A stretch of 64,000 bases of DNA from Pelagomonas calceolata (lineage: Eukaryota > Sar > Pelagophyceae > Pelagomonadales > Pelagomonadaceae): positions 3,968,001-4,032,000 of the forward strand of contig CAKKNE010000005.1 in the NCBI GenBank assembly GCA_918797485.1, written 5' to 3'. Below are positions 1 to 64,000 of the stretch, one piece after another; within the stretch, counting starts at the first letter, position 1, and each line of letters opens with the position of its first letter. A program made the translations under genes and the position numbers. Below the pieces are notes generated by a model. It did no database searches and was not told where the DNA came from. It was given only the letters and a program-made list of their open reading frames with translations.

Positions 1-4
1 CAGT

Positions 5-569
5 ATGCCCGCCCCGCGCCAGCGGATCGGGCGCGAGGGCGGCCCCGAAGTGGGCGACGACGTAAAACTCTACGCCATACAGAAGCGGAGCATGCGGGGC
101 TCGAGAAACCGGGACTACCCCGACTTCGGCGATTTCGTGATGACGGAGTCGATGGGCAAGGTGATGTGGCACTACACGTCCACGGTCCACCAGTGCTTCA
201 AGGGCGTCGGCGTCTCCGGCGTCGTCAAAGAGATTTACAGCGCCAAAATCTTCTTTGGCGAGCCGTTCCTAGGAGGGACGGTCGACGATCAGGATGGTCG
301 ATTAGTGGCGGCCGTGCGTCGGGCTCGAGCTCGACGTCGACTACTCGCGCCGCGTCGACGACGACGAGATCGACCGCATGGAGACCTACATCAGGGCATT
401 CCACGACGCGGCTGACGAGGAGCCCGCGTCGCCGTGGCAGGTCGACCCGCTCCAGACCGACGCCGACCGCGCGCTGCGAGCCGAGCTGGTCGAGGGGTTC
501 AACCCGCAGTCGCTCCGCGAAGAGTACGTCGCCATGCGGGCGGCGACGAGAGCCATCCTAGAAGTGTAA
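5..569 (+). CDS. Unknown protein, probably 5'-truncated by the window edge, at least two exons
   Basis: Two reading frames combine into one plausible protein. The first runs from the window edge to about 285, with a conserved-looking stretch around FGDFVMTESMGKVMWHY. The second runs from about 306 to the stop at 569 and continues with LELDVDYSRRVDDDEIDRMETYI. The junction is unresolved. GT at 281 and AG at 305 are phase-compatible but would make a 25-nt intron, too short to believe, so a frameshift or another splice choice is equally possible. The true N-terminus may lie outside the window. I do not recognise the family. Codon use is GC-rich like its neighbours, which supports real coding. 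Confidence 0.45.
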
Positions 570-1320
570 GTTAGTGCGCGCGCGACCGTAGCCCAGTTCG
601 CCCAGTTCGCCCAGTTTACCCAGTTTCGAGATTCCAGTTTGACGAGTTCTCCGAGTTTCCAGTTTCCAGTTTCCAGTTTTCAGTTTCCAGTTTTGCGTGT
701 GGGTTTTGCCGCCCATAACAGTCTAGCGGCGCGAACGGCCAAGCGACGTCTCGCTCGGTGCAAGCCCGACTCTCGTACGTATTACAGAGAATCAGGCCCG
801 GAAAACGCGCAAGCGACGGCTCGGCGACGGCGCGCTCCGCGTCGAGTGTCGCGGCGGGTCTTTTTTGTTGCGCCCGGCGTCGTGCTCGACGGACGTCGTG
901 CTGGCGGTGCTCCGGGCGCTCTCGTCTGTGTAATGTGTTTACCTCCTAGTATCCATACGCGCGATCTACAAACCCAAAGAAGTCACGAAGGCCTCACGTT
1001 GGCTCGGTGGCTAGGCGGTCTAGCTCTCAACAAGGCAAAGAAAGTCCCGCGGGACAGGTAAATGAACTTCGCTCACATTCGGTTTTTTGGAATCCTGGAG
1101 ACGGTTGGAAGACGACCAGGACAGATTCAGATGCGTCCGGCGGCTTGAGCCGCCGCCAGCGAAGCAACTCGGCGCCTCTCCATGGTGTAAATCGGCGGCG
1201 TTTTTGACCGTGGAAATTGCACTTAGCTGTTGCCTTATAGCAGCCATTATCCGCATACTAATCACTGCGCTCGCGCTCTGCGCTGAATCACTGGTGCTCA
1301 AAGGACGCAGCAACAACAGG
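570..1320. other. Intergenic stretch with short tandem repeats
   Basis: There is no convincing gene here. Positions 595-690 hold a degenerate short tandem repeat: units close to CCCAGTTCG pass into units close to CCAGTTT, giving a pyrimidine-rich tract just 3' of the preceding gene. The remainder, to 1320, is the presumed promoter and leader of the serine hydroxymethyltransferase gene. The small open frames in it look like chance. Confidence 0.5.
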
Positions 1321-2897
1321 ATGGCTGCTATGATTAAAAGCCACCCTGGCTTAAAGCCCCTCGAGGAGGTCGACAGCGAGATGTCTGAGCTCATCGCCCA
1401 GGAGCAGCGGCGCCAGGCATGCGCACGGCGTCCGAAACCGAAAGAGAGAGGGGGGGAGCGCGCCGAGTCGGGACGCGTCGACGCGCCGTCTTCCCGGTGA
1501 CCACGTCTGCTCGATGGCGCGACGGCGCTCGGTCGGCGGCGCGTCCCAGCTTCCACGCCATCGCCGCGACCGCGTCTCTCAAAACACAGTTCACGTCCAT
1601 CGAGCTCATCGCGTCGGAGAACTTCGCCAGTAGAGCCATCATGGACTGCCTCGGTTCCTGCCTCACGAACAAGTACGCCGAGGGCCTCCCCGGCAAGCGC
1701 TATTATGGAGGCAACGAGGTCATCGACCAGATCGAGAACCTCTGCAAGAGCCGCGCGCTCGAGGCGTACCGATTGTCCCCGGACGAGTGGGGCGTCAACG
1801 TGCAGCCCTACTCCGGCTCGCCGGCGAACTTCGCCGTCTATACCGGATTATTGAGCCCGCACGCGCGCATCATGGGCCTCGACCTGCCGAGCGGCGGTCA
1901 TTTAACCCACGGCTTTTATACCCTCGACAAGAAGACCATGAGCCGCAAGCCCGTCTCTGCGACTTCCGTCTACTTTGAAAGCTTACCGTACCGCGTGCAC
2001 CCCGAGACGGGCCTCATCGACTTCGACGAGCTCGCGAAGACGGCGGGCGTCTTCAAGCCCGCGCTGATCGTCTGCGGCGGGTCGGCGTACCCTCGGGACT
2101 GGGACTATGCCAAATTCCGGGAAATCGCCGACGCGAACGGGTCGCTGCTGATGATGGACATGGCCCACATTAGTGGATTGGTGGCCGCCCAGGAGGCCGC
2201 GGACCCCTTCAAGTACTGCGACATCGTCACGACGACGACGCACAAATCATTGAGAGGCCCTCGGTCGGGCATCATCTTCTTCCGCAAGGACGCTAGGGGC
2301 TTCGAGGACAAGATCAACAACGCCGTCTTCCCGGCGCTGCAGGGCGGGCCCCACGAGCACCAGATCGCCGGCGTCGCGGTGCAGCTTCGCGAAACCACCA
2401 AACCTGAATTCAAGGGCTACATCCAGCAGGTCAAGGCGAACATCAAAGCTCTTGGAGCTAGATTAACTTCATATGGCTACAAGTTGGCGACAGGAGGTAC
2501 GGACAACCACCTCGTGTTGTGGGACCTCAAGCCCGAGGGCGTCACCGGCTCGAAGATCGAGAAGATCTGCGACGTCTGCCAGATCACGCTGAACAAGAAC
2601 GCCGTGCCGGGCGACGTTTCCGCGCTCTCGCCGGGCGGTGTTAGAATTGGTGCCCCCGCGATGACCACGCGAGGCCTCAAGGAAGCCGACTTCGAGGCCG
2701 TGGCCGACATGCTCCACGAGGCCGTCCAGCTCGCCAAAACCATCCAAGCATCCGCGCCGGACAAGAAGCTCGTCACGTTCTCCAAATTGTTGGACGGCCA
2801 CGCCGGTGTGGATTCATTACGCACGAAGGTCAAGGCCTTCGCGGCGTCGTACGGCATGCCGGGCAAGCCCTTCGGCAAGTACAACCCCGAGCCCTGA
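1321..2897 (+). CDS. SHMT: Serine hydroxymethyltransferase
   Basis: PLP enzyme that interconverts serine plus tetrahydrofolate with glycine plus methylene-tetrahydrofolate. Exons are 1321..1416 and 1590..2897 (467 aa, normal for the eukaryotic enzyme). The join rebuilds the diagnostic N-terminal sequence [17 protein letters not shown]. The PLP lysine lies in [14 protein letters not shown] near 2240, and [14 protein letters not shown] and the C-terminal [16 protein letters not shown] are intact. The start at 1321 gives [11 protein letters not shown] and fits the short N-terminus of a cytosolic form; no clear targeting peptide is seen. The intron appears to use a GC donor at 1417 with CACAG at 1589. 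Its body resembles a decayed introner core (TCGATGGCG and CCACGCCATCG). The neighbour on the other strand is a serine acetyltransferase, another serine-using enzyme. Confidence 0.93.
1417..1589 (+). other. GC-AG intron of SHMT, probable decayed introner
   Basis: The 173-nt intron is placed by protein conservation: the frame is 0 on both sides and the family motif is rebuilt exactly. The donor reads CAG|GCATGC and the acceptor CACAG|TTC. No GT donor fits the conserved residues. Inside are TCGATGGCGCG and CCACGCCATCGCCGCGAC, the two arms of the core palindrome seen in the introners elsewhere in this window, but no intact terminal repeats. Confidence 0.6.
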
Positions 2898-3076
2898 GCT
2901 TTGAACATACGGTTGGCCCCCGCCCGTGGTCGCGGCCGGGCGCCCCTCTGCACATTTAGTCCTCCTGGATATAGTAGTGGACCGTCTCCTAGTTTCTCTC
3001 GCCGCGGGGCGTGGGGGAATCAGCTGTCGTCGCGTCGACGGCGTGAAGGGTGAGACTTCAGACACTCATCATGATA

Positions 3077-3877
3077 TTACGACTTCTTCCCGCGGGGCGC
3101 CAGCACCTTGTTGCTCATGAAGCCCGTGTCGATGACCGTCGCGCCGGCCTCGACGTCCTTGGTCACCATGGCGCCGGTGCCGATGGTTGCGCCGTCGCCG
3201 ACGGTGATCGGTCCGAGCACGTTGGCGCCGTTGCCCAGCGTGCAGCCGCTGCCGACGTGCGGGTGCCGTCGGCCGTTCTTCGTTTTGCCCGTCGCTCTTA
3301 GGGTGACCCCGTGCAGAATGTAGCAGTCGTCGCCGACCGCGGCCTGCTCGCCGATGACGACGCCGGTAGCGTGGTCGATAAACACGCCGGAACCCACGGT
3401 CGCGCCGGGATGGATATCGACACCAGTCGCCGCCGACGCGGCGCCCTGCAGTAGCAGTGCGAGTTGCCCCGCGCCCGGGTCCTCGTTCCTGGACGACCAG
3501 AGACTGCTCGCGGCGCGGTGCGCCGCCAAGGCCAAAAATCCCTTGAAATGCAGGAACACCGTCAGCAACTCCGGCGCCGCGGGATCGCCCTCGACGACCG
3601 CATTCAGATCTCGCGCGAGCAAGGTCTCGTCGAGGCGGTCTTCGAGCACCAGCATGAGCTTCTCGCCATCGAGCGCGCCGCCGAGCCGCTCGGTGAGGAG
3701 CGCTGCCGTTGCCGGCGCCAGTGAAGCGTGCGAGCCAATGGCTTCATTGAGGTACGGCCGCAGCAGCGCCGACAACGGACTGGTTGCCGCGACCGACGCC
3801 TGCTGCTTGATGGAGTGCCATACCTCGTTGGGTTGCAATGCAGCCGCGGCGACGGCGTGCAGGAGGACAGCTCTCAT
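3077..3877 (-). CDS. SAT: Serine O-acetyltransferase, copy 1
   Basis: CysE-type enzyme making O-acetylserine, the carbon skeleton for cysteine. It has 266 aa. An alpha-helical N-terminal domain precedes a left-handed beta-helix of hexapeptide repeats, with the hallmark run HPGATVGSGVFIDHATG and then VVIGEQAAVGDDCYILHGVTL. The catalytic His of DHATG is present. The first 20 residues (MRAVLLHAVAAAALQ) look like a signal or transit sequence, so a plastid or mitochondrial location is possible. It is single-exon, unlike the second copy at 50667..51623, which carries an introner in the DHATG-VVIGE segment. It converges on SHMT, and a CTAGTGT-type motif lies 107 bp upstream of its start. Confidence 0.92.
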   Translation of the reverse strand: MRAVLLHAVAAAALQPNEVWHSIKQQASVAATSPLSALLRPYLNEAIGSHASLAPATAALLTERLGGALDGEKLMLVLEDRLDETLLARDLNAVVEGDPAAPELLTVFLHFKGFLALAAHRAASSLWSSRNEDPGAGQLALLLQGAASAATGVDIHPGATVGSGVFIDHATGVVIGEQAAVGDDCYILHGVTLRATGKTKNGRRHPHVGSGCTLGNGANVLGPITVGDGATIGTGAMVTKDVEAGATVIDTGFMSNKVLAPRGKKS

Positions 3878-3983
3878 TATGCAATGCAGCGCGCTGATTT
3901 AATGCATTTTATGACAAAAACTGGACAAATGCGGGTGGGACAAAGGCTTGGCTCTCATACAAAGGGCAATGCTCTCTGGCATC

Positions 3984-4006
3984 CTAGTGTCTTACAGGCC
4001 GCTAGC
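3984..4006. promoter_or_regulatory. Dispersed GCTAG palindromic motif, copy 1
   Basis: Begins CTAGTGTCTTACAGG and ends CCGCTAGC, on the reverse orientation of the window consensus (GCTAGCGGC, three variable bases, TAAGACACTAGC). It lies 107 bp upstream of the serine acetyltransferase start. The copies recur between or upstream of gene starts across the window, which argues for a cis-regulatory site or a very short mobile remnant. Confidence 0.6.
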
Positions 4007-4084
4007 ACGATTTTCCAGCGCTGGCCAGCCAGTTCGACGTCGAAGCGTTTGCTCAAGGTGAAGCCCATTGTCGGCCCTTCATTA

Positions 4085-4324
4085 ATGCAAGTTTTGTTGG
4101 GCCTCGAGTCGCGCGCGCGAGTTTCGAGCGGTCGGCGCGCGGACGACTCCTTCTGGAGTAACGCGGCGTTCTGTAGGAACGTCGTGGGCTGCCTCTACCG
4201 AGCCGACGTCGAAGCGTACGTGAGCGCCTGCCGGGCGCCGGCGTTGGGGACCTGCGCGGCCTTCCGTTCCGCCTGCGAGGTGCAGCTCGGGCGGCTCCGG
4301 GACGTGTGCGGGCTGGACGTTTGA
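4085..4324 (+). CDS. Possible small Cys-rich protein
   Basis: A 79-aa open frame with GC-rich codon use and seven cysteines: a CX5C pair, then ACRAPALGTC, then two more. The frame is open further upstream, but that part overlaps the dispersed motif and the serine acetyltransferase promoter, so I start at the ATG at 4085. No family is recognised. The frame on the other strand is less convincing. It could instead be the last exon of a longer gene or a non-coding region. Confidence 0.25.
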   Translation: MQVLLGLESRARVSSGRRADDSFWSNAAFCRNVVGCLYRADVEAYVSACRAPALGTCAAFRSACEVQLGRLRDVCGLDV

Positions 4325-4406
4325 GCGCACGTCCCCCACCCCTCCCGGACGTAAATATTCACCTTCCTGTGAGGGACTCAGTGCAATGTCCTAGTATCCT
4401 TAGCAA

Positions 4407-6866
4407 CTAGCCCACCTCCATGGGATCCGCCGTCAGCTCCCTCAACATAAAATAGGCCTGCTGCGACCGCACCTCCATGTCCTTCAGTTTGTCGACGTCG
4501 CCCGCGATGTTCGCCAGCCGCGCCGTCCGAGCTTTATCTTCTTCCTCCGTACCCTCGCGCACCTCGCCGAAGACCACGTCTCGCAATTCCGGCGGCAACG
4601 TTAAATCCTGAGCGTCCATGCGCGGCACCTGTTGACCCAACTTCGCCTCGACGCCCTTCAGCAACTCGGGTTCGTCGTACCAGACGCAGTTGCCGCCCTT
4701 CTCAAATTCGCGCGTGTCTTTTTGCGGCGGCTTCTTGCCCCGCTGGCAGAACCAGACCTTCTCTTTTACGGTAGAGACGAGAGACACGGCCAATCCGACC
4801 TTGTCGGCTCGCCCAACTCGACCAATCCTATGAACATAATTCTCGGCAACATCAGGCAAAGTCACGTTGACCACGCAAGGCAATCCAACAACATCAATAC
4901 CCCTAGCTGCCACATCGGTCGCGATCAAAATCTTCACGTCTCCCGCCTTGAAGGCCTCGAGGTTCCTCCGCCGCTCGTGCATCGAGCGCATGCCAGCTAA
5001 CACGCAACACGCGTAGGGCGACTCTTTCCCCGACTCCTTCCTTCCTCTGAAACCACCACTACCGCCGATCTTGTTCAGGTACTTTTCAAATAGGTCGCAG
5101 TCGAGGTTCGTCCGACAGAACACCAAACACTGCTCCATCTTGAGGGAATCGAACAATTTGACAAACAAAGCCGGTTTGGCGAGCTTCACGACCTCTGATG
5201 AATCTTCTTGCGAGGTCTCCAACACGGCCTTGACGTCGCCCTTGAGCAGTGACGGCGCCTCAAATTTATCTAAATCACCCTTGCGGTGGACACTATCAGT
5301 AGTAACACGTTTGTCGTCATCTAGAGACTGCTTGGCTAGTTCTCGAATATCGAGGGACGACGGATCCACAGGTACCACTAAATGCTTCACAGAGTCAGGT
5401 AAGTGCTTCTCGCCCTTCAAATCGACCCACGTCGGGTTGTCGCAGACCTTTCTTGACAACTCCTTGATGGCTTCCGAGTGCAAAGTAGCGGAGAAGAAGG
5501 CCACCTGCAGCCGCCGGTCGCGCGCCGTCGCCGACGCGCCCTTCGGCAATTTCTCGAAGATCTTGAGGCACGTCGCGACGTCGTCCGTCTCGATGAACCG
5601 GTCCGCCTCGTCCAGCGTGAAGAAGCGGCAGGCGTCGACGTCCATGATGCCTCGCTTCACCAAGTCCCAGACCTTGAGAGGCGTGCCCGTCACGATATCC
5701 ACATCTCCATTCCTGAGAGCTTGTTCGGCTTCTTTTGTATTTATACCGCCGATCAGCAGCGCGCATTTGATGTGCGGGTCTTGCAAATAACGAGCATACG
5801 ACTCAATGCAGTCGTGGGTCTGCTCCGCCAGGTCCCGAGCCGGTTCGAGGATGATGGCCGATACCGACCGGCCACTTTTCTGGCGTTTTTTGGTTGACTC
5901 GTACTCGTTCTGGTCCTTACGAAGGCCCGCTTGCAGCTGGGGGCACGCCGCTACGGATACAAACCCTTCTTTCGGGAACTTCAGCTCCGAAAATGATACA
6001 GCCAGCTGCGCGTTCCGCATCGCGACCGCCGGGAAGAGAGCTACACCTTGTAAAGCTGGCGGTAACGGTGCGAAGGCATTGCCAAACGACTTCCCGTTGA
6101 CGTCGAAGCCGCAACTACCCCCTTCGACGTCGAGGTCGAGCCAGCACCTGCGCGGAGCAGCGGTCGCTCGACTCGGTCCGAATGGCCTCAAATTCGAAAA
6201 AGAAACCACCCACTTCATGGTGAGATGGACACGAGTCGCATCGATGGCGTGAAGGCGCCTCCACACGACGGGACGCCGAGATACGCACGTCACGACGTCG
6301 CCTTTGCCGTATTTCGTACCGTAGTCGTCGAACTGGCGGTTGTGACTTTTCTTGGCCGTCGCGCCGAAGCCCAGGCCGTTCTTGTCCGTGCCTAAGTCTA
6401 ACGAGGCCGCTTGGGTTGACCAGCCCGCCCTGCATAGTCCTTCGTCCTCCACACAGATCTCGAAGGCGTACTTGCCACTCTTGGCGGCAATTCCTTGCGA
6501 GCAGCGGCCGCCGGACCACCTTTCTGAACGCGACTGGCACCGGTCATTGTCTACGGCTAAAGTAGCGTCGCGGTCTTGTGTAGATAATGCAGGAGGGCCC
6601 GTCGGCGGCGGCGGCGCCTCTGGTGCCTCCTCGACCGCTGCGGGCGCCTCGGGCTCCTTGAGCTTCTCGTGCACCAGTTCTAAGATAGGTAACGAGAAGG
6701 CCGCCGTCTTGCCGCTGCCCGTCGGCGCGGCGACCATGACGTCGCCGCCGCCCAGGATCAGCGGGATGGCCTCGTCCTGGACTTCCGTCGGGAGCGTGTA
6801 GCCCACGTCATAAATGCCTCGCTGCAGCTCCGGGCTCAGGCCCATGGCCTCGAAGCCGCCGGACAT
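4407..6866 (-). CDS. DDX1: ATP-dependent RNA helicase DDX1, with SPRY insert
   Basis: DEAD-box helicase whose SPRY domain is inserted inside helicase domain 1, the arrangement diagnostic of DDX1 (RNA processing, tRNA ligase complex, DNA-break RNA clearance). Motifs in order: Q-motif region GYTLPTEVQDEAI, Walker A APTGSGKT, the SPRY insert at roughly residues 105-290, DEAD in TLDEADRF, SAT in FFSATLHSEAI, then ARGIDVVGLP and HRIGRVGRAD. The uninterrupted frame is 819 codons, but 6148..6288 is better read as a 141-nt intron (donor GTGCGT, acceptor CGCGCAG). Its removal rebuilds the SPRY sequence GDVVTC-WLDLDVEGG and gives 772 aa. Exons are 6866..6289 and 6147..4407. The gene diverges from the IQ/CaaX protein gene, with a shared 480-bp promoter. 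Confidence 0.93.
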   Translation of the reverse strand: MSGGFEAMGLSPELQRGIYDVGYTLPTEVQDEAIPLILGGGDVMVAAPTGSGKTAAFSLPILELVHEKLKEPEAPAAVEEAPEAPPPPTGPPALSTQDRDATLAVDNDRCQSRSERWSGGRCSQGIAAKSGKYAFEICVEDEGLCRAGWSTQAASLDLGTDKNGLGFGATAKKSHNRQFDDYGTKYGKGDVVTCVSRRPVVWRRLHAIDATRVHLTMKWVVSFSNLRPFGPSRATAAPRRCWLDLDVEGGSCGFDVNGKSFGNAFAPLPPALQGVALFPAVAMRNAQLAVSFSELKFPKEGFVSVAACPQLQAGLRKDQNEYESTKKRQKSGRSVSAIILEPARDLAEQTHDCIESYARYLQDPHIKCALLIGGINTKEAEQALRNGDVDIVTGTPLKVWDLVKRGIMDVDACRFFTLDEADRFIETDDVATCLKIFEKLPKGASATARDRRLQVAFFSATLHSEAIKELSRKVCDNPTWVDLKGEKHLPDSVKHLVVPVDPSSLDIRELAKQSLDDDKRVTTDSVHRKGDLDKFEAPSLLKGDVKAVLETSQEDSSEVVKLAKPALFVKLFDSLKMEQCLVFCRTNLDCDLFEKYLNKIGGSGGFRGRKESGKESPYACCVLAGMRSMHERRRNLEAFKAGDVKILIATDVAARGIDVVGLPCVVNVTLPDVAENYVHRIGRVGRADKVGLAVSLVSTVKEKVWFCQRGKKPPQKDTREFEKGGNCVWYDEPELLKGVEAKLGQQVPRMDAQDLTLPPELRDVVFGEVREGTEEEDKARTARLANIAGDVDKLKDMEVRSQQAYFMLRELTADPMEVG
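6148..6288 (-). other. In-frame intron in DDX1 with introner core
   Basis: 141 nt (47 codons), with no stop codon in the host frame, so it is invisible to simple ORF calling. GTGCGT at the 5' end and CGCGCAG at the 3' end are good splice sites, and the flanking SPRY sequence aligns only when it is removed. It carries CACGCCATCGATGCGAC, one arm of the shared introner core, but no intact termini. Confidence 0.75.
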
Positions 6867-7047
6867 GGTCGCTCGGGAGCTTGTGCAGCTGTGCTCTCGC
6901 TCGCTCTAGGTGCACTGCGGCTCAGCGGCTGGCGGCGGCAGCGTGGTGTGGCAGTTCTTGTGAGTCACTAGCGCTGCTCAGCGAGTGTTCAACGACCACT
7001 GCGCACGAGTATCGAGGCTTCGCCGCTTGCTCGAGCTTCGAGTGATT

Positions 7048-7071
7048 CCTAGTGTGTCTATGAACGCTAGC
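7048..7071. promoter_or_regulatory. Dispersed GCTAG motif, variant copy between divergent genes
   Basis: Reads CTAGTGTGTCTATG and then ACGCTAGC. It lies 182 bp upstream of the DDX1 start and 278 bp upstream of the IQ/CaaX protein start. It preserves both GCTAG half-sites but has a diverged middle. The rest of the 6867-7348 divergent promoter shows nothing else I can name. Confidence 0.45.
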
Positions 7072-7348
7072 CGCTGCGTTTTGGCGTTGGCGTTGTCGCA
7101 AACGGCCCAAATTCCCGGTAAGAAGGGCAGTGCTCGCCGGCCTGACCACGTCGGGGACTGAACAGGCTCCCCACGCCATCGACGCGACGGCGTGCGGCTC
7201 CGAGGAGGGAGTGCGCTGCCTAGGCCATTAGGCTGCCCACACCATCCCACCTGCCGCTAGAGGCGGGGCTCCTCATTCATACCAGGGAGGGAGGTTTGCC
7301 GACGACAAGCCAGCCGACGCGGGGCAGCCCCAGAGACCAAACGCGACC

Positions 7349-9001
7349 ATGGCCGAGGTGCGCTGGGACGGCTACGAAGGCATCTACGCCGACCGCGCGG
7401 CGGACCCGCTCTTCAGCCCACGAATAATCGGCACGACGGCGGACCCCGACGACCGCGTGAAGGCGCCGCCCGGCTCATTACCGGCACAGCTCACCGTCGA
7501 CCCCCTCGCGTTCTACCGCGTCACACCATCTGTCAATGAGCCCCGGGAGGACGCCGTCTCCATTGATACTCATAGGAGGGATGAACTCGTCAACGACCCG
7601 GCGTTCTTCCGGCGCGGCATCTTCGCGAAACGAAGTCCTGTGAAAAAAACACCCGACGCCGCACTGATGCAGAAAGCCGTGGTCCTCCAGGCGCGCTGGC
7701 GCGGCGTGGCCTCCAGGCGCGCACTGGCGAATGAAGAGGACGCGAGCGTCGACCGGGCAATCCAAGAGCGCATTCTGAAGCTCATGCGTAATGATGAAGA
7801 CGCGAGCACGAATACGAACCAAACAGTGGAAGCGTTCATGCGCACGCCGGTGTCGACGTGGGTCGACGACAGCGACGCCGCGACGGTCGAGACGGCGACG
7901 GCTCGGACGGCCGAGCCGTCGGTCGACGATCCGTCGATCACGACCTCCCGGAAGGGCGAGATTTTGAGGAGGGCGCTCGTCACGGGTGAACCTATAAGTT
8001 GCGCGGGCCCGGTCCATCTCAATCTGGTGATAGCGTCGGGCAAGCGAAGGGGCCTCGTCGTCGACCATCGAGGCGGCGACGCGGTCACGCGGGAGTGCTG
8101 CTGCTTCCTGCCCTGGGTGCCGTGGCAGCCTTGGCTCCTCTGCGCGTGTTCGGATGTTGTTAGGGTGGGCGGCACCCGCACCTCATTCTTGTGCTGTAGC
8201 TACTCCGACGTCGTCAAGGCGAAGTACTACCCCTCCTCGAAGGCAATTAAAATAGAGGGCTGCCTGAGCTGCTGCGTCCCGCACCCGTTCGGCCAGCACC
8301 TCCACGTGCCCCGGGGCATTTATGGAGTGGACGCGCCGGTGGCGTCCTTTGGGTGCCTGTGCCCCGTGTTTAGGGGGAGGGAGCGCTTCGATCTTTATGA
8401 TGACGGCACGATCCGGCCGGCGCCGCGGCCGGATCTGGTCGTGGGGCGGCGGCACGTCGTCCGCGACAATAGATTATGTCTGGTACGGCATTCAGACGTC
8501 CACCGGCGCCTGGTCTTCAGCGACGTCCTGCGCCAGGCGAAGGCGGGAGGCGGGAAGTGCGTCTGCCCGCGGTGTCGTCGCAAGTGGTGCGGCTGCTGCC
8601 GGCGGTCTTCGTCGAAGCCCGTCGAGCCGGTGCGTGTCAGATTAAAACCTCTGGACGGCGTCTGCCGCTGCCACAAGGCCGCGCAGCGGTCACGTATGTG
8701 CCGGCGCGATGGCACGTGCGCGATCTGCGGCCGGCGGCGCGGCGCGAATAAAGTGAAGGCACCGACGGCGACGACGGCGGGCCAGGACACCTCCATCACC
8801 CCCGCAGAGCGTCAAAAAATAGAGCAGCAGAAGGAACGGGCCGCGCAGCTCGCGCGCCAGGAGGAGGCCCAGATCGACGCGTTCGTCCTTGGTGTTTTAG
8901 GGGAGAAGCGAGGTGCGGCGGCGCTGCGGCGAGAGAAGCTCAAGCCGAAGAACGAGGGGCTCCAGGGCAAGACGCCGGAGGCCGGTTGTGTCGTAATGTG
9001 A
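7349..9001 (+). CDS. IQ-motif, Cys-rich protein ending in a CaaX box
   Basis: 550 aa, single exon, family not recognised. An IQ motif (MQKAVVLQARWRGVASRRAL, residues about 109-128) predicts calmodulin binding. Residues about 245-345 form a Cys-rich module with paired cysteines (ECCCFLPW, LLCACSDV, SFLCCSYSDV, GCLSCC). A second cluster at about 400-470 has CxxC-type pairs (KCVCPRCRRKWCGCC, VCRCH, CAICGRR) that could bind zinc. A basic, Gln/Glu-rich helix follows. The protein ends EAGCVVM-stop, a CaaX box whose final Met predicts farnesylation, so membrane attachment is likely. The Cys modules have double-Cys spacing that could also fit palmitoylated (PLAC8-like) proteins; I could not decide. 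Confidence 0.75.
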   Translation: MAEVRWDGYEGIYADRAADPLFSPRIIGTTADPDDRVKAPPGSLPAQLTVDPLAFYRVTPSVNEPREDAVSIDTHRRDELVNDPAFFRRGIFAKRSPVKKTPDAALMQKAVVLQARWRGVASRRALANEEDASVDRAIQERILKLMRNDEDASTNTNQTVEAFMRTPVSTWVDDSDAATVETATARTAEPSVDDPSITTSRKGEILRRALVTGEPISCAGPVHLNLVIASGKRRGLVVDHRGGDAVTRECCCFLPWVPWQPWLLCACSDVVRVGGTRTSFLCCSYSDVVKAKYYPSSKAIKIEGCLSCCVPHPFGQHLHVPRGIYGVDAPVASFGCLCPVFRGRERFDLYDDGTIRPAPRPDLVVGRRHVVRDNRLCLVRHSDVHRRLVFSDVLRQAKAGGGKCVCPRCRRKWCGCCRRSSSKPVEPVRVRLKPLDGVCRCHKAAQRSRMCRRDGTCAICGRRRGANKVKAPTATTAGQDTSITPAERQKIEQQKERAAQLARQEEAQIDAFVLGVLGEKRGAAALRREKLKPKNEGLQGKTPEAGCVVM

Positions 9002-9227
9002 TTTTTGTCTATTTTTTCGACGCGGTGTCTCGCTTCTATCGCGTTTAGACCACGTCTCCCGAGCCGCTGACTTTGCGACGTATTCGGATTTACCCGGGTT
9101 TCTCGGCGGGGGTGTCTGTCGTGGTCTATACTCGAGAGGTCTCGCTCTAGAGTCTCTAGAGAACCTCCCGGCGACCCGCACCTCTGGTTTTAGTTGTTAT
9201 TACCCACAGACTCGTAAAGGACGGCCC

Positions 9228-9893
9228 TCACCACGCGTCGACCTCGCTCCCGCCGCCCGACTCGACGGCCGCCATCTCGGCGTCGGTGATGGGCGTCAGG
9301 CCGAAGCGCGGCGCGAGGTCCGCGAGCTCGACGGCGAGGCCCGACGGGACCGCCTCCACGGCCGGCGCCGCGGCGGCGGGCGTAGATACGGGCGCAGAAG
9401 CCTCCTTCTTGAGCAGCGACCGCTTGCCGAGGAATTTGATGAGCGGGACGTGACCGCGCTTCGGCGCCGGCTCGGGCGCCGCGGCGGGCGCCGCGGCCGG
9501 CTCCGGCGCGGCCGCGGGCGCGGCCGCGGGCGCGGCAACGGGCGCCGCGGCGCCGTCCGTGTCCAGCGTCATCATCTCGGCGCCGACCTGGACCTCGTCG
9601 TCGACCGCGACGGACAGACTCTGGACGACGCCCGCCGTGTCCGAGCGCACGTCCACGGACACCTTGTCCGTGTCTATCACTGCCACAATCTCATCCACCG
9701 CAACGGCGTCGCCGACCGCCTTCTCGACGGACGCGACCGTGCCCTCGGTGATCGAGTCGCCCATCGCGGGCACGTTCAGGACGTGCGTCGCGAGGGCGCG
9801 CGCGGCGGCCCGCCGCGGCGCCGCGGCCCGCGCGCCAGCGCTTCGCGGCGCCGCACGGGCGCGTTGGACCACTCGTCCGAGGGTCCGCAGCAT
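9228..9893 (-). CDS. Lipoyl-domain protein fused to a Kgd4/MRPS36-like tail
   Basis: 221 aa if started at the ATG at 9893 (MLRTLGRVVQRARAAPRS), which gives an Arg/Ala-rich mitochondrial presequence; an in-frame ATG at 10010 is less likely. Residues about 37-115 are a biotinyl/lipoyl domain of 2-oxoglutarate dehydrogenase E2 type (MGDSITEGT; lipoylated Lys in DTDKVSVDV). An Ala/Pro linker follows. There is no peripheral-subunit-binding domain and no acyltransferase domain. The tail has two blocks, HVPLIKFLGKRSLLKK and LAPRFGLTPITDAEMAAVESGG. They match the N- and C-terminal signatures of yeast Kgd4 and human MRPS36, the adaptor that tethers E3 to 2-oxoglutarate dehydrogenase. Inferred role: a lipoyl-carrying E3 adaptor of that complex. 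Confidence 0.82.
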   Translation of the reverse strand: MLRTLGRVVQRARAAPRSAGARAAAPRRAAARALATHVLNVPAMGDSITEGTVASVEKAVGDAVAVDEIVAVIDTDKVSVDVRSDTAGVVQSLSVAVDDEVQVGAEMMTLDTDGAAAPVAAPAAAPAAAPEPAAAPAAAPEPAPKRGHVPLIKFLGKRSLLKKEASAPVSTPAAAAPAVEAVPSGLAVELADLAPRFGLTPITDAEMAAVESGGGSEVDAW

Positions 9894-10065
9894 GTCTTCT
9901 GTCTGGGGCTGTGCTCGCTTTTGCGCGGAGCGATGCGGTTTCCGCGCAGGGAGACTTGCTCTCCGATGCGTTCGGCGAGCGATGCGTCTGTGACAGGCTG
10001 CGATTTGCACGAGAACTGCTCAACCCGGCGTACTCCGGCCGCAAAGGAAAGGCTGCGCAGCCGGT

Positions 10066-10089
10066 GCTAGCGGCCTGTAAGACACTAGC
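10066..10089. promoter_or_regulatory. Dispersed GCTAG palindromic motif, copy 2
   Basis: A clean copy: GCTAGCGGCC, then TGTAAGACACTAGC. It lies 173 bp upstream of the lipoyl-Kgd4 gene start, inside the 9894-10399 gap, which otherwise holds no gene I can support. Confidence 0.6.
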
Positions 10090-10399
10090 AAGCAGCGCGA
10101 ACGGCTCGCGTGGAACGTAGCCCCACGCCGAAGCCGTCGACGCTACCCCTAAAACGGAACACAGGGAGTCCCTTACCCCCCTACCACCGCGACGCGCGTC
10201 CGCGTCGCCGCGAAAAAACCTGTGGAGCAAAAGAAACGTGTGTGCGCCCGCACCACCCGCGCGCGCGGAAACGCAAGAACCGCCCGGGGGTCGGTGGCAG
10301 ACAACGGATGCTCTGCGCCGGCAGAACTGGAGCGGCGTCTACGGACGAAGACGAAGCTCCGAAAGGCCAGCGTAAATAAGAAGGACGCCGGTCCACACT

Positions 10400-11005
10400 T
10401 CAAGAAGGCGGCGCGAACCGCTCGGCCCGCGCCTTGAGCTTGGCCTCGTTCGCCTTGACGGCCGGGTCCTTGAACCGCTCGGCCCTTGCCGCTTTTTTGG
10501 CCGCCTCTTCTTTGGCTCTAGGGTCTTCAAATCTCTCCTTCCTAGCCTTCTTCTTCGCCTCGTCGGCGTCGGGGTCCGGCAACCCGAAGCGCTCGGCGCG
10601 CTTCTTTTTCTTCTTCTTGTCGTTTTGTTTCTTGTCCTTCGGCGCCACATACAATGGAATGCCGAAGCGCGCGGCGCGCGCGGCCTTCTTCTTCTCCAGT
10701 TCGCTCAGCTCCTCCGTTGCTGGAGGCGCGGGCTCGGCCGCGGGCTCGGCGGCCGCCGGTTCCGGCGCGGGCGGCGGCGCGGGGGCCGGCGCGGGCGGCT
10801 TTGCTGCCTTGGGCGACGGCGCCGGGGCCTTCTCGGGGCTCGGCGCCGGCGCGGCGGCCGCGGGCTCGTCGAGGCCGAACTCCTCCTCGTCGAGCGCGAG
10901 CTGGAGCCGGTCGACGAGGACGGCCTTGAGGCCGTCCGTGCTCAGGCCGCGCTCGGCGAGCGCCGCGCGGAGCTCCGCGACCTTCATCTTCTTGGGCTCG
11001 ACCAT
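10400..11005 (-). CDS. SAP-domain protein related to SARNP/Tho1
   Basis: 201 aa. An N-terminal SAP DNA/RNA-binding helix pair (MKVAELRAALAERGLSTDGLKAVLVDRL) is followed by an Ala/Pro-rich linker. A basic C-terminal half repeats the motif [AR]ARxERF five times: AARAARFGIP, KKRAERFGLP, KARKERFEDP, AARAERFKDP and KARAERFAPP. Human SARNP (CIP29) and yeast Tho1 have the same architecture. There the repeated motifs bind several copies of the DEAD-box protein UAP56/DDX39B in the TREX mRNA-export pathway. Nuclear location and mRNP packaging are inferred from this. The gene is divergent from the phospholipase C gene. Confidence 0.8.
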   Translation of the reverse strand: MVEPKKMKVAELRAALAERGLSTDGLKAVLVDRLQLALDEEEFGLDEPAAAAPAPSPEKAPAPSPKAAKPPAPAPAPPPAPEPAAAEPAAEPAPPATEELSELEKKKAARAARFGIPLYVAPKDKKQNDKKKKKKRAERFGLPDPDADEAKKKARKERFEDPRAKEEAAKKAARAERFKDPAVKANEAKLKARAERFAPPS

Positions 11006-11196
11006 GGTGGCTTGTGTTTGTTTGCGCGGCGCGCTCCTCTGGTGCTCAGCGGGCTACTGCGGCGGCGACGTCTGCGGGCGAACGTCTGCGCTGGGCTGCT
11101 GGCGGGCGGCGGAGGAAGTCAGAGATGTGTCTCTGTGCACCGGTCGTCCGCAATAGCGCGCGCGCGACGGCTGCCAAAGTTTCGCGGGCTCGACAC

Positions 11197-11219
11197 GCTA
11201 GTGTGTTACACGACGCTAC
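11197..11219. promoter_or_regulatory. Dispersed GCTAG motif, variant copy
   Basis: Reads GCTAGTGTGTTACACG and then ACGCTAC. It sits between the divergent SAP-protein (192 bp) and phospholipase C (252 bp) starts. Nothing else recognisable lies in 11006-11470. Confidence 0.45.
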
Positions 11220-11470
11220 CTCCGTTTTTGTTCGCATCCCGCAAAATCAGCGCAAACGCGTGATTGGATCGATAGGTGTATCCGACGCAGCGCCTAGACG
11301 CTGCGGTGCTTGATTCTCGCGCGAGTTTTGACAGCTTTCGCACCCTACAGCCTCGCAGAGCATAGCACCTTATTTGCACGCGTTCTGCCACGCGCCACGC
11401 GAACACGCGAACGACAGTTCGGCATCGACACGTAAACACGAACTACAGTCCGGCATCTCGACAGTACGCG

Positions 11471-13170
11471 ATGAGGGCTGCCCTGCTGGCATTACTGTCG
11501 ACGACGCGTGCTGCATCGCACCGCATCAAGCACGTCGTGGTGCTCTACGAGGAGAACCGCGCCTTCGACCACCTCCTCGGTCATCAGAAGTCGTTGCATG
11601 TAGACGGGCTCAAGGGCGACGAGTCGAATCCCGTCGATCGCAGGGACCCGAGCAAGGGTTCGGTGGAGGTCTTCGACGGCGCGCCGTACGTCGCCGTCGA
11701 GCAGCCGCGGCACGGCTACGCGCCCTACCAGGTCAAGCTCGACGTCCAAGATAACGTCCCGCAGATGGACGGCTTCGTGGAATTTGAGAGGTCGGTGCAT
11801 AAGAAGAATACGAGTGTGGCGGACGCCGTGATGCAGGGCTTCTCGGACGGCGCATTACCGGTCTCCACGGCGCTGGCCTCTGAGTTCGCCGTCTTCGACC
11901 GCTGGTTCACGGCCTTCCCGGGCCCGAGCTGGCCGAACCACATGTTCTCGTACAGCGCGACGGCGAACGGAAATACGAACACCGGCGACGGCTACCTCTG
12001 CGAAAAAGATAGGCCCTACCCCCAGCGCACGATCTTCGACGCCCTGCTCGACGCGGGCCACGAGTACGTGCGGATCTACAACGACTCCAGTCTGTTGCTG
12101 TGTGGAATTCAAATTCGGGCGCCCCACGCCATCGACGCGATGTTGTCTCTGTGGAGTTCTCAGGCCATCGACGCGACGTTGTCGCCGTGACCGCATCGGT
12201 TATATGGCGTGGAGGTTCACGAAGGCCCGCGCAATATTTCTCAGGATAACCAATCTCACTGTTGGGTTTCCACACAGTAACGGACACGTTCATGGAGGCG
12301 TTCGGCTCGAAACAGACACGTTCACGGACGCACACCATGGACCGCTTCTTCGCCGACGCGGCCAAGGGCACGCTACCAGCTTTAACTTGGATCGACCCGC
12401 GCCAGGGTATTAATAAGACGCTCGGCGACCTCGGCGGGCCCAACTCCGACCACCCGTCGTGCTGCGACGTGGCGCTTGGGGAAAGATTGCGGAAGGACAT
12501 CTATGAGGCACTGAGGGCGGGTCCTGGCTGGAACCACACTGCATTCATCATGACCTGGGACGACCCCGGCGGGTTTTACGACCACGTGCCGCCGCCGATG
12601 GCCGCCCCGCCGCCGGACCACCAGCCCGCCTGCTTCTGCCTGAACGGCGAGAAGACGTGCGAGGGCTTCGGGCCCTACTCGCGGCTCGGGAGTAGAGTTC
12701 CCGTGCTCGTGGTCAGCCCCTGGGTCCCGAGGGGCTCTGTGGTGTCGGCGCCGCGCACGAAGCCGTCGCCGACCTCGCAGTTCGACGGGACCTCGATCGT
12801 AGCCACGGTCAAGCGATTGTTTGACCTGCCGACCTTCCTCACGCGCCGGGACGCCTGGGCGGCGCCCTTCGACTGGTTATTTGAAGATCTCGACGAGCCG
12901 CGCACGGACGCGCCAATGCACCTACCAAGCGCGCCTTTGCCGACGCCGCGGCCCGGCGGCCAGCCGTGGGGCACGGACTGCGACGATCCTACGAGGAGGA
13001 TGCGCCGATCCATCTTAGCGTTCGAAAAGCTGCTCGGCGTCGAGGCGCCGCCGCGTTTACACGCCTGCGCCCACGCCGAGCCGCACTGGGAGCACCGCTG
13101 CGCGGCGGGGACGATGGCCGAGGCGACGGCGTGGTTAACTGAGGCGACGGAGCGGTGGTTAGCTTCTTGA
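11471..13170 (+). CDS. Secreted non-specific phospholipase C / phosphoesterase
   Basis: Phosphoesterase family (bacterial PLC and plant NPC) that cleaves phospholipid head groups. A short signal peptide (MRAALLALLSTTRAAS) is followed by VVVLYEENRAFDHLLG, the family's ENRxFDHxxG motif. The second hallmark, DDPGGFYDHVPPP, is near 12560. LGSRVPVLVVSPWVPRG near 12690 is also typical. A 176- or 188-nt introner-type intron ends at 12277; its donor is either GT at 12090 (in the flanking sequence) or GTGG at 12102 (inside the element), and both keep frame. With the inner donor, exons are 11471..12101 and 12278..13170 (507 aa). The protein is probably extracellular or vacuolar, perhaps for phosphate scavenging; that role is inferred. 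Confidence 0.87.
12098..12277 (+). mobile_element. Introner element in the phospholipase C gene
   Basis: Termini are CTGTGTGGAATTCAA and GGTTTCCACACAG. The interior has the shared core (CCACGCCATCGACGCGA ... ATGGCGTGGAGG) and the sub-terminal AATCTCACTG found in the other long copies. The flanking 8-mers GTCTGTTG and TAACGGAC do not match, so no target duplication is visible here. The copy is old or rearranged. Confidence 0.8.
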
Positions 13171-13313
13171 CTTCTCTCCTTCTTTGTTTGTTGTTGATAA
13201 GTCTTCCGTTCAAAATCAGAGTCGATGTTACGGTGCTAGGACTAGTGGGCGGAGCCCCGGGGGGGAGACACCGCGCTTCGCCGATTCATCGGCGGCGGGC
13301 GTTCAAAATCCTT

Positions 13314-13337
13314 GCTAGCGGCTGGTAAGACACTAGC
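13314..13337. promoter_or_regulatory. Dispersed GCTAG palindromic motif, copy 3
   Basis: GCTAGCGGCT followed by GGTAAGACACTAGC. It lies 161 bp upstream of the DUF488-like gene. The remainder of 13171-13497 shows no gene. Confidence 0.6.
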
Positions 13338-13497
13338 AGGCAGGCAAGCTTGCTCTTGCCAGCCGATTGCGCCCTCACTCTGGTGTAAGAGTGGCCGTGG
13401 ATCTACACATTGCTGCTCTCATCGCTGCCTTGTGCTCGCTGCCAACTTTCAGCTCCTGCAACGGTCGGGAAGCCGCGAAACTATCCGCAGTGCTTAA

Positions 13498-14637
13498 ATG
13501 TCATCTGCTGCAAACGCGTTAGAGATCCCGGACAGCTCGGACGACGAGGCAGCGAGGCCCCAGTGGCAGCCGTTACGACTAAAACCAGGCGACACTGCGA
13601 CCGGTAAAGCCGATGCGCCGCTCCCGATCTCGGACTCGGACGACTCGCAGGACGACGAGCCCACCGCTCGCGCGCGGCAGAACCTGCAGAACGCCCTCAA
13701 ACAACCGACGCAGCAGGACGACGACGCGCCCGCCTCGAAGCGCCAGCGGACGGATGATGCTCCCGTCGACCTGACGCTGGACAGCGGCGACGACGAGGCC
13801 GCGCGGCCCGGGTCGCCGGACACGGACGGGTCGCCGACGGCGCGCGCGTTCTGGCCCAGAATTCCGGAGAAGGGCGACGCTCCAGCGCTCGCCGCGGGTA
13901 CCGTCGGCGGCCTGTACCACGTCGGCATGCGCCAGGGCTGCGGCGCGGACAAGACGGGCGCGCGGTCCCTGTCGGAGCGCGACTACGTGGAGACCCTGGG
14001 GCGGATCCGGGCCGAGGTCGCCTTCGACATGCGCCGCGGGACCTGGAAGAGCAAGTGCCAGAAGAAAAAGGGAGGGCCGTGCGGGGGCCACCCCGAGTGG
14101 AGCTGCAACTGCCCGAAGGACAGCCGGGTCGAGGCTGTCCACGCGCGGGCCGGCGTCGCGTACGAGTGGCTCGGCGGGCCGATCACGAAAAATGGCGGCC
14201 ACAACCTCGGCGGGAGCGAGGTGTCGGCGTATCCGGGTCGCGAGTACCCGTTCCTCAAGAACTCGCGCGAGATCATGCGCGCGATGTTCGACCCCCGCAA
14301 CACGGCCGGCCGCCCCTGCCTCGACGGGACCAAAAAGAAGACGGTGCGCGTGCGCTACGACCCCGACGCCCACGCGGCCCTGAAGCGCGTCGCCGCCGTC
14401 TCGAAGACGAAGCGCGTCGTCCTCATCTGCGTCGAAGACAATCTGTCGGACTGCCACGTCGAGACCCTCATCGAAGTCATGCTCGAGCAGAGGCTCATCG
14501 ACGCCGCGACGGCCCTCGAGCCGACGCTCATGCGGCCCGGCGCCGGCTGGACGACCTGCGCGTGCGCGCGCCACCTCGACTGGAACGCGGAGCTGCGGCG
14601 GGTCAAGGCCGCGCGCTACGCCACGAGAGGTAAGTAA
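13498..14637 (+). CDS. DUF488-like protein with acidic SUMO-interaction-like motifs
   Basis: 379 aa, single exon. The N-terminal 110 residues are disordered and acidic, with three SIM-like patches next to acidic runs: LEIPDSSDDE, LPISDSDDSQDDE and VDLTLDSGDDE. The C-terminal domain resembles DUF488: an inter-strand GVAYEWLGGPITKNGGHNLGG, and VVLICVEDNLSDCHVETLIEVML, which matches the family's CAE..P..CHR segment. The middle is Lys/Cys-rich (SKCQKKKGGPCGGHP). The DUF488 relationship is from pattern only and is moderate. The stop lies 6 bp from the stop of the convergent gene. Confidence 0.6.
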   Translation: MSSAANALEIPDSSDDEAARPQWQPLRLKPGDTATGKADAPLPISDSDDSQDDEPTARARQNLQNALKQPTQQDDDAPASKRQRTDDAPVDLTLDSGDDEAARPGSPDTDGSPTARAFWPRIPEKGDAPALAAGTVGGLYHVGMRQGCGADKTGARSLSERDYVETLGRIRAEVAFDMRRGTWKSKCQKKKGGPCGGHPEWSCNCPKDSRVEAVHARAGVAYEWLGGPITKNGGHNLGGSEVSAYPGREYPFLKNSREIMRAMFDPRNTAGRPCLDGTKKKTVRVRYDPDAHAALKRVAAVSKTKRVVLICVEDNLSDCHVETLIEVMLEQRLIDAATALEPTLMRPGAGWTTCACARHLDWNAELRRVKAARYATRGK

Positions 14638-14643
14638 TTGTTG

Positions 14644-15861
14644 TTAACAGAGAAACTCGCTCGTCCGATCCACGGTATCCATCGCGAGCTGCGTCCTGCC
14701 ACCGACACGCGTCCACTGCCGCGCGTCCGGCGGCACGGCCAACGTTCTGCCTACAAGGAGCTCCGAGGAACCGCGCCTACCGGGAGACGTCGCCGCCGCG
14801 AGGCTTTGGTACGTGCCCCGCGGGTCTTCCGCTATCCTATCCCAGAGCCAAGGTAAAAATTCCGAAGCCACCTCGTTGCGCGCCCTCAGCCGATCCGTCG
14901 CGCGCGGCCCGAGGCCCGCTTTCACAAGAGCGTCTCGGACAGCGTCCTGCGCTTCGTGATCAACGTCGTCGACGGCGTCCAACCTCGATTGGACGTCGTG
15001 CTCGCCGAGGGCCAGCCGCACGTCGACCCAGGTCTCGACCCATCCAGACGCGGGGCCGCCCGTCTTCGGCGCGGCTTTTGGTTTGAGCCAGCGCGGGCCG
15101 TCCACAAGAGCACAAGCGCATCTGAAAACCAATTCGACATCCCCGTGGGGCTCGCGCAGCGCCCGGATCTCGTTGCGCCGCGTCATGTCTAGTTGTGGAG
15201 GCGGTTCCCTTTCATCCTTTACGATTGAGGTCTTCCGCGGCGTCGTGAATATCGACGGCGTTGCTCGCCTCGGCTTGTCTCGAGACGGCGGGATGCCCGA
15301 CCTGTTCACAACGTCGAAATATTGACCAGTGCCGCCGTCGACCTCTCTACTTCTTAACACGGGTGCCGCGTCGTCGTAGCAGGCCTCTAGGACGATCTTC
15401 GCGCAGTCCAGACTCAGCTTGAAGCGCTTCGCGCCCAACACATCACTACTCACGAGTGACTGCGAGTCGTCTCGAGTTACGCAAAGAGCCACGTTCTCGA
15501 CGTCCCACCTTCTCAACAGATCCAGGAGCTTCTGGCCCGTGCCCACGTCTCCATTATCATCACTACCTTCGCCGCCGTCCGCTAATCTAAAAGCGCAGGG
15601 ACTCACGCCTATTGCAACGCTCGTGTCGTTCATGAACGCAGCAACGTCCTCGTCAGACACGACGGGCACGGCGTGGCCCCGGAAGCGCATGCCCCTGAAC
15701 ACCACCGCTTCGGTTGATGTAATGGGCGGCGGGCCGTCTTCGTCCTCTTGAACCGCGTCGGCCGGCGTCGCCACAGACTGCTCGGGCGACGTCGACCAGT
15801 GGACCGGTGGCGCCGGGATGGTCGCGGGCGATGTGGGCAGGACGATGTCGACGGAGGGCAT
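14644..15861 (-). CDS. Protein with a dynein stalk-tip-like domain
   Basis: 405 aa from the ATG at 15861 (MPSVDIVLPTSP); the frame is open back to 16107, but that would overlap the divergent BART gene. Residues about 260-385 (near 14700-15080) carry NEIRALREPHGDVELVFRC, then a Trp and VRLALGE, then DAVRDALVKAGLGP, then ASEFLPWLWD. The order and spacing recall the dynein heavy-chain microtubule-binding domain (E[IV]RS...PP..V.L..E.IC.LLG ... W...R..I ... I ... A....WV), but without AAA modules or a long coiled-coil stalk. The N-terminal half is not recognised. Microtubule binding is a hypothesis. Confidence 0.5.
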   Translation of the reverse strand: MPSVDIVLPTSPATIPAPPVHWSTSPEQSVATPADAVQEDEDGPPPITSTEAVVFRGMRFRGHAVPVVSDEDVAAFMNDTSVAIGVSPCAFRLADGGEGSDDNGDVGTGQKLLDLLRRWDVENVALCVTRDDSQSLVSSDVLGAKRFKLSLDCAKIVLEACYDDAAPVLRSREVDGGTGQYFDVVNRSGIPPSRDKPRRATPSIFTTPRKTSIVKDEREPPPQLDMTRRNEIRALREPHGDVELVFRCACALVDGPRWLKPKAAPKTGGPASGWVETWVDVRLALGEHDVQSRLDAVDDVDHEAQDAVRDALVKAGLGPRATDRLRARNEVASEFLPWLWDRIAEDPRGTYQSLAAATSPGRRGSSELLVGRTLAVPPDARQWTRVGGRTQLAMDTVDRTSEFLC

Positions 15862-16133
15862 CCTGGCTTTGTTCGTCTTGCTTGGGGAGGCTGCCCGGAG
15901 CCGTTCTCCCTGAGCACGCCGGGCCAAGAAGGAGGCATCCAAGGCGCTGCACAAGGCTAGAGTGTGTCGCCACGCTAGCTCCTTCACAGAGCGCTGCCAA
16001 GGCGCAAACGCCGCGTCCGACCGACGCACCTCGCGCTTAGAAGCCCTGCGAGCTGGACACGGCGGTGGAAGCAGTCGCATCGCTCGCGCGCACCAGTGAT
16101 AGCCCAACAGGGGGCAGCCCCCCTGTGGAGAGG

Positions 16134-16652
16134 ATGGAGAGCAAGGGCGAGGGCAAGTACGACGACGACGACGACGACGCGAAGAGCGGCAGCACCCGCG
16201 ATGCCAAATCGGAAGCGAAAGACCAGGACGAACAAGATGATGCTTTACTGCGCCACGTCTTCGACTGGTACTACGAGGACGAGGACTTGGAAGCGGAGCT
16301 CCAGAAGTTCGCCTTCGACCACGCGAACGAGTTTGACGACGAGTGTTCGTCGACCGGAGAGTATTCGTTGGAGCACACGGAGTTGCATCGGGAATTCCGG
16401 AGCATTTTTGAGCGACGATTGGAGGAGTGCGTGGAGCGGCACGGGTCCTCCGTCCAACAATTCTATCGGCTGGTCGCTTCGGATCAAGCGCGGTCCACGG
16501 AGCTGTACTCGGGGCACACGTTCGCGGCCGTCATCAACAGCACGATGTCCTTCGAGTCGTTTTACGAATTGATGAGGGATGCGAAGCGCGGCGACTTCTA
16601 CTGGGGCGTGCCTTTACTGCAGGACATGGACACGCTGGAGTTCCTGTTCTAG
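16134..16652 (+). CDS. BART-domain protein (ARL2BP/CFAP36-like)
   Basis: 172 aa from the ATG at 16134 (an in-frame ATG at 16065 is possible). After an acidic Asp-rich head (KYDDDDDDAKSG) comes a helical BART domain. Its signature: DDALLRHVFDWYYEDEDLEAELQKF, then EYSLEHTELHREFRSIFE, then the YRLV segment, and finally FESFYELMRD. BART domains bind the GTP form of ARL2/ARL3 G proteins and act in cilia, tubulin folding and mitochondria. It lacks the coiled coil that CFAP36 has. A second, larger BART protein lies at 37091..38119. Confidence 0.78.
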   Translation: MESKGEGKYDDDDDDAKSGSTRDAKSEAKDQDEQDDALLRHVFDWYYEDEDLEAELQKFAFDHANEFDDECSSTGEYSLEHTELHREFRSIFERRLEECVERHGSSVQQFYRLVASDQARSTELYSGHTFAAVINSTMSFESFYELMRDAKRGDFYWGVPLLQDMDTLEFLF

Positions 16653-16958
16653 CGTCCGCGTCCCGTGTTTTTTGAGGTGGGGGTATAATGTGTTTTAATC
16701 GTATGGAAGCTTTACTCGGAGGGGGTATAGCGTCCAAGCTATCGTTCTGGAGACCCATATGCGCACTTCAAGTTCGTGCTTGCGTGCGGGTTGTGCTCAA
16801 CACAAAAAAAAGTTTGCACGCGCACCGCTCCACACACAGAGTCGAAGCGATTGCAGGAAGCAGCTCACGCGAAGCACGTGTACACAGCTCGCCACTGCCG
16901 CAACCTCGACCGAAATTGATTCGCTACAGCCGCAGTTCTCGTGGTGACACCACTGACA

Positions 16959-17003
16959 CTTGTTCTGCGCTTCGAAACCACTTGTTCTTGCGCTTCGAAA
17001 CCA
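16959..17003 (+). repeat. 22/23-bp tandem duplication abutting a start codon
   Basis: Two adjacent copies of CTTGTTCT(T)GCGCTTCGAAACCA, at 16959-16980 and 16981-17003. The second ends on the A of the SDR gene's ATG. The rest of 16653-17002 is presumed promoter with nothing else recognised. Confidence 0.75.
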
Positions 17004-17911
17004 TGACCATCACCAGGAAAACACCGCTCGCGCTGCTCCTCGCAAGCACAACAGCCCTGCGCCGCGTCGCCATCGTGACCGGCGGCACGCGCGGCGTCGG
17101 CCTCGGCATCTCGCAGGCGCTGGCCGAGAACGACTTTGATTTGCTCCTGACCTACAATTCTGACAGTGCCGCTGCTGAAAAGGCCGTCCTCGAGCTCAAG
17201 AACCAGTTCCCGATCTGCGCCATCGAGACGGTCGGCGGCGACGTCTCGCTCCCGGAGACGCGCAAGGCCATTTTTGACAAGTTCGACAGCGCGTACGCCA
17301 AGACGCACTGCCTGGGCGCCGTCGTGCACAACGCGGGCCAGTACGTGGGCGTGAGTTCCACGAACGCGGCCGGCATAAAGGCGACGGGGCCGCCGCCGGG
17401 CTTCGGCGACGGGAGCCTGCTGGGTGCGGACGGCGGCGTGGATTTTACGCAGATGCATTACTACCAGAAGATGTACGGCGACGCCTTCGTGGACCTGTGC
17501 GAGCGCGGCCTGGCGCGGTTCCCCGAAGACGGTGGTTCGTTAGTTGGTATCTCGAGCCCGGGCTGCACGCTGCAATTCAACCCGAATCTAGGGTACGACA
17601 TGCCCGGCAGCGGCAAGTGCGTCATGGAGTACTCCATGCGGTTGTTTGCCGTGCGCGCGGCGGCGAAGAAGGTCAACGCCAACGTCGTGATCCCGGGAGT
17701 GACGCCGGAGGGCGCCTGGGAGGCGCTCGGCGCCACGCGCGGCATGAGCGGCAAGGAGATGGCCGAGGGCGTCGCGAGCCGCCTCGCCCCGATGGGTCCG
17801 ACGCCCGCGAAGGTCGTGGGCGACGGCGTCGCCTTCCTCTGCTCGCCGGCGGGCCGCGCCGTGACGGGCGTCTCGCTCCCGGTGGACAACGGCGTGCACC
17901 TGAAGGCCTGA
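17003..17911 (+). CDS. Short-chain dehydrogenase/reductase, FabL-like
   Basis: 302 aa from the ATG at 17003 (MTITRKTPLALLLASTTALRR, a hydrophobic signal or plastid-type leader). Rossmann motif VAIVTGGTRGVGLGISQAL near residue 22, VHNAGQ for NNAG. The catalytic region reads GYDMPGSGKCVMEYSMRLFAV. The Tyr-x6-Lys spacing is that of enoyl-ACP reductases (FabI/FabL) rather than the classic Tyr-x3-Lys, and the flanking sequence resembles Bacillus FabL. A role in plastid fatty-acid synthesis is possible but unproven. The C-terminus GVSLPVDNGVHL is typical. An insert at about 120-150 (KATGPPPGFGDGSLLGADGG) is unusual. Confidence 0.75.
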   Translation: MTITRKTPLALLLASTTALRRVAIVTGGTRGVGLGISQALAENDFDLLLTYNSDSAAAEKAVLELKNQFPICAIETVGGDVSLPETRKAIFDKFDSAYAKTHCLGAVVHNAGQYVGVSSTNAAGIKATGPPPGFGDGSLLGADGGVDFTQMHYYQKMYGDAFVDLCERGLARFPEDGGSLVGISSPGCTLQFNPNLGYDMPGSGKCVMEYSMRLFAVRAAAKKVNANVVIPGVTPEGAWEALGATRGMSGKEMAEGVASRLAPMGPTPAKVVGDGVAFLCSPAGRAVTGVSLPVDNGVHLKA

Positions 17912-17941
17912 CTTGTGAATGAGTAAACAATGTATACCTAA

Positions 17942-19802
17942 CTAACGTTTCCCGCCGCTCTCGTAAAGGTCCGCGAAGGCCCGGTGCGCCGTGGAAACCT
18001 CGCTCACATGCTCGGCGCCGACCGCCGACGCCGTCGTCCAGCCGTGCGCGCCGAAGCCACCCTCTAATGTATTCGCTCGTCTGGACGCCCAGCCCGCCGG
18101 GAGGTTTGTTGATCCTTGTTTTGGTGGCGGTTGAACGGGCGGCGGCGGCGGCGGGAGATCCGCATCATTCCGCAGCCCGCTCAACAAAACCCCCGCGACG
18201 TCCACTGATGAAGCTTCCTCGACCGAACACGCGCCGCGGCGCACCCTCAAAACATCCGTCGCCCACCCATCTAATCCCTGGAAGACGTGCGTCGCGTAGA
18301 GGCACGTCGCCGCGTCGCGCTTCAAAAATTCGAGCACCCTATGCCGCGCGAGCGCGTCGAGGTCGCGCGTGAGCTCGTCGAGGACGCGCACGTCGGCGCG
18401 CGGCGCGAGCTGGAGCACCAATTGCAAGCGCGTCTTCTGGCCCGACGAGCAGAGGCCCGTTCTCCAACTCTCCTCCACATGCAACAAGGCCATGAGGCGC
18501 TTTGCGCGCGTTTGAAACGCGTCGTCCTTGTACGCCGCGAGCGTCTCGCCGAAGGGCGTCGCTTTTGAGATCGCCGCGCAGGTCTCCAGCTGTTGTTTAA
18601 ACGCCGGGCCGAGGTAGGCGACGCGCGGCGTTGATGTTGGCGCGCGGAGGTTTTGTTGCGAGGGGTGCGCGCCGTGTATGGAGATGGATTGATCCATACC
18701 AAGGCGCGCGCCGGCAGCTAAAGCGAGCATCGTAGACTTGCCCGCGCCGTTCTCGCCAACAACGACAACGCGGCGGCCCGCTTTTATGGTGAACGAGCAA
18801 CCGTCGAGGGCCGGCCGCGCGCGCGGGTCGTAGCGGTACGTGACGCCCTCAAAGACGACCGCGTCGCCCGACAGAGTTGACTGTGTCTCTTCTTCCAGGG
18901 CGCGCGCCGCGGCCTCTTTCATATCAGCAGGCTCCGAGGCCTCGAGGCGCGCCTTCGCCGTCGCGAAGAGGGACCCCGGGCCCTTTGACTGCCAGACCTC
19001 GCAGGCCTCGACGCGGCCGCCTCGCACGTCGCAGATGTGCGTCGGCCAGTCGTCCAGTCCGTCGAAGACGTGCGTCGCGTAGAGGACCGTCGCTTCCGTG
19101 GCCCGGACGTACGTCAAGACGCGGTCCCTCACCAGCGCGTCGAGGTCGGCGCAGGCCTCATCCAACAAGATGACCTCGAGCTTCGGCGGCGCGAGGGCCA
19201 CGAACAGCTGCACGGCGCGGCGCTGGCCGTCCGACAGCGCGGACGTGTCGCGGTGCCGGAGCTTCCCGACGCCCGTCGCCGCCTCGAGCGCGTCGAGCGT
19301 CGCGTCGGCGCCGCCCTCCGTTGTCGACCGGTCGCGCGCGCCCTTGATGATGCTCGCGACGCTCAGCGAGGCGAGGCCGCTGCCCCAGCTCTCCTGTGTG
19401 TGACTTTTCTCTCGACGCGCGACCGCGTTTCTCTCTCTATCCGACGGCGTCGCGACGGTACGCCATCGACGCGTCCACCTCCACGCCATCGCGCAGACGA
19501 CAGGAACAGAATCGGACGCCGGAGCACGCGGCCGGGACGTAGGCGACGCGGCCGTTGAGCTTCGGGCTGCGGCACGGCTCGTCCAGGATGGACGCGACGC
19601 CGTTGTCCGGCGTGTGGCGGCCGGCCAGGAGCCGCAGGAGCGTCGACTTGCCCGCGCCGTTGGCCCCGAGCACGGCGCAGCGCCCGCCGCGCGGGATGCT
19701 GAGCGTGATGCCCTTGAGCGCCGGTATCGGCTCGGCGAGCGTCACGCCCCGCGAGACGTCGACGCGGTAGCTGAAGTCGACGTCGCGAGCGACGACGGCC
19801 AT
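17942..19802 (-). CDS. Soluble tandem ABC ATPase, CAF16/ABCI-like
   Basis: Exons 19802..19518 and 19393..17942 (578 aa). No membrane segments. Module 1: Walker A LGANGAGKSTLL, signature LSDGQRR, Walker B VILLDEACADLD. Module 2: Walker A VGENGAGKSTM, signature SSGQKTRLQL, Walker B-like VRVLDELTRDLD. Each module ends in an ATHVFxGLDxW segment, typical of the yeast CAF16 and plant ABCI19-21 soluble ATPases, which have one module. This protein is therefore a head-to-tail duplication of that type. Yeast CAF16 is tied to CCR4-NOT; the role here is unknown. The module 2 Walker B ends D-E-L-T rather than D-E-P. The phase-0 intron 19394..19517 splits module 1. Confidence 0.82.
19394..19517 (-). other. 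Introner-core intron of the ABC ATPase
   Basis: 124 nt, GTCCGATTC ... GTCACACACAG, phase 0. It contains TGCGCGATGGCGTGGAGG and GCGTCGATGGCGT, both related to the shared introner core, plus a near-terminal CACACAG. No target duplication is visible. Confidence 0.6.
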
Positions 19803-20284
19803 CCTGCGCGGGCTTTGATTCGAGCGCGTGCGCCGCCGCGGCGTGCGATTTGTGCGTTTGTGTCAGCGCTCGGAGAGAAGATTAGTTATCATGAATAGTT
19901 CGTCTCATGAGCGGAGCTCCGCGCGTTGCGGCGCGTGCTTGCTTCGGAAACGAGGAATAAAGGGGTCGTCAGTGCGCTGCTCTCGTCTTGGTCGGCTGTT
20001 TTGAGGCGCTGGGTAATTGCAGCGCTTTTTGTGCTGTTGGCGCTGTTGCAAAATGGTTATAGGTGGAGGTAGTCACCACGTAGCTGCCGTTCGCTGCGTC
20101 CGCGCCGCTGTGCCGCTGTTTGCAGTGCGGTGCGTTCAGCCTGCTGCACTCGCTTAGGGGTCGTCAGCGTTCGCTGGCGTTGGTGTGGCGACCGCTGCGG
20201 AGCTATGCGCTGCTCGTGCAGGCCCGCGCAACCCTACGCGCAACCCTATAAGCACGTCCGCGTCGTCGTTCGCCGCGGCACCGA

Positions 20285-20306
20285 GCTAGCGTACAAAAGC
20301 TCTAGG
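20285..20306. promoter_or_regulatory. Weak GCTAG motif in the ABC/TspO divergent promoter
   Basis: GCTAGCGTACAAAAGC then TCTAGG. It keeps the left half-site only, so this is a tentative member. It lies in the 750-bp region 19803-20554, which is otherwise without a recognisable gene but is rich in repeated GCTGCTCG/GCGCTG words. Confidence 0.25.
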
Positions 20307-20554
20307 ATTGGCCCAATTTTGGGCACCAAAAGCGCGTGCTCGCTTAGCTGGACACCAGTAGAGTTGCGCACGCCACTCGAGTTGCTGCTCGCTGCGACAT
20401 AACTGGTCCGCGAACCTCAAAGCGTTTACGCACGGTCCTCCAGCGATTGGCAGCGATATCCACTCTGGATCCAAGCACCCAATTCTAGGCGTCGCGTCCA
20501 ATTCTACCACTCGCTCACCAATCCTACCACTATTCCAAGGCTGAGATTCCAAGC

Positions 20555-21493
20555 ATGGCTCTGGCTCGCCTCGTCCTAGCTCTCGCTGCCACGGCGACGG
20601 CGTGGGCGCCGCTCCGCCGACCGCTGGCCCAGCGCACGACGCCTAAGCAGACCGTCCTTTCGGCGGCGACGAATGCCGATTGGCGCACGCGCTGCGACAC
20701 GGAAGGCGTCGTGAGCTACTACGACTTCGGCGTCCGCCTCGGCGGCGCCGCGCCGGCCGCCGCCGGAGATAGCAAAGCCGTGGCGACCTCGGGGTCGACG
20801 TCGTTCTCGCCCGTCTACGCCGCCAAAGAAACGATCAAGTACGTCGGCGCGACGGCCGTGCAGTACAAACTACTGATGCTCGCCCTCTCGGGCGTGGACA
20901 AAGTGGCCACGCTGCCCAAGCCCGCGGTGTGGCTGCTGTTCGCGTTCCTCTCGCTGCGATCGAGGGTCGTTTCGCTGCTCGACAACTCGCGGCCTAATCG
21001 TGAAGCTCAAAAAGGCAAGGCGACGCCGGTGGACGTCAAGCGGCCGTCCTGGACGCCGCCGGGCATCGCCTTCCCGTTCATCTGGCTCACGATCACGGCT
21101 CTTAGAGCTACGGCTGCACAGATGGCGTACGCCGGGTCTCTAAGAAACCCGGCGCTGGACGCGCTCGTGTTGCACCTCTGCATCGGCGACACCTGGAACT
21201 GCATCACGAACGTGGAACGCAGGCTGGGCGTGAGTGCTGTGGGCTGCTTTGCAGTGTGGGGGTCTGTGTTCCGGGCCGTGAAGGCCTTCGGGGCGTCGGC
21301 GGCGCCCAAGGCCGCGTACGTGCTCGCGCCGTCGCTCGCGTGGATCTCGGTGGCGTGCGTGCTCACGGCGTCGATCTGGAACCTGAACGGCAGGCCGCCG
21401 GTGTACCCGGCGGAGGGCGACGGCGACAGCGCGGACCTGCGCCTGAAGTACCTGTTCCAGATGGAGGCGACGAGCATCCGTGGCGGCAAATGA
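20555..21493 (+). CDS. Plastid-targeted TspO/MBR-family protein
   Basis: 312 aa. The N-terminus (MALARLVLALAATATAWAPLRRPL) is a signal peptide followed by an A-W-A-P-type motif, as in heterokont bipartite plastid targeting. The TspO/TSPO core is at about residues 155-290: RPSWTPPGIAFPFIWL, RATAAQMAY, GDTWNCITNVERRLG, and a last helix WISVACVLTASIWNLNG. TSPO proteins bind tetrapyrroles and cholesterol. A regulatory role in plastid tetrapyrrole traffic is inferred. A hydrophobic helix at about 118-135 (KPAVWLLFAFLSL) precedes the core and is not standard. Confidence 0.82.
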   Translation: MALARLVLALAATATAWAPLRRPLAQRTTPKQTVLSAATNADWRTRCDTEGVVSYYDFGVRLGGAAPAAAGDSKAVATSGSTSFSPVYAAKETIKYVGATAVQYKLLMLALSGVDKVATLPKPAVWLLFAFLSLRSRVVSLLDNSRPNREAQKGKATPVDVKRPSWTPPGIAFPFIWLTITALRATAAQMAYAGSLRNPALDALVLHLCIGDTWNCITNVERRLGVSAVGCFAVWGSVFRAVKAFGASAAPKAAYVLAPSLAWISVACVLTASIWNLNGRPPVYPAEGDGDSADLRLKYLFQMEATSIRGGK

Positions 21494-21543
21494 GATCAGG
21501 GGGCCGACGCGTAAACGACCACTAGCGTAATTAGAGCGTAATT

Positions 21544-21567
21544 GATAGCGTAATGTAACACACTAGC
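21544..21567. promoter_or_regulatory. Weak copy of the GCTAG motif
   Basis: GATAGCGTAATG then TAACACACTAGC. It lies 366 bp upstream of the triosephosphate isomerase start and just 3' of the TspO gene. It has one intact half-site. The remaining gap 21568-21932 is presumed promoter. Confidence 0.3.
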
Positions 21568-21932
21568 CACCTCGTCATAGGCCTCTCACAGCCTGTCGCG
21601 CATCCAGCCGTATAACAATGGCTTCGCTACTCGTAAGCCCCCAGCGTTTTCACCAGGGGCGTCTCATCGTCGGGCCGCAGCGCTCTCGCATTCGCGGCGC
21701 TTAACGCTGCTCCAGGACGTCCTCGCTGGAGGCTGTGGCCGTTTTCTAAAACGGGGACTACGCGAGGCACGGAACGAGTTGTGTCGTTCTTTTGAGCTGA
21801 GAGACGCGCGACACAATAACGCTGCCGCGGCGATCGAGAGTAACGCAACGAGAGGACGAGAGCGCCCCCGCTCCCCACCGCCGGTGACAACGCCCCAACC
21901 CATCTGCACAGAGCCAAGCCAGGACCGCGTTC

Positions 21933-22800
<868 letters not shown>

Positions 22801-22872
22801 GTCATCCGCTCGCTAATTATCCCGTCGCTCTCCCCCACCGCCTAACGAGGCCTGTTCACTACAACACATCAC

Positions 22873-23679
22873 TTACTCGCCGTGACGGAGGAACACCCCT
22901 CGCACGCCCGGCACCGACCACGCGTCGCCGCCGAGCAGATCCACCGCCTCGGCTTCGACGTCCTGCTCGTCCTTCACGAAGACGACCGCGCCGCTCTTCA
23001 GCGTCGCCCAGAGCTCCCGCAGGAACGGCGTCCACCCACGATCGGGCACCTCCGAGAGCGTCCGCGACAGGAGCACGACGTCAAGTGTTGGCGCGAGGGC
23101 TCGCACTTCGTCATTTTCCGGCGCGTGCAGTCCCCGCGCCAGGTCGCACGCGCCGAACGGAATGGGCTCGTCCAGCGCTCGGGCGAGCGCCGCGACGTCG
23201 TCGCGCCAGGCATCGGCGTAGTCGTAGACCCACAGCCGTGAAGTCGCACTCCCGAACGCGATGCGCTCGAACACGCGGTAGCCGAGCACGCAACACCCGG
23301 GGCCTCCTCCGAGGGACGCGACGCGGGCGCCTCGTGCCAGCTTGACGCCAGCGCGGTGCGCGGCTCCGAACATCTCCGCTACCTGGAACGCTCTATCGTC
23401 ATATACTGTGCGAATGTAGCCTCGGCGCGCGACAGCGGTCAGGTCAGCTGGCGTCTGTGCTGCACGGTCCATTTTTTTGAGTAACGCCTTGCCGGCCGCC
23501 AGATCCTGCGTCTTGTTTGAGTTCTCCAGCAATGACGTCTTGATGTGGGGCGCGATGCGTGCGAATTCCCGCCCGGCATCTGCTCGATAGGTGTGTGCAG
23601 CAGCACTGCTGAGGAGAGGGTGTGGAGTGCGCAATGCGTGGGCGTTGCACAGCAGCAAAAGTGCTAGCATTCGACGCAT
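22873..23679 (-). CDS. SAM-dependent methyltransferase-like protein with signal peptide
   Basis: 268 aa. A signal peptide (MRRMLALLLLCNAHALRTP) is followed by helices and a Rossmann-type core with motif I VASLGGGPGCCVLGYRVFE. An acidic motif II follows at LWVYDYAD, then LDVVLLSRTLSEVP and VVFVKDEQD. The GGGPG loop and the topology suggest a class I methyltransferase; the substrate is unknown. It shares a 162-bp divergent promoter with the 2OG-dioxygenase gene. Confidence 0.62.
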   Translation of the reverse strand: MRRMLALLLLCNAHALRTPHPLLSSAAAHTYRADAGREFARIAPHIKTSLLENSNKTQDLAAGKALLKKMDRAAQTPADLTAVARRGYIRTVYDDRAFQVAEMFGAAHRAGVKLARGARVASLGGGPGCCVLGYRVFERIAFGSATSRLWVYDYADAWRDDVAALARALDEPIPFGACDLARGLHAPENDEVRALAPTLDVVLLSRTLSEVPDRGWTPFLRELWATLKSGAVVFVKDEQDVEAEAVDLLGGDAWSVPGVRGVFLRHGE

Positions 23680-23754
23680 ACTCTAATAATTGATCCCCGA
23701 CATGGTTTGTCTTGCAAAAAAACAAGTTGGCGGCTTGCGCGCGCATCGCAGCGA

Positions 23755-23778
23755 GCTAGCGGCATGTAAGACACTAGT
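23755..23778. promoter_or_regulatory. Dispersed GCTAG palindromic motif, copy 4
   Basis: GCTAGCGGCA then TGTAAGACACTAGT. It sits almost centrally in a 162-bp divergent promoter: 76 bp from the methyltransferase start and 64 bp from the 2OG-dioxygenase start. Confidence 0.65.
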
Positions 23779-23841
23779 GTTGAAGATTAACAGAGCAAAA
23801 AACGTCACACCTGCATAACGCCGTCCGACTCTCAAACCAAG

Positions 23842-25230
23842 ATGATCGCGCGCACCTACGGCACGGCTGAGATTCAAAGCGGCACGCCGTCGCCCCTCAA
23901 GTCCCGCTTATCCCTGGCTGGCAAGGTGGCCCTGGGATTGATTGCCTGTGCCGTCATCATGGCCCCCGATACGCGTCAGGCGTCCGCCATTTCTCAACTG
24001 GAACAATGGCCCGCGCCCCTGAAAGGCAGTGCTCCGCTCAAAGACAAGATTCAGCAGCTCACAACCCGCGTCGCCGCCCTCGAAAACTACATCCAGGCCG
24101 CAAGCGATTCGAAGGGCGGTTCGTGCAGTTTGCTTGGAAGGGACGTTTGCACCACGTTGAAACAAATTGAAGACGCAGATCGCTCCGCCCGCGACGCGCA
24201 GCAGGACGGCAAGCCCACCGTCGCCGAGGCCATTGCAGACCTCCAGAATCGCGTCGTGGCCATGGAGCAGTACCTTCAGACCGGAAGCTCTAATGAATCC
24301 GCGCCCGTGACAAGCATGACGCTCAAGGATCAGGTTCAGGACCTCCAGAGCCGCGTCGGCGCCATCAGGAAGTACCTCGTGGACCAGGCCAAGCAATCGG
24401 GCGGTTCCGGCACTTCGCGTTTTCTCGACATGATAAAAAGTCAAATTGGCGTGCCCAAATTCGACGAAAAAATGGTCGGCTCGTTCGGCGAGTGGGCGGG
24501 CACGCCGGGCGCGCGTCTTCTAGACAAGGGCCAGGCGACGCCGGCCGAGAGCCGCGAGGTCGTGGAGGCGCTCAACGGGACGTCGGATGCCTTCAGTGTC
24601 CACGCCGGGCTACTCAATGACTCCGAGTGTGCCGCGCTGCGTGCGAGCTTAGATGCAGAGCATGCACGGGGCACGCTTGCGGGCGAGGCCGACCTCAAGC
24701 TGAACATCACGCTCAAGGAGTTGGAGTACATCGTCGGGACCGCGGCGGCCGACCGCCTCGTCGCCTTCTGCGGCGGGCACTTCGACACGATCATCATCCG
24801 GCGCTGCGAGCCCGGCGGCCAGATTATCAACTTCCACAAGGATGATCATTTGCGCACCATTCTCATTGCACTCGTAGACGACGAACAGTACGAGGGCGGC
24901 CGCCTCGTGTTTGCGACGCGCGACGGCCTCCGCGTGCCGCCGCGCCCGGCCGGCACGGCCACTGTGCACACGAGCGCCGTCGTCCACGGGGTCACGCGTC
25001 ACACGGCGGGCGTGCGCTACGGCCTCTTCTTCCTCCAGGGCATGGGCGGTGTCGGCACCTTGTCTGATTTGGGCTACGACCAGGACGACTCGGGCGCGAC
25101 CTACGTCGCCACGAATGGCACGAATGGCACGATGACCGAGGACAAACCATCGGCTGTGATCACGGGCATGGACGGCCTCTACCGCGTCGACTACGACCAG
25201 CTCGACGCGGACATGGTGAAGCTCGCCTGA
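23842..25230 (+). CDS. Type II membrane 2OG-Fe(II) dioxygenase, prolyl-4-hydroxylase-like
   Basis: 462 aa. Residues 26-45 (LSLAGKVALGLIACAVIMA) are a single signal anchor, so the catalytic part faces the ER or Golgi lumen. Three spaced copies of a coiled-coil unit follow (LKDKIQQLTTRVAALENYI, VAEAIADLQNRVVAMEQYL, LKDQVQDLQSRVGAIRKYL), probably an oligomerisation stalk. The double-stranded beta-helix domain has HxD in IINFHKDDH, a distal His in SAVVHGVTRHTAG, and an Arg in GVRYGLFF that should hold 2-oxoglutarate. Hydroxylation of secreted or wall proteins is the likely role. Confidence 0.8.
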   Translation: MIARTYGTAEIQSGTPSPLKSRLSLAGKVALGLIACAVIMAPDTRQASAISQLEQWPAPLKGSAPLKDKIQQLTTRVAALENYIQAASDSKGGSCSLLGRDVCTTLKQIEDADRSARDAQQDGKPTVAEAIADLQNRVVAMEQYLQTGSSNESAPVTSMTLKDQVQDLQSRVGAIRKYLVDQAKQSGGSGTSRFLDMIKSQIGVPKFDEKMVGSFGEWAGTPGARLLDKGQATPAESREVVEALNGTSDAFSVHAGLLNDSECAALRASLDAEHARGTLAGEADLKLNITLKELEYIVGTAAADRLVAFCGGHFDTIIIRRCEPGGQIINFHKDDHLRTILIALVDDEQYEGGRLVFATRDGLRVPPRPAGTATVHTSAVVHGVTRHTAGVRYGLFFLQGMGGVGTLSDLGYDQDDSGATYVATNGTNGTMTEDKPSAVITGMDGLYRVDYDQLDADMVKLA

Positions 25231-25389
25231 GGCTCTCATCGTCACGCTGCCCGACGTCCGCGCCAAGCTTCTGTATATTCCCCGCTCCACGCCCCCTATT
25301 CGTGAGTAAATACCCCCTGACTGACCCGATAGACCCGATAGATAGTCGATGACTATTCGTGTGTGTGTCATCTTATCGCGCCCCCCCGC

Positions 25390-28300
25390 CTAGAGGTCCT
25401 CGTCGTCGTCCATGGGCCGGTCGTTGGGGTTCACCAGGCCCGGGACCGCCAGCCGCTGCGCTTCGGCCGCGGCGGCGGCCATCTGCTGCTGCTGCTGCTG
25501 CTCTTCGCTGTAGAGGTCCTGGTTGTTCTCGGCCGAGAACTCCTTGAGCTGGACGAGGAAGTCTCTCAAATGAGTTTTGAAGGACGGCAGGTCCATCCTC
25601 AGGTCGAAGCAGCCGACGACCTGCGCGGGATTGAAATGACCATGCGCCCGTCGCGCGCGTTTCGAGGACGCGGCCGACGCACGAAGTCGACGACCTGCTG
25701 GTGCGTGAGGTTGGGGAATGATGATTTGAGCAAATTCGCCACGTGTTCCCTCATGAACGCTTGGTTCGTCGGGTAGTTACCACCATCAAACAACGGCACG
25801 GTCACGTGCCCCGCCTCGACCAGGTGAAATAAATGGCGCAGCAACGTCGCGTGCATCTTGAATCCACTTTTATGTAATCGGTCGGTCATCACCGCGAGGA
25901 CATCCTGTATCAAAGGTAACACAAAGGCCCGGTAGAAGGGCTGTTTCGCCGCGTCGGGCACTTGCGACACATTCAGTAACAACTCGTGCAGGATCTCCAG
26001 GCCCGTCTCCGCGACCGTCCTTTCCGTGTGCTTGAACGCCCAGACTACCGAATCCACCACCAATTTATGATGCTCGGGCGGGATCGCAAACAAGGCCGCA
26101 AAACAATGGGTATTAGTAGCCTTGAGCAGCTTGAAGAAGGCCAGGCGGTGCTCCGGGAAGTCCTCGAAATTAGTAGTAATCATGCGAAGCGTCGGCTCGA
26201 AGACGGCTTCCAATACGCGCGGCACCTGCTCGCTCACGAGCTCTCGCAGTTTATCAATCGTGGTGGCCAGCAGCAGCAAAGCGTCGGAATCTCGAGCCGC
26301 GGGCACGGCCTGCGCGTAGTCCTCCAAAACCGGTTCGAGGAGTGGGGGCACGAAGGACTCCGCCACCAATCGGGGCGGCGCCTCCGGCTCGCCGCACTTC
26401 TCGACGAAGGTCGATAATAATCGGAGGATCTCGCGCTTCGCCGCGCGCATGCTCCGCACGTCCTGATGTCTCGTGGCCAGGTCGCCGTGCGCCGCGATCG
26501 CTTCACTAATGGACCGGGAGTAGGCGCGGTAGACCTGCGTCGGGCCGCGTCGACGGCGTCATGGTGAAAAGAAGAGACGCCGCTTCAAACGTTCAGCAGG
26601 TCCATGTAGATGCCCCCCAGCTGCGTGACATACAAAGGACCGCACGACGCGCAGACGCGCGCGTGCGTCCGCACGATTTTTGTGACATCTCTCACGGTCT
26701 CCGGTCTTGTGAGTGTCGAAGGGTCGCGCGCCGCGTCCGCCGTGACCCGAGCCCAGGCGTCGTTGGGCAGCGTCATCAAGCGTCGCAACAACTCGGGCCG
26801 CTGCTGCCCGACCGACGGATGGCCGCCCCGATCACTGAGTAACGTCGCCGTCGCCTCGTAGAACGCGTGCACTTGATGCGGCTCCAGGTCCGAAATGATC
26901 TGCGGGAGCTGCGCGACCAGATCCTGGACGAAGGGCCGCGGCTCCGCCGGTTGTTGGGTGACAAATTTCCGCTTGCACTTCTGGGCGATCTTGAGGAACG
27001 TGTCGCAGGCCATGTCCTGGACGCCCGGGTGCAGCTCGTGCATGAACTCAAATAACTTGTTGACCACGGTCTTCAGGAACTTCCAATGAGCACGTAAAAA
27101 ACGGGGATACTGCCCTACCACGTACATTATATTGGAAGCGATACAAGCCTTGTTCCCCTTGCCGCGCTTGACCTCACAGAGCCCCAGCAGGTCCTTAATC
27201 ACGGTAACTAAGAAGCGCTTCTCCTCGTCCTCGGACATGGCTCCCGAGATGGACCCAACGGCCCAGCAGAGGGTGTTCAAATTCGCCCAGGACCACTCCG
27301 TGCCGTCGACCTGTAGCGCGAGCTTGTCGAGCATGATCGACTCCGTGTCGTCGTAGTTCAAGTGTGTGAGATAAACTAACGTTTCCCGCATGGTCTTGTG
27401 CTGGACGATGGCCTCCGTGTCCTTGAACGTCTCCCGCACGATTTCGCCATTTTCATCCTCGACGACCAGTACCTCTTCCGGTTTTGCCATGCGTGAGATC
27501 ATGACGAGTCGCGCTTGACTGAGCAAGCCGCCGTGCTGGAAGAGCTGCTTGCGGGGGTCGGCCGGCGGCCAGCCCTCCGGGGCCCGGCCGCCGAATCTCG
27601 AGGCCACGCCGCCGGGGCCCTCTGACGTAACGGGCGGCTCGAAGGTGTCGTCGTTGCCGTAGCCGCCTGGTCTCGGAGCGGATCTTCCTGTTTCGGTCGC
27701 GTAGAGGTCCTGGGCGAAGGCGTGCCAGAAGTCCAGACAGATCTGGAAGACCTCGTTGTCGGGAACTGCGCTAATCCTCACTAAGTAGTTCAAACCATCT
27801 AACAACAACGGACCCTGCTCCCGCGTCTCGACCAACCGCAGGTGGGCCTTGAAGAAGCCCGAGAAAAATAAAGCTAATCGCCGGACGAAGGTCTGGTCGG
27901 CTTCCCTTCCAGTGGCCTCAAAAGCGGAAGCCAAAGATGCATTGGGCGGCACGACCTGCCCGAGCGCCTGCAACACGCCCACGTACAACTGGATTATTTT
28001 GGGATCGTACTTCGGCTCGAGGTCGGCCAGCGACGCAATTTCCGTGAGGCATTCCAATGCAGCATTTCTGAACTGTGCTGCGGCGAAGAAGCGCTCGATG
28101 AGCGTGCGTATTAAGTCCGTCTCGAAGAGATATCCTAAAGGAATCCAGGACAGGAAGGCCTTGAGCGTTCTTAATGTTGCACTGATTAATTGAGGTCTAC
28201 TCGATGCTCCTAGCACGAAGATACAGAGCTTGAAGATCTCCGCGAACTCGGTGTTGAGAGATTCTTTCAGGGTGCGGATCTTGGCCTGCGTTGGTTACGG

Positions 28301-29020
28301 TTGCGAACCGCGCCCTCTCGCGAGACGCGTCATCGATCGAGGCGGCGCGGCGTCGCGTCGACGCCGTCGCGGCGACAGCGCCACCGCTCTCGCGAGACGC
28401 GTAGACTCTCCGACGGCCGCGTCGACGCCATCGACGCGACGCGTATAGAATGAGACGCTGTTCAGTACAGTCGTCATCGAGTCCTTCGAGAAGTCAAAAA
28501 CTTCTTCCGACAATAACCGCAAAATGTGCATGTTGTTCTCGCATAGAATCTCGGAATTCTTCGACGCCCCACAAATATCCCCGATGAACGACGGCCAGTT
28601 GTGCGGCCACTCCTGCTTTAGTATCGAGACGAGTACCTTATTCATCTGGTGGATCATCGTCCGTTCTCTCATGCTGGATTCTTCATCCTTCGACAGGGAA
28701 ATAATCTTGTTGACGATGAAGTTCTTGATGCCCGTGCGCTGCCCTTCCGGCAGGATCTTCCACCGCGTGTTAATGGCGTCGTCGAGGGCCATGAGGCCAA
28801 AGTACCGGCCCTGGGGCAAACTCGACTTCTCGATGATCTGGTCGGCGGCCTGCCAGCAGCCCGGCTTCTCCCGGAGCTTCATGAGGATCTCGTTGGCCGT
28901 GGCCCGTTCCGGGTGCCTCGGTTCGTAGGCCGCCGCCACAATACCATCTAACACGGCGACGTCGAAGGGCTGGTCGTCCTGCAGTAAACGCTGGCCGGCC
29001 TCGGCGACGGAGGTCGTCAT
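25390..29020 (-). CDS. XPO1: Exportin-1 (CRM1)
   Basis: Nuclear export receptor for leucine-rich NES cargo, working with RanGTP. Four exons, 29020..28469, 28285..26591, 26534..25683 and 25620..25390, all phase 0, give 1109 aa (human 1071). The importin-beta-like N-terminus is [26 protein letters not shown]. The NES-groove region has [20 protein letters not shown] and [20 protein letters not shown]. The cysteine equivalent to human Cys528 is present, so leptomycin-type inhibitors should bind. The C-terminus is [18 protein letters not shown], then a Gln run and [18 protein letters not shown]. All exon joins match human XPO1 without gaps. Confidence 0.97.
25486..25503. repeat. CTG microsatellite coding poly-Gln in exportin-1
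   Basis: Six CTG units (CAG on the coding strand) encode a Gln run near the exportin-1 C-terminus (EEQQQQQQM). Human XPO1 has no such run, so this is a local expansion. Confidence 0.8.
28286..28468 (-). other. First intron of exportin-1, introner-core type
   Basis: 183 nt, GTACTGAACAG ... CCAACGCAG, phase 0. It contains GCGTCGATGGCGTCGACGC and the reverse-type GCGACGGCGTCGACGCGACG, plus an imperfect inverted repeat of CGCGTCTCGCGAGA. The other two introns of this gene, 26535..26590 (56 nt) and 25621..25682 (62 nt), are very short. The second carries GACGCCGTCGACGCGGC. Confidence 0.6.
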
Positions 29021-29226
29021 GGTTTGGTTGCGCTACGCGCGCGCGCCGCGCAATGTGATCGAAAGCGTTCCTCTGCTACTTCTCGGCGCTCGGCCCAATT
29101 CGTGCCGGCAAGAAGCTGCCAGCGCTTCAGCGCAGTTCAGCAGTGTTCTGGTGAGGCTTGGCAGCCCAGCGCGGACGCGCGGGGGGAAGTCCTCTTGTAC
29201 AAAAATGTCCGCGGCGGCCAAGGTCC

Positions 29227-29249
29227 CTAGTGTGTCGTTGCACTAGCTC
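29227..29249. promoter_or_regulatory. Weak GCTAG motif between exportin-1 and the glycosyltransferase-like gene
   Basis: CTAGTGTGTCGTTG then CACTAGCTC. It keeps the CTAGTGTGT half and is 207 bp upstream of exportin-1. The remainder of the 29021-29575 divergent region shows no supported gene. Confidence 0.3.
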
Positions 29250-29575
29250 GCACGAACAGAAAGCTCGACAGACGCTTTTCCAGCGCCTCGCTGGCCGTAC
29301 GTACCCATCTGGACCCGTAGTGAAAGGCTTCGAGCGCTGCGCTTTTGCCATCAGCTGATGAGCAAAAGCCACTCGCGGTTGTCCGGCCAGCAAAGCTGGC
29401 AAGTAGGGGTCTCTCGGGCTTGCGTAGTTGCCACATTTGTCGCCGCAAACTCTTCGTGGCGCGAACGCATCGCTGTGGAGAGCTAAGCAGCATAAGCGAC
29501 TTTTGCTGCAGCACTGTCGACGCGCAAACGCCGACGTGACGCGCACGACACGCGAGACGACGGCAAAAGTAAAAA

Positions 29576-31604
29576 ATGCGCAGGCCGCCGCGCCACGTCG
29601 ACGAAGATAGAGAACGTACAATACCCCAACTCCCGGACGATGACGACGACGAAAATAAGTTAGACTGGTGCTCGCCGGAGCGGAGCTGGGTCTGGCTTTT
29701 ACCGCTCGGGTTCATCATTTTTTATTATGCCTATCAATCAGAACCGCCGTGGCCCGACCCGGTGGGGGATCCCTCGAGGCCGCGGACGTTAGCTGCATAC
29801 GATGGTCCGCCTCTACGCGTCTCGGAGGCCGTGAACAGATATGTCGCATCCTTAAAACCGGAAGAAGAACTGTGTAGTGAAGACATGTGGTTGAGGACGT
29901 TGTCAAAGAAGTGCGGCTCAAACATAAAAAAAGAAGAGCTCCAAGACACGTGTTGCGCCTTCAAGGAGCCGTTCCCGGAAGTAGCACTACTGACCGGAGC
30001 GCGGAAGAAGAACCTGATGGTGCCGAACGAGGAAAAACGCAAAGCAGTAGCAGCGAAACCGCTGTGGGGCTTTCGGCACGACCCGGGGAGTGACGCGGTC
30101 ATGGGCCTTGGTTTTTATCCTTCTGTGGCCCAGTTCCAGTACTTTGTGGGGAGTCTGAGGAAGACGGGGTTCCGGGGCGACATCGTCATGGCCGTCGGTC
30201 CTAGAAAAAAGCTCAAACGAAAAGTCGAGGAGTACCTCCGAAACCAACGAGTACTGTCATACCCTTTCGAATACAGTTGCTCCCAGAAGGGCATGAGCCG
30301 TCGAAGATTATTAGCGACGCCCGGTGGGTGCGTGCTCGATGATTGGTACGTCGAGGGCGATTCGCGGGGTCCGCGGCCGCTCGCTCTAGCTAGATACGAG
30401 ATGTACGAGACGTGGCTGCGCCAGTACTCTTCAACAAGTTATGCGTTGGTGTTGGATACCAGAGATACGTTCTTCCAGCGGGACCCGTTTTGTTGCAGTG
30501 TCCCCTTTTTTGGCCTTCCCACGCCATCGACGCGACGTTGTCCCCGTAGCTGTGTCTGCGCATGGCGTGGCGATTCCACCGTCGCCATCGACGCGACGTT
30601 GTCCCCGTGGTCTCGTCTGCTCGATGGCGTGGATTCCACGCCATCGACGCGACGTTGTCCCCGTGGCCGCGTCGGCTCGATGGCGTGGAGGCTCGCGGCG
30701 GTGGCGTTGCTGCCGCGGCGACGCGCCTCGCTCTCCACGCCGTCGCCGCGACCATCGCCGCGGCGCCACGCCATCGCAGAGACGCTCATGCACCCGCCGC
30801 GGCGACCACACATCGCGTCCCCGCAGGTTCGCCTGGCCCGACCTTAAGAGGAGAAGAAGAGACCCGGACCACGCCAAGGACCTCTACGTCTACGAGGAGA
30901 ACGGCCACAAGACGGTCGGTTCCTGTCGGTGGAACCGGGGCTGGCTCAAAGGGTGTTTTCCGAACCAGCCGAGCGACCCGTCGGCGCCGGTGCGGTGCTC
31001 CGGAAGCACGATGGGAAGCAGGGACGCCATGCTGACCTATGTGGACGCCATGCTTGCTGCTTCTGATGAGTTCATGTGCCACCGGAAGGGCATCCCGTCC
31101 GACCAGGGCTACCACAACTTTTTGATCCTGTCCGGGCGGCACGAGCAGAACGGGTTGAGAGTCGTGTCGAACAAGCGAGGCCACGGTGTGGTACATACCA
31201 TAGGAGCCTTGAACGGCGGGGACGTTCCGATGGCCGAGCTTGGGCCGTTAGATACAAAATGGAAGATCCGGGACCCCGTCAAAGGTTTTATTACCAATGA
31301 AGATGGCACCATGTCACCCGTAGTGCACCAGTGGGACCGCTGGGCGTCGGAGATGGGTCGCTGGTTGGACAGTGCGTTCGTCAGAGACAATTTCGTGCCG
31401 GGCGAGCGGGAATTATTTGATCGGCCGCCTGCCTTTGTGGACTATGATCCAGCTACCTGCACGGACATGCCCTGGAAGTCGGCGCATCGCTCGTCGTGTG
31501 CGGGGTTGCGCGCGGAGCACCATGACTGGGTGTCGTCGCCGCCCGAGCGGCGTCCTGCCAAAGAAGCGTGCTGCAAGTTCGGGGGCGGGATTAAGACTGG
31601 GTAG
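29576..31604 (+). CDS. Type II membrane glycosyltransferase-like protein
   Basis: Exons 29576..30486 and 30827..31604 (562 aa). A short cytoplasmic head with an Asp-rich patch precedes one signal anchor (WVWLLPLGFIIFYYAY, about residues 38-53), so it is probably a Golgi protein. The luminal part is Cys-rich. A nucleotide-sugar-transferase-like region has WLRQYSSTSYALVLDTRDTF (DTRD as a DxD-type metal site), then CSGSTMGSRDAMLTYVDAML and SDQGYHNFLI. The pattern resembles algal and plant galactosyl/mannosyl-type transferases of unknown acceptor. The splice is phase 2 and rebuilds DTRDTFFQRDPFAWPDL. The family call is from motif order only. Confidence 0.62.
30487..30826 (+). other. Compound intron built of repeated introner cores
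   Basis: 340 nt, GTTTTGTTGCAG ... CGTCCCCGCAG, phase 2. It has at least three successive copies of the core (CCATCGACGCGACGTTGTCC ... ATGGCGTGG, at about 30523-30560, 30584-30630 and 30640-30690), then a diverged fourth. There are no CTGTGTGGAAATC termini. No other intron in the window is this long. Confidence 0.8.
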
Positions 31605-31900
31605 GTTATGTTTTGCGGTCGCGTCGACGGCGTTGAGGAGGTTCTCGTCACAAGCAGGCGCTCGCAGCTAGCGTTAAAGGTGCTAAGCTGCTGATTCAGC
31701 CAACTTGACTGCCAGCCCGTTCTCCTGTCAGAATTGCAGAAACACGCAAGTTACGCAAGCAGACGACGCCTCGCACACCCGTCGCACTCTCAGTACCTTC
31801 TTTACGCTATCGAGCATCCTTACGAGCGCGAAAAGCTCTCGTAAAACGCCAGCCGCGCAAAAACACACTCAGCTAGCAGCACAAAACGTTGTCAGTCACA

Positions 31901-32941
31901 ATGCATGTCAACAAAGCACACGCAGCACTCATCCTGGCGTCCGCCAGCGCCCTCACGGGTTCCGGGAAGAAGCCGTTCCCCAAGCTGCGCCCGCTCAAGT
32001 CGGCGCTCGCCGCGAAACCGGACCTCTTCGGCATCAACGAGGAGGACGCGTTGCTGACTGCGAAGCGCGAAGGCCAGAATTCGTTCCGCGGCGCGTTCGA
32101 GAAGGCCGCATTCTTGAATGCTGACGTGTTTGGTTTCAAAGATGAAGCTCGAGTTCTATCGAACACGGCGGCGCGCCCCGGCCAGCAGAACTACATGTCT
32201 GTGTTGAAGGGTGCCCTGGGCTTCCCCGATACCATCAAAGGGAATGATGGTGCCTGCACCATCGACTATTCATCCCCTGATCTCCGCACGCCGATCCGCG
32301 ACGGCGGCTCCCCATCTGTGGTCGTGTCCTACGCGTCGGCCGACCTCCGCCCGGCTGCGTCCCAGGCCCTGCCGTTCCTCGACCGCCCGGAGGTGCTCGA
32401 TGAAGTTAGGCTGGCCGGTGATGCCGGTTTTGATCCGCTTGGTTTGGCCTCCGATGCTGAAAGTCTCATCCGGTACCGCGACGCGGAACTCAAGCACGCT
32501 CGCCTCGCGATGCTGGCCGCGGTGGGCTGGCCCCTCGGGGAACTCTTCCAGCCGGACCTGGCCGCGCAGTGGCACGCGCCCTCGCTGGTCTTCGCCCAGG
32601 GCGGCGAGAACCCGTCAGTTTTGAATGGTGGACTGCAAAATGTGCCCGTCGTGTTTTGGGCCGGGGCGCTCGCGGTCGCGGTCGCGGCGGAGCTCGCCGG
32701 CCTCCAGGCCGCGAATGACGGCAAGGCGCCGGGAGACCTCGGCTTGCGCGCGGGCCAGAAGGCGCTCGCGGCGGCGCTGGGCGGCTCCGAGGCCGCGGTG
32801 GCCGACGCCGAGCTGGCGAACGGCCGCGTGGCCATGCTGGCGATCGTGGCCTACGTCCTCCAGGAATTCGCGGCGACGAGCAGCGGTATCCCGGAGCCCG
32901 TCGTGTCGCTGAGCTACGGGCTCTTCCACCCGTTCGTGTGA
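31901..32941 (+). CDS. LHC: Light-harvesting chlorophyll-binding protein with long N-terminal extension
   Basis: 346 aa, against about 200 for most fucoxanthin-chlorophyll proteins. Helix 1 is RYRDAELKHARLAMLAAVGWPLGEL and helix 3 is DAELANGRVAMLAIVAYVLQEF. Both have the ExxxxR pairs that ligate chlorophyll and lock the helices. GDAGFDPLGLAS precedes helix 1 as in LHC/FCP proteins. The middle hydrophobic helix is VPVVFWAGALAVAVAAELAGL. The start at 31901 gives MHVNKAHAALILASASALTG, a signal peptide plus plastid leader. Residues about 25-150 (KPDLFGINEEDALL ... FPDTIKGNDG) form an extra soluble region I do not recognise; NEEDALL and KDEARVL may be an internal repeat. Thylakoid antenna. Confidence 0.9.
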   Translation: MHVNKAHAALILASASALTGSGKKPFPKLRPLKSALAAKPDLFGINEEDALLTAKREGQNSFRGAFEKAAFLNADVFGFKDEARVLSNTAARPGQQNYMSVLKGALGFPDTIKGNDGACTIDYSSPDLRTPIRDGGSPSVVVSYASADLRPAASQALPFLDRPEVLDEVRLAGDAGFDPLGLASDAESLIRYRDAELKHARLAMLAAVGWPLGELFQPDLAAQWHAPSLVFAQGGENPSVLNGGLQNVPVVFWAGALAVAVAAELAGLQAANDGKAPGDLGLRAGQKALAAALGGSEAAVADAELANGRVAMLAIVAYVLQEFAATSSGIPEPVVSLSYGLFHPFV

Positions 32942-33069
32942 GCTGTATAGCACTTCCCCGCGGCGCGCGGCGGCGCGCACCATCCCTGTTGTAAAACTAG
33001 TCTACTACAAAATTAGGCTTCGCGAAGGGTTCCACCCCCACGCCGTCGCCGCGAGGAACAAAACAACAC

Positions 33070-33843
33070 TCAGAGCGCCACGACGGAATTCGGCGGCGGC
33101 TCGGACCGGAACCACGCGACCTCCCCGAAGAGCTGCGGTCTTCGTCCGGCCAAGTCATTGATGTGGTCCGCCAGCACCTGGTTGAACGCGTCGTCGCACA
33201 AGCGTAGAGGCACGCCGCATTTTGGCCCGCGGACCTCGAGCGACGCCGCGCAGAGCTCAAAAAGGACACTGTTGTCCAAATTGTTCTGGGCCCGGTCGCC
33301 CTGCTCCTCGGAGAAGCAGTAGACGCAGGGGTAGTCGAGCAGCCAGCCCCATAAAGCGGGCGGCGCCAGTCCGGTCAAAGCGTTCTCCACCGGCGCGTCC
33401 GTCGCATTCGTGGTCGCCGCCGTCTGCACGATGGTGGCCGCGTGATGCAACTTGGCGTGGTAGTCCTCCTCGGGCCGCGCCCAGCGCGGGCCCCTCGGAT
33501 CATCTAAAACCGCGAAGCGCGGCCGCCGGTTCCTCGCTATTGTACTCGGTTCGGTGAAGAGGAAGGGCGCGCCCGCGACAATGACGCAGGTCGCGCCGAG
33601 CTCGTGTGCTACTCTTTCACAGGCCGCGGCGCCGTTCTCTTGCGGATAATCCCACAACAACGTGTCTCGTAATCCTACTCGCAATGACGCCAGGTCGTTG
33701 CGCAGCTGGTCGCGGTGGTCTCTTCCTAATTGGGAGGCTTTTATGGCTTTCTCAATATCTAGACTTGCTTTGCCGTCGCCGTGGTGGAGCTGCTCGGCGT
33801 CGTAGGCGGCTCGTACGTGGTCGTAGTTCGTTTGCGAGGCCAT
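33070..33843 (-). CDS. Conserved protein, possibly DUF4504 (C1orf74-like)
   Basis: 257 aa, single exon, soluble. Tryptophan-rich blocks GLRDTLLWDYPQENGAA, CVIVAGAPFLFTEP and PALWGWLLDYPCVYCFSEEQG look conserved. The last resembles the GxLLxYPVxYxF segment I associate with DUF4504/C1orf74, but this is from memory and weak. The function is unknown. The start MASQTNYDHVRAAYDAEQL is well placed 256 bp from a dispersed GCTAG motif shared with the kinesin gene. Confidence 0.5.
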   Translation of the reverse strand: MASQTNYDHVRAAYDAEQLHHGDGKASLDIEKAIKASQLGRDHRDQLRNDLASLRVGLRDTLLWDYPQENGAAACERVAHELGATCVIVAGAPFLFTEPSTIARNRRPRFAVLDDPRGPRWARPEEDYHAKLHHAATIVQTAATTNATDAPVENALTGLAPPALWGWLLDYPCVYCFSEEQGDRAQNNLDNSVLFELCAASLEVRGPKCGVPLRLCDDAFNQVLADHINDLAGRRPQLFGEVAWFRSEPPPNSVVAL

Positions 33844-34098
33844 GCTGCGCGTCGCGTTGCTGTCGCTGTGCTGGCCTTACCTCTGCTTGCTGGCGAGTCT
33901 CGGCTTGCTGTCGCGGCGACGCGGCGACGGCGTGCTGCTGGGCTAGCAGTATGCAGCGTGTCTATGCGCTATGGGCACCGCTTCGATCGCGGTTTTTGAT
34001 GTACTGCTCGAAGGAGTAGCTACGTGGGAGTGTCACCGCGCGTCGCACTGCTGACTGGCTGAATCTAATAGGCGTTTTTTGTGCCAAAAACCAGCCGA

Positions 34099-34122
34099 GC
34101 TAGCGGCCAGTAAGACACTAGC
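34099..34122. promoter_or_regulatory. Dispersed GCTAG palindromic motif, copy 5
   Basis: GCTAGCGGCC then AGTAAGACACTAGC, midway between the divergent starts at 33843 (256 bp) and 34391 (269 bp). Nothing else is recognised in 33844-34390. Confidence 0.65.
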
Positions 34123-34390
34123 AAGAGGACGTTTTGCAACGAACGACTCGAAATCCAACCAGAGACGTCTATAGGAGACACGAGCGATCTTACTGGGTGC
34201 CTCAGACACAATTAGTCCGGCCAAAAAAATAGCAGTTGTGTGGGACAGCGCTGCGAAATTTTGCAGGCGCTCGCAGCGTACGAGGGCTCTGCACCACCTT
34301 TGCGACCGGTTCGCAGTACCCCAGCTGCCCTCCACCAGGTGCACGCTCCGCAGCGCACGCCTGGGGCCTCTGGTAGAGTAGACCAGTACA

Positions 34391-37087
34391 ATGGCCAGCG
34401 CCGCGACGGTCCCGAGCCCGCCGCGCCAGCGCGTCCTCACCTTCGCCGAGCGCCAGCACCTCAGCGACCAGCGGCGCGCCGCCGTCCTCGCGCAGCGCCA
34501 AGCGGAACGCGCGAAGCGAAGGGAAGCCCAGGCGTCGCGGAGGACGGCGAACAGCGCGTCGCCGGGCTACGACCCGACGGCGTATGCGGCGCGCCGGGCC
34601 GCGGCCATCGCGGACGCGAAGCGCGCGGAGGCCGTAAGAAGGAGATCTTCGGGGCGCTTCGCCGACGGCGACGGGCCGCCGGCCCCCGTGCCGCCGCGAG
34701 GTTATTTTCCGACGACGCCCGTGACGCCGAGCTTCCCGACGTCCCCTGTCCAGCAGGCGTCGCCCTCGCCGCCGCCGTGGGAGCGCGCCGCAACTCCGCA
34801 AGCGGCCTACTACTTCTCGCCGCCGCCCCCCGTTGATCAAGATACGCCGCCGCCCGCTGGGAGGCCTACACCCCCGTCGCGACCGACGCCGTCTCCCTCA
34901 TCTTACGACCCCCGAACCTACGAACGGGAGACGTCGCCGCCGCCGCCACCCCACGAGGAGGAGGACGATTCCAATGCCGATTTGTTGTTCCGACGGCTGA
35001 TTGATCGAGAAGACGATTCTGGTGGATGGAATAATGATGTCGAGAGTGCCCAAATACCGGCTCTGCCGCGACGGAAGGCGCCGCCGCCCCCGAAGCGACT
35101 GAAAGTAAAACCGCCTCCAACGACCCAGCAGAAGCGCATGAATCTGTCCGGGAGCCCGCCTCGTTCGAAGAGCGCGTCGGAGAAGGCCGAACGACAAAGG
35201 CGGATCGCCATCCGCAAGCGGCGAGAGGCCGAGGCGCAAGCAAAGGAGAAGGAACGACCCATCGAGGACGCGCGTGTCTTAGCGCGGCGCCGCGAAGAGG
35301 CCCTGGCCCAAGAATTGCGACGGGCCGCTGAACAGGAGCGTCTCGCGAGGCGCGTGCCGTCGCCGCCGCCCGGAAAACCGCCGGAGCATAGGAGGCCGCA
35401 GCGCCGCGTCGAAGCGAGGGTGCATCCTACCACGACGCCCTTATGTGTGCAACGGGAACGACAGCAGCGCCGCATGAACCAGGCCCAAGCGTCGGAGCCC
35501 GACACTAGAAGGAACCTAGATAAGCGGACCGCGCGACTGAGGAATGCGAGGCACTTCGCGGCGGCCATTCAACAACATAGGGAGCACTACTGCTGCCCGT
35601 CGCCTCATGATAAAGAAAACTCGGAGTCGGACTTCGGGGCCGGTGCGAGGGTCGTGGTCCGAGTCCGGCCCTTGCTGCCCCACGAAGCAGCCAGAGGAGA
35701 CTTCTGCGCCGCGTCCACGGACCTACCCCCGCCAAACGAAGAACAGAGAAAAAAGTCGCACTGCTGGGTGACGGTGCACGAGTGCACGATGCATGCGGAT
35801 ATGGTCCGATTGCTCCACCGCTGCGCGAGGTTCCCGGCAGCCGCGACCATTGCCGCAGAGTCGTCCGAGGACAACGCCTTCGAGCGGGGGTGTCTACCTG
35901 GCTTAAGAGCGGCACTAGATGGAAGGGCTGCGGCATTATTCATGTTCGGCCAAACCGGAAGTGGGAAAACGCACACGATGCACACGTTCGAGAGAAATGT
36001 TGCTGAGAGTATACAAGGTAGAAGTGTGCGCGTGAGGTACTTCGAGGTGAAGGGCAAGCACGCCTTCGACTTGCTGCGGGATGGTGATTCCTATGACGAT
36101 TGCGATGATAGTCCATTGAGGGACGCGCCGAAGCCCGTCACGCTGGCCGACGAAGTGCGAGGGACCACCGTAGATGCGGTGTGTGAAGATATTCGGAGTC
36201 CTCACGAATTACTGGCTTTGCTGCGGCGAGGGAGGCGTAGACGAGCGACCGCGGCCACGGACGTTAACGGAGGTTCGAGTCGCAGCCACGCCGTGTGTCG
36301 GTTGGATTTCGACGAGGAGGGCGGCTCCTTGACGCTCGTTGATTGTGCGGGTTCGGAGCGGTCCCAGGACTCCTTATATCACGACAAGCAAAGGATAAAA
36401 GAGTCGGTGGAGATCAACGAGAGTTTGTATGCCCTCAAAAGATGTATACGAGCGTCGCGCGCTGTGCGACGGTGGAAAGCGAGAGGCGGGTTCTCGAACC
36501 CGGACAATCCCACGCCCGCGCCGCCGCCGTTCCGGGGCTCGGCTTTGACTCGTGTTCTGCGGGAGGCCTTCGTGAGTGCGGACGCGTGTCTGTCCGTGGT
36601 GGCTACGGTGTCGCCAAGTGCCACAGATGCGGAGCACACGGTGTCAACATTAAGAACGGTCTGTGAACTGGCAGGCACCAGTCGTGCGGCAGAGGCGGCC
36701 TCCGACCCCAAGCCTCGGACGGTGCCCAAACTGAGGCACGGCGAAGTCTCAAGACCTGGGCCTCGAAGTCTACCGGTTTCGCGGCACCCTCCTTCATCGC
36801 AAACGTCGTCGGCCTTGCCGCCGTTCCCGAACAAGTGGTCAAGTTCTAGACTCGCGGCTTTTTTAGCGACGCGGTGCCATCTATCGCAAGCCGCGGATCG
36901 TGCTCTGAAGTTGGATCTGGACGGACGACGCATCTCGCGCATGAGCGAGCAGGCCGTCGGCGCGGCGCTGCTGCAGGATTCCGCCAATGCCAAGTTGATC
37001 GTCGACAAACTGCGCACCGAAGCCGAGAAGTGCGCCGTACTACATAAGCGCGCGCGGGAGCAGCGGAGGCGGGAATTACGTGGCTAA
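34391..37087 (+). CDS. Kinesin with central motor and C-terminal SAM-like domain
   Basis: 898 aa, single exon. The N-terminal 400 residues are Pro/Arg-rich and low-complexity. The motor domain starts at about residue 415 (GARVVVRVRPLLPHE). P-loop FGQTGSGKTHTM, switch I NGGSSRSHAV, switch II LTLVDCAGSERS, and NESLYALKRCI. The internal motor and RVRPL...E start are reminiscent of kinesin-13 depolymerases, but the KVD-finger region is not clear. The C-terminal 85 residues (RLAAFLATRCHLSQAADRAL ... RISRMSEQAVGAALL ... LIVDKLR) fold like a SAM domain. Two C-terminal basic helices follow. Its stop is 3 bp from the stop of the convergent BART gene. Confidence 0.85.
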   Translation: MASAATVPSPPRQRVLTFAERQHLSDQRRAAVLAQRQAERAKRREAQASRRTANSASPGYDPTAYAARRAAAIADAKRAEAVRRRSSGRFADGDGPPAPVPPRGYFPTTPVTPSFPTSPVQQASPSPPPWERAATPQAAYYFSPPPPVDQDTPPPAGRPTPPSRPTPSPSSYDPRTYERETSPPPPPHEEEDDSNADLLFRRLIDREDDSGGWNNDVESAQIPALPRRKAPPPPKRLKVKPPPTTQQKRMNLSGSPPRSKSASEKAERQRRIAIRKRREAEAQAKEKERPIEDARVLARRREEALAQELRRAAEQERLARRVPSPPPGKPPEHRRPQRRVEARVHPTTTPLCVQRERQQRRMNQAQASEPDTRRNLDKRTARLRNARHFAAAIQQHREHYCCPSPHDKENSESDFGAGARVVVRVRPLLPHEAARGDFCAASTDLPPPNEEQRKKSHCWVTVHECTMHADMVRLLHRCARFPAAATIAAESSEDNAFERGCLPGLRAALDGRAAALFMFGQTGSGKTHTMHTFERNVAESIQGRSVRVRYFEVKGKHAFDLLRDGDSYDDCDDSPLRDAPKPVTLADEVRGTTVDAVCEDIRSPHELLALLRRGRRRRATAATDVNGGSSRSHAVCRLDFDEEGGSLTLVDCAGSERSQDSLYHDKQRIKESVEINESLYALKRCIRASRAVRRWKARGGFSNPDNPTPAPPPFRGSALTRVLREAFVSADACLSVVATVSPSATDAEHTVSTLRTVCELAGTSRAAEAASDPKPRTVPKLRHGEVSRPGPRSLPVSRHPPSSQTSSALPPFPNKWSSSRLAAFLATRCHLSQAADRALKLDLDGRRISRMSEQAVGAALLQDSANAKLIVDKLRTEAEKCAVLHKRAREQRRRELRG

Positions 37088-37090
37088 ATT

Positions 37091-38119
37091 CTATTTATGC
37101 GACCTTTTGGGGGGATTCTTGCGGGACTTCTTGGGGGCTTCTCGCCGGTAGTAGAACTCGTGCGCCACGACCCCCCCCGGCTTCTCGACCTCCGCCGTGC
37201 ACTTGAGGAACTTGCCCAGCAGCTGCCAGGTCTGGACGATGCGCGCGCCCTTCGGGAGATTGGACGGCCTATCGGACGAGACGCGAATGCGCCCGTAGTC
37301 GTCCGACGTGCATGTAAATGGTGTTCTGGTCCCCCCAATGGTCGGGATATCACGAGTGCGCCCATCGACGATAAACACCTGCTTGTGCCTTCCGGTCACC
37401 GTGTCAAAGACCAGAGTTAAATCGTCGCCCTCATGCATAATGACCAGACCCTTCTTGCTGAAGAGTGTCCCGCGGAACAAGCCGTGCAAGGATGGTGGGA
37501 CGCCCACGGCTCTCAAATAGCGATCCAGGCCTCTACCAACATCTGTCAATTGTTTATTTCCATCTTTTGTGGACAGTAGCCAGACCCCCGAGATATTACT
37601 GGAGTCACCCTTGGCCTCGTCTGACGAGGACTCGCCTAACCTTTTGGCTCGGGCATGGTTCCGGTCCTCGTGGGCCATCAACACCATCTGCTCGACGAAG
37701 AACCGATACTCCGCGACATTTAGTATTGCTGGTAAAAACTCATCATCTAAGACACCAGAAGAACAAGCTCGTTGCACCATCGTGAACACGGCCGCGGGAT
37801 CCAACCCGTGGCACTGGCAGAAGGTCTCGAGCATGCTTTCTACTTTTTTGACATAGGTACTGTGGGCCTCGGTCCACTCCAATCGATGCTCGCCGTCGGG
37901 GTCCGCCTCCTCGAAGTCGTCACATCCACTATCAAAGAACGTGTCTAGTTCTTTGCGGAATTTTTGGGACACGACGTGGTGGCAGAACGCCTTCACCACC
38001 GGGTTTAACAAAGCGTCACCGTCGTCGTCGTCATCTTCTTTGCCACCTCCACCACTCAACCTCTTATTCGAGGCCCAGGCGGCCTTCTCATCTCCATCAT
38101 CATCGTCGTGCTTGCCCAT
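37091..38119 (-). CDS. BART domain plus lipocalin-like domain protein
   Basis: 342 aa, single exon. After an acidic head (KHDDDDGDEK), residues about 36-150 form a BART domain: VVKAFCHHVVSQKFRKELDTF, then EHRLEWTEAHSTYVKKVESML, then AEYRFFVEQMVLMAHE. Residues about 175-325 start SGVWLLSTKDGNKQLTDVG, with later strands GLVIMHEGDDLTLVFDT and KQVFIVDGRTRDIP, and end with IVQTWQLLGKFLKCTAEVE. This is a lipocalin/FABP-like beta-barrel pattern for holding a hydrophobic ligand. ARL2/ARL3-GTP releases lipidated cargo from carriers in other eukaryotes, so a G-protein-sensing lipid carrier is an attractive inference. The tail is basic (KKSRKNPPKRSHK). Confidence 0.68.
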   Translation of the reverse strand: MGKHDDDDGDEKAAWASNKRLSGGGGKEDDDDDGDALLNPVVKAFCHHVVSQKFRKELDTFFDSGCDDFEEADPDGEHRLEWTEAHSTYVKKVESMLETFCQCHGLDPAAVFTMVQRACSSGVLDDEFLPAILNVAEYRFFVEQMVLMAHEDRNHARAKRLGESSSDEAKGDSSNISGVWLLSTKDGNKQLTDVGRGLDRYLRAVGVPPSLHGLFRGTLFSKKGLVIMHEGDDLTLVFDTVTGRHKQVFIVDGRTRDIPTIGGTRTPFTCTSDDYGRIRVSSDRPSNLPKGARIVQTWQLLGKFLKCTAEVEKPGGVVAHEFYYRREAPKKSRKNPPKRSHK

Positions 38120-38499
38120 TGTTTGGGGCAGCCTCTCCCGCTTGCTGTGCGTGTAGCGCCTGGTAGAGGCTGGGTTGTGTTGGGCAGCTTGTGCGCCTCA
38201 GGCGATACGGATCGGTGCTCGCCGCCTGCCAAGGACGTCGATGAGCTCCCACTGGCTCCCAAGCGTGCGATCGCTTCGGTATCAGACCGTCCGCGAGCGT
38301 GCGACGCGATTGCGAGACGCTGTGCCGCCCACTAGGATGTCATGGTTCCTACTAGAGCCGCCAGCGCGACGGCGCCTCCGACGAGGTATACTCGCGCACA
38401 CGTAAGGGACGCCCCATGGAAATAGCAATAGACCGCCGGCGTCTCCGCGCGCACTCCGCTGTGGCGCGCGAAACGTGCGGCGCCCAACCCCTAGTAACA

Positions 38500-39482
38500 C
38501 TACCGCCGCGCCTTACCCACCTCGAGCGGCACGAATTTCGGGGGCCGCCCTGTGGCCTCGCCGCGGTAGGGCTGGAGTCTTCCCGTGATTGTGGAGACGG
38601 GCCGGCCGCGCGCCGCGTGGTCGCGCATGTGCGCATACACGTCGACGCCGGCGAGCAGGTCGCGGTCCTTGAACCGCGACCCTTCCGGCGCCTTGAAGGC
38701 GTCGCCGACTAAGGACTCCTCCCAGGGCGTCAGCGGCGCGGGCGCCGGCGCGGCCGAGCCGCCCAGGTCGTCGACGACGGAGGCCGTGATGTCTGCGGCC
38801 GCCTTCCGCGCCGCGGTGCCCGGGCGCGGTTCGCGCGGGGCCGCCTCCGGCACGGCGTCGACGCTGGGTACGGCGGGCTCCGCCTCGACCGGCGGCCGCT
38901 TCACCTTGAATTTGACACCGCACCACTCGAACGTGTCGGACGGCGGCCGCGCCGGCCGCCCGCGCCGCATCTCCGCGCCCGTCTTGCATTTGGACCGGTC
39001 GACCTTTGTCTGATGCCTCCCGGAACCCATGGTCTTCGGGAGCAGGCCGCGCCGGCACGCCAGGGGAGTGGACCCGTCGACGCCGCTCCGCGAAATGGCG
39101 AGGTGCTTCTTGAACTCGACGTGCTTCATTTTTGCGAAGTCCTTGGCGGTCATGGGCTTCTGGTCGACGCGCTCGGGCGGAGGCACGTCCTTGAAGTAGT
39201 TTCTGGGCGCCTGCGCGGGGTGACGCCGTCACGGAATTGCTCCACAGCACGCCATCGCCGCGCGCGTCCGGGACGCTGGGCGCGCACGCTCGACCGCCCG
39301 AAGTCGGCGCCGCCCCGCGTCGCATGGGGCTTGCGAAAGCGCTTCGAGAAGTCGTACGTTGGTGGTGGTTCGACGGGCGGGACCGGCGGCGCCGGGTAGC
39401 GCTGCTCCCGTCGTTCCCTGCGCTGCGCCGCCCGCGGGTCGACGAGGAGGTTCGCGCCCTTGACGGGGGACCACTGCGTCAT
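38500..39482 (-). CDS. Unknown basic, Pro/Arg-rich protein, two exons
   Basis: Exons 39482..39288 and 39210..38500 (301 aa), phase-0 intron. It begins MTQWSPVKGANLLVDPRAAQ. Blocks that look conserved are YDFSKRFRKPHATRGGADFGRS, DFAKMKHVEFKKHLAISRSG, and the C-terminal DVYAHMRDHAARGRPVSTIT with QPYRGEATGRPPKFVPLEVG. The rest is disordered. No enzyme motif or membrane segment. Basic repeats of this type occur in flagellar microtubule-associated proteins, but I have no real basis to name it. The 380-bp gap 38120-38499 on its 3' side holds nothing I recognise. Confidence 0.6.
39211..39287 (-). other. 77-nt introner-core intron
   Basis: GTGCGCGCC ... ACCCCGCGCAG, phase 0. It includes GCGATGGCGTG from the shared core. 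Splicing joins FGRSS to APRNYFKDV. Confidence 0.6.
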
Positions 39483-39504
39483 CGTGCGTGCGTGCTTGTG
39501 GCGG

Positions 39505-39625
39505 TGCTTGCGGAGGCTGCCCCTGCGGTGCTACACTCTCGGTAGCTATGGGCTGCCCGCCCGCGTGTGTGCCGTGCTACGCGCTCGGTAGCGCTTTGAG
39601 GGCCTCGCGATGCTTGCGGAGGCTG
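39505..39625. repeat. Diverged short duplication with hairpin motifs
   Basis: TGCTTGCGGAGGCTG occurs at 39505 and again at 39611. Between them GCTAC-N-CTCGGTAGC, a short hairpin, occurs twice (about 39530 and 39577). This looks like a locally duplicated segment in the 39483-40089 divergent promoter, which otherwise has no gene. Confidence 0.55.
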
Positions 39626-40089
39626 TCTTTTGCGGTACTTACGCGCTTGCTACGAGCTTGTGACCGCTTGTTTTGCAAGAGAGCAGCAGGGCGCTGGGCT
39701 GCGCGTCGGGCTGCGCCGCGGCCGCGAACGCCCGACGCCACTCATCGACGGGTACGGGGTCATGCGTGCCTGCAGTCCAGACTGGTAGTAGTTTTGACTT
39801 TCGGTGCGGGTATTATTTTTGCTCGCTTGTGGCAAAAAGCGCGCGCGGGAGGCCTAGCACTGCCTCACCGGTGTGGCAAGTAGCCTCCATCGGTCTCTGA
39901 CCCAGCCAGCTCAACAGCGCGCAACGGGTCACGGCTGCCATAGCGCCAGCGGCGAGTTTAGCTTTTGCTTGAAAAAAGGGCCATCTCGCGCGCCGGCGCC
40001 CGCGCCGTCAGCGCACCCGCACCGTGGACCCGCAACAGCGAGCGAAAAACCGCGAAAGCGCGCAAAGAAGGCACCGACGCGCCAACGCG

Positions 40090-43017
40090 ATGCCGGCCGC
40101 GCAAGAGCCGAAAGGCGCCGCCGCCGACAAAAAGCCGTCCCAGCGGCGACGGCGCGGCGGCAAGAAGCACCCCAAGCCCGACGGCGACCAACGGAGGAGG
40201 GAGAAGCAGGAGGCTCCTACCGAAGAAGCTCCGCAAGAACCGGTCCAGAGGTCTCGAGGGAGAAGGAATCGCAATCCACAGAAGGAACCGGAGGCCAAAA
40301 AATTGGAAGAGGATTCTGACGTCCTATTAGCTTTTGGGGCATTACTGAAGACGAACGACCCCGCCGCTGCGGCGGCGCACGCGGCGTACGAGCGGCACGA
40401 GGACCAAGCTAGATTTATTGAGGACGCTCGTCGGTTATTGGCCATGTCGCCTTCCGAGCGCAAGGCCATGGTCCAGCGCGCGCCGCCCGGCATGGCGATG
40501 CCGCCACCGCCTCCTGGTATTGGGCGGAGCCCGCCCGGTTCGCCGCGACGCGTCGGCGCGCCGGCCGCGCCGCACCCTGGAAGCCCCAGAAGGAACGGGC
40601 CCCCGCCGGGCTTAGTACCGTCCGTAGACCACCTCCCACCTGGGCTAGCGGCGTTAGCTTTGGAAGTAGCAGCCGAAGGCAACCCGCCGCCCGGCATTAG
40701 TAGGTCCCCGCCAAAACCAACAGATGATGACGACGTCGCCGCGGCTTTATCAGCATTGATCAGCGGCAACACACCGGAAGAACCGCCCCCAAAGCCCAAA
40801 AAAAAGTGGGAGCCTCCCCGAGTCCATGTGAGGCGGGGCGGCAGGGTCTCGTTTACCGCTCCTGATGGGCAGAAGGGGCCCCTGCGGCCTCGAGCGAGGT
40901 TAGACGTCAGTTGGGAGCTGCGCGTCGACGAGGATGTGGAAGTAGGCTCGAGGAGGGACGTCTCCGTCGGTCTGTTCCGCGTCGGCGCGCCGACCAATGA
41001 CGCCGCGATAGTGGCCAAGCAGGGCAAGGGCACGGTCGAAGAAACGGGTCTGGCGCGGGGCGCCGTCGCCTTCTTCGCGCCGCGAGCCGCTGGTGCATTT
41101 GTTTTTAGATTACTCGATCCAGAACCCCCAGGTCAACAGCAAAAGCCCAAGTCAGAGCGGCCCAAAGCGTCTTCCAACGTCTACGCGACGTCTGATAAGT
41201 TGGACGTTGTGGTACGGACCCATGATGACTTACTAGATAGTCTGAAGGCGTCGCTGCAGCAGCTGGAAGAACCTGGGAGAAGTAGGTTGGGCGCCTTGCA
41301 ACAACTCGCGGTGGTCGCCGAGACCCTACCGGCGTCACTAGCACCGAAGCGACTCACGCACGTGGGCGGCCGAAGCGGGAGTAGTGCGGAGAAAAAATGT
41401 CGAGAGAAATTGCGAGCGTGCCTCGCCAGATGTTTAGATGAGCTCGCGAAGAACGTTCCCGGTCCTTTGACATTAGCGACGCGTCGCCGAGCCGACGAGC
41501 TGCCTTTTGACGTCGACGAGACGGAGGAGGACGCTTTGACTAGAGAACGGGCCTGGTCCGTGCTGAGCGAGGAGGACGAGGTGGCTGCGAGGGATGCTTT
41601 TGAACAGCAGCGCGTCGCGAAGATCAAGAAGCAGCGCAATGATGATAGACGAGCTAGGGATGTGCACGCCGCGTGTCGGAGGCTGTGTGCGGCCTTCAAC
41701 GGGAATTCAGCCTCTAGACAATGGTTAGAATCCGCAGCTCCGGAGCAGGCTCGACGCCTAGACGACGTTTCGACGCGATGGGACGCGCTGCTCGAGGAGT
41801 TCTGGCCCGGCGGGGCCGACGGCGTGGCGGCTCTCAGGAGACACTACGATCGAGCCGATTCCTTTTTTAGGCCGACGCACCAGCCGTCGGCGCAGCAGCA
41901 CGGCTTCGCCTGGCGGGCTCTGGATGACGCTTGTGCGCGCGTGTTGCCCCAGTTGTTCCCTTCCGAAAACTTTTTTAAGCGAAGGGAGGAAGTTAGAAGA
42001 AGGGTCGAGGCTTGTCTCAACAACGCTGACGTGTTGGGCAACGGTCGACGACTCGTGCTGCGAGTCTTTGGAAGCTCCGCGAACTTGTTCGGGGCCGAGG
42101 GCGCGGACCTGGACATGTGCGTCGTGCCCGCTGCTAGTGAAGAGGACACGGAACTCAGTTCGCCGGAGGTCTGTCGGCGCGTCGGCGAAGCTCTGGAAAG
42201 TGCGGGGGCCAAGAACGTGCAGGTGCGCGACACGGCGCGAGTACCTATTGTACTATTTGCGGACCCCCAAACTGGACTAGACTGCGACGTGTCGACGCAC
42301 AACCCGCTGGCGTTGCGGAACACGGAATTGCTCCGGGCGTACGCGAAGATCGACGGAAGGGTCAGAGGCATGGCCTACGTCATCAAGAAGTGGGCGAAGA
42401 TCCGCGGGATTAATTCCCCGTCAGATGGTACCCTGTCCAGTTACGGCTACATCCTTTGTGTATTGGCCTTCCTGCAGACCGTCCCGAACCCGCCGATACT
42501 ACCCTCCTTACAGAGATTGGACCTGGACTGGCCGAACCCGAAGAATCCCGACCGACCGCCGCCCGAACGCGTGCCGCACCCCTTCGACGCGTCAAGGGAC
42601 GTCTGTTTGTCGTTTCACGACCCAGATAAAACAGGTTCATTGGCGGACCTCCGGGAAATTGCTGGAAGAAACCGCCAGTCGCTTGGGGAGTTGCTCGCGC
42701 TATTTTTTAGACATTATGCGTGGGATGTTGATTATCGCAACCTCGTGGTCGCGCCGCGGACGGCCTGCGTGCTGCCCAAGGCCAACAAGGCCGAGCTCGA
42801 CTGCTGGCCGCAGAACCCCCATTTAGCGATCGAGGACCCCTTCGAGACGCACTACGACGTCGCCCACGTCCTGAAGTACCCGAAGCACCAGCTCGTGCGC
42901 AAGGAGTTCATGCGGGCCTCGAAGCTTATTGATGATGCCGCGGCGCAGCGCGTCGACCCGGACTTGGTGCTGGACTACATCTGCGAGCCGCTGCCCGTGC
43001 CCGACCAGGTTATGTGA
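40090..43017 (+). CDS. Terminal uridylyltransferase / non-canonical poly(A) polymerase
   Basis: 975 aa from the first ATG at 40090; the frame is open from 40024. The N-terminal 100 residues are Arg/Lys/Gln-rich, and a Pro/Gly-rich and helical middle follows. The catalytic domain starts at about residue 655: LRVFGSSANLFGAEGADLDM (GS motif plus two metal Asp) and GLDCDVSTHNPLALRNT (third Asp). The PAP-associated domain is SYGYILCVLAFLQ and the nucleotide-recognition segment AIEDPFETHYDVAHV. This fits Cid1/TUT proteins that add U or A tails to RNA; U versus A preference cannot be read here. RNA-binding fingers are absent. Confidence 0.87.
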   Translation: MPAAQEPKGAAADKKPSQRRRRGGKKHPKPDGDQRRREKQEAPTEEAPQEPVQRSRGRRNRNPQKEPEAKKLEEDSDVLLAFGALLKTNDPAAAAAHAAYERHEDQARFIEDARRLLAMSPSERKAMVQRAPPGMAMPPPPPGIGRSPPGSPRRVGAPAAPHPGSPRRNGPPPGLVPSVDHLPPGLAALALEVAAEGNPPPGISRSPPKPTDDDDVAAALSALISGNTPEEPPPKPKKKWEPPRVHVRRGGRVSFTAPDGQKGPLRPRARLDVSWELRVDEDVEVGSRRDVSVGLFRVGAPTNDAAIVAKQGKGTVEETGLARGAVAFFAPRAAGAFVFRLLDPEPPGQQQKPKSERPKASSNVYATSDKLDVVVRTHDDLLDSLKASLQQLEEPGRSRLGALQQLAVVAETLPASLAPKRLTHVGGRSGSSAEKKCREKLRACLARCLDELAKNVPGPLTLATRRRADELPFDVDETEEDALTRERAWSVLSEEDEVAARDAFEQQRVAKIKKQRNDDRRARDVHAACRRLCAAFNGNSASRQWLESAAPEQARRLDDVSTRWDALLEEFWPGGADGVAALRRHYDRADSFFRPTHQPSAQQHGFAWRALDDACARVLPQLFPSENFFKRREEVRRRVEACLNNADVLGNGRRLVLRVFGSSANLFGAEGADLDMCVVPAASEEDTELSSPEVCRRVGEALESAGAKNVQVRDTARVPIVLFADPQTGLDCDVSTHNPLALRNTELLRAYAKIDGRVRGMAYVIKKWAKIRGINSPSDGTLSSYGYILCVLAFLQTVPNPPILPSLQRLDLDWPNPKNPDRPPPERVPHPFDASRDVCLSFHDPDKTGSLADLREIAGRNRQSLGELLALFFRHYAWDVDYRNLVVAPRTACVLPKANKAELDCWPQNPHLAIEDPFETHYDVAHVLKYPKHQLVRKEFMRASKLIDDAAAQRVDPDLVLDYICEPLPVPDQVM

Positions 43018-43076
43018 GCGCGCGCATCCCAAAGTTGTGCGCTTTTTGGTTGGGGCTTTTTTAACTATCATGATAT

Positions 43077-46000
43077 TTAGAGGCCGCCACAGCCAATCGT
43101 ACCGCAGGCGATGTCGTCCGAGACCGCGATGTCGTCCTCGCCGAGCACGGTCGCGGTCCCGTTGACGCGCTCGAGGAACGCGGCCGCGGCGTCGTCGTGG
43201 CGCCTGAGCCACGCGTTCACCGCCTCGAGCCGCGCCTCGACGTCCGTCGCGTCGTCGATGGGCGGCCCCGGCAGGGCGTCCCGGTACACCGGGTGGTCTC
43301 TGGGCGGCAGGACCTCGGGCGCTTCGAAGAAGCGGTCGCGGTCGGCGAGATGAACCAGGGCGTCGCGCACGACGTCTCCGTCCCTCAGCGCGTCGACGGC
43401 GTTTCCGTCCCTCAGCGGCATCCTGCCCCGCGCCAAGCCGTGGAGATTCCGCGTAGCGTGCCGGCGGCGACACCTGTCCTGGTAGCGCTTCCACATGAGC
43501 AGGATGGGGATGCCGCCGATGACCGGCCAGAACCCTTTATTGGTGAAGTTAAACCACAATACGACAAGCTGGATGACCAGCGCGATAAACAGCGCGGTGT
43601 GGGTCTGGGCGACGCCGTCGAACCAGAGCGCGCCGCGCGTATCGAAGGGCATGGTCTCGAGGCAACACAGAGCATGCTTTCCGGCCTCGTACGCGGCCAC
43701 GAAGTAGAGGTAGCAGACGGCGCACGTGAACGGCGAGATGCAGGCGAAAGTCGCGCCCACCAGCAGCGCGAACGCCTCCCAACCGGCCGGCGCTCCGAGG
43801 TCAGCGTCCTCCGGCTCGAGCGATTCCGCCAAGCTCGCATCCGACGCGACCTTGGCCCGCTTCAGGAGCTCGTACTTGATGTATGGGACTACCCTGAGCG
43901 CGTCGGCCGCCATGTCGCCGAGCTGCATGAGGAAAATGGCGGCGAACGGCCACGCGTGGCGGGGCACCGCGCGGGCCATAAGCCGGAACGCGACGCTCGG
44001 GTTGAAGCTCGCAGCGTCGACGTCGGCGTCCTCGTCTTCATCCTCGGCGGCGTCGCACTCCCCCTCGCAGGACCAGGCCTCGTTCGAGATGTCGGCCCAG
44101 GTGACGGACAGCAGGTACGCGCCGAACGCGACGATCCAGAAGAAGATGGAATAGTCCCGCGCGACGCTCGCCTGCAGCGACGACTCGCTCCACAAACTGT
44201 TGAACATGCGGTTTGTGTTGTACAAGATGACCGCCACGTAGTCGAAGAGCCAGCCCTGAAAGAACGCCGGCACGAAGCCGGCGAGCAGGTCCCAGAGCAG
44301 CGCGGTGTCCGAGGGCCCACCGGCGTCGTCCTTGGCGTATTCCTTGCAGAGCGCCTCCCAGTTCACGGCAAACACCGCGACGATCGCCGAGTAGCCGAAC
44401 CAGACGCAAAGCTTGATGAGCCGCCCCGCGTTCATCCGGTCCGACTTCTCGCCGCGCTCCTGGTCGAGCGTCTCGAGCTCGCCCCAATCTATATCTCTCG
44501 GTTCCGGCAGCGGCGTCACCTCCATCGGCACGGGCTTGCTCTTGCGGCACCCGCAGCCCTGCAACCCCGTTAAGTAGTATCCCGCCGTCTCCAGCGTCAC
44601 GATCAAGCGGCTGCGCTTTTCCTGTTTCCGATACGGCTTGTCCTCGCGGTACGTCGGCTTCGAGACCTCCGTCGCCGCGTCCGGCGCCCCGAGGGGGCAG
44701 GTCGCGGCGGCCTCGGCGCTCTCGAGGCTCGAGAAGATGACGATCGCCGACCCGCCGTCCGGAGACGCCTCGGCCGCGTGGTCAGCGACAGCTTTCCTCG
44801 CCTCCTCGCAGCGGCGCCGCGCGTCCGCGGGCGACGCCGCCTGGTTCTGGATCTTGCGCCCGACGAACGAGCAGCAGCAGATGCACCCGTCGATGCACTT
44901 GGCGCAGCCCCGCTGGAACCGCTGCCGTTCCTTGCCCTCCCAGCGCTCGTGCAGCGCCTGCCGCCAATCGGCCCGCTCGACCTCCTTGAGGGCCTCGCGG
45001 AACGCCTGGACGCGGCCGCGCGCGCCGCCGTCGCCGCCGAAGAGGCCCTTGAGCGCGCGCGCGGCCTTGTCCTTCAGGGACTCGCGGCGCGCCTCGGCCT
45101 CCGCGACGGCCGCCGGCGCCGCGCCGGCGGCCTTGAGCTGCTCGACGTGCGCGGCGGCCGCGTCGGCGGCCTCCACCGCGTCGCGGGCGGCCGCTTCGGG
45201 CGCGGCGTCTCCCTCCGGCGGCGGCGGCGCGCCGCCCGCGAGGGCCTCCACCATGCGCGTGGCCGCGCTCAGGTGGCGGCACGGCACGACGCGCACGACG
45301 GCGCCGGGCCTCTCGAAGACGCCCTCGAAGAACGCCTCGAGCTCGGCCGGCTCCCGCAGATGCTCGGGCAGGCCCGTCGTCGCGACGGCGTAGTGGTGCG
45401 GCGGCGCGTCCTCCGCCGCGGCGCGGATGGTCTCGGTGGCCTCCTCGTCGTGCGCGTCGACGATTCTGTACGCCGCCCAGTGGCCGAGGTACAGCGCCAG
45501 AATCGCGAGCCAGAGCTGCCACGTCGCCGTGTTGCCCTCGCGGCATAAGACATTCTCGAGCGAGATGCGGTCGAACCCCGGCGACCGGGCCCGGCCCCAG
45601 CCCGCGCGCTTGACCGTGACCAGGCAGATGGGCTCGCATTCTTTGCCCGAGAGTTTCAGTTCCTGGCATTTATTATGGATAGAATCGAAATGACAAGCCG
45701 TAGCGGTCCAATCTGAAGCACACTGTGGAATCATAGTACTTTGATAATCGAACATCATACTCCAGTCGTTTGCATCATACTTTATACCCAGCATGTCGCA
45801 ACATGGCTCATAAGTGTCCCCATTTGGCTTCCCGGTCGTAATCGATCTTTGTCGACACTTCTGTTCCTCGCAGTTTGCCTCTATTAGCTCCTCATTCTCC
45901 ACCCACGCATTCGCACTACCACGCTCATTCCAACCGCAGCACGGGTTCTCGCCCGAGCAGGGCTCTTGCTCGACCCACGTCCGTTCGGGGAACCACCCGC

Positions 46001-46496
46001 ATTCCTTCGGATCCAGCGCGTAGACGCACGCCAGTGGCACTGCCAGCAACGCCCAGACTTGCAAACAGGCCAGCCGCATCCGGATCCGCCGGACGTGCAG
46101 CTCCGCGTCGACGCCGCCCCGTGCCCGCGCGCTCGCCGCGTCCAGCTCGAAGGCCTCGTGCGCCCAGGCGCGGAGGCCCGGCGCCGCGCCGACCTTGCCC
46201 TCGGGGTCCGCCGGCGCCACGACGGTGCCCGCGCCGGCGACGTAGCGCGCGAAGAGCAGCGCCATAATGCCCGTCTTAACAGTGACTTGGAAGACGACTG
46301 CGGCGAAGCCCACAATGTCGTCGGGCAGCACCTTCCCAAAGACCACGAGCCAGACGATGAGCCAGACGCACACCGCGACCAGCGCCACGGCAGCGAGGTA
46401 GAGCTTGTGGTGGCCGCGCAAGCCGGGCAGGCGGGCGGCCTGCTTTTCGCCCGGTGCCGGGGCAGCGGCGGCCGCTTCGCTGGGTGCAGCGCTCAT
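43077..46496 (-). CDS. OSCA/TMEM63-type (CSC1-like, DUF221) mechanosensitive channel
   Basis: 1139 aa, single exon, polytopic. An N-terminal membrane pair includes LYLAAVALVAVCVWLIVWL. A Cys-rich luminal loop with SGENPCCGWNE is unusual for the family. A helix and then a cytosolic RRM-like/linker region follow (YAVATTGLPEHLREPAELEAF) with a long Ala-rich coiled insert. The family hallmark LPEPRDIDWGEL precedes the pore-helix block (LIKLCVWFGYSAIVAVFAVNW and the following hydrophobic helices to about residue 1000). The family forms osmo- and stretch-gated cation channels. The Cys-rich loop and Ala-rich insert make it larger than plant OSCA (about 770 aa). Confidence 0.82.
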   Translation of the reverse strand: MSAAPSEAAAAAPAPGEKQAARLPGLRGHHKLYLAAVALVAVCVWLIVWLVVFGKVLPDDIVGFAAVVFQVTVKTGIMALLFARYVAGAGTVVAPADPEGKVGAAPGLRAWAHEAFELDAASARARGGVDAELHVRRIRMRLACLQVWALLAVPLACVYALDPKECGWFPERTWVEQEPCSGENPCCGWNERGSANAWVENEELIEANCEEQKCRQRSITTGKPNGDTYEPCCDMLGIKYDANDWSMMFDYQSTMIPQCASDWTATACHFDSIHNKCQELKLSGKECEPICLVTVKRAGWGRARSPGFDRISLENVLCREGNTATWQLWLAILALYLGHWAAYRIVDAHDEEATETIRAAAEDAPPHHYAVATTGLPEHLREPAELEAFFEGVFERPGAVVRVVPCRHLSAATRMVEALAGGAPPPPEGDAAPEAAARDAVEAADAAAAHVEQLKAAGAAPAAVAEAEARRESLKDKAARALKGLFGGDGGARGRVQAFREALKEVERADWRQALHERWEGKERQRFQRGCAKCIDGCICCCSFVGRKIQNQAASPADARRRCEEARKAVADHAAEASPDGGSAIVIFSSLESAEAAATCPLGAPDAATEVSKPTYREDKPYRKQEKRSRLIVTLETAGYYLTGLQGCGCRKSKPVPMEVTPLPEPRDIDWGELETLDQERGEKSDRMNAGRLIKLCVWFGYSAIVAVFAVNWEALCKEYAKDDAGGPSDTALLWDLLAGFVPAFFQGWLFDYVAVILYNTNRMFNSLWSESSLQASVARDYSIFFWIVAFGAYLLSVTWADISNEAWSCEGECDAAEDEDEDADVDAASFNPSVAFRLMARAVPRHAWPFAAIFLMQLGDMAADALRVVPYIKYELLKRAKVASDASLAESLEPEDADLGAPAGWEAFALLVGATFACISPFTCAVCYLYFVAAYEAGKHALCCLETMPFDTRGALWFDGVAQTHTALFIALVIQLVVLWFNFTNKGFWPVIGGIPILLMWKRYQDRCRRRHATRNLHGLARGRMPLRDGNAVDALRDGDVVRDALVHLADRDRFFEAPEVLPPRDHPVYRDALPGPPIDDATDVEARLEAVNAWLRRHDDAAAAFLERVNGTATVLGEDDIAVSDDIACGTIGCGGL

Positions 46497-46645
46497 CCTT
46501 CACGCGACCTTTCGTTGTCCTTGGGCTGCCTCTTTCTGTTGTTCTCGGACTTCGCTTGCAATCTCACCTGTCCGTAGTTTGCTGCTAGTGTGTGTGTTGT
46601 TACAGCATAACCCCCTCGCCCGCTAAGAAGGGTTTTGCGAAAGAC

Positions 46646-46669
46646 GCTAGTGTCTTACATGCCGCTAGC
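46646..46669. promoter_or_regulatory. Dispersed GCTAG palindromic motif, copy 6
   Basis: GCTAGTGTCTTACA then TGCCGCTAGC, the reverse orientation of copy 4 apart from its last base. It lies 150 bp from the OSCA-like start and 242 bp from the mitochondrial carrier start, in the divergent region 46497-46910. Confidence 0.65.
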
Positions 46670-46910
46670 CTGGCGCGGCGCGGCCATTCGAGTCTGGGAG
46701 AGTGAGGACCCAGCAGTTTGGTGCAACGTGTTGCTGGTTACCGCTGCTCGCCAGCGCTTAAGTCTCACAAACCATAGCTGTGGCCAAAAATGCGCTGTGT
46801 CCTCACACTGATTGATGCGAGATTGGTACGTATTTGTCGTCGAACAGAATACAGCAATATAGGGATGCCTGCAGTGCAGCTGCTGTAGTGCTGCAGCAGG
46901 ACGCGTAGCC

Positions 46911-47822
46911 ATGGTGGAGAACGAGACCCTGCGCACGGTCATCAGCGGCACCGCCGGCGGCATCGCTTCGATCCTCGCTGTGCACCCCCTCGACACGGTC
47001 CGCACGCGGCTGCAGGCGGCGCCGGCGGGCGCGTACCGCGGCGCCTGGCACTGCGCGCGCGTCACAGTAAGACGGGAGGGGCCGCTCGCGCTCTACAAGG
47101 GCCTCGCCTGGCCCCTCGCGGCCCAGGGGCTCTACAAGGCCGTCATGTTCGGCGTCTACGGCGCCGCGTCCCGCGCGCTCCGGGGCGGCGACCCGGCGCG
47201 GCCGCTCGCGGCGCACGAGGTCTTCGCGGCCGGCGGCGTCGCCGGCGGCGCCAACGCCCTCGTGCTGGCGCCCGTCGAGCTGGTCCGGAACCGCTTCCAG
47301 GTCGCGGCGGGGCGGACGACGCTACGCGCCGTCCTGCGCGAGGCGGCGGCGGCGGGCGGCGTCTACCGCGGCCTCGGGGCCACGCTTCTGCGGGACGTGC
47401 CGGGCGTCGGCGCCTACTACGCGGCCTTCGAGGCCATGCGGCGGCGCGCGGTGGCGCTCCGGGGCTCGCCGAAGCTGGAGCTCGCTGCGGTGCATCAATC
47501 GAATTGTGCGGCGATGAATCGACGCGACGCCCCTGATTGATTGGCGCACAGGCTCGCCGAGCTCGCCGTCGCCGGCGCGGGCGGCGGCGTGGCGTTCTGG
47601 ACCGTGGCGCTGCCGCTGGACTTCGCGAAGACGCGCCTGCAGGTCGGCGCCGAGGCGGGCTCGGCGTCGGTCGCGGGGGTGCTCCTGGACGCGGTGCGCG
47701 CGGGCGGGCTCCGGCGGGTATACGTCGGCTACGCGTCCGCGCTCGCGCGCGGCGTGCCGGGCGCGGCGGTCGTCTTTAGCGTGTACGGGGCCGTCCACGA
47801 GCGGCTCGGTGGTGGTTCGTGA
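46911..47822 (+). CDS. Mitochondrial carrier family protein
   Basis: Three tandem carrier repeats, with signatures PLDTVRTRLQ, PVELVRNRFQ and PLDFAKTRLQ, in the inner mitochondrial membrane. The substrate is not clear; the set has no obvious ADP/ATP or phosphate signature. A 72-nt GT-AG intron at 47490..47561 keeps frame (LELAA-LAVAGAGGG) and gives 279 aa, but it uses an AG 10 nt beyond a stronger CACAG at 47551. The CACAG choice would break frame with every GT donor. Other resolutions are a GC donor at 47474, giving SPKLAELAVAG, or a sequence error. The intron contains the odd near-repeat GGCTCGCCGA on both sides (47463 and 47551). Confidence 0.82.
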
Positions 47823-47991
47823 ATAAGTTTGTCTTACATACTCTTGCCAGTGGATTCGTTGATATGGTGATGGGGATCAGTGCGCTCACCCGGCAGAGCG
47901 TTTTCAAACTATGACGCCGAAAGCAGGTTCGGGCGAGACGGCAGGCGCAGGGCCCTTCTTAGTGATGGTGCTAGACTTGACTTCCCATCCA

Positions 47992-48018
47992 GCTAGCGGC
48001 GTAAGACACTAGTCTAGC
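47992..48018. promoter_or_regulatory. Dispersed GCTAG motif, shortened copy 7
   Basis: GCTAGCGGCG then TAAGACACTAG, followed by an extra TCTAGC. It has lost three central bases and lies 159 bp upstream of the VAMP7 start. The gap 47823-48176 shows no gene. Confidence 0.55.
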
Positions 48019-48176
48019 AAGCCTGCCGGCACAAAACTCGGGCCGTCTTGTCTGTCTCGGCGTCCAATTTAAGGGCTGAGCCCAGTGTACGCTGCCGTCG
48101 CAGTCAATCGATACCTGCGGCGCCGGTCGCCGCCTCCCGCAGCGGAAGCCCAAAAGCCGTCCGGGCCGTCGACGCG

Positions 48177-48851
48177 ATGACCATCCTCTACAGCCTCGTC
48201 GCGCGGGGCAAGACCGTGCTGAGCGAGTTCACGTTCACGAGCGGCAACTTCCCGACGATCACGCGACTCTTATTGGCGAAGATCGATTGTGGTAGAGACG
48301 GCAAGGTGTCGTACGTCTACGACCAGTACGTCTTCCACTACCTCTGCGACGACGGGATACTGTACCTCTGCATGTGCGACGACGACCAGCACCAGAAGAG
48401 GCGGATTCCCTTCGCGTTTTTAGATGACATCAAGCAAAGATTTCTGGACGCGCACGGCGACGAGCGCCACACGGCCATCGCCTTCGCGATGAACCACGAA
48501 TTTTCTCGAGTTCTGAGGCGGCAGATGGACGTCTTCAACGGGCCCATGGCCACGGAGTCGCAGTTTTCCGATGTCAGAGGCAAGCTCGACGACGTCAAAG
48601 ACGTCATGGTCAAGAACATCGAGATGGTCTTGGAGCGGGGCGAGAAGCTGGAGTTGCTCGTGGACAAGACCGATAGATTGAACGCGACGGCCTTTACCTT
48701 CGAGCGGTCCTCGCGCCGGTTGAAGGAGCAGATGTTCTGGAAGAAGGTGAAGTTATATTTGACCTTCTTATCCTTGGCGGGCTTCGTCATTTTCATACTC
48801 GTGTGGATCGCGTGCGGCGCGGACTTCGGCAAGTGCCGGAAAGAGAAGTGA
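48177..48851 (+). CDS. VAMP7: VAMP7-type R-SNARE (longin)
   Basis: 224 aa from the ATG at 48177 (MTILYSLVARGKTVLSEFT, the standard longin start; the upstream in-frame ATG at 48048 is not used by the family). Longin domain at about 1-115. The R-SNARE helix is about 125-185, with the ionic-layer Arg in MVLERGEKLELLVDKTDRL. The tail anchor is YLTFLSLAGFVIFILVWIA. Functions in endosome/lysosome and plasma-membrane fusion. Confidence 0.93.
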   Translation: MTILYSLVARGKTVLSEFTFTSGNFPTITRLLLAKIDCGRDGKVSYVYDQYVFHYLCDDGILYLCMCDDDQHQKRRIPFAFLDDIKQRFLDAHGDERHTAIAFAMNHEFSRVLRRQMDVFNGPMATESQFSDVRGKLDDVKDVMVKNIEMVLERGEKLELLVDKTDRLNATAFTFERSSRRLKEQMFWKKVKLYLTFLSLAGFVIFILVWIACGADFGKCRKEK

Positions 48852-48972
48852 GTGAGCGGCGATGATAGACGCTCCCACGAGGCATCGCTGTGCGGGCTAA
48901 TTATGTATGTAAATCCACTAGTAGAAACGCCCCTTTCTGCACTCCAAGAGCCAGGGAAGACTACTAGTACAG

Positions 48973-50350
48973 TTACTCATACAACGCTGCCAGCCGCCGG
49001 ATCGCCGCCGCCGCGGGCGCGCCGAGGTCCCGCGGGCAACAGAGCCGCTCGTCGAGGTCGCGTGCCATTGTGGCCGCGTCCTCGTCTAGAGCGAGTACGT
49101 GGGCTTCATCTATGAGCCCGGCGACGACGCCGCGCAGACCGGCCTCGATGGTGTCGGCGTCACCTACTCCGCGGCGCACCGCGTCGTCCCGAATGGCATC
49201 CCTTCGCCTTAATATGGTCGCGGCCGCCTCCTCGTCGGGGCTCGGCGCGACCCAGGGCCGATCGGCCGCGTACGCCGCCCACGTCTCGGCCCCGCGTGCC
49301 GAGGCGGCGGCATCGCTCGCCGCCGTCCTGTCGTCGGGATTCGTCTCGGGCACGCTCCCGCCGTTCCCAAACCCGGTCTGCGACAGGACCTTGGCCCAGG
49401 ACGCCGCGTTGCCGCGCACCCGACAGCCATATGCAGGTATCGTAGACCTGTGTGGAAATCAACCGGTGAGTTAGGTTATCGAAGCTCCACGCCATCGAGC
49501 TGCTGCAGCCACGGGGACGACGTCGCGTCGATGGCGTAGAATCCCCACGCCATCGAGCAGATGCACAGTTACGGGGACGACGTCGCGTCGATGATTTCCA
49601 CGCAGTCGTGGACTCCATCGCGTCGTACCAGCGGCTCAGATTAGGATAGCGCGTCGTGTCGCGCGGCCTTAGGCCGTCGTGCAAAAGCGGCAGCTGCGCC
49701 GCGTATCGTTCTAGGAAGGGCGCCCAGCACACGTCCGGTGCGGTGGGGCTCGCGCCGGCGAAGAACGGTCCGCCGCGCTCGCCAAGTAACGCATCCGTCT
49801 TCTCGAGCGTCGCCTCGAAATCGCGGCGCGCCACGGGCTGGCCGGAGCTGCGGAAGAGGAACGCAGCACGCGAGGATGGCCGCGTCATCCGCGGGAAGAT
49901 CTCTTTGAACGCGCCGATGAGGGCCGCCGAGTGCTCGTCGAAGAGCGGCGGCTCCGACGGATAGCGCTCGTCCAAATCTTTGAGGATGTCGAGCGACTCG
50001 CCCTGGTCCGTGCCGTCGGCCCAGCGAATCCTTGGTGTGGTGCTTTCGAACCAGCTCGGCCGCGCGCCGCCCGTGTTGTCGATCAGGACCGTTTCGTACG
50101 CCACGTTTTTTGTCTCGAGCCCGAGCCACACGCGTTCGGAGTAGGGACACCACCCATTGCGCTCTCGATATAAAACCACGGTGTCTTCAGAAAGCGGCGG
50201 CCGCTTTTGCCGGTGATTTACCGCGTCAATGATCGTTGGTTCGTCCCTGGCAGCTGAGGGTAGAGTCTTGGAGAGGGCGGACCAGGATGGAGGCTGCAGT
50301 GCTGCGGCGTGAGCCAGCAGCAGCAGTACTGCACAGGGCTTGCAAGCCAT
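48973..50350 (-). CDS. Glutathione S-transferase-like protein with signal peptide
   Basis: Exons 50350..49614 and 49447..48973 (403 aa). Signal peptide MACKPCAVLLLLAHAAALQ. The thioredoxin-like GST N-domain has VVLYRERNGWCPYSERVWLGL, where the WCPYSE motif has the Cys of omega/DHAR-like GSTs, and ESLDILKDLDERYP. The helical C-domain includes FFAGASPTAPDVCWAPFLERY and YPNLSRWYDAME. The intron is an introner flanked by GTCCACGA and GTCTACGA. Starting the intron at the first copy restores YDAMESTIPAYGCRV. Secretory or plastid targeting is likely; the substrate is unknown. Confidence 0.85.
49448..49605 (-). mobile_element. Introner element in the GST gene
   Basis: On the coding strand it starts CTGCGTGGAAATC and ends GGTTGATTTCCACACAG. 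There are two core copies inside (CCATCGACGCGACG and TCGATGGCGTGG, twice) and the sub-terminal AACCTAACTCACCGG. The target duplication is GTCCACGA/GTCTACGA (7 of 8). The intron 49448..49613 is the first duplication copy plus the element. Confidence 0.9.
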
Positions 50351-50472
50351 GCTTGCACTGCAGTGCCCAGTAGTGCGAGACTGCAGCGATGCTTGTAGCA
50401 GTGCAGTGTGCTAGTGCGAGACCCGCAGCGCGCTTCAATGCCTCTCCATGTCTGGCAGGGTGCTTCCCAGGG

Positions 50473-50495
50473 GCTAGTGTCTTACAGGACGCTAG
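50473..50495. promoter_or_regulatory. Dispersed GCTAG palindromic motif, copy 8
   Basis: GCTAGTGTCTTACAG then GACGCTAG. It lies 123 bp from the GST start and 172 bp from the second serine acetyltransferase start, in the divergent region 50351-50666. Confidence 0.65.
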
Positions 50496-50666
50496 GCTCG
50501 ACTTTTGTGAGTAGTGAGATTAAGGGACCCCCGTGAGCCCGCGGAACGGTATCAGACTCGTCCGGTAATCTGATCCGTCGGATCCGGCACCAGAGCTGAC
50601 GCATTTCAGGAGGGATTGAGGCTTCATAGGCCAAAAACCTCGAATTGCTCAAGTGGTTGAAGGATC

Positions 50667-51623
50667 ATGCTGCTGCGCGCCGTTGGTCGAAAGTTCTCTC
50701 TCTCTGGTCGAATCGGCCGCCGCCGGCTTTGTACGTCACAGCCCGGTGTGGTGGCCGCCGCGGCCTGGGCCGAGCTCCAGGACGAAGCGCGCGCGGCGCT
50801 GTCGACGCCCGCGTACGCTCGCTTCGGCATGGATCGCTTCCTCTTCGGCGAGGTACTCACGCACGGGTCGCTCGCCGAGGCGCTCGCGCACGAGCTCGGC
50901 TCGAAGTTCACGGCGAACGACACGGACAAGCAGGTCCGCTTCGAGGAGCTGCTCCTCCACGCGTTTACCGAGGACCCGACGCTCGCGGACGCGGCGGCGG
51001 CAGATATGAGGCGCTTCGTCGAGGTCGACCCGGCGTCCGACGGCATCCTCGACGTCCTGCTCTTCTTCAAGGGCTTCCAGGCGGTGCAGTGCGCGCGCGC
51101 CGCGAACTATTACTGGCGCGAGGCGAACGGCGAGGGCCGGGCGATCGCGAAGCTCCTGCAGAGCGAGATGGCGGACGTCTTCGGCGTCGACATCCACCCG
51201 GGCGCCGTGTTCGGCCGCGGCGTCACCATCGACCACGCGACGGGCGTGGTCATCGGTGTGGAAATCAAAAGTTTTACGGCGCGTTCGTCGACCTCCACAC
51301 CATCGACGCGACGCCTGCTCGATGGCACACAGGTCGTCATCGGCGAGACGGCGGTGATCGGCGACAACGTCTCGATCATGCACGACGTCACGCTGGGCGC
51401 GACCGGCACATCGCCGGACCACGACCGGCACCCGAAGGTCGGGAACGACGTGCTCATCTGCGCGGGCTCCAAGGTGCTCGGGAACATCGAGATCAGCGAC
51501 GGCGCCGTCGTGGCCGCGTCCGCGGTCGTCAACAAGCCGGTCGCCGCGGGGCACACGGCCGTCGGCATCCCGGCGAGGCACCTCCCGCCGCGGGCCAAGA
51601 AGGTCCGAAAGCAGGAGCTCTAG
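50667..51623 (+). CDS. SAT: Serine O-acetyltransferase, copy 2
   Basis: Same enzyme family as 3077..3877 but only moderately similar, with an Arg-rich, mitochondrion-like leader (MLLRAVGRKFSLSGRIGRRR). The frame is open throughout, yet the run VEIKSFTARSSTSTPSTRR inside the catalytic beta-helix is introner sequence. Removing 51246..51332 gives DHATGVVIGETAVIGDNVSI, the normal family sequence, and a protein of 289 aa (exons 50667..51245 and 51333..51623). HPGAVFGRGVTIDHATG and the C-terminal hexapeptides are intact. Unspliced message would insert 29 residues next to the active-site His. Confidence 0.92.
   Translation: MLLRAVGRKFSLSGRIGRRRLCTSQPGVVAAAAWAELQDEARAALSTPAYARFGMDRFLFGEVLTHGSLAEALAHELGSKFTANDTDKQVRFEELLLHAFTEDPTLADAAAADMRRFVEVDPASDGILDVLLFFKGFQAVQCARAANYYWREANGEGRAIAKLLQSEMADVFGVDIHPGAVFGRGVTIDHATGVVIGVEIKSFTARSSTSTPSTRRLLDGTQVVIGETAVIGDNVSIMHDVTLGATGTSPDHDRHPKVGNDVLICAGSKVLGNIEISDGAVVAASAVVNKPVAAGHTAVGIPARHLPPRAKKVRKQEL
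51254..51332 (+). mobile_element. Short in-frame introner in serine acetyltransferase 2
   Basis: Starts CGGTGTGGAAATCAAAAG (first bases diverged from CTGTGTGG) and ends CTCGATGGCACACAG. The target duplication is GTGGTCAT (51246-51253) and GTCGTCAT (51333-51340), 7 of 8. The intron 51246..51332 is 87 nt with no stop in frame. The 3' inverted terminus has shrunk to CACACAG directly after the core. Confidence 0.88.
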
Positions 51624-51647
51624 AATCTAGGTAAACTTAGCACATCT

Positions 51648-53198
51648 TCACACAGAAGAAGACTCGACCGCCGCGTAGTCGCGGCGACGATTGCGGCGCC
51701 ACCGAAGGTACGCGCCCAGCGGCAGACATACGAGAGCGGCGACGACGGCCCACCGCGAACCGAGGACCTCGAAGCGCGACCCGGCGGGCACCCCGCAACC
51801 GTCCGCGTCGCAGCCCCGGATCGGCGCGAAGCCCACCCGCGGAGACGCGCCCATGTCGTGGGCCACGTAGTAGCTCTCGAAGAGCGACTGGCCGAGGATG
51901 ACGTTGCGGCCCTCCTCGATGGGGCCGACGGAGAAGAAGTAGGCGTCCTCCTTGCGCGGCGGCGCCTCCGCGGCGCAATAGCTCGTCTTCGGGACGCGGT
52001 TGACGTAGCGACACGCCGGCATCGTCAGCACGACATCATCTCCCTCCGTCGCCAGGGACACTGTCAGCTCTGGCAGAGATGATAGGTCCAGCTTCGACGC
52101 ATCCACGCAGGCCTCGCCCTTCCAGAACGCACGCGGCACGTCCGGCGCCGCCGCAGATAACGTCGCGACGGCCGCGTCGAAGGCCCGCTTCGGCAGGACC
52201 AGGCCGGAAGTGCCGGAATCCACTATAGACTGGTCCGTCCCGTCGGCGTACGCGTCGATCGCGGCGACGTCGGCCGGCAGCACGTCGGCGGCGCCGAACC
52301 GGATGGACGTCGCGCGCACGGCCCAGTAGGGCCGTTTGGTGATAGGCACCCACTGGATGGCGCCGTAGAAGCGCCTTGCATCAAAGCCGCCGACGTCGAG
52401 CGCGCCGCCGCCGCCGCGGCCCCGGTCGAAGCCGCAGCACCTGTGTGGAAATCAAAATTTTACGGCGCGTTCGTGCTGAATCATCGCGTCGTCCTCCACG
52501 CCATCGACGCGACGCCTCCTCGATGGCGTGGCGATGCCGGTTCCTCGCCGCTCGACCGAGCCAGGACGGCCGCGTCATTGCCGCGAAATGACTTAGTGAA
52601 GAATTGTTGCACCCGACGCACTTGTTGATTTCCACACAGCGCAGCACTGCAGGCCGAACACGGGGTCCACGTCCGCGTGCGTCGCGAAGAGCACGTCGAG
52701 CAACGGCGGCGAGCCCGCGGTGAGCCCGACCTCGCCGGCCGTGAGGCCGACGATGCCCTGCATGTAGTTGTGCGGCTGCGTCATGTGGCGCGGCGACGTC
52801 GCGTCCTCCTCGGGCGTGCGCTCGCAGGTCGTCATGGCCTTTTGTTTTTGGTAGGCGCCGAACTTGTAATTCGTGACGTTGTACGCGCCGAGCGTCACCG
52901 TCGCCTCGCACACAACGCCGGACCAAAATCCGCTGCCGTAGACGACCTTGATAGGTCCGCCGTCGCAGGCCGACGAGTCGTAAAAGAGGTCGCAACCAAT
53001 GGTTTCGTTGCCCGCGACGCCGACGAGCGCGCTGCCCGTGTCCACGTTCAAGCTGAACGGTCCTTGGCCGTCAATATAAACAGGTGTAGTATAATCGTCC
53101 GCGTTGTCGCCTTTGAGCGGCGTCGTCGACAGCGCCGACGCGTGGCGGTGCTTGCGCAGCTGAAGCGAGGTTGCGGGTGGCAAGATCGATGGCGTCAT
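51648..53198 (-). CDS. Membrane-anchored pepsin-type aspartic protease
   Basis: Exons 53198..52648 and 52440..51648 (447 aa from the ATG at 53198; the frame is open further upstream). First catalytic motif NVDTGSALVGVAG, flap YGSGFWSG, second catalytic motif SIVDSGTSGLVLP. Cys-rich loops. A C-terminal membrane helix (WAVVAALVCLPLGAYL) is followed by a basic tail RWRRNRRRD, as in BACE-like anchored proteases. The leader is weak, but a secretory path is implied by the anchor. The introner at 52441..52639 interrupts QCCGFDRGRGGGG; its 8-bp duplication is exact. Confidence 0.87.
52441..52639. mobile_element. Long introner with perfect target duplication, aspartic protease gene
   Basis: On the coding (-) strand the sequence reads GTGCTGCG, CTGTGTGGAAATCAACAAG ..., TTTTGATTTCCACACAG, GTGCTGCG. 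The 8-bp duplication is identical on both sides and the termini are perfect. Long family (about 200 bp) with TTTTACGGCGCG near one end and AAATGACTTAGTGAAGAAT near the other. Relative to its gene it lies in the opposite orientation to the copy at 60538..60742. The intron is 52441..52647 and begins with the duplicated GT. Confidence 0.95.
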
Positions 53199-53543
53199 TG
53201 CGGAGTCTTGGTCGTCACACCGCGGCGAGCTTGCTGCAGCGATGTGTGGTGTGGCACAGCTGCTGTCTCCGCTGCCTCTATTAGTGCGCCCGCTACGCAG
53301 CGCGCTGTGTGAGGCGTTGTCGCAGTACCCTGGAGCGACGTTTTGACAAGTTTCGGCAGATCCTGCGCGAAAGCCGTCACTGTGATGATTTTGCTCTGCC
53401 AAAATAGCAAATGGCTCTCAGCCCCACGAGCCCAACCTAGCCACCAGATCGACGAAACAATGCTGCGGTGACGATTCTAATGGAACCAACGCCGTGAGAC
53501 CAGCGCTGAGATAGTTAAGGCCGGCACGCCAGCGTTCAGGCTC

Positions 53544-54020
53544 ATGGCAGCAACAACACTTTTGCATCGATTTCTCCTCATATGCGCGGCCACGGCTTTC
53601 AACAGGCCACATGATCATTGGTCTCACCGCCTGCTACATTTACGCGCAGCGCTGAGCCCTACCGAGGCCCACGAAAACATACAAACGGTCTACGACGGCG
53701 TCATCGACGTGCGCATGAGCGCCGAACACCGCCTGGAGGGGCGCATCGTCGACAGTATTTGTATACCGGCGCAGCTCTGGGAACACGGCATGTACCTGCC
53801 GAGGCATGCGTTCGTGCCCGACGTATTGGAGCAATTCGAGACCGACTGCTGCCTCCTGTGCGTCTGCGGCGACGGCCGGAGATCGGAGCTCGCGGCGCAA
53901 CAGCTCGCGGCCGCCGGATTTTCGGTAGACTACATCGACGGCGGTCTCAACGCCTGGGCCGAGCAGTCCCTCGAACTAGAGATTGAGGACGACGGCGGAT
54001 TGGTTGGGAGCTATGTGTAA
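53544..54020 (+). CDS. Rhodanese-domain protein, plastid-targeted
   Basis: 158 aa. Signal peptide (MAATTLLHRFLLICAATAFN) with ATAF resembling the heterokont plastid cleavage motif. One rhodanese domain: VYDGVIDVRMSAEHRLEGRI, and active-site loop CVCGDGRRSELAA with Cys followed by the five-residue loop. YIDGGLNAWAEQ ends the domain. Sulfur transfer (cyanide, thiosulfate or persulfide relay) is the family activity; the partner is unknown. The divergent region 53199-53543 shared with the protease gene shows no clear GCTAG motif. Confidence 0.85.
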   Translation: MAATTLLHRFLLICAATAFNRPHDHWSHRLLHLRAALSPTEAHENIQTVYDGVIDVRMSAEHRLEGRIVDSICIPAQLWEHGMYLPRHAFVPDVLEQFETDCCLLCVCGDGRRSELAAQQLAAAGFSVDYIDGGLNAWAEQSLELEIEDDGGLVGSYV

Positions 54021-54035
54021 ACAATTAACCAAAAT

Positions 54036-54968
54036 TTACTCCTCGATGCCCTCGTCGACGAGGGGCTCGTCGAAGGTCCATCGCTCGAAGTCGAGCGACC
54101 GGAGGACGCCTTTCTTCGACTTCGAAGGCCACTTGAAAATGAACTCGCCCGCGTCCTCGGTATACGTGCCCTCGATCCGTGACGGGCCGTCCACGTACGT
54201 GAACTTGGCGTCGCCCACCAGCGTCAATTGACAAGCACCACAGGAGAACACGCGCCGCGGCAGGTACAAATAGAGAGATATGCCGCCGACGACCTCGCGC
54301 CGGTCCGGGGCCCAGCCAGGCACGGCGAAGGTGTAGGCGACGACGGTGACGTTCCGCAGCGCGGCGAGCCGCGGCGCGATCGTTTTCAGACCGGACGGCA
54401 CGAGGTAGAGGAAGATCTTCGTGGCGCGGTCCAGCGGCTCGGCGAGCGCGTCTCCCTGAATGATGCGGGCCCCGGCGAGGCCCGCCACGGCCTCCGTCGC
54501 GCGTTTCGCGAGCGCGGCGTCGAGCTCGACGCCGACCGCCTCGGCGCCGCGCCGCGCCGCCGCAACCACAAAACGCCCGTCGCCGCAGCCGACGTCGTAG
54601 ACCACGTCCCCTTCCCCAACATCCAGCAGCTCCAGCGCTTTGGCGACGGCGGCTTCTGGCGTCGGGTTGAACGGCGCGAGCTCGTTCCGCGACGCGCTCG
54701 GCGTCGCCGCCGGCGCCTTGCGTCGATCGACTCTCCCGCGCAGCAGCGCCTGGAAGGCCGTCGCGCGTTTGACGTCGGCTCGGATGACGGCGTCGAGCCT
54801 TTGAACGCTCGCGTCGTCGAGGACGTCGGCGCCCTGAGCTTCCCGGTCCCAGAGCTCGCGCGCGGCGAGCGGCGTCAGCACGCTCGTCGTGCCGGGCGGC
54901 CCGACGGCGGCGCCCTTGGAGGCGACCCAGGCGTCGAAGGTCGTTTGGGCTGCTACTTGGGCGCTCAT
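54036..54968 (-). CDS. FAM173/ATPSCKMT-like protein methyltransferase
   Basis: 310 aa. An N-terminal helical region is followed by a class I SAM-methyltransferase core: FNPTPEAAVAKALELLDV, motif I VVYDVGCGDGRFVVAA, acidic VGVELDAA, ARIIQGDAL and KIFLYLVPSGL. The Pro-Thr-Pro lead-in and YDVGCGDGR match the lysine methyltransferases FAM173A/B, which modify mitochondrial ADP/ATP carrier or ATP synthase c-subunit. The extra C-terminal beta part (about 220-310, with CGACQLTLVGDAKFTYVDGP) is not typical; there it may add a binding surface. Confidence 0.75.
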   Translation of the reverse strand: MSAQVAAQTTFDAWVASKGAAVGPPGTTSVLTPLAARELWDREAQGADVLDDASVQRLDAVIRADVKRATAFQALLRGRVDRRKAPAATPSASRNELAPFNPTPEAAVAKALELLDVGEGDVVYDVGCGDGRFVVAAARRGAEAVGVELDAALAKRATEAVAGLAGARIIQGDALAEPLDRATKIFLYLVPSGLKTIAPRLAALRNVTVVAYTFAVPGWAPDRREVVGGISLYLYLPRRVFSCGACQLTLVGDAKFTYVDGPSRIEGTYTEDAGEFIFKWPSKSKKGVLRSLDFERWTFDEPLVDEGIEE

Positions 54969-55179
54969 TCGGCTCGGTCTCTTGCACCGGTCCGCGGTTG
55001 TGCGGCTGTGGATCTGCTGTGGCGCCTGGGGTGCTTATGGATAACTTCGATATGGCTTTGCCTAGAGTATGGCTGCCTGGACGTGCCTGCGCTTGCAACG
55101 ATGTGGCTTTGCCTTTACGTGCCTGTGCTGCAATTAAGCTATGCGGTGTGGTGCTGCAAAAAAGCGGCAAAACGCCGGT

Positions 55180-55203
55180 GCTAGCGTACACAGACACACT
55201 AGG
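55180..55203. promoter_or_regulatory. Dispersed GCTAG motif, variant copy
   Basis: GCTAGCGTACAC then AGACACACTAGG, 64 bp upstream of the calcineurin-B-like start and 212 bp from the divergent methyltransferase start. The half-sites are kept, the centre is changed. Confidence 0.5.
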
Positions 55204-55266
55204 AAAAACAACAAAGCGCTGTGCCGTCGGGCTGCCCCCGCCCCATCAGCAGTCGCCCAGAGAAGG

Positions 55267-55875
55267 ATGGGCAACGACGTCGCCAAGAACTGCGCGAACC
55301 GCATGGCCATCGGCGCCATGTCCAACGTGACGGACCTGGAGCGGCCGGTCATCCAGCGCATGTCCGAGAAGCTGGCCGATATTGCTAAAAGAGAGGGTTC
55401 CAAAGATCTCGTGACGAAGGAGGAGTTCGGGGAGGCCCTGAACGGTTTGGAGATCACGCAGAGCGACCGGGACATCCTGGATCGCATCTTCGTCATGCTC
55501 GACCGCACGGGCGAAGACAGGATCAACCACAAGGAGTTCATCGTCGGCATCGTGCCCTTCGCGCTGGGCAAGACGGAAGAACTGATCCAGATGGCCTTCG
55601 AGCTGTTTACGAACAACGCGTCGGATCGCGTGACGCCGATGGATTTGAGATTTATATTGATGACGCTGAACACGGTGGCGTCGTATTTTGGGGATCCGGT
55701 CATGACCGTGGCGCAGGTCGACAAGGTCGTGGACGACGCGGCGGACAAGCTCGACCCGCCGCCCAAATCGGGCGAGCTGCTCATGGCCGAGCTGTCGCCG
55801 TACGTAGCCGACCACGAGTTCGTCCACGAGTTCGTCGAGGGCAAGGGGACCTCGCGCTACGGGAATAAGTTGTAG
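55267..55875 (+). CDS. Calcineurin-B-like EF-hand protein
   Basis: 202 aa from the ATG at 55267, which puts Gly at position 2 (MGNDVAKNC) and a Cys nearby, a likely N-myristoylation/palmitoylation signal; upstream in-frame Mets are ignored for that reason. EF-hand-like segments: KDLVTKEEFGEALNGLEI, then MLDRTGEDRINHKEFIVGI, then a degenerate third with RVTPMDLRFILM. The loops are imperfect (Thr and Glu at the 3 and 5 ligand positions), so calcium affinity may be low. Probably a regulatory subunit or sensor. Confidence 0.8.
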   Translation: MGNDVAKNCANRMAIGAMSNVTDLERPVIQRMSEKLADIAKREGSKDLVTKEEFGEALNGLEITQSDRDILDRIFVMLDRTGEDRINHKEFIVGIVPFALGKTEELIQMAFELFTNNASDRVTPMDLRFILMTLNTVASYFGDPVMTVAQVDKVVDDAADKLDPPPKSGELLMAELSPYVADHEFVHEFVEGKGTSRYGNKL

Positions 55876-55965
55876 TCCACAGGCTCCTGGCTAGGCTGGT
55901 GGTATCTCCCGCGAACTTGAAGAGATCCGCGAAGCCCGCCGGGAAATTACTAGTACAAGACAAGT

Positions 55966-58900
55966 CTACTCGTGCGGGAAGAGCGACTCGACCACGCCTT
56001 CGACCACGACGGCGCACGCGTTCACGGCCGCGAAGAAGCACAGCGTCAGGCCGAAGATGCAGTTCATCGCGGCGCCGCGCTTGCGGATGGGCTCGAGCAG
56101 CTCGGTCGCGCAGACGTCTGGCGCGTCGCCGTGCGCGAAGGGCCCGTCTAATCTAAACAACGGCGCGTGCGCCTGGCCGAAGGCGCAGGCGAGCGCCACG
56201 GCCGGCCTTTCCAAGATCCATCGCGCGAGGTTTGGCGCCGCGCCGATCTCCCGCGCGAGCGAGAACATGTACAGGCCGTAGTCGACCTGTGTGTGGAAAT
56301 CAACAACGCCGTAAATTTTGATTTGCACACAGGTGTCGATACGCCGTAGCTCAGGCGGCAATTCGTCAGTTTGTAGGGCGCCGACGGCACGCGCGGCCCC
56401 GTCGCGCGGCCCTGGAGCTTCGCCACCCACCACATGGCCTGCAACTCGCTCATCGGCGGGATGGCGCCGACGTTCGGTCGCGCGAAGCCGAAGAACGCGA
56501 GGTCACCTTCCTCCGGGTCGCAGATGAAATGCTCAGTCGGCAGCGCATCGTCCTGGCCTGTGTGGAAATCAACCAGTGAGTTGGGTTATTCGCCGCGTCG
56601 ATGGCGTGGGGCGCCTGAAATTTGATTTCCACACAGGCCTCGGCCGTCCGACGCCCTCTTCAGAAAAGGGAACGTCTGCCTGTAGCCCGTCGCCAGGACG
56701 ACGACGTCCGCGGCCACTTCCACGTCGTGACGGTCGTCGGCCCGCGTCGACCGGAAGCGCACCGCCCGCCCGCCAAAGCTAGCTGCCTCGTAGTGGTCGA
56801 GCAGGTCCACACCTGTTCATAAATCAAATTATCGCGGCGCGTCGACACATGACCTCCACGCCATCGACGCGAACCCACCGACTCACTGTTTGATTTGCGC
56901 ACAGGTTCACGCCGACGGCCACGTCCGCCTGCGCTTTATCCAACCAGCGCCACGGCCGCGCCCACCACGCCTCCTTGGGGCCGCGGTTGATGAGGGGCAT
57001 GCACCTGTGTGGAAATCAAACAAGTGAGTCGTGGAGGTCGACGAAGGTGCATTGAAACTATCTCTGCACAGGGTATGACTTCGTGGCCTTGTTCACGATG
57101 TGTTTCCGCCCTTCCGCCCAGTCCATCGCGTCGGCGCGGCCGCGCCATTGGTTCCATCCGGCTGACGAGCCGCTCACGCAGAGCATCCCAAGCCGCTGGA
57201 ATTTCGTCGTGATGAACCAATGAAAACCAACACGCCGCGACCTGTGCGCAAATCAAATAGTGAATCGTGATTGCGCCGCGAGAATTTGATTTATTCACAG
57301 GCCGCAACCAGCTCGACTCCCAGCAGTGCGTGCCGGCGTTCGCAATTAAACAATCCAAAGGCGCGAAGTCCTCGCCAAACGACGCCGGCACCTGTGTGGA
57401 AATCAAATTGTCGTGGCGCGTCTCCGCCAGTGCTGAATCATGACCTTACGCCATCGACGCGACGCCACCTCGATGGCGTGGCGGCGTCGCGTCGATGTCG
57501 TGGCGGTGTGGGCCTTACACGACTCGATTCAGTCCTCAGGGCAGCGTCGTCGCCGAGAAATGACTTGGTGAAGATTACACCCGACACACTGGTTGATTTT
57601 CCACACAGGCCGGCACGCTCACGAAGCCTCGCCGCGTCGCCAGCGTGACGTGGGCTGCATTGTTTGCGGCGGCTGCGTGCGCGACGTCGAACGCTGTCTC
57701 GCCGCAGCCGACGACGACCTGTGTGGAAATCAAATTTCGGGCGCCCCACGCCATCAACGCGTCTCCGTATCCCTAAATAGCTGCATCTGCTCGATGGCGT
57801 GGTCCCAGGCCATCGACGCGACGTTTCCCCGTGACCGCGTCGGTTCCATGGTGTGGAGGTTAACGAAGGTCCACGCAATACCTAACTCACTGGTTTATTT
57901 CCACACAGATGACGACGACGCGCTTGTTTTTGAATATCGAGGACTCCTTATAGTCCTGCGAGTGAATCACAAGACCCTTGAAGGCGCCGGGGATGTCCGG
58001 GACCTTCGGCTCTTGGTGCAGACCTGAGCAGACTGCCACGCGATCAAAGGGCTCCACGGTCCTGTGACTCCCGTCGAGCAGTGTCGCTCGGTAGCCACGT
58101 CTCGTTTTGTCGAGGACCTCGACCGTGGCGTGCCGCATGTACCGCATGAGGTCGTGCTCGACCGCGCTGTGTGTGGAAATCAACCAGTGAGTGAGATTAT
58201 TGCGGAGACCTTCGTGAACCTCCACGCCATCAAGCAAATGCAGTTGCGGGGACGACGTCGCGTCGATGGCGTGGGGCGCCTGAAATTTGATTTCCACACA
58301 GGTCGACTACTAGGTATGGAGGTACGCGACGTAGTCGTCGAGGCTCTGGTGCGACTCGACCTCCGGACCTAACCTCAAGTCGGAGAAGGGTGTGATGTAC
58401 TTGCTCGAGACCTGGTGCGCGCCCTCGTAGGCGTCGGCGAAGACGCCGCCGATCTGGCCCGTCTTCTCGACGATCACCACCTCGGCGCCGTTCTCCAGCA
58501 GCGTCTTCGCCGCGGCGAGCCCCGACGCGCCGGCCCCGATGACGAGGACGCGACCGAGCGGCTTAGCCTCGGCGGGCGCTTCGTAGGCGTCGCGCGCCGC
58601 CGCGGCTCGCAGCGCCAGGAAGAACGCAAAAGCAGCTCCGGGCGAGAATACGAGGGACGCCACACAGAATACCGCCGCCGTCGTCGGCCCGCGGTCGCGG
58701 CGGACGGCGTCCGCCGAAATCACGGCGCACGCGACGAGGTCCACGAAGATCGATTTTTGGCAGTCCGTCGCCGGCCAGCACGCGACGCGGTCTCGTCTCC
58801 AGGCTATAAGGACGCCGAGCACCGCGTAGACGCCGGCCTCGTCGAAGGACCGCCCGAACGACGGCAGCCAGCGCGGCGCGACGAGCAGGAGGTGCAGCGC

Positions 58901-59389
58901 CTTGAGGACAACACCGAAGGTGACCGCGTCGGTCACGGCGAGCTGGGGCAGCCTCTGGACCGCGAGCAGCGCTAGGACCGAGCAGACGACGTAGGCGAGC
59001 GGCACGCGCGTCGAGCGCTTCTGAAAGCTCGGCGGCGTCAGCGCGAAGGCGGCGCTCATCGCGCCCAGCATGCCCGTCCAGAGGAGCTCCGCGGGCTCGT
59101 GCCGGCACCAGAGCGCCGCGACGACGACCCACGTGAGCAATTGGCACGAGTTACGATCGTGCGGCGCCTGGAGCACGTCGGCGTAGGCGTCGTCGAAGAG
59201 ATTGTCGCCGCCCCGGGCCTTGTAGGCCGTCGTGTAGCGTAAGATGTAATACCAGGTGACGGCGACGAGCGCCGCAGCGATGCTCGCTTGTTTGGCAGAG
59301 GTGCGTGTCAGCTGCTTGCGCAGCGCCCAGGTGAGCACTGCAAAGTAGCACCATACTTGCCAGTCGTAGAGCAGGTCTTGCACTGGCAT
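55966..59389 (-). CDS. Flavin-containing monooxygenase with polytopic N-terminal domain; nine exons
   Basis: Exons: 59389..58326, 58166..57917, 57718..57617, 57391..57309, 57241..57080, 57004..56913, 56812..56645, 56557..56343, 56286..55966. All phases agree (2,0,0,2,2,1,1,0), giving 818 aa. The N-terminal 280 residues hold six to eight membrane helices. The FMO part follows: FAD motif VLVIGAGASGLAAAKTL, FMO fingerprint FKGLVIHSQDYK, NADPH motif VVVVGCGETAFDVA and ATGY in VVVLATGYRQTF. The tail FGLTLCFFAAVNACAVVVEGV is another membrane helix. The family oxidises soft N or S nucleophiles. All eight introns are introner-derived. An ATG at 59461 would add 24 residues. I know of no FMO with such a membrane front end. 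Confidence 0.85.
56287..56332 (-). mobile_element. Minimal introner (46 bp), last FMO intron
   Basis: Little more than the two termini: CTGTGTGCAAATCAAAAT and TTGTTGATTTCCACACACAG. With the preceding GTATCGACAC it forms a 56-nt intron (56287..56342) that joins LSYG to VDYGLYMF. The flanks GTATCGAC and GTCGACTA are not a clean duplication. Confidence 0.8.
56558..56636 (-). mobile_element. Introner in FMO intron 7, GC-type donor
   Basis: Termini are intact on both sides, with the sub-terminal AACCCAACTCACTGG. Coding-strand flanks are GCCGAGGC and GCCAGGAC (5 of 8). Phase and protein alignment (KRASDG-QDDALPTEHF) fit an intron 56558..56644 starting with GC. The inner GTGG donor also keeps frame, but adds four residues. 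Confidence 0.8.
56813..56904 (-). mobile_element. Introner in FMO intron 6, GC-type donor
   Basis: Coding-strand termini CTGTGCGCAAATCAA and TTTGATTTATGAACAG (diverged). Flanks are GCGTGAAC and GTGTGGAC (6 of 8). The intron 56813..56912 must start at that GC to give AVGVDLLDHYEAAS. No GT donor gives the right phase except one inside the element. Confidence 0.8.
57005..57071 (-). mobile_element. Introner in FMO intron 5
   Basis: Coding-strand start CTGTGCAGAGATAG (decayed terminus) and intact end TTTGATTTCCACACAG. Intron 57005..57079, GT donor in flank GTCATACC; the downstream flank is GTGCATGCC, alignable with one gap. It joins NKATK to CMPLINRGPKEAW. Confidence 0.82.
57242..57300 (-). mobile_element. 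Introner in FMO intron 4
   Basis: 59-bp element with both termini recognisable (CTGTGAATAAATCAA, TTTGATTTGCGCACAG on the coding strand) and duplication GTTGCGGC/GTCGCGGC (7 of 8). Intron 57242..57308 joins CWESSW to SRRVGFHWF, phase 2. Confidence 0.88.
57392..57608 (-). mobile_element. Introner with perfect target duplication, FMO intron 3
   Basis: Coding-strand duplication GTGCCGGC is identical on both sides. Element of 217 bp in the long family (GAAATGACTTGGTGAAGAT, CCATCGACGCGACGCC core). Intron 57392..57616 restores GFVSVPASFGEDFAPL. Confidence 0.95.
57719..57908 (-). mobile_element. Introner in FMO intron 2
   Basis: Coding-strand duplication GTCGTCAT/GTCGTCGT (7 of 8), intact termini, sub-terminal TTTCGGGCGCCCCACGCC on one side and CCTAACTCACTGG on the other, with two cores. 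Intron 57719..57916 restores the NADPH motif NKRVVVGCGETAFDVA. Confidence 0.93.
58167..58301 (-). mobile_element. Introner in FMO intron 1, with extra 5' flank
   Basis: Intact termini (one is CTGTGTGTGG on the + strand, with an extra GT). The best splice is 58167..58325, a GTACC donor 24 nt before the element, giving DDYVA-AVEHDLMRYM, phase 2. This flank contains TAGTAGTCGAC, also found beside the copy at 56287, and the usual 8-bp duplication is not visible. Confidence 0.78.
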
Positions 59390-59509
59390 TTTGGTCGCCG
59401 CAAGATGTTGACGCTTGCGGAGCGTTGCAAAACTAATCGTGCCGTACAAAAATGCGACCAATTCGCATTGATGTGCGCATGCGCGGCCTGTTTTCCGCGG
59501 GTGAAGCTT

Positions 59510-59533
59510 GCTAGTGTCTTACATGCCGCTAGC
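59510..59533. promoter_or_regulatory. Dispersed GCTAG palindromic motif, copy 9
   Basis: GCTAGTGTCTTACA then TGCCGCTAGC, identical to copy 6 base for base. It is 121 bp from the FMO start and 66 bp from the TauD-like start, central in the divergent promoter. Confidence 0.68.
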
Positions 59534-59598
59534 CCGCTCCCAGACTCAAAGACCTTACTCAAATGTTCGCAGCGTCCCTAGGGTGCTAGTTGCGCTAG

Positions 59599-60976
59599 AT
59601 GATGGACAACTTGCTTCGCGTTGTTGCGCTGGCATCACTTGCGCCACTCTCTGCGGCGGAGAAGGCTGATCTCTACGGCGCGGCGGCGCCGGCGACTTTG
59701 CTCCCGCGCCACCGACGCGACTGGGATTACTGCACGGCGAATTTGTGCGGGGGCGCGGAGCGGCTCGGCGCGCTGCTTGACGCCGGTGACCTGCGGGAGC
59801 TGGGGCCGGAGGGCGCTGACAGGATTAACGATGCCGTCCGAGCCTATGGCGTGGTCGTCATCAAGGGGCAGAATCTGACGCGCGCGGAGCAAGTCAAGTT
59901 CACTCGGCTTCTCGGCGAGCCGGTCGCGCTGGCGAAATCCTTTTACGGGAAAGACCCGGAGCCCAATCAGCCGTCGATCTTACGCGTCACCAATTTCTGG
60001 GCGAATGGCACTTGGAAGGGCACGAGTCACAAATTCGGCGACTACTGGCACCAGGACGGCCAGTTTTGGGACGCGCCGAAACCTGTGTGGAAATCAACCA
60101 GTGAGTCGGGTGCACGGGGCCGTGCTGGCTCCGTCGAGCGGCAAGGAACCGGCATCGCCACGCCATCGAGCAGGCGCCGCGTCGATGGCGTGGAGGACGA
60201 CGCGATGATTCGAACGCGCCGTAAAATTTTGATTTTCACACAGGCCGAAACACAACATGCTGTCGATCGTGCACGCCCAGCAGGTGCCGCCGCGGGGCGG
60301 GGAGACGGGATTTGTGGATATGCGGGCCGCGCGGGCGACGCTGTCCGCGCCGCTTCTGAAACGCGCCGCCAAGGCGGCGATCCACGCGTCGGTTCGAGAG
60401 ATCAAAGACTTCCGAGGCGGCGACGAGGAAGACTTCGCCATGTTCCCGAAAGTGGCCGTCCACCCCCTGCTGGCCAATCACTACGTGGACTCCGGCCCGC
60501 TGCTGTACGTGGGGTCGCCGCACATGAAGGTACACGGCTGCGTGGAAATCAAAATTTTATGACGTGTTCGCTGAATCGACGCGTCGACCTCCACGCCATC
60601 GACGCGACGCCTGCTCGATGGCGTGACGATGCCGGTTTCTCACCGCTTGACGGGGCCAGCACGGCCCGCGGCGTCATCGCCGAGATATGACTTGGTGAAG
60701 AATTATCGGGTGCACCCGACACACTGGTTGATTTCCACACAGGTACACGGCCTCGAAACGCCCGAGGCCGGCAAGCGGCTCCTCAACATGTTGCTCGCGC
60801 ACGCGACGTCGCCGGCCTTCCAGTATTTCCACGCCTGGGAGGCGGGCGACGTCGTCGTCTGGGACAACTCGCAGACGCTGCACCAGTCCATGCCCTACGA
60901 CAACGACGGTCACGCCCGGCGGGAGTACTACCGGTCGCAGGCTCGGATAAGGCCGCCGGCGGTGGCGGAACTCTGA
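59599..60976 (+). CDS. TauD/TfdA-family 2-oxoglutarate dioxygenase
   Basis: Exons 59599..60074, 60244..60529 and 60743..60976 (331 aa). Short hydrophobic leader (LLRVVALASLAPLSAA). GVVVIKGQNLTRAEQVKFTRLLGEP, iron ligands in DYWHQDGQFW (HxD), distal His in VVVWDNSQTLHQSMPY, and the 2OG Arg in ARREYYRSQ. This is the TauD pattern; the substrate could be a sulfonate, carnitine precursor or aromatic acid. Two introners split it. The first removes an 8-bp duplication starting with GC (DAPKHNMLSIV restored), the second one starting with GT (SPHMK-VHGLETPEAG). Confidence 0.88.
60083..60243 (+). mobile_element. Introner, perfect duplication starting with GC
   Basis: Duplication GCCGAAAC identical at 60075-60082 and 60244-60251. 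Termini CTGTGTGGAAATCAACCAG and TTTTGATTTTCACACAG. Lies in the reverse orientation relative to 60538..60742 in the same gene. The precise intron 60075..60243 would begin with GC. The alternative donor GTGG at 60087 keeps frame and adds four residues (PKPV). Confidence 0.92.
60538..60742 (+). mobile_element. Introner, perfect duplication starting with GT
   Basis: Duplication GTACACGG identical at 60530-60537 and 60743-60750. Termini CTGCGTGGAAATCAAAAT and TTGATTTCCACACAG. Long family with TTTTATGACG, the CCATCGACGCGACGCC core and GATATGACTTGGTGAAGAA. Intron 60530..60742, 213 nt, phase 0. Confidence 0.95.
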
Positions 60977-61029
60977 TCGTGCATATTCTCTGTGTATTAG
61001 CTTGTAAATATTGTTCACATACCACAAAA

Positions 61030-62895
61030 TTACTCGTCCACAGAGAACGTAGGCGCGACGCTCCCCAGAGACTCGTACGCGAGCCGCTTGACGAAGTCGT
61101 CGTACGGGTCGTCGCCGCGCCGCTGCAGCAGGTACTCCACCTGGAGCTCGACTTGCGTGCGCACGGCGCCGTAGAGCGCGTCGCAGGCGTCCGCGTTCGC
61201 CGGGTCGACGGCCGTCGTGTGGAAGGGCCGCCCGAAGAGGTAGTAGTTGCGGCGCGGCGCCGCGTTCGGGGCCATGAGCGGTGGGACGAACGTGTCTCCA
61301 TCTACTAGGCTCACCAAGGACTCGGTACGATTCCGCAGGAACTCGCCTGCGTGGAAATCGACGCGTCGACGGCGTCGGACGCCTTAAGATGATCCCTACG
61401 CGGGCCGCTCGCCGACGCGGTTGTCCATCGTCAACAAATCGTCGGTATCCAAGGCATAAGCCTCGTTCCCGAAGAACTCGTCGCCGCCCACGCCCGCGAA
61501 AGGTATGATGGTGGCGTTGAACTTGGCGGCGATGCGCACGAGCGCCGACGAGTCCGAGGGCCACCGCAACGTATAAGCCTCGCCCTTGCGCTTGAAGACC
61601 TCCCGCGCGCCGCCGGGGAACACGAGCGCCTTGGCGCCACGCTTCAACGCCGCTATAAGGGTCTTCGCGCCCGCCGGCTCTCCTCCGAACCGCCGCAGCA
61701 TCGCCGCGGACCCGGGTAATGGATAAGGCAGCGGCGCGAGCGGGCTCTCATCTGCTAAAAGTGGAGGGTACACCAGCGGCGTCAGGGCGAGCCGCCTTTC
61801 TCGTAGAAACTCTTCCACAATATGAACGCCGTCCAAACCAAAAAGCTGGTGGTTGCCCACGAAGAGCACCGGTCCCTCGCTCGGGACGTTGAAGAGGCCG
61901 TCCTCGACGGAGCCATCTGCCGCGGTCGAGAAGAATCGCGGCGACACGAGGCGCCGCGCGGCGAGCATCGACCGCTCGATGGGCGTCGTGGCCGTGACGC
62001 CATTTGAAGCCCGGCGCGGCGCGCTCGGGAGGAGGCCGTTATCAGCAAAAACGTCCAGCAGGTTCGCCGCGTCAAACAAGACGTGCGGCGCGCCGCGCTC
62101 GATGCGGACCGTCGCGCCCGGGATTAATTGCGCGAGCCTTCGCGCCTCGCGCACGGACGGCAGCACCGCGTCATTCTCCGAGGCCACGAGCACGCAATTA
62201 GAGGCCCAGCGCGGCGGCGCCTTGAGCCGCTTGAGCGCGTCGTTGACGGACGCCGCGCCGTTCCGCAACAGAGCTCTCTCGCGGTGCGTGAGCGTCTCGC
62301 GGGGCAACGCCGCGGCCAGGCCCTCGCCCAGCGCCGCCGTCCAGCCGGGCCGGCCCATGATCGGCGTCACGACCGGCGCCAGCGTCTCGTAGACCCGCGT
62401 CGGCAGCCTCGGCAACAACCCGGTGATGCGCGAGACCGGCGCGCGCGCGTACGACGACGCGCTGTTGCACAGCACGAGCGACGCGACGCGCTCGGGGCGC
62501 GCGAGCGCCAGACCTAAAGCCGCCAGCGCGCCCATCGACTCCGCCACGATGTGCACTTGACCGTCCGGCGCCGCCGCCGCCGCCGAGGCCGCGAGCCGTA
62601 CGAGGTCGCCGTGCGACGACCGGTCCGACGGGTCCAGTACGAGCGCGCGCACGTCGAACCATTCGCCTAAGCGCTTCCAGTTCCGTGCGCCGACGCGCGG
62701 CGAGCCGTCGAGGCCGCCGAGGGCCAGGAGCACCGGCTTATCGTCCGTGCATTCGGGATCGACGCGGACGAAGCGCGCCGTATCGAGCGCTTCCGGCACT
62801 TCCGTGAACTGGCGGCGCGTCAGTGGCGTGAGTTTGTGTGCTTGAGGTGCGAATGCACCGGTGCACGCTACGAGCAGCGTCGCACGAGTCAGCAT
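61030..62895 (-). CDS. Phytyl ester synthase-like acyltransferase, plastid-targeted
   Basis: Exons 62895..61413 and 61346..61030 (599 aa). Signal peptide plus GAFAPQ, a clear ASAFAP-type plastid motif (residues 13-18). N-terminal alpha/beta hydrolase: LLALGGLDGS, nucleophile Ser in IVAESMGALAALG and His in RGAPHVLF. The C-terminal DAGAT-type acyltransferase: VLFVGNHQLFGLDG (NHQ in place of HxxxxD-type HP), FPGGAREVFKR, and IIPFAGVGGDEFF. This two-domain build is that of plant PES1/PES2, which esterify phytol from chlorophyll breakdown in plastoglobules. The 66-nt intron 61347..61412 has a GC donor (DNRVGEFLRNR restored) and an introner-like 3' end GATTTCCACGCAG. Confidence 0.9.
61347..61404 (-). 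mobile_element. Decayed introner in the phytyl ester synthase gene
   Basis: Only the 3' terminus is clear (GTCGATTTCCACGCAG on the coding strand), with GACGCCGTCGACGCG before it. Flanks GCGAGCGG and GCGAGTTC match for five bases. Phase is satisfied only if the intron starts at that GC (61412). Confidence 0.65.
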
Positions 62896-63047
62896 GTTTC
62901 AAGGTGATTTAGTCAGCGGGTGCAAAAGTGACGGAGAAGCTGCAAGGAAGTCGTAAGATTGAACGCAGATAATTATATCGTTGCTCGTCGCAGCGCCTCT
63001 GGAACTCTCCTAGGCTGGACAAAAGCAAGAGGTTGGCAAAAAAACGA

Positions 63048-63070
63048 GTTAGCGGTCTGTAACACACTAT
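63048..63070. promoter_or_regulatory. Degenerate GCTAG motif
   Basis: GTTAGCGGTCTG then TAACACACTAT. It sits in the middle of the 62896-63219 divergent region, 153 bp and 150 bp from the two starts. Both half-sites have one change. Confidence 0.4.
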
Positions 63071-63219
63071 GCCTAGGGAGTCTATTGCGCTATTAGTGAG
63101 GGGGTTAGGCTATAACAACACACACACTAGTAATTTACACGTCGTCGTGGTTTGTGGAGCGTTTGTGAGTCAATAAATCGTTTCAGACGAGCAGGAATCA
63201 CAGACAGAACGCCTTAGCC

Positions 63220-64000
63220 ATGCCGTCACTCATCAAAGACCTGGCCGGCTACTTCCTAGGCAGTGTACCTGAGGCAAGCAAAGCAAGGCCACCTGCCACG
63301 ACGCCGGCGCAGCGCGACGACAAAACGGACGCAAAAACCTGGTGGTGGGAGACCCGCGAAACAGATAGAGACGCCTTCGCGAGCAGCCGGCACCGCGCGC
63401 ACCTGCCGCGCTGCAAGCGGACGGGCCGCCCGCTCAAAATCCTCGCGCTGCACGGCCGCGGGAGCAACAACGACATCACGGCGATTCAGCTTTCCTCATT
63501 AGAAGTCCCGACGCGCTGCGTCGCCGACCTGCTCTCCGCGCCGCGTGACTCGAGCCCGCAGAGCGACGTGTTTCATATGTTGTCGAACCGGCCCTTTCAC
63601 GAGTGGGGCCATGATGAAAAGGCCTTAAAAGGCGTCCTGGCCTACATTGAGCGGTACGGTCCCTACGACGGGCTCTACGGCTTCAGCCAAGGCGCCGCCG
63701 TCGTCACCGCGCTGTCAAAGCCGGGCGTCGCCGAGGGCTTCGGCTCGAAGCGGACGTGGCGCTTCGTCATATGCGCCTGTGGAGTGCCGCCGCCGGGCGA
63801 CGGGACGGTAGATCTGCCGTCGCTACAAATTTCGGGCAGGCGGGACCCGTTTCTCTCAGCATCGCGCGCGCTGGCCGACGTCTACGAGGCTCCCGTGCTC
63901 CTGGAGCACGCGGGTGGCCACGAGCTGCCCCTGAAATTGCGCCACGACGCGCGGTTCAAGGACGCGCTCGACGCGTTCTTCGACCGCGTGCTCGAGCTCT
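63220..64000 (+). CDS. FSH1-type serine hydrolase, 3' end beyond window
   Basis: 260 residues visible from the ATG at 63220; the frame is still open at 64000. After a charged N-terminus (MPSLIKDLAGYFLGSV), the alpha/beta hydrolase core starts at ILALHGRGSNNDI. The nucleophile is in YDGLYGFSQGAAVV (GxSxG), the acid in LQISGRRDPFL and the His in LEHAGGHELPLKL. Order and spacing match FSH1/OVCA2 family hydrolases. The substrate is unknown. It is divergent from the phytyl ester synthase gene. Confidence 0.82.
   Translation, partial: MPSLIKDLAGYFLGSVPEASKARPPATTPAQRDDKTDAKTWWWETRETDRDAFASSRHRAHLPRCKRTGRPLKILALHGRGSNNDITAIQLSSLEVPTRCVADLLSAPRDSSPQSDVFHMLSNRPFHEWGHDEKALKGVLAYIERYGPYDGLYGFSQGAAVVTALSKPGVAEGFGSKRTWRFVICACGVPPPGDGTVDLPSLQISGRRDPFLSASRALADVYEAPVLLEHAGGHELPLKLRHDARFKDALDAFFDRVLEL

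Follow-up and report, generated by a model that had tools for sequence, protein, structure and literature searches.

A recurrent element of 22-24 bases stands upstream of genes in the 64,000-nucleotide stretch of DNA analysed here, hereafter the window, and it is built from two unequal half-sites in inverted order, not as a simple palindrome. Its sequence is long and asymmetric, its copies far outnumber those that chance provides, they lie outside predicted coding DNA, and they tend to point the same way relative to neighbouring genes. Judged from these properties, it is probably a directional, bipartite promoter element, carried by the nuclear genome of a pelagophyte-like and probably Pelagomonas-like alga.

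The window has the appearance of nuclear DNA, compactly organised, from a eukaryote that photosynthesises. Its GC content is 63.6%, and of 46 open frames compared with Pfam, 37 have a family at E 0.001 or better, including exportin 1, kinesin, triosephosphate isomerase, a SNARE, a mitochondrial carrier and a chlorophyll-binding protein, while neither Rfam at gathering scores nor ARAGORN gave a match in the window. Repeated intron-like (introner-like) sequences also occur in it. According to its genome report, Pelagomonas calceolata has a genome of 63% GC with 0.45 introns per gene, and its intron lengths peak near 210 bp, as is typical of introners (PMC9481584); the GC content, gene content and intron-like repeats of the window fit this genome.

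Structure of the element

The consensus of 31 accepted copies, of which 17 belong to the window and 14 to contigs that appear to be eukaryotic and mis-binned into marine metagenome-assembled genomes (MAGs), reads GCTAGCGKC, then 0-2 bases, then GTAAGACACTAGC, when every copy is split into 9 bases, a spacer and 13 bases. A minority of copies carry GACACACTAGG as their right half instead of GTAAGACACTAGC; in six copies (7048, 15956, 29226, 55180, L020:461 and L057:8486) GACACAC replaces GTAAGACAC there. Nine copies are shorter, at 22 or 23 bases. For three of them (47992, L018:2685 and L020:5352) the missing bases belong to the spacer, because both halves are otherwise nearly intact, and in the other six the placement of the missing bases in the spacer depends on the 9 + spacer + 13 split. 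Among the 22 copies of 24 bases, columns 3-7 (TAGCG), 15 (A) and 20-22 (CTA) are invariant and columns 8-11, 16 and 24 are the most variable, an unevenness that is partly circular since the selection of copies builds part of it in.

The two ends form terminal inverted repeats that are imperfect and unequal. A C follows the left GCTAG in 30 of 31 copies, an A precedes the right CTAG in 29, and 28 copies have both; so do 13 of the 15 window copies found with a symmetric rule that would admit any C/T combination of halves. The inverted-repeat ends on which the earlier note based its description of a palindromic motif are real, but the halves differ consistently, and neither a self-complementary site nor an RNA stem would be expected to preserve a C/A mismatch in so many copies.

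Copy number against chance

At up to 3 mismatches, GCTAGYGNCNNNTAAGACRCTAGC gives 15 matches at 10 distinct sites in the window, five of the sites matching on both strands because the ends of the element are an inverted repeat, and it gives none in 100 dinucleotide shuffles. The motif is therefore far beyond chance, and direct reading of the sequence confirmed the sites listed previously, with the first 24-mer corrected to 3983-4006. A strict rule, GCTAGYG-N8-10-CRCTAGC with at most 1 mismatch, finds 15 copies within the window, accepting 29226 and adding a site at 15956, and 29 across ten sources, whereas in 15 first-order random sets it finds 0.33 on average and never more than 2. This rule omits two previously listed sites, 20285 and 63048, which together with L013:2146 were added to make the list of 31; L018:848 was excluded from that list because it probably lies inside a coding ORF with an upstream ATG.

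Inverted pairs of short palindromic words are by themselves unremarkable in this DNA, in which TCGA is very frequent. The CTAG core at spacings of 4-14 and 1 mismatch gives 31 hits, as compared to 37 for GTCGAYG and 16 for GACGTYG (seven other palindrome cores were compared), and at 2 mismatches three other cores (277, 198 and 95 hits) outnumber the CTAG core (72). It is the long asymmetric consensus, not the palindrome core by itself, that sets the element apart.

An unguided word count, for which the gene model was supplemented manually with a kinesin ORF (as it was for the orientation analysis), led to the same sequence. ACACTAG is the top-enriched 7-mer in the upstream gaps of the window (15 of 35 gaps against 1.2 expected), GTGTCTTA and GTAAGACA lead the 8-mers (9 of 35 against 0.15 expected), and 9- and 10-mers of the motif are likewise found in 9 of 35 gaps; the other words among the top 16 per length mostly come from the repeated-intron sequences of the genome. 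Because by raw count some 7-mer reaches 18 gaps in random sets, and the corresponding maxima for 8-, 9- and 10-mers are 10, 8 and 6, the short motif words are notable by enrichment and the 9- and 10-mers by count as well.

Position relative to genes

Coding segments were taken from self-trained codon-usage calls, which are approximate, are not an annotation and cover 65% of bases. None of the 29 strict-rule copies overlaps such a segment, where about 19 would be expected (P about 7e-14 if placement were uniform), the count rising to 1 of 29 if the doubtful L018:848, which was classed as divergent, is taken as coding. The non-coding location claimed earlier for the good copies thus holds, with that one copy in doubt. 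Divergent gaps hold 14 strict-rule copies against 2.5 expected and tandem gaps 12 against 5.4, and the remaining 3 are in contig-end stretches. Counted by gap, a copy is present in 13 of 21 divergent gaps, in 12 of 47 tandem gaps, several of which are probably introns, and in 0 of 18 convergent gaps, a zero that says little because these gaps are short (about 1.8 copies expected among non-coding copies). When only the non-coding DNA is considered, divergent gaps show no more than a modest excess (P 0.008). Upstream of starts, where the earlier note had proposed looking for enrichment, the element is enriched in the window and the motif-bearing contigs taken together, and it is avoided in predicted coding DNA. 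The description of the motif as a mark of divergent promoters captures the divergent enrichment but is too narrow, since copies are also found in tandem gaps, and 5 of the 17 accepted window copies lie between same-strand genes, the other 12 being in divergent gaps. The element is linked to gene 5' ends generally, beyond divergent pairs.

Distances to the ATG span 63-365 bp in 26 copies, mostly 60-300 bp, and two more copies have ambiguous starts. The median is 158.5 bp for 28 facing distances and 200 bp for 17 on the back side; the distances at 15956 and 55180 are negative because their ORF spans the motif. No second promoter motif is prominent between element and ATG, the best 7-mer being GCCGTCG (7 of 31 against 0.6 expected). 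Outside the listed copies, the half-site GCTAGCG occurs 7 times in tandem gaps (0.26 per kb), twice in divergent gaps (0.16 per kb) and 3 times in coding DNA (0.03 per kb), all small numbers.

Direction relative to genes

Of the 11 copies in tandem gaps for which both neighbours are known, 10 have the ACACTAGC end of the element directed toward the downstream gene. Window copies of this kind face a serine acetyltransferase gene on the minus strand (3983..4006, minus, 105 bp from the ATG), the plus-strand gene at 13498-14634 (13314..13337, plus), the triosephosphate isomerase gene (21544..21567, plus) and a longin/synaptobrevin SNARE gene (47992..48013, plus). The last of these was listed previously with three variable bases in its centre; it is present, but as a 22-base form without the two-base spacer. 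The sole tandem copy that points away (10066..10089, plus) is upstream of a minus-strand gene with a lipoyl domain.

In divergent gaps the ACACTAGC end is directed toward the nearer ATG in 13 of 16 cases, with 34099, 59510 and L057:2003 as the exceptions and with a margin between the two ATGs as small as 4 bp at 63048. Divergent copies of 24 bases in the window include those between a DEAD/SPRY helicase gene (minus) and the gene at 7298 (plus), with a GACACACTAGG right half (7048..7071, minus); between a SAP/Tho1 gene (minus) and a phosphoesterase gene (plus) (11197..11220, minus); at 23755..23778 (plus), where the plus-strand ATG is 63 bp and the minus-strand ATG 75 bp away; between genes for an RSN1-type channel (minus) and a mitochondrial carrier (plus) (46646..46669, minus); between GST (minus) and serine acetyltransferase (plus) genes (50473..50496, minus); and between FMO-like (minus) and TauD-like (plus) genes (59510..59533, minus), this copy being identical to that at 46646, as had been claimed. 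The copy at 34099..34122 (plus), between the gene at 33831 (minus) and the kinesin gene (plus), is divergent only with the hand-added kinesin ORF and so counts as tandem in the gap-class counts made without it. Two further 24-base copies face genes whose start codon is ambiguous, namely 15956..15979 (minus), between a minus-strand gene and a BART-domain gene (plus), and 55180..55203 (plus), with a GACACACTAGG right half, between a methyltransferase gene (minus) and a weakly EF-hand-like gene (plus). The remaining window copies are a 22-base copy with both halves T-type that faces exportin 1 (29226..29247, minus), whose orientation was assigned from its GACACACTAGG end; a weak 22-base copy with 2 mismatches between an ABC gene (minus) and TspO (plus) (20285..20306, plus); and a weaker 24-base copy between a hydrolase gene (minus) and the gene at 63295 (plus) (63048..63071, plus).

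Combining both gap classes, 23 of 27 copies face the gene or the nearer ATG (two-sided P 0.0003), the right half usually being on the gene side; these counts omit L017, L021 and L022, where copies are at contig ends, and L013. The figure is 21 of 25 (P 0.0009) without the ambiguous starts at 15956 and 55180, and 14 of 17 (P 0.013) in the window alone.

Copies in other contigs

An exact scan of 84,980 prokaryote genomes with a 22-base core pattern found it five times, in three marine MAGs only, and the 24-base pattern at up to 3 mismatches gave seven matches in those three MAGs with none for a reversed control. Four motif contigs of one of these MAGs (L017-L020) have a tetranucleotide correlation of 0.82-0.91 with the window, as do L054, L057 and L066, which were found by repeat similarity to the window, whereas the correlation is lower (0.35-0.56) for 16 other contigs of that MAG and for a 77-kb contig of a second MAG, G002; the contigs of the third, G003, are less clear (0.52 for L021 and 0.71 for L022). 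The G002 contig may be read as bacterial except for a motif-bearing stretch near 1.9-3.0 kb. L018 encodes an acetyl-CoA carboxylase with a central region that is presumably typical of the eukaryotic single-chain enzyme. The motif contigs are thus apparently mis-binned eukaryotic DNA of the same lineage as the window or a close one, and their copies lie upstream of unrelated genes.

Most of the additional contigs were chosen for carrying the motif; among those chosen for another reason, L057 has 3 strict-rule copies and L054 and L066 have none. In 377 genomes of the phylum of G003, only G003 and the MAG G001 match at up to 2 mismatches, but the reversed control matches in 11 genomes, so chance matches arise at this stringency. 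When a looser pattern was run on the three MAGs with 3 mismatches allowed, it matched 9 times and its reversed control 40 times, which leaves only the hits at 0-1 mismatch as meaningful, all of them already known. Two exact-pattern scans of viral contigs gave no match. When the window was compared with the three MAGs (DNA queries covering 1-20000 and 44001-64000), no orthologous stretch linked it to the other contigs, the DNA and protein matches being repeats or short conserved pieces; the SHMT and helicase of the window match the G002 contig at the protein level. A 76-base match near 13226 was considered as an orthologous promoter and rejected as a separate repeat, since the neighbouring genes are dissimilar.

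Proposed mode of action and alternatives

A directional promoter element would be bound by one protein, or by a heterodimer, with two DNA-reading modules joined by a flexible linker. The bound factor may open the promoter and help to recruit RNA polymerase II, serving mostly the gene that the element faces and often its divergent neighbour too, so that the element would resemble, in its action, a general regulatory factor site to which direction has been added. An earlier suggestion of a dimeric factor site or core-promoter element survives as far as protein binding and a core-promoter role are concerned. A symmetric dimer on a palindrome was rejected in view of the consistent half-site difference and the direction relative to genes.

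The closest competitor, which is possible but distinctly less probable, holds that the element is an orientation-neutral site for a general regulatory or barrier factor that clears nucleosomes, like yeast Reb1, Abf1 and Rap1, and that asymmetry in the sequence of promoters produces its orientation bias as a side effect. This reading shares everything with the directional one except the direction of action, so the probabilities given to them overlap. Copies at divergent and tandem promoters alike would suit an orientation-neutral site, as would the single copy often found between two genes and the mildly asymmetric base composition, C over G, on the gene side of copies. A survey of Arabidopsis warns that local sequence asymmetry near starts can yield an orientation preference without function (PMC4778318), so the direction in which the element acts is inferred from its orientation. 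An orientation-neutral site, however, would need neither a C/A difference kept in 28 of 31 copies nor a facing bias of 23 of 27, and CpG profiles of the window and around copies lack a nucleosome-like periodicity, weak evidence against it that also bears on the nucleosome-boundary role suggested in the earlier note.

That the element belongs to one pathway-specific regulator, and is not a general promoter element, is unlikely. Some promoters do go without it, a strict copy being absent from several upstream gaps, including those of SHMT, LHC, the BART gene at 37 kb and TUTase, but the genes that adjoin copies are functionally diverse, among them helicase, exportin, kinesin, SNARE, triosephosphate isomerase, FMO-like, methyltransferase, Sir2 and thioredoxin genes.

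The earlier note also suggested a tiny mobile element. That the motif is, or once was, a mobile palindrome inserting into the open chromatin of promoters is very improbable, and this reading was rejected. Like MITEs and introners the element has inverted-repeat ends and many near-identical copies, here in intergenic positions, and the two bases flanking it on one side are the same as those on the other in 5 of 31 copies against 2.0 expected (P 0.04). It differs from them in being 24 bases long, in lying upstream of genes, in its lack of target-site duplications, and in ends whose sequence is unlike that of the introner-like repeats of the same genome. A duplication of 3-9 bases is present in at most 1 of 31 copies, not above permutation, flanks beyond the element are dissimilar (mean identity 0.27), and orientation follows genes; mismatches are also uneven across columns, with the circularity mentioned above. 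The remotest reading is an RNA-level signal such as a hairpin, terminator or UTR element, since the inverted ends could give six pairs around a mismatch and one RNA strand folds at -5.3 kcal/mol (two copies, no shuffled control), but the C-A mismatch that interrupts the stem is kept and not repaired by compensating changes, which led to its rejection, and the convergent gaps, though short, are empty.

Relation to known promoter elements

Sites for yeast Reb1, Abf1 and Rap1 are likewise found at very many unrelated promoters, and the recognition site of Abf1 includes a spacer. To our knowledge the sequences of these yeast sites are unrelated to the element, and we know of no sequence that it has in common with them, with the vertebrate CGCG element or with the oomycete INR, FPR and DPEP elements. 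An Inr-like pattern, YTCANTYY, is present 4 times, at scattered positions and without a clear signal, where 1.5 would be expected, when the 250 gene-side bases of each of 30 copies are considered.

Orientation, which follows genes for this element, is immaterial for Rap1, whose repression of divergent transcription is independent of motif orientation as described in the accessible part of one study (PMC6602560). The vertebrate CGCG element, TCTCGCGAGA, is palindromic, is found in TATA-less housekeeping promoters and activates bidirectional transcription, according to the available text (PMC6192621); it is symmetric and 10 bases long, unlike the asymmetric and oriented element of 22-24 bases described here. 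Nearer in lineage, the oomycete INR+FPR and DPEP are reported to be lineage-specific core promoter elements present in only part of genes (PMC3599244), and show that a stramenopile group can have core elements of its own. The early promoter of an Aureococcus virus, AAAAATGA, as given in the accessible part of its description, is unrelated (PMC5917014). The words palindromic, bidirectional and divergent are absent from the available part of a paper on Phytophthora motifs (PMC3520976), as are promoter and motif from the main text, so far as accessible, of the pelagophyte papers searched by word. A description of the element was not found in the literature searched, outside which most subscription papers fall, and among the matches listed for motif strings of 11-12 bases in print the titles were unrelated.

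A bolder and still speculative proposal is that in pelagophytes the usual TATA or Inr core may have given way to a long, asymmetric, two-part core element, with subtypes in spacer length and half-site. It would be read by a lineage-specific factor that determines, for a large share of genes, both where transcription is positioned and which way it runs. If the element is genome-wide, it would provide a handle on gene switching in very abundant ocean algae, a ready bait with which to find a new promoter-binding factor, a way to test how compact genomes encode promoter direction, and a part for building expression vectors.

Additional repeated sequences

Two of the divergent gaps in which the bipartite promoter motif lies, those with the copy at 46646 and the weaker copy at 63048, have in common a 33-base block that differs at 2 positions, terminates in TAACAACACACACACTAG and is placed about 25-60 bp from the motif on its gene side (window about 46585-46617 and about 63099-63131, respectively). 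This is an additional half-site-like element.

A second repeat, distinct from the promoter motif, starts with GTTACGGTGCTAGGACTAGTGGGCGG and was seen at window 13226-13301 and on L020 and L057, contigs of one marine MAG that are window-like in tetranucleotide usage (L020 299-375 and 2050-2114; partial copies at L020 4055 and L057 5285). In each of these five places it occupies a tandem gap, on the same strand as the preceding gene and ~37-75 bp 3' of the coding end, and single folds of four copies, computed without a shuffled control, are stable at -32 to -47 kcal/mol. The repeat could act in 3' processing or as a terminator, or its copies could make up a small family of repeats.

Within the DEAD/SPRY helicase gene, window 6146-6288 matches several sites on other contigs of that MAG at about 75-80% identity over 69-139 bases (L054 1967 and 2384, L066 1505 and 10132, L018 5914, L019 4824), and is perhaps a coding segment present in repeated copies.

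Introner-like repeats and apparently eukaryotic DNA in bacterial MAGs

Intron-like repeats with ends TGTGTGGAAATCAA and TTGATTTCCACACA, and with CCACGCCATCGACGCGACG repeated internally, are found at window 49419-49688, 52433-52647, 56570-58319, 60081-60245 and 60559-60746, as well as in contigs C146 and C182 of G001, the MED672 'Spirochaeta' MAG; they are probably introners. Marine bacterial MAGs with motif matches appear to contain eukaryotic, pelagophyte-like contigs (C18, C141, C143, C146, C169, C170 and C182 of G001; C634 and C536 of G003) or a chimeric contig (C13 of G002, at about 1.9-3.0 kb).
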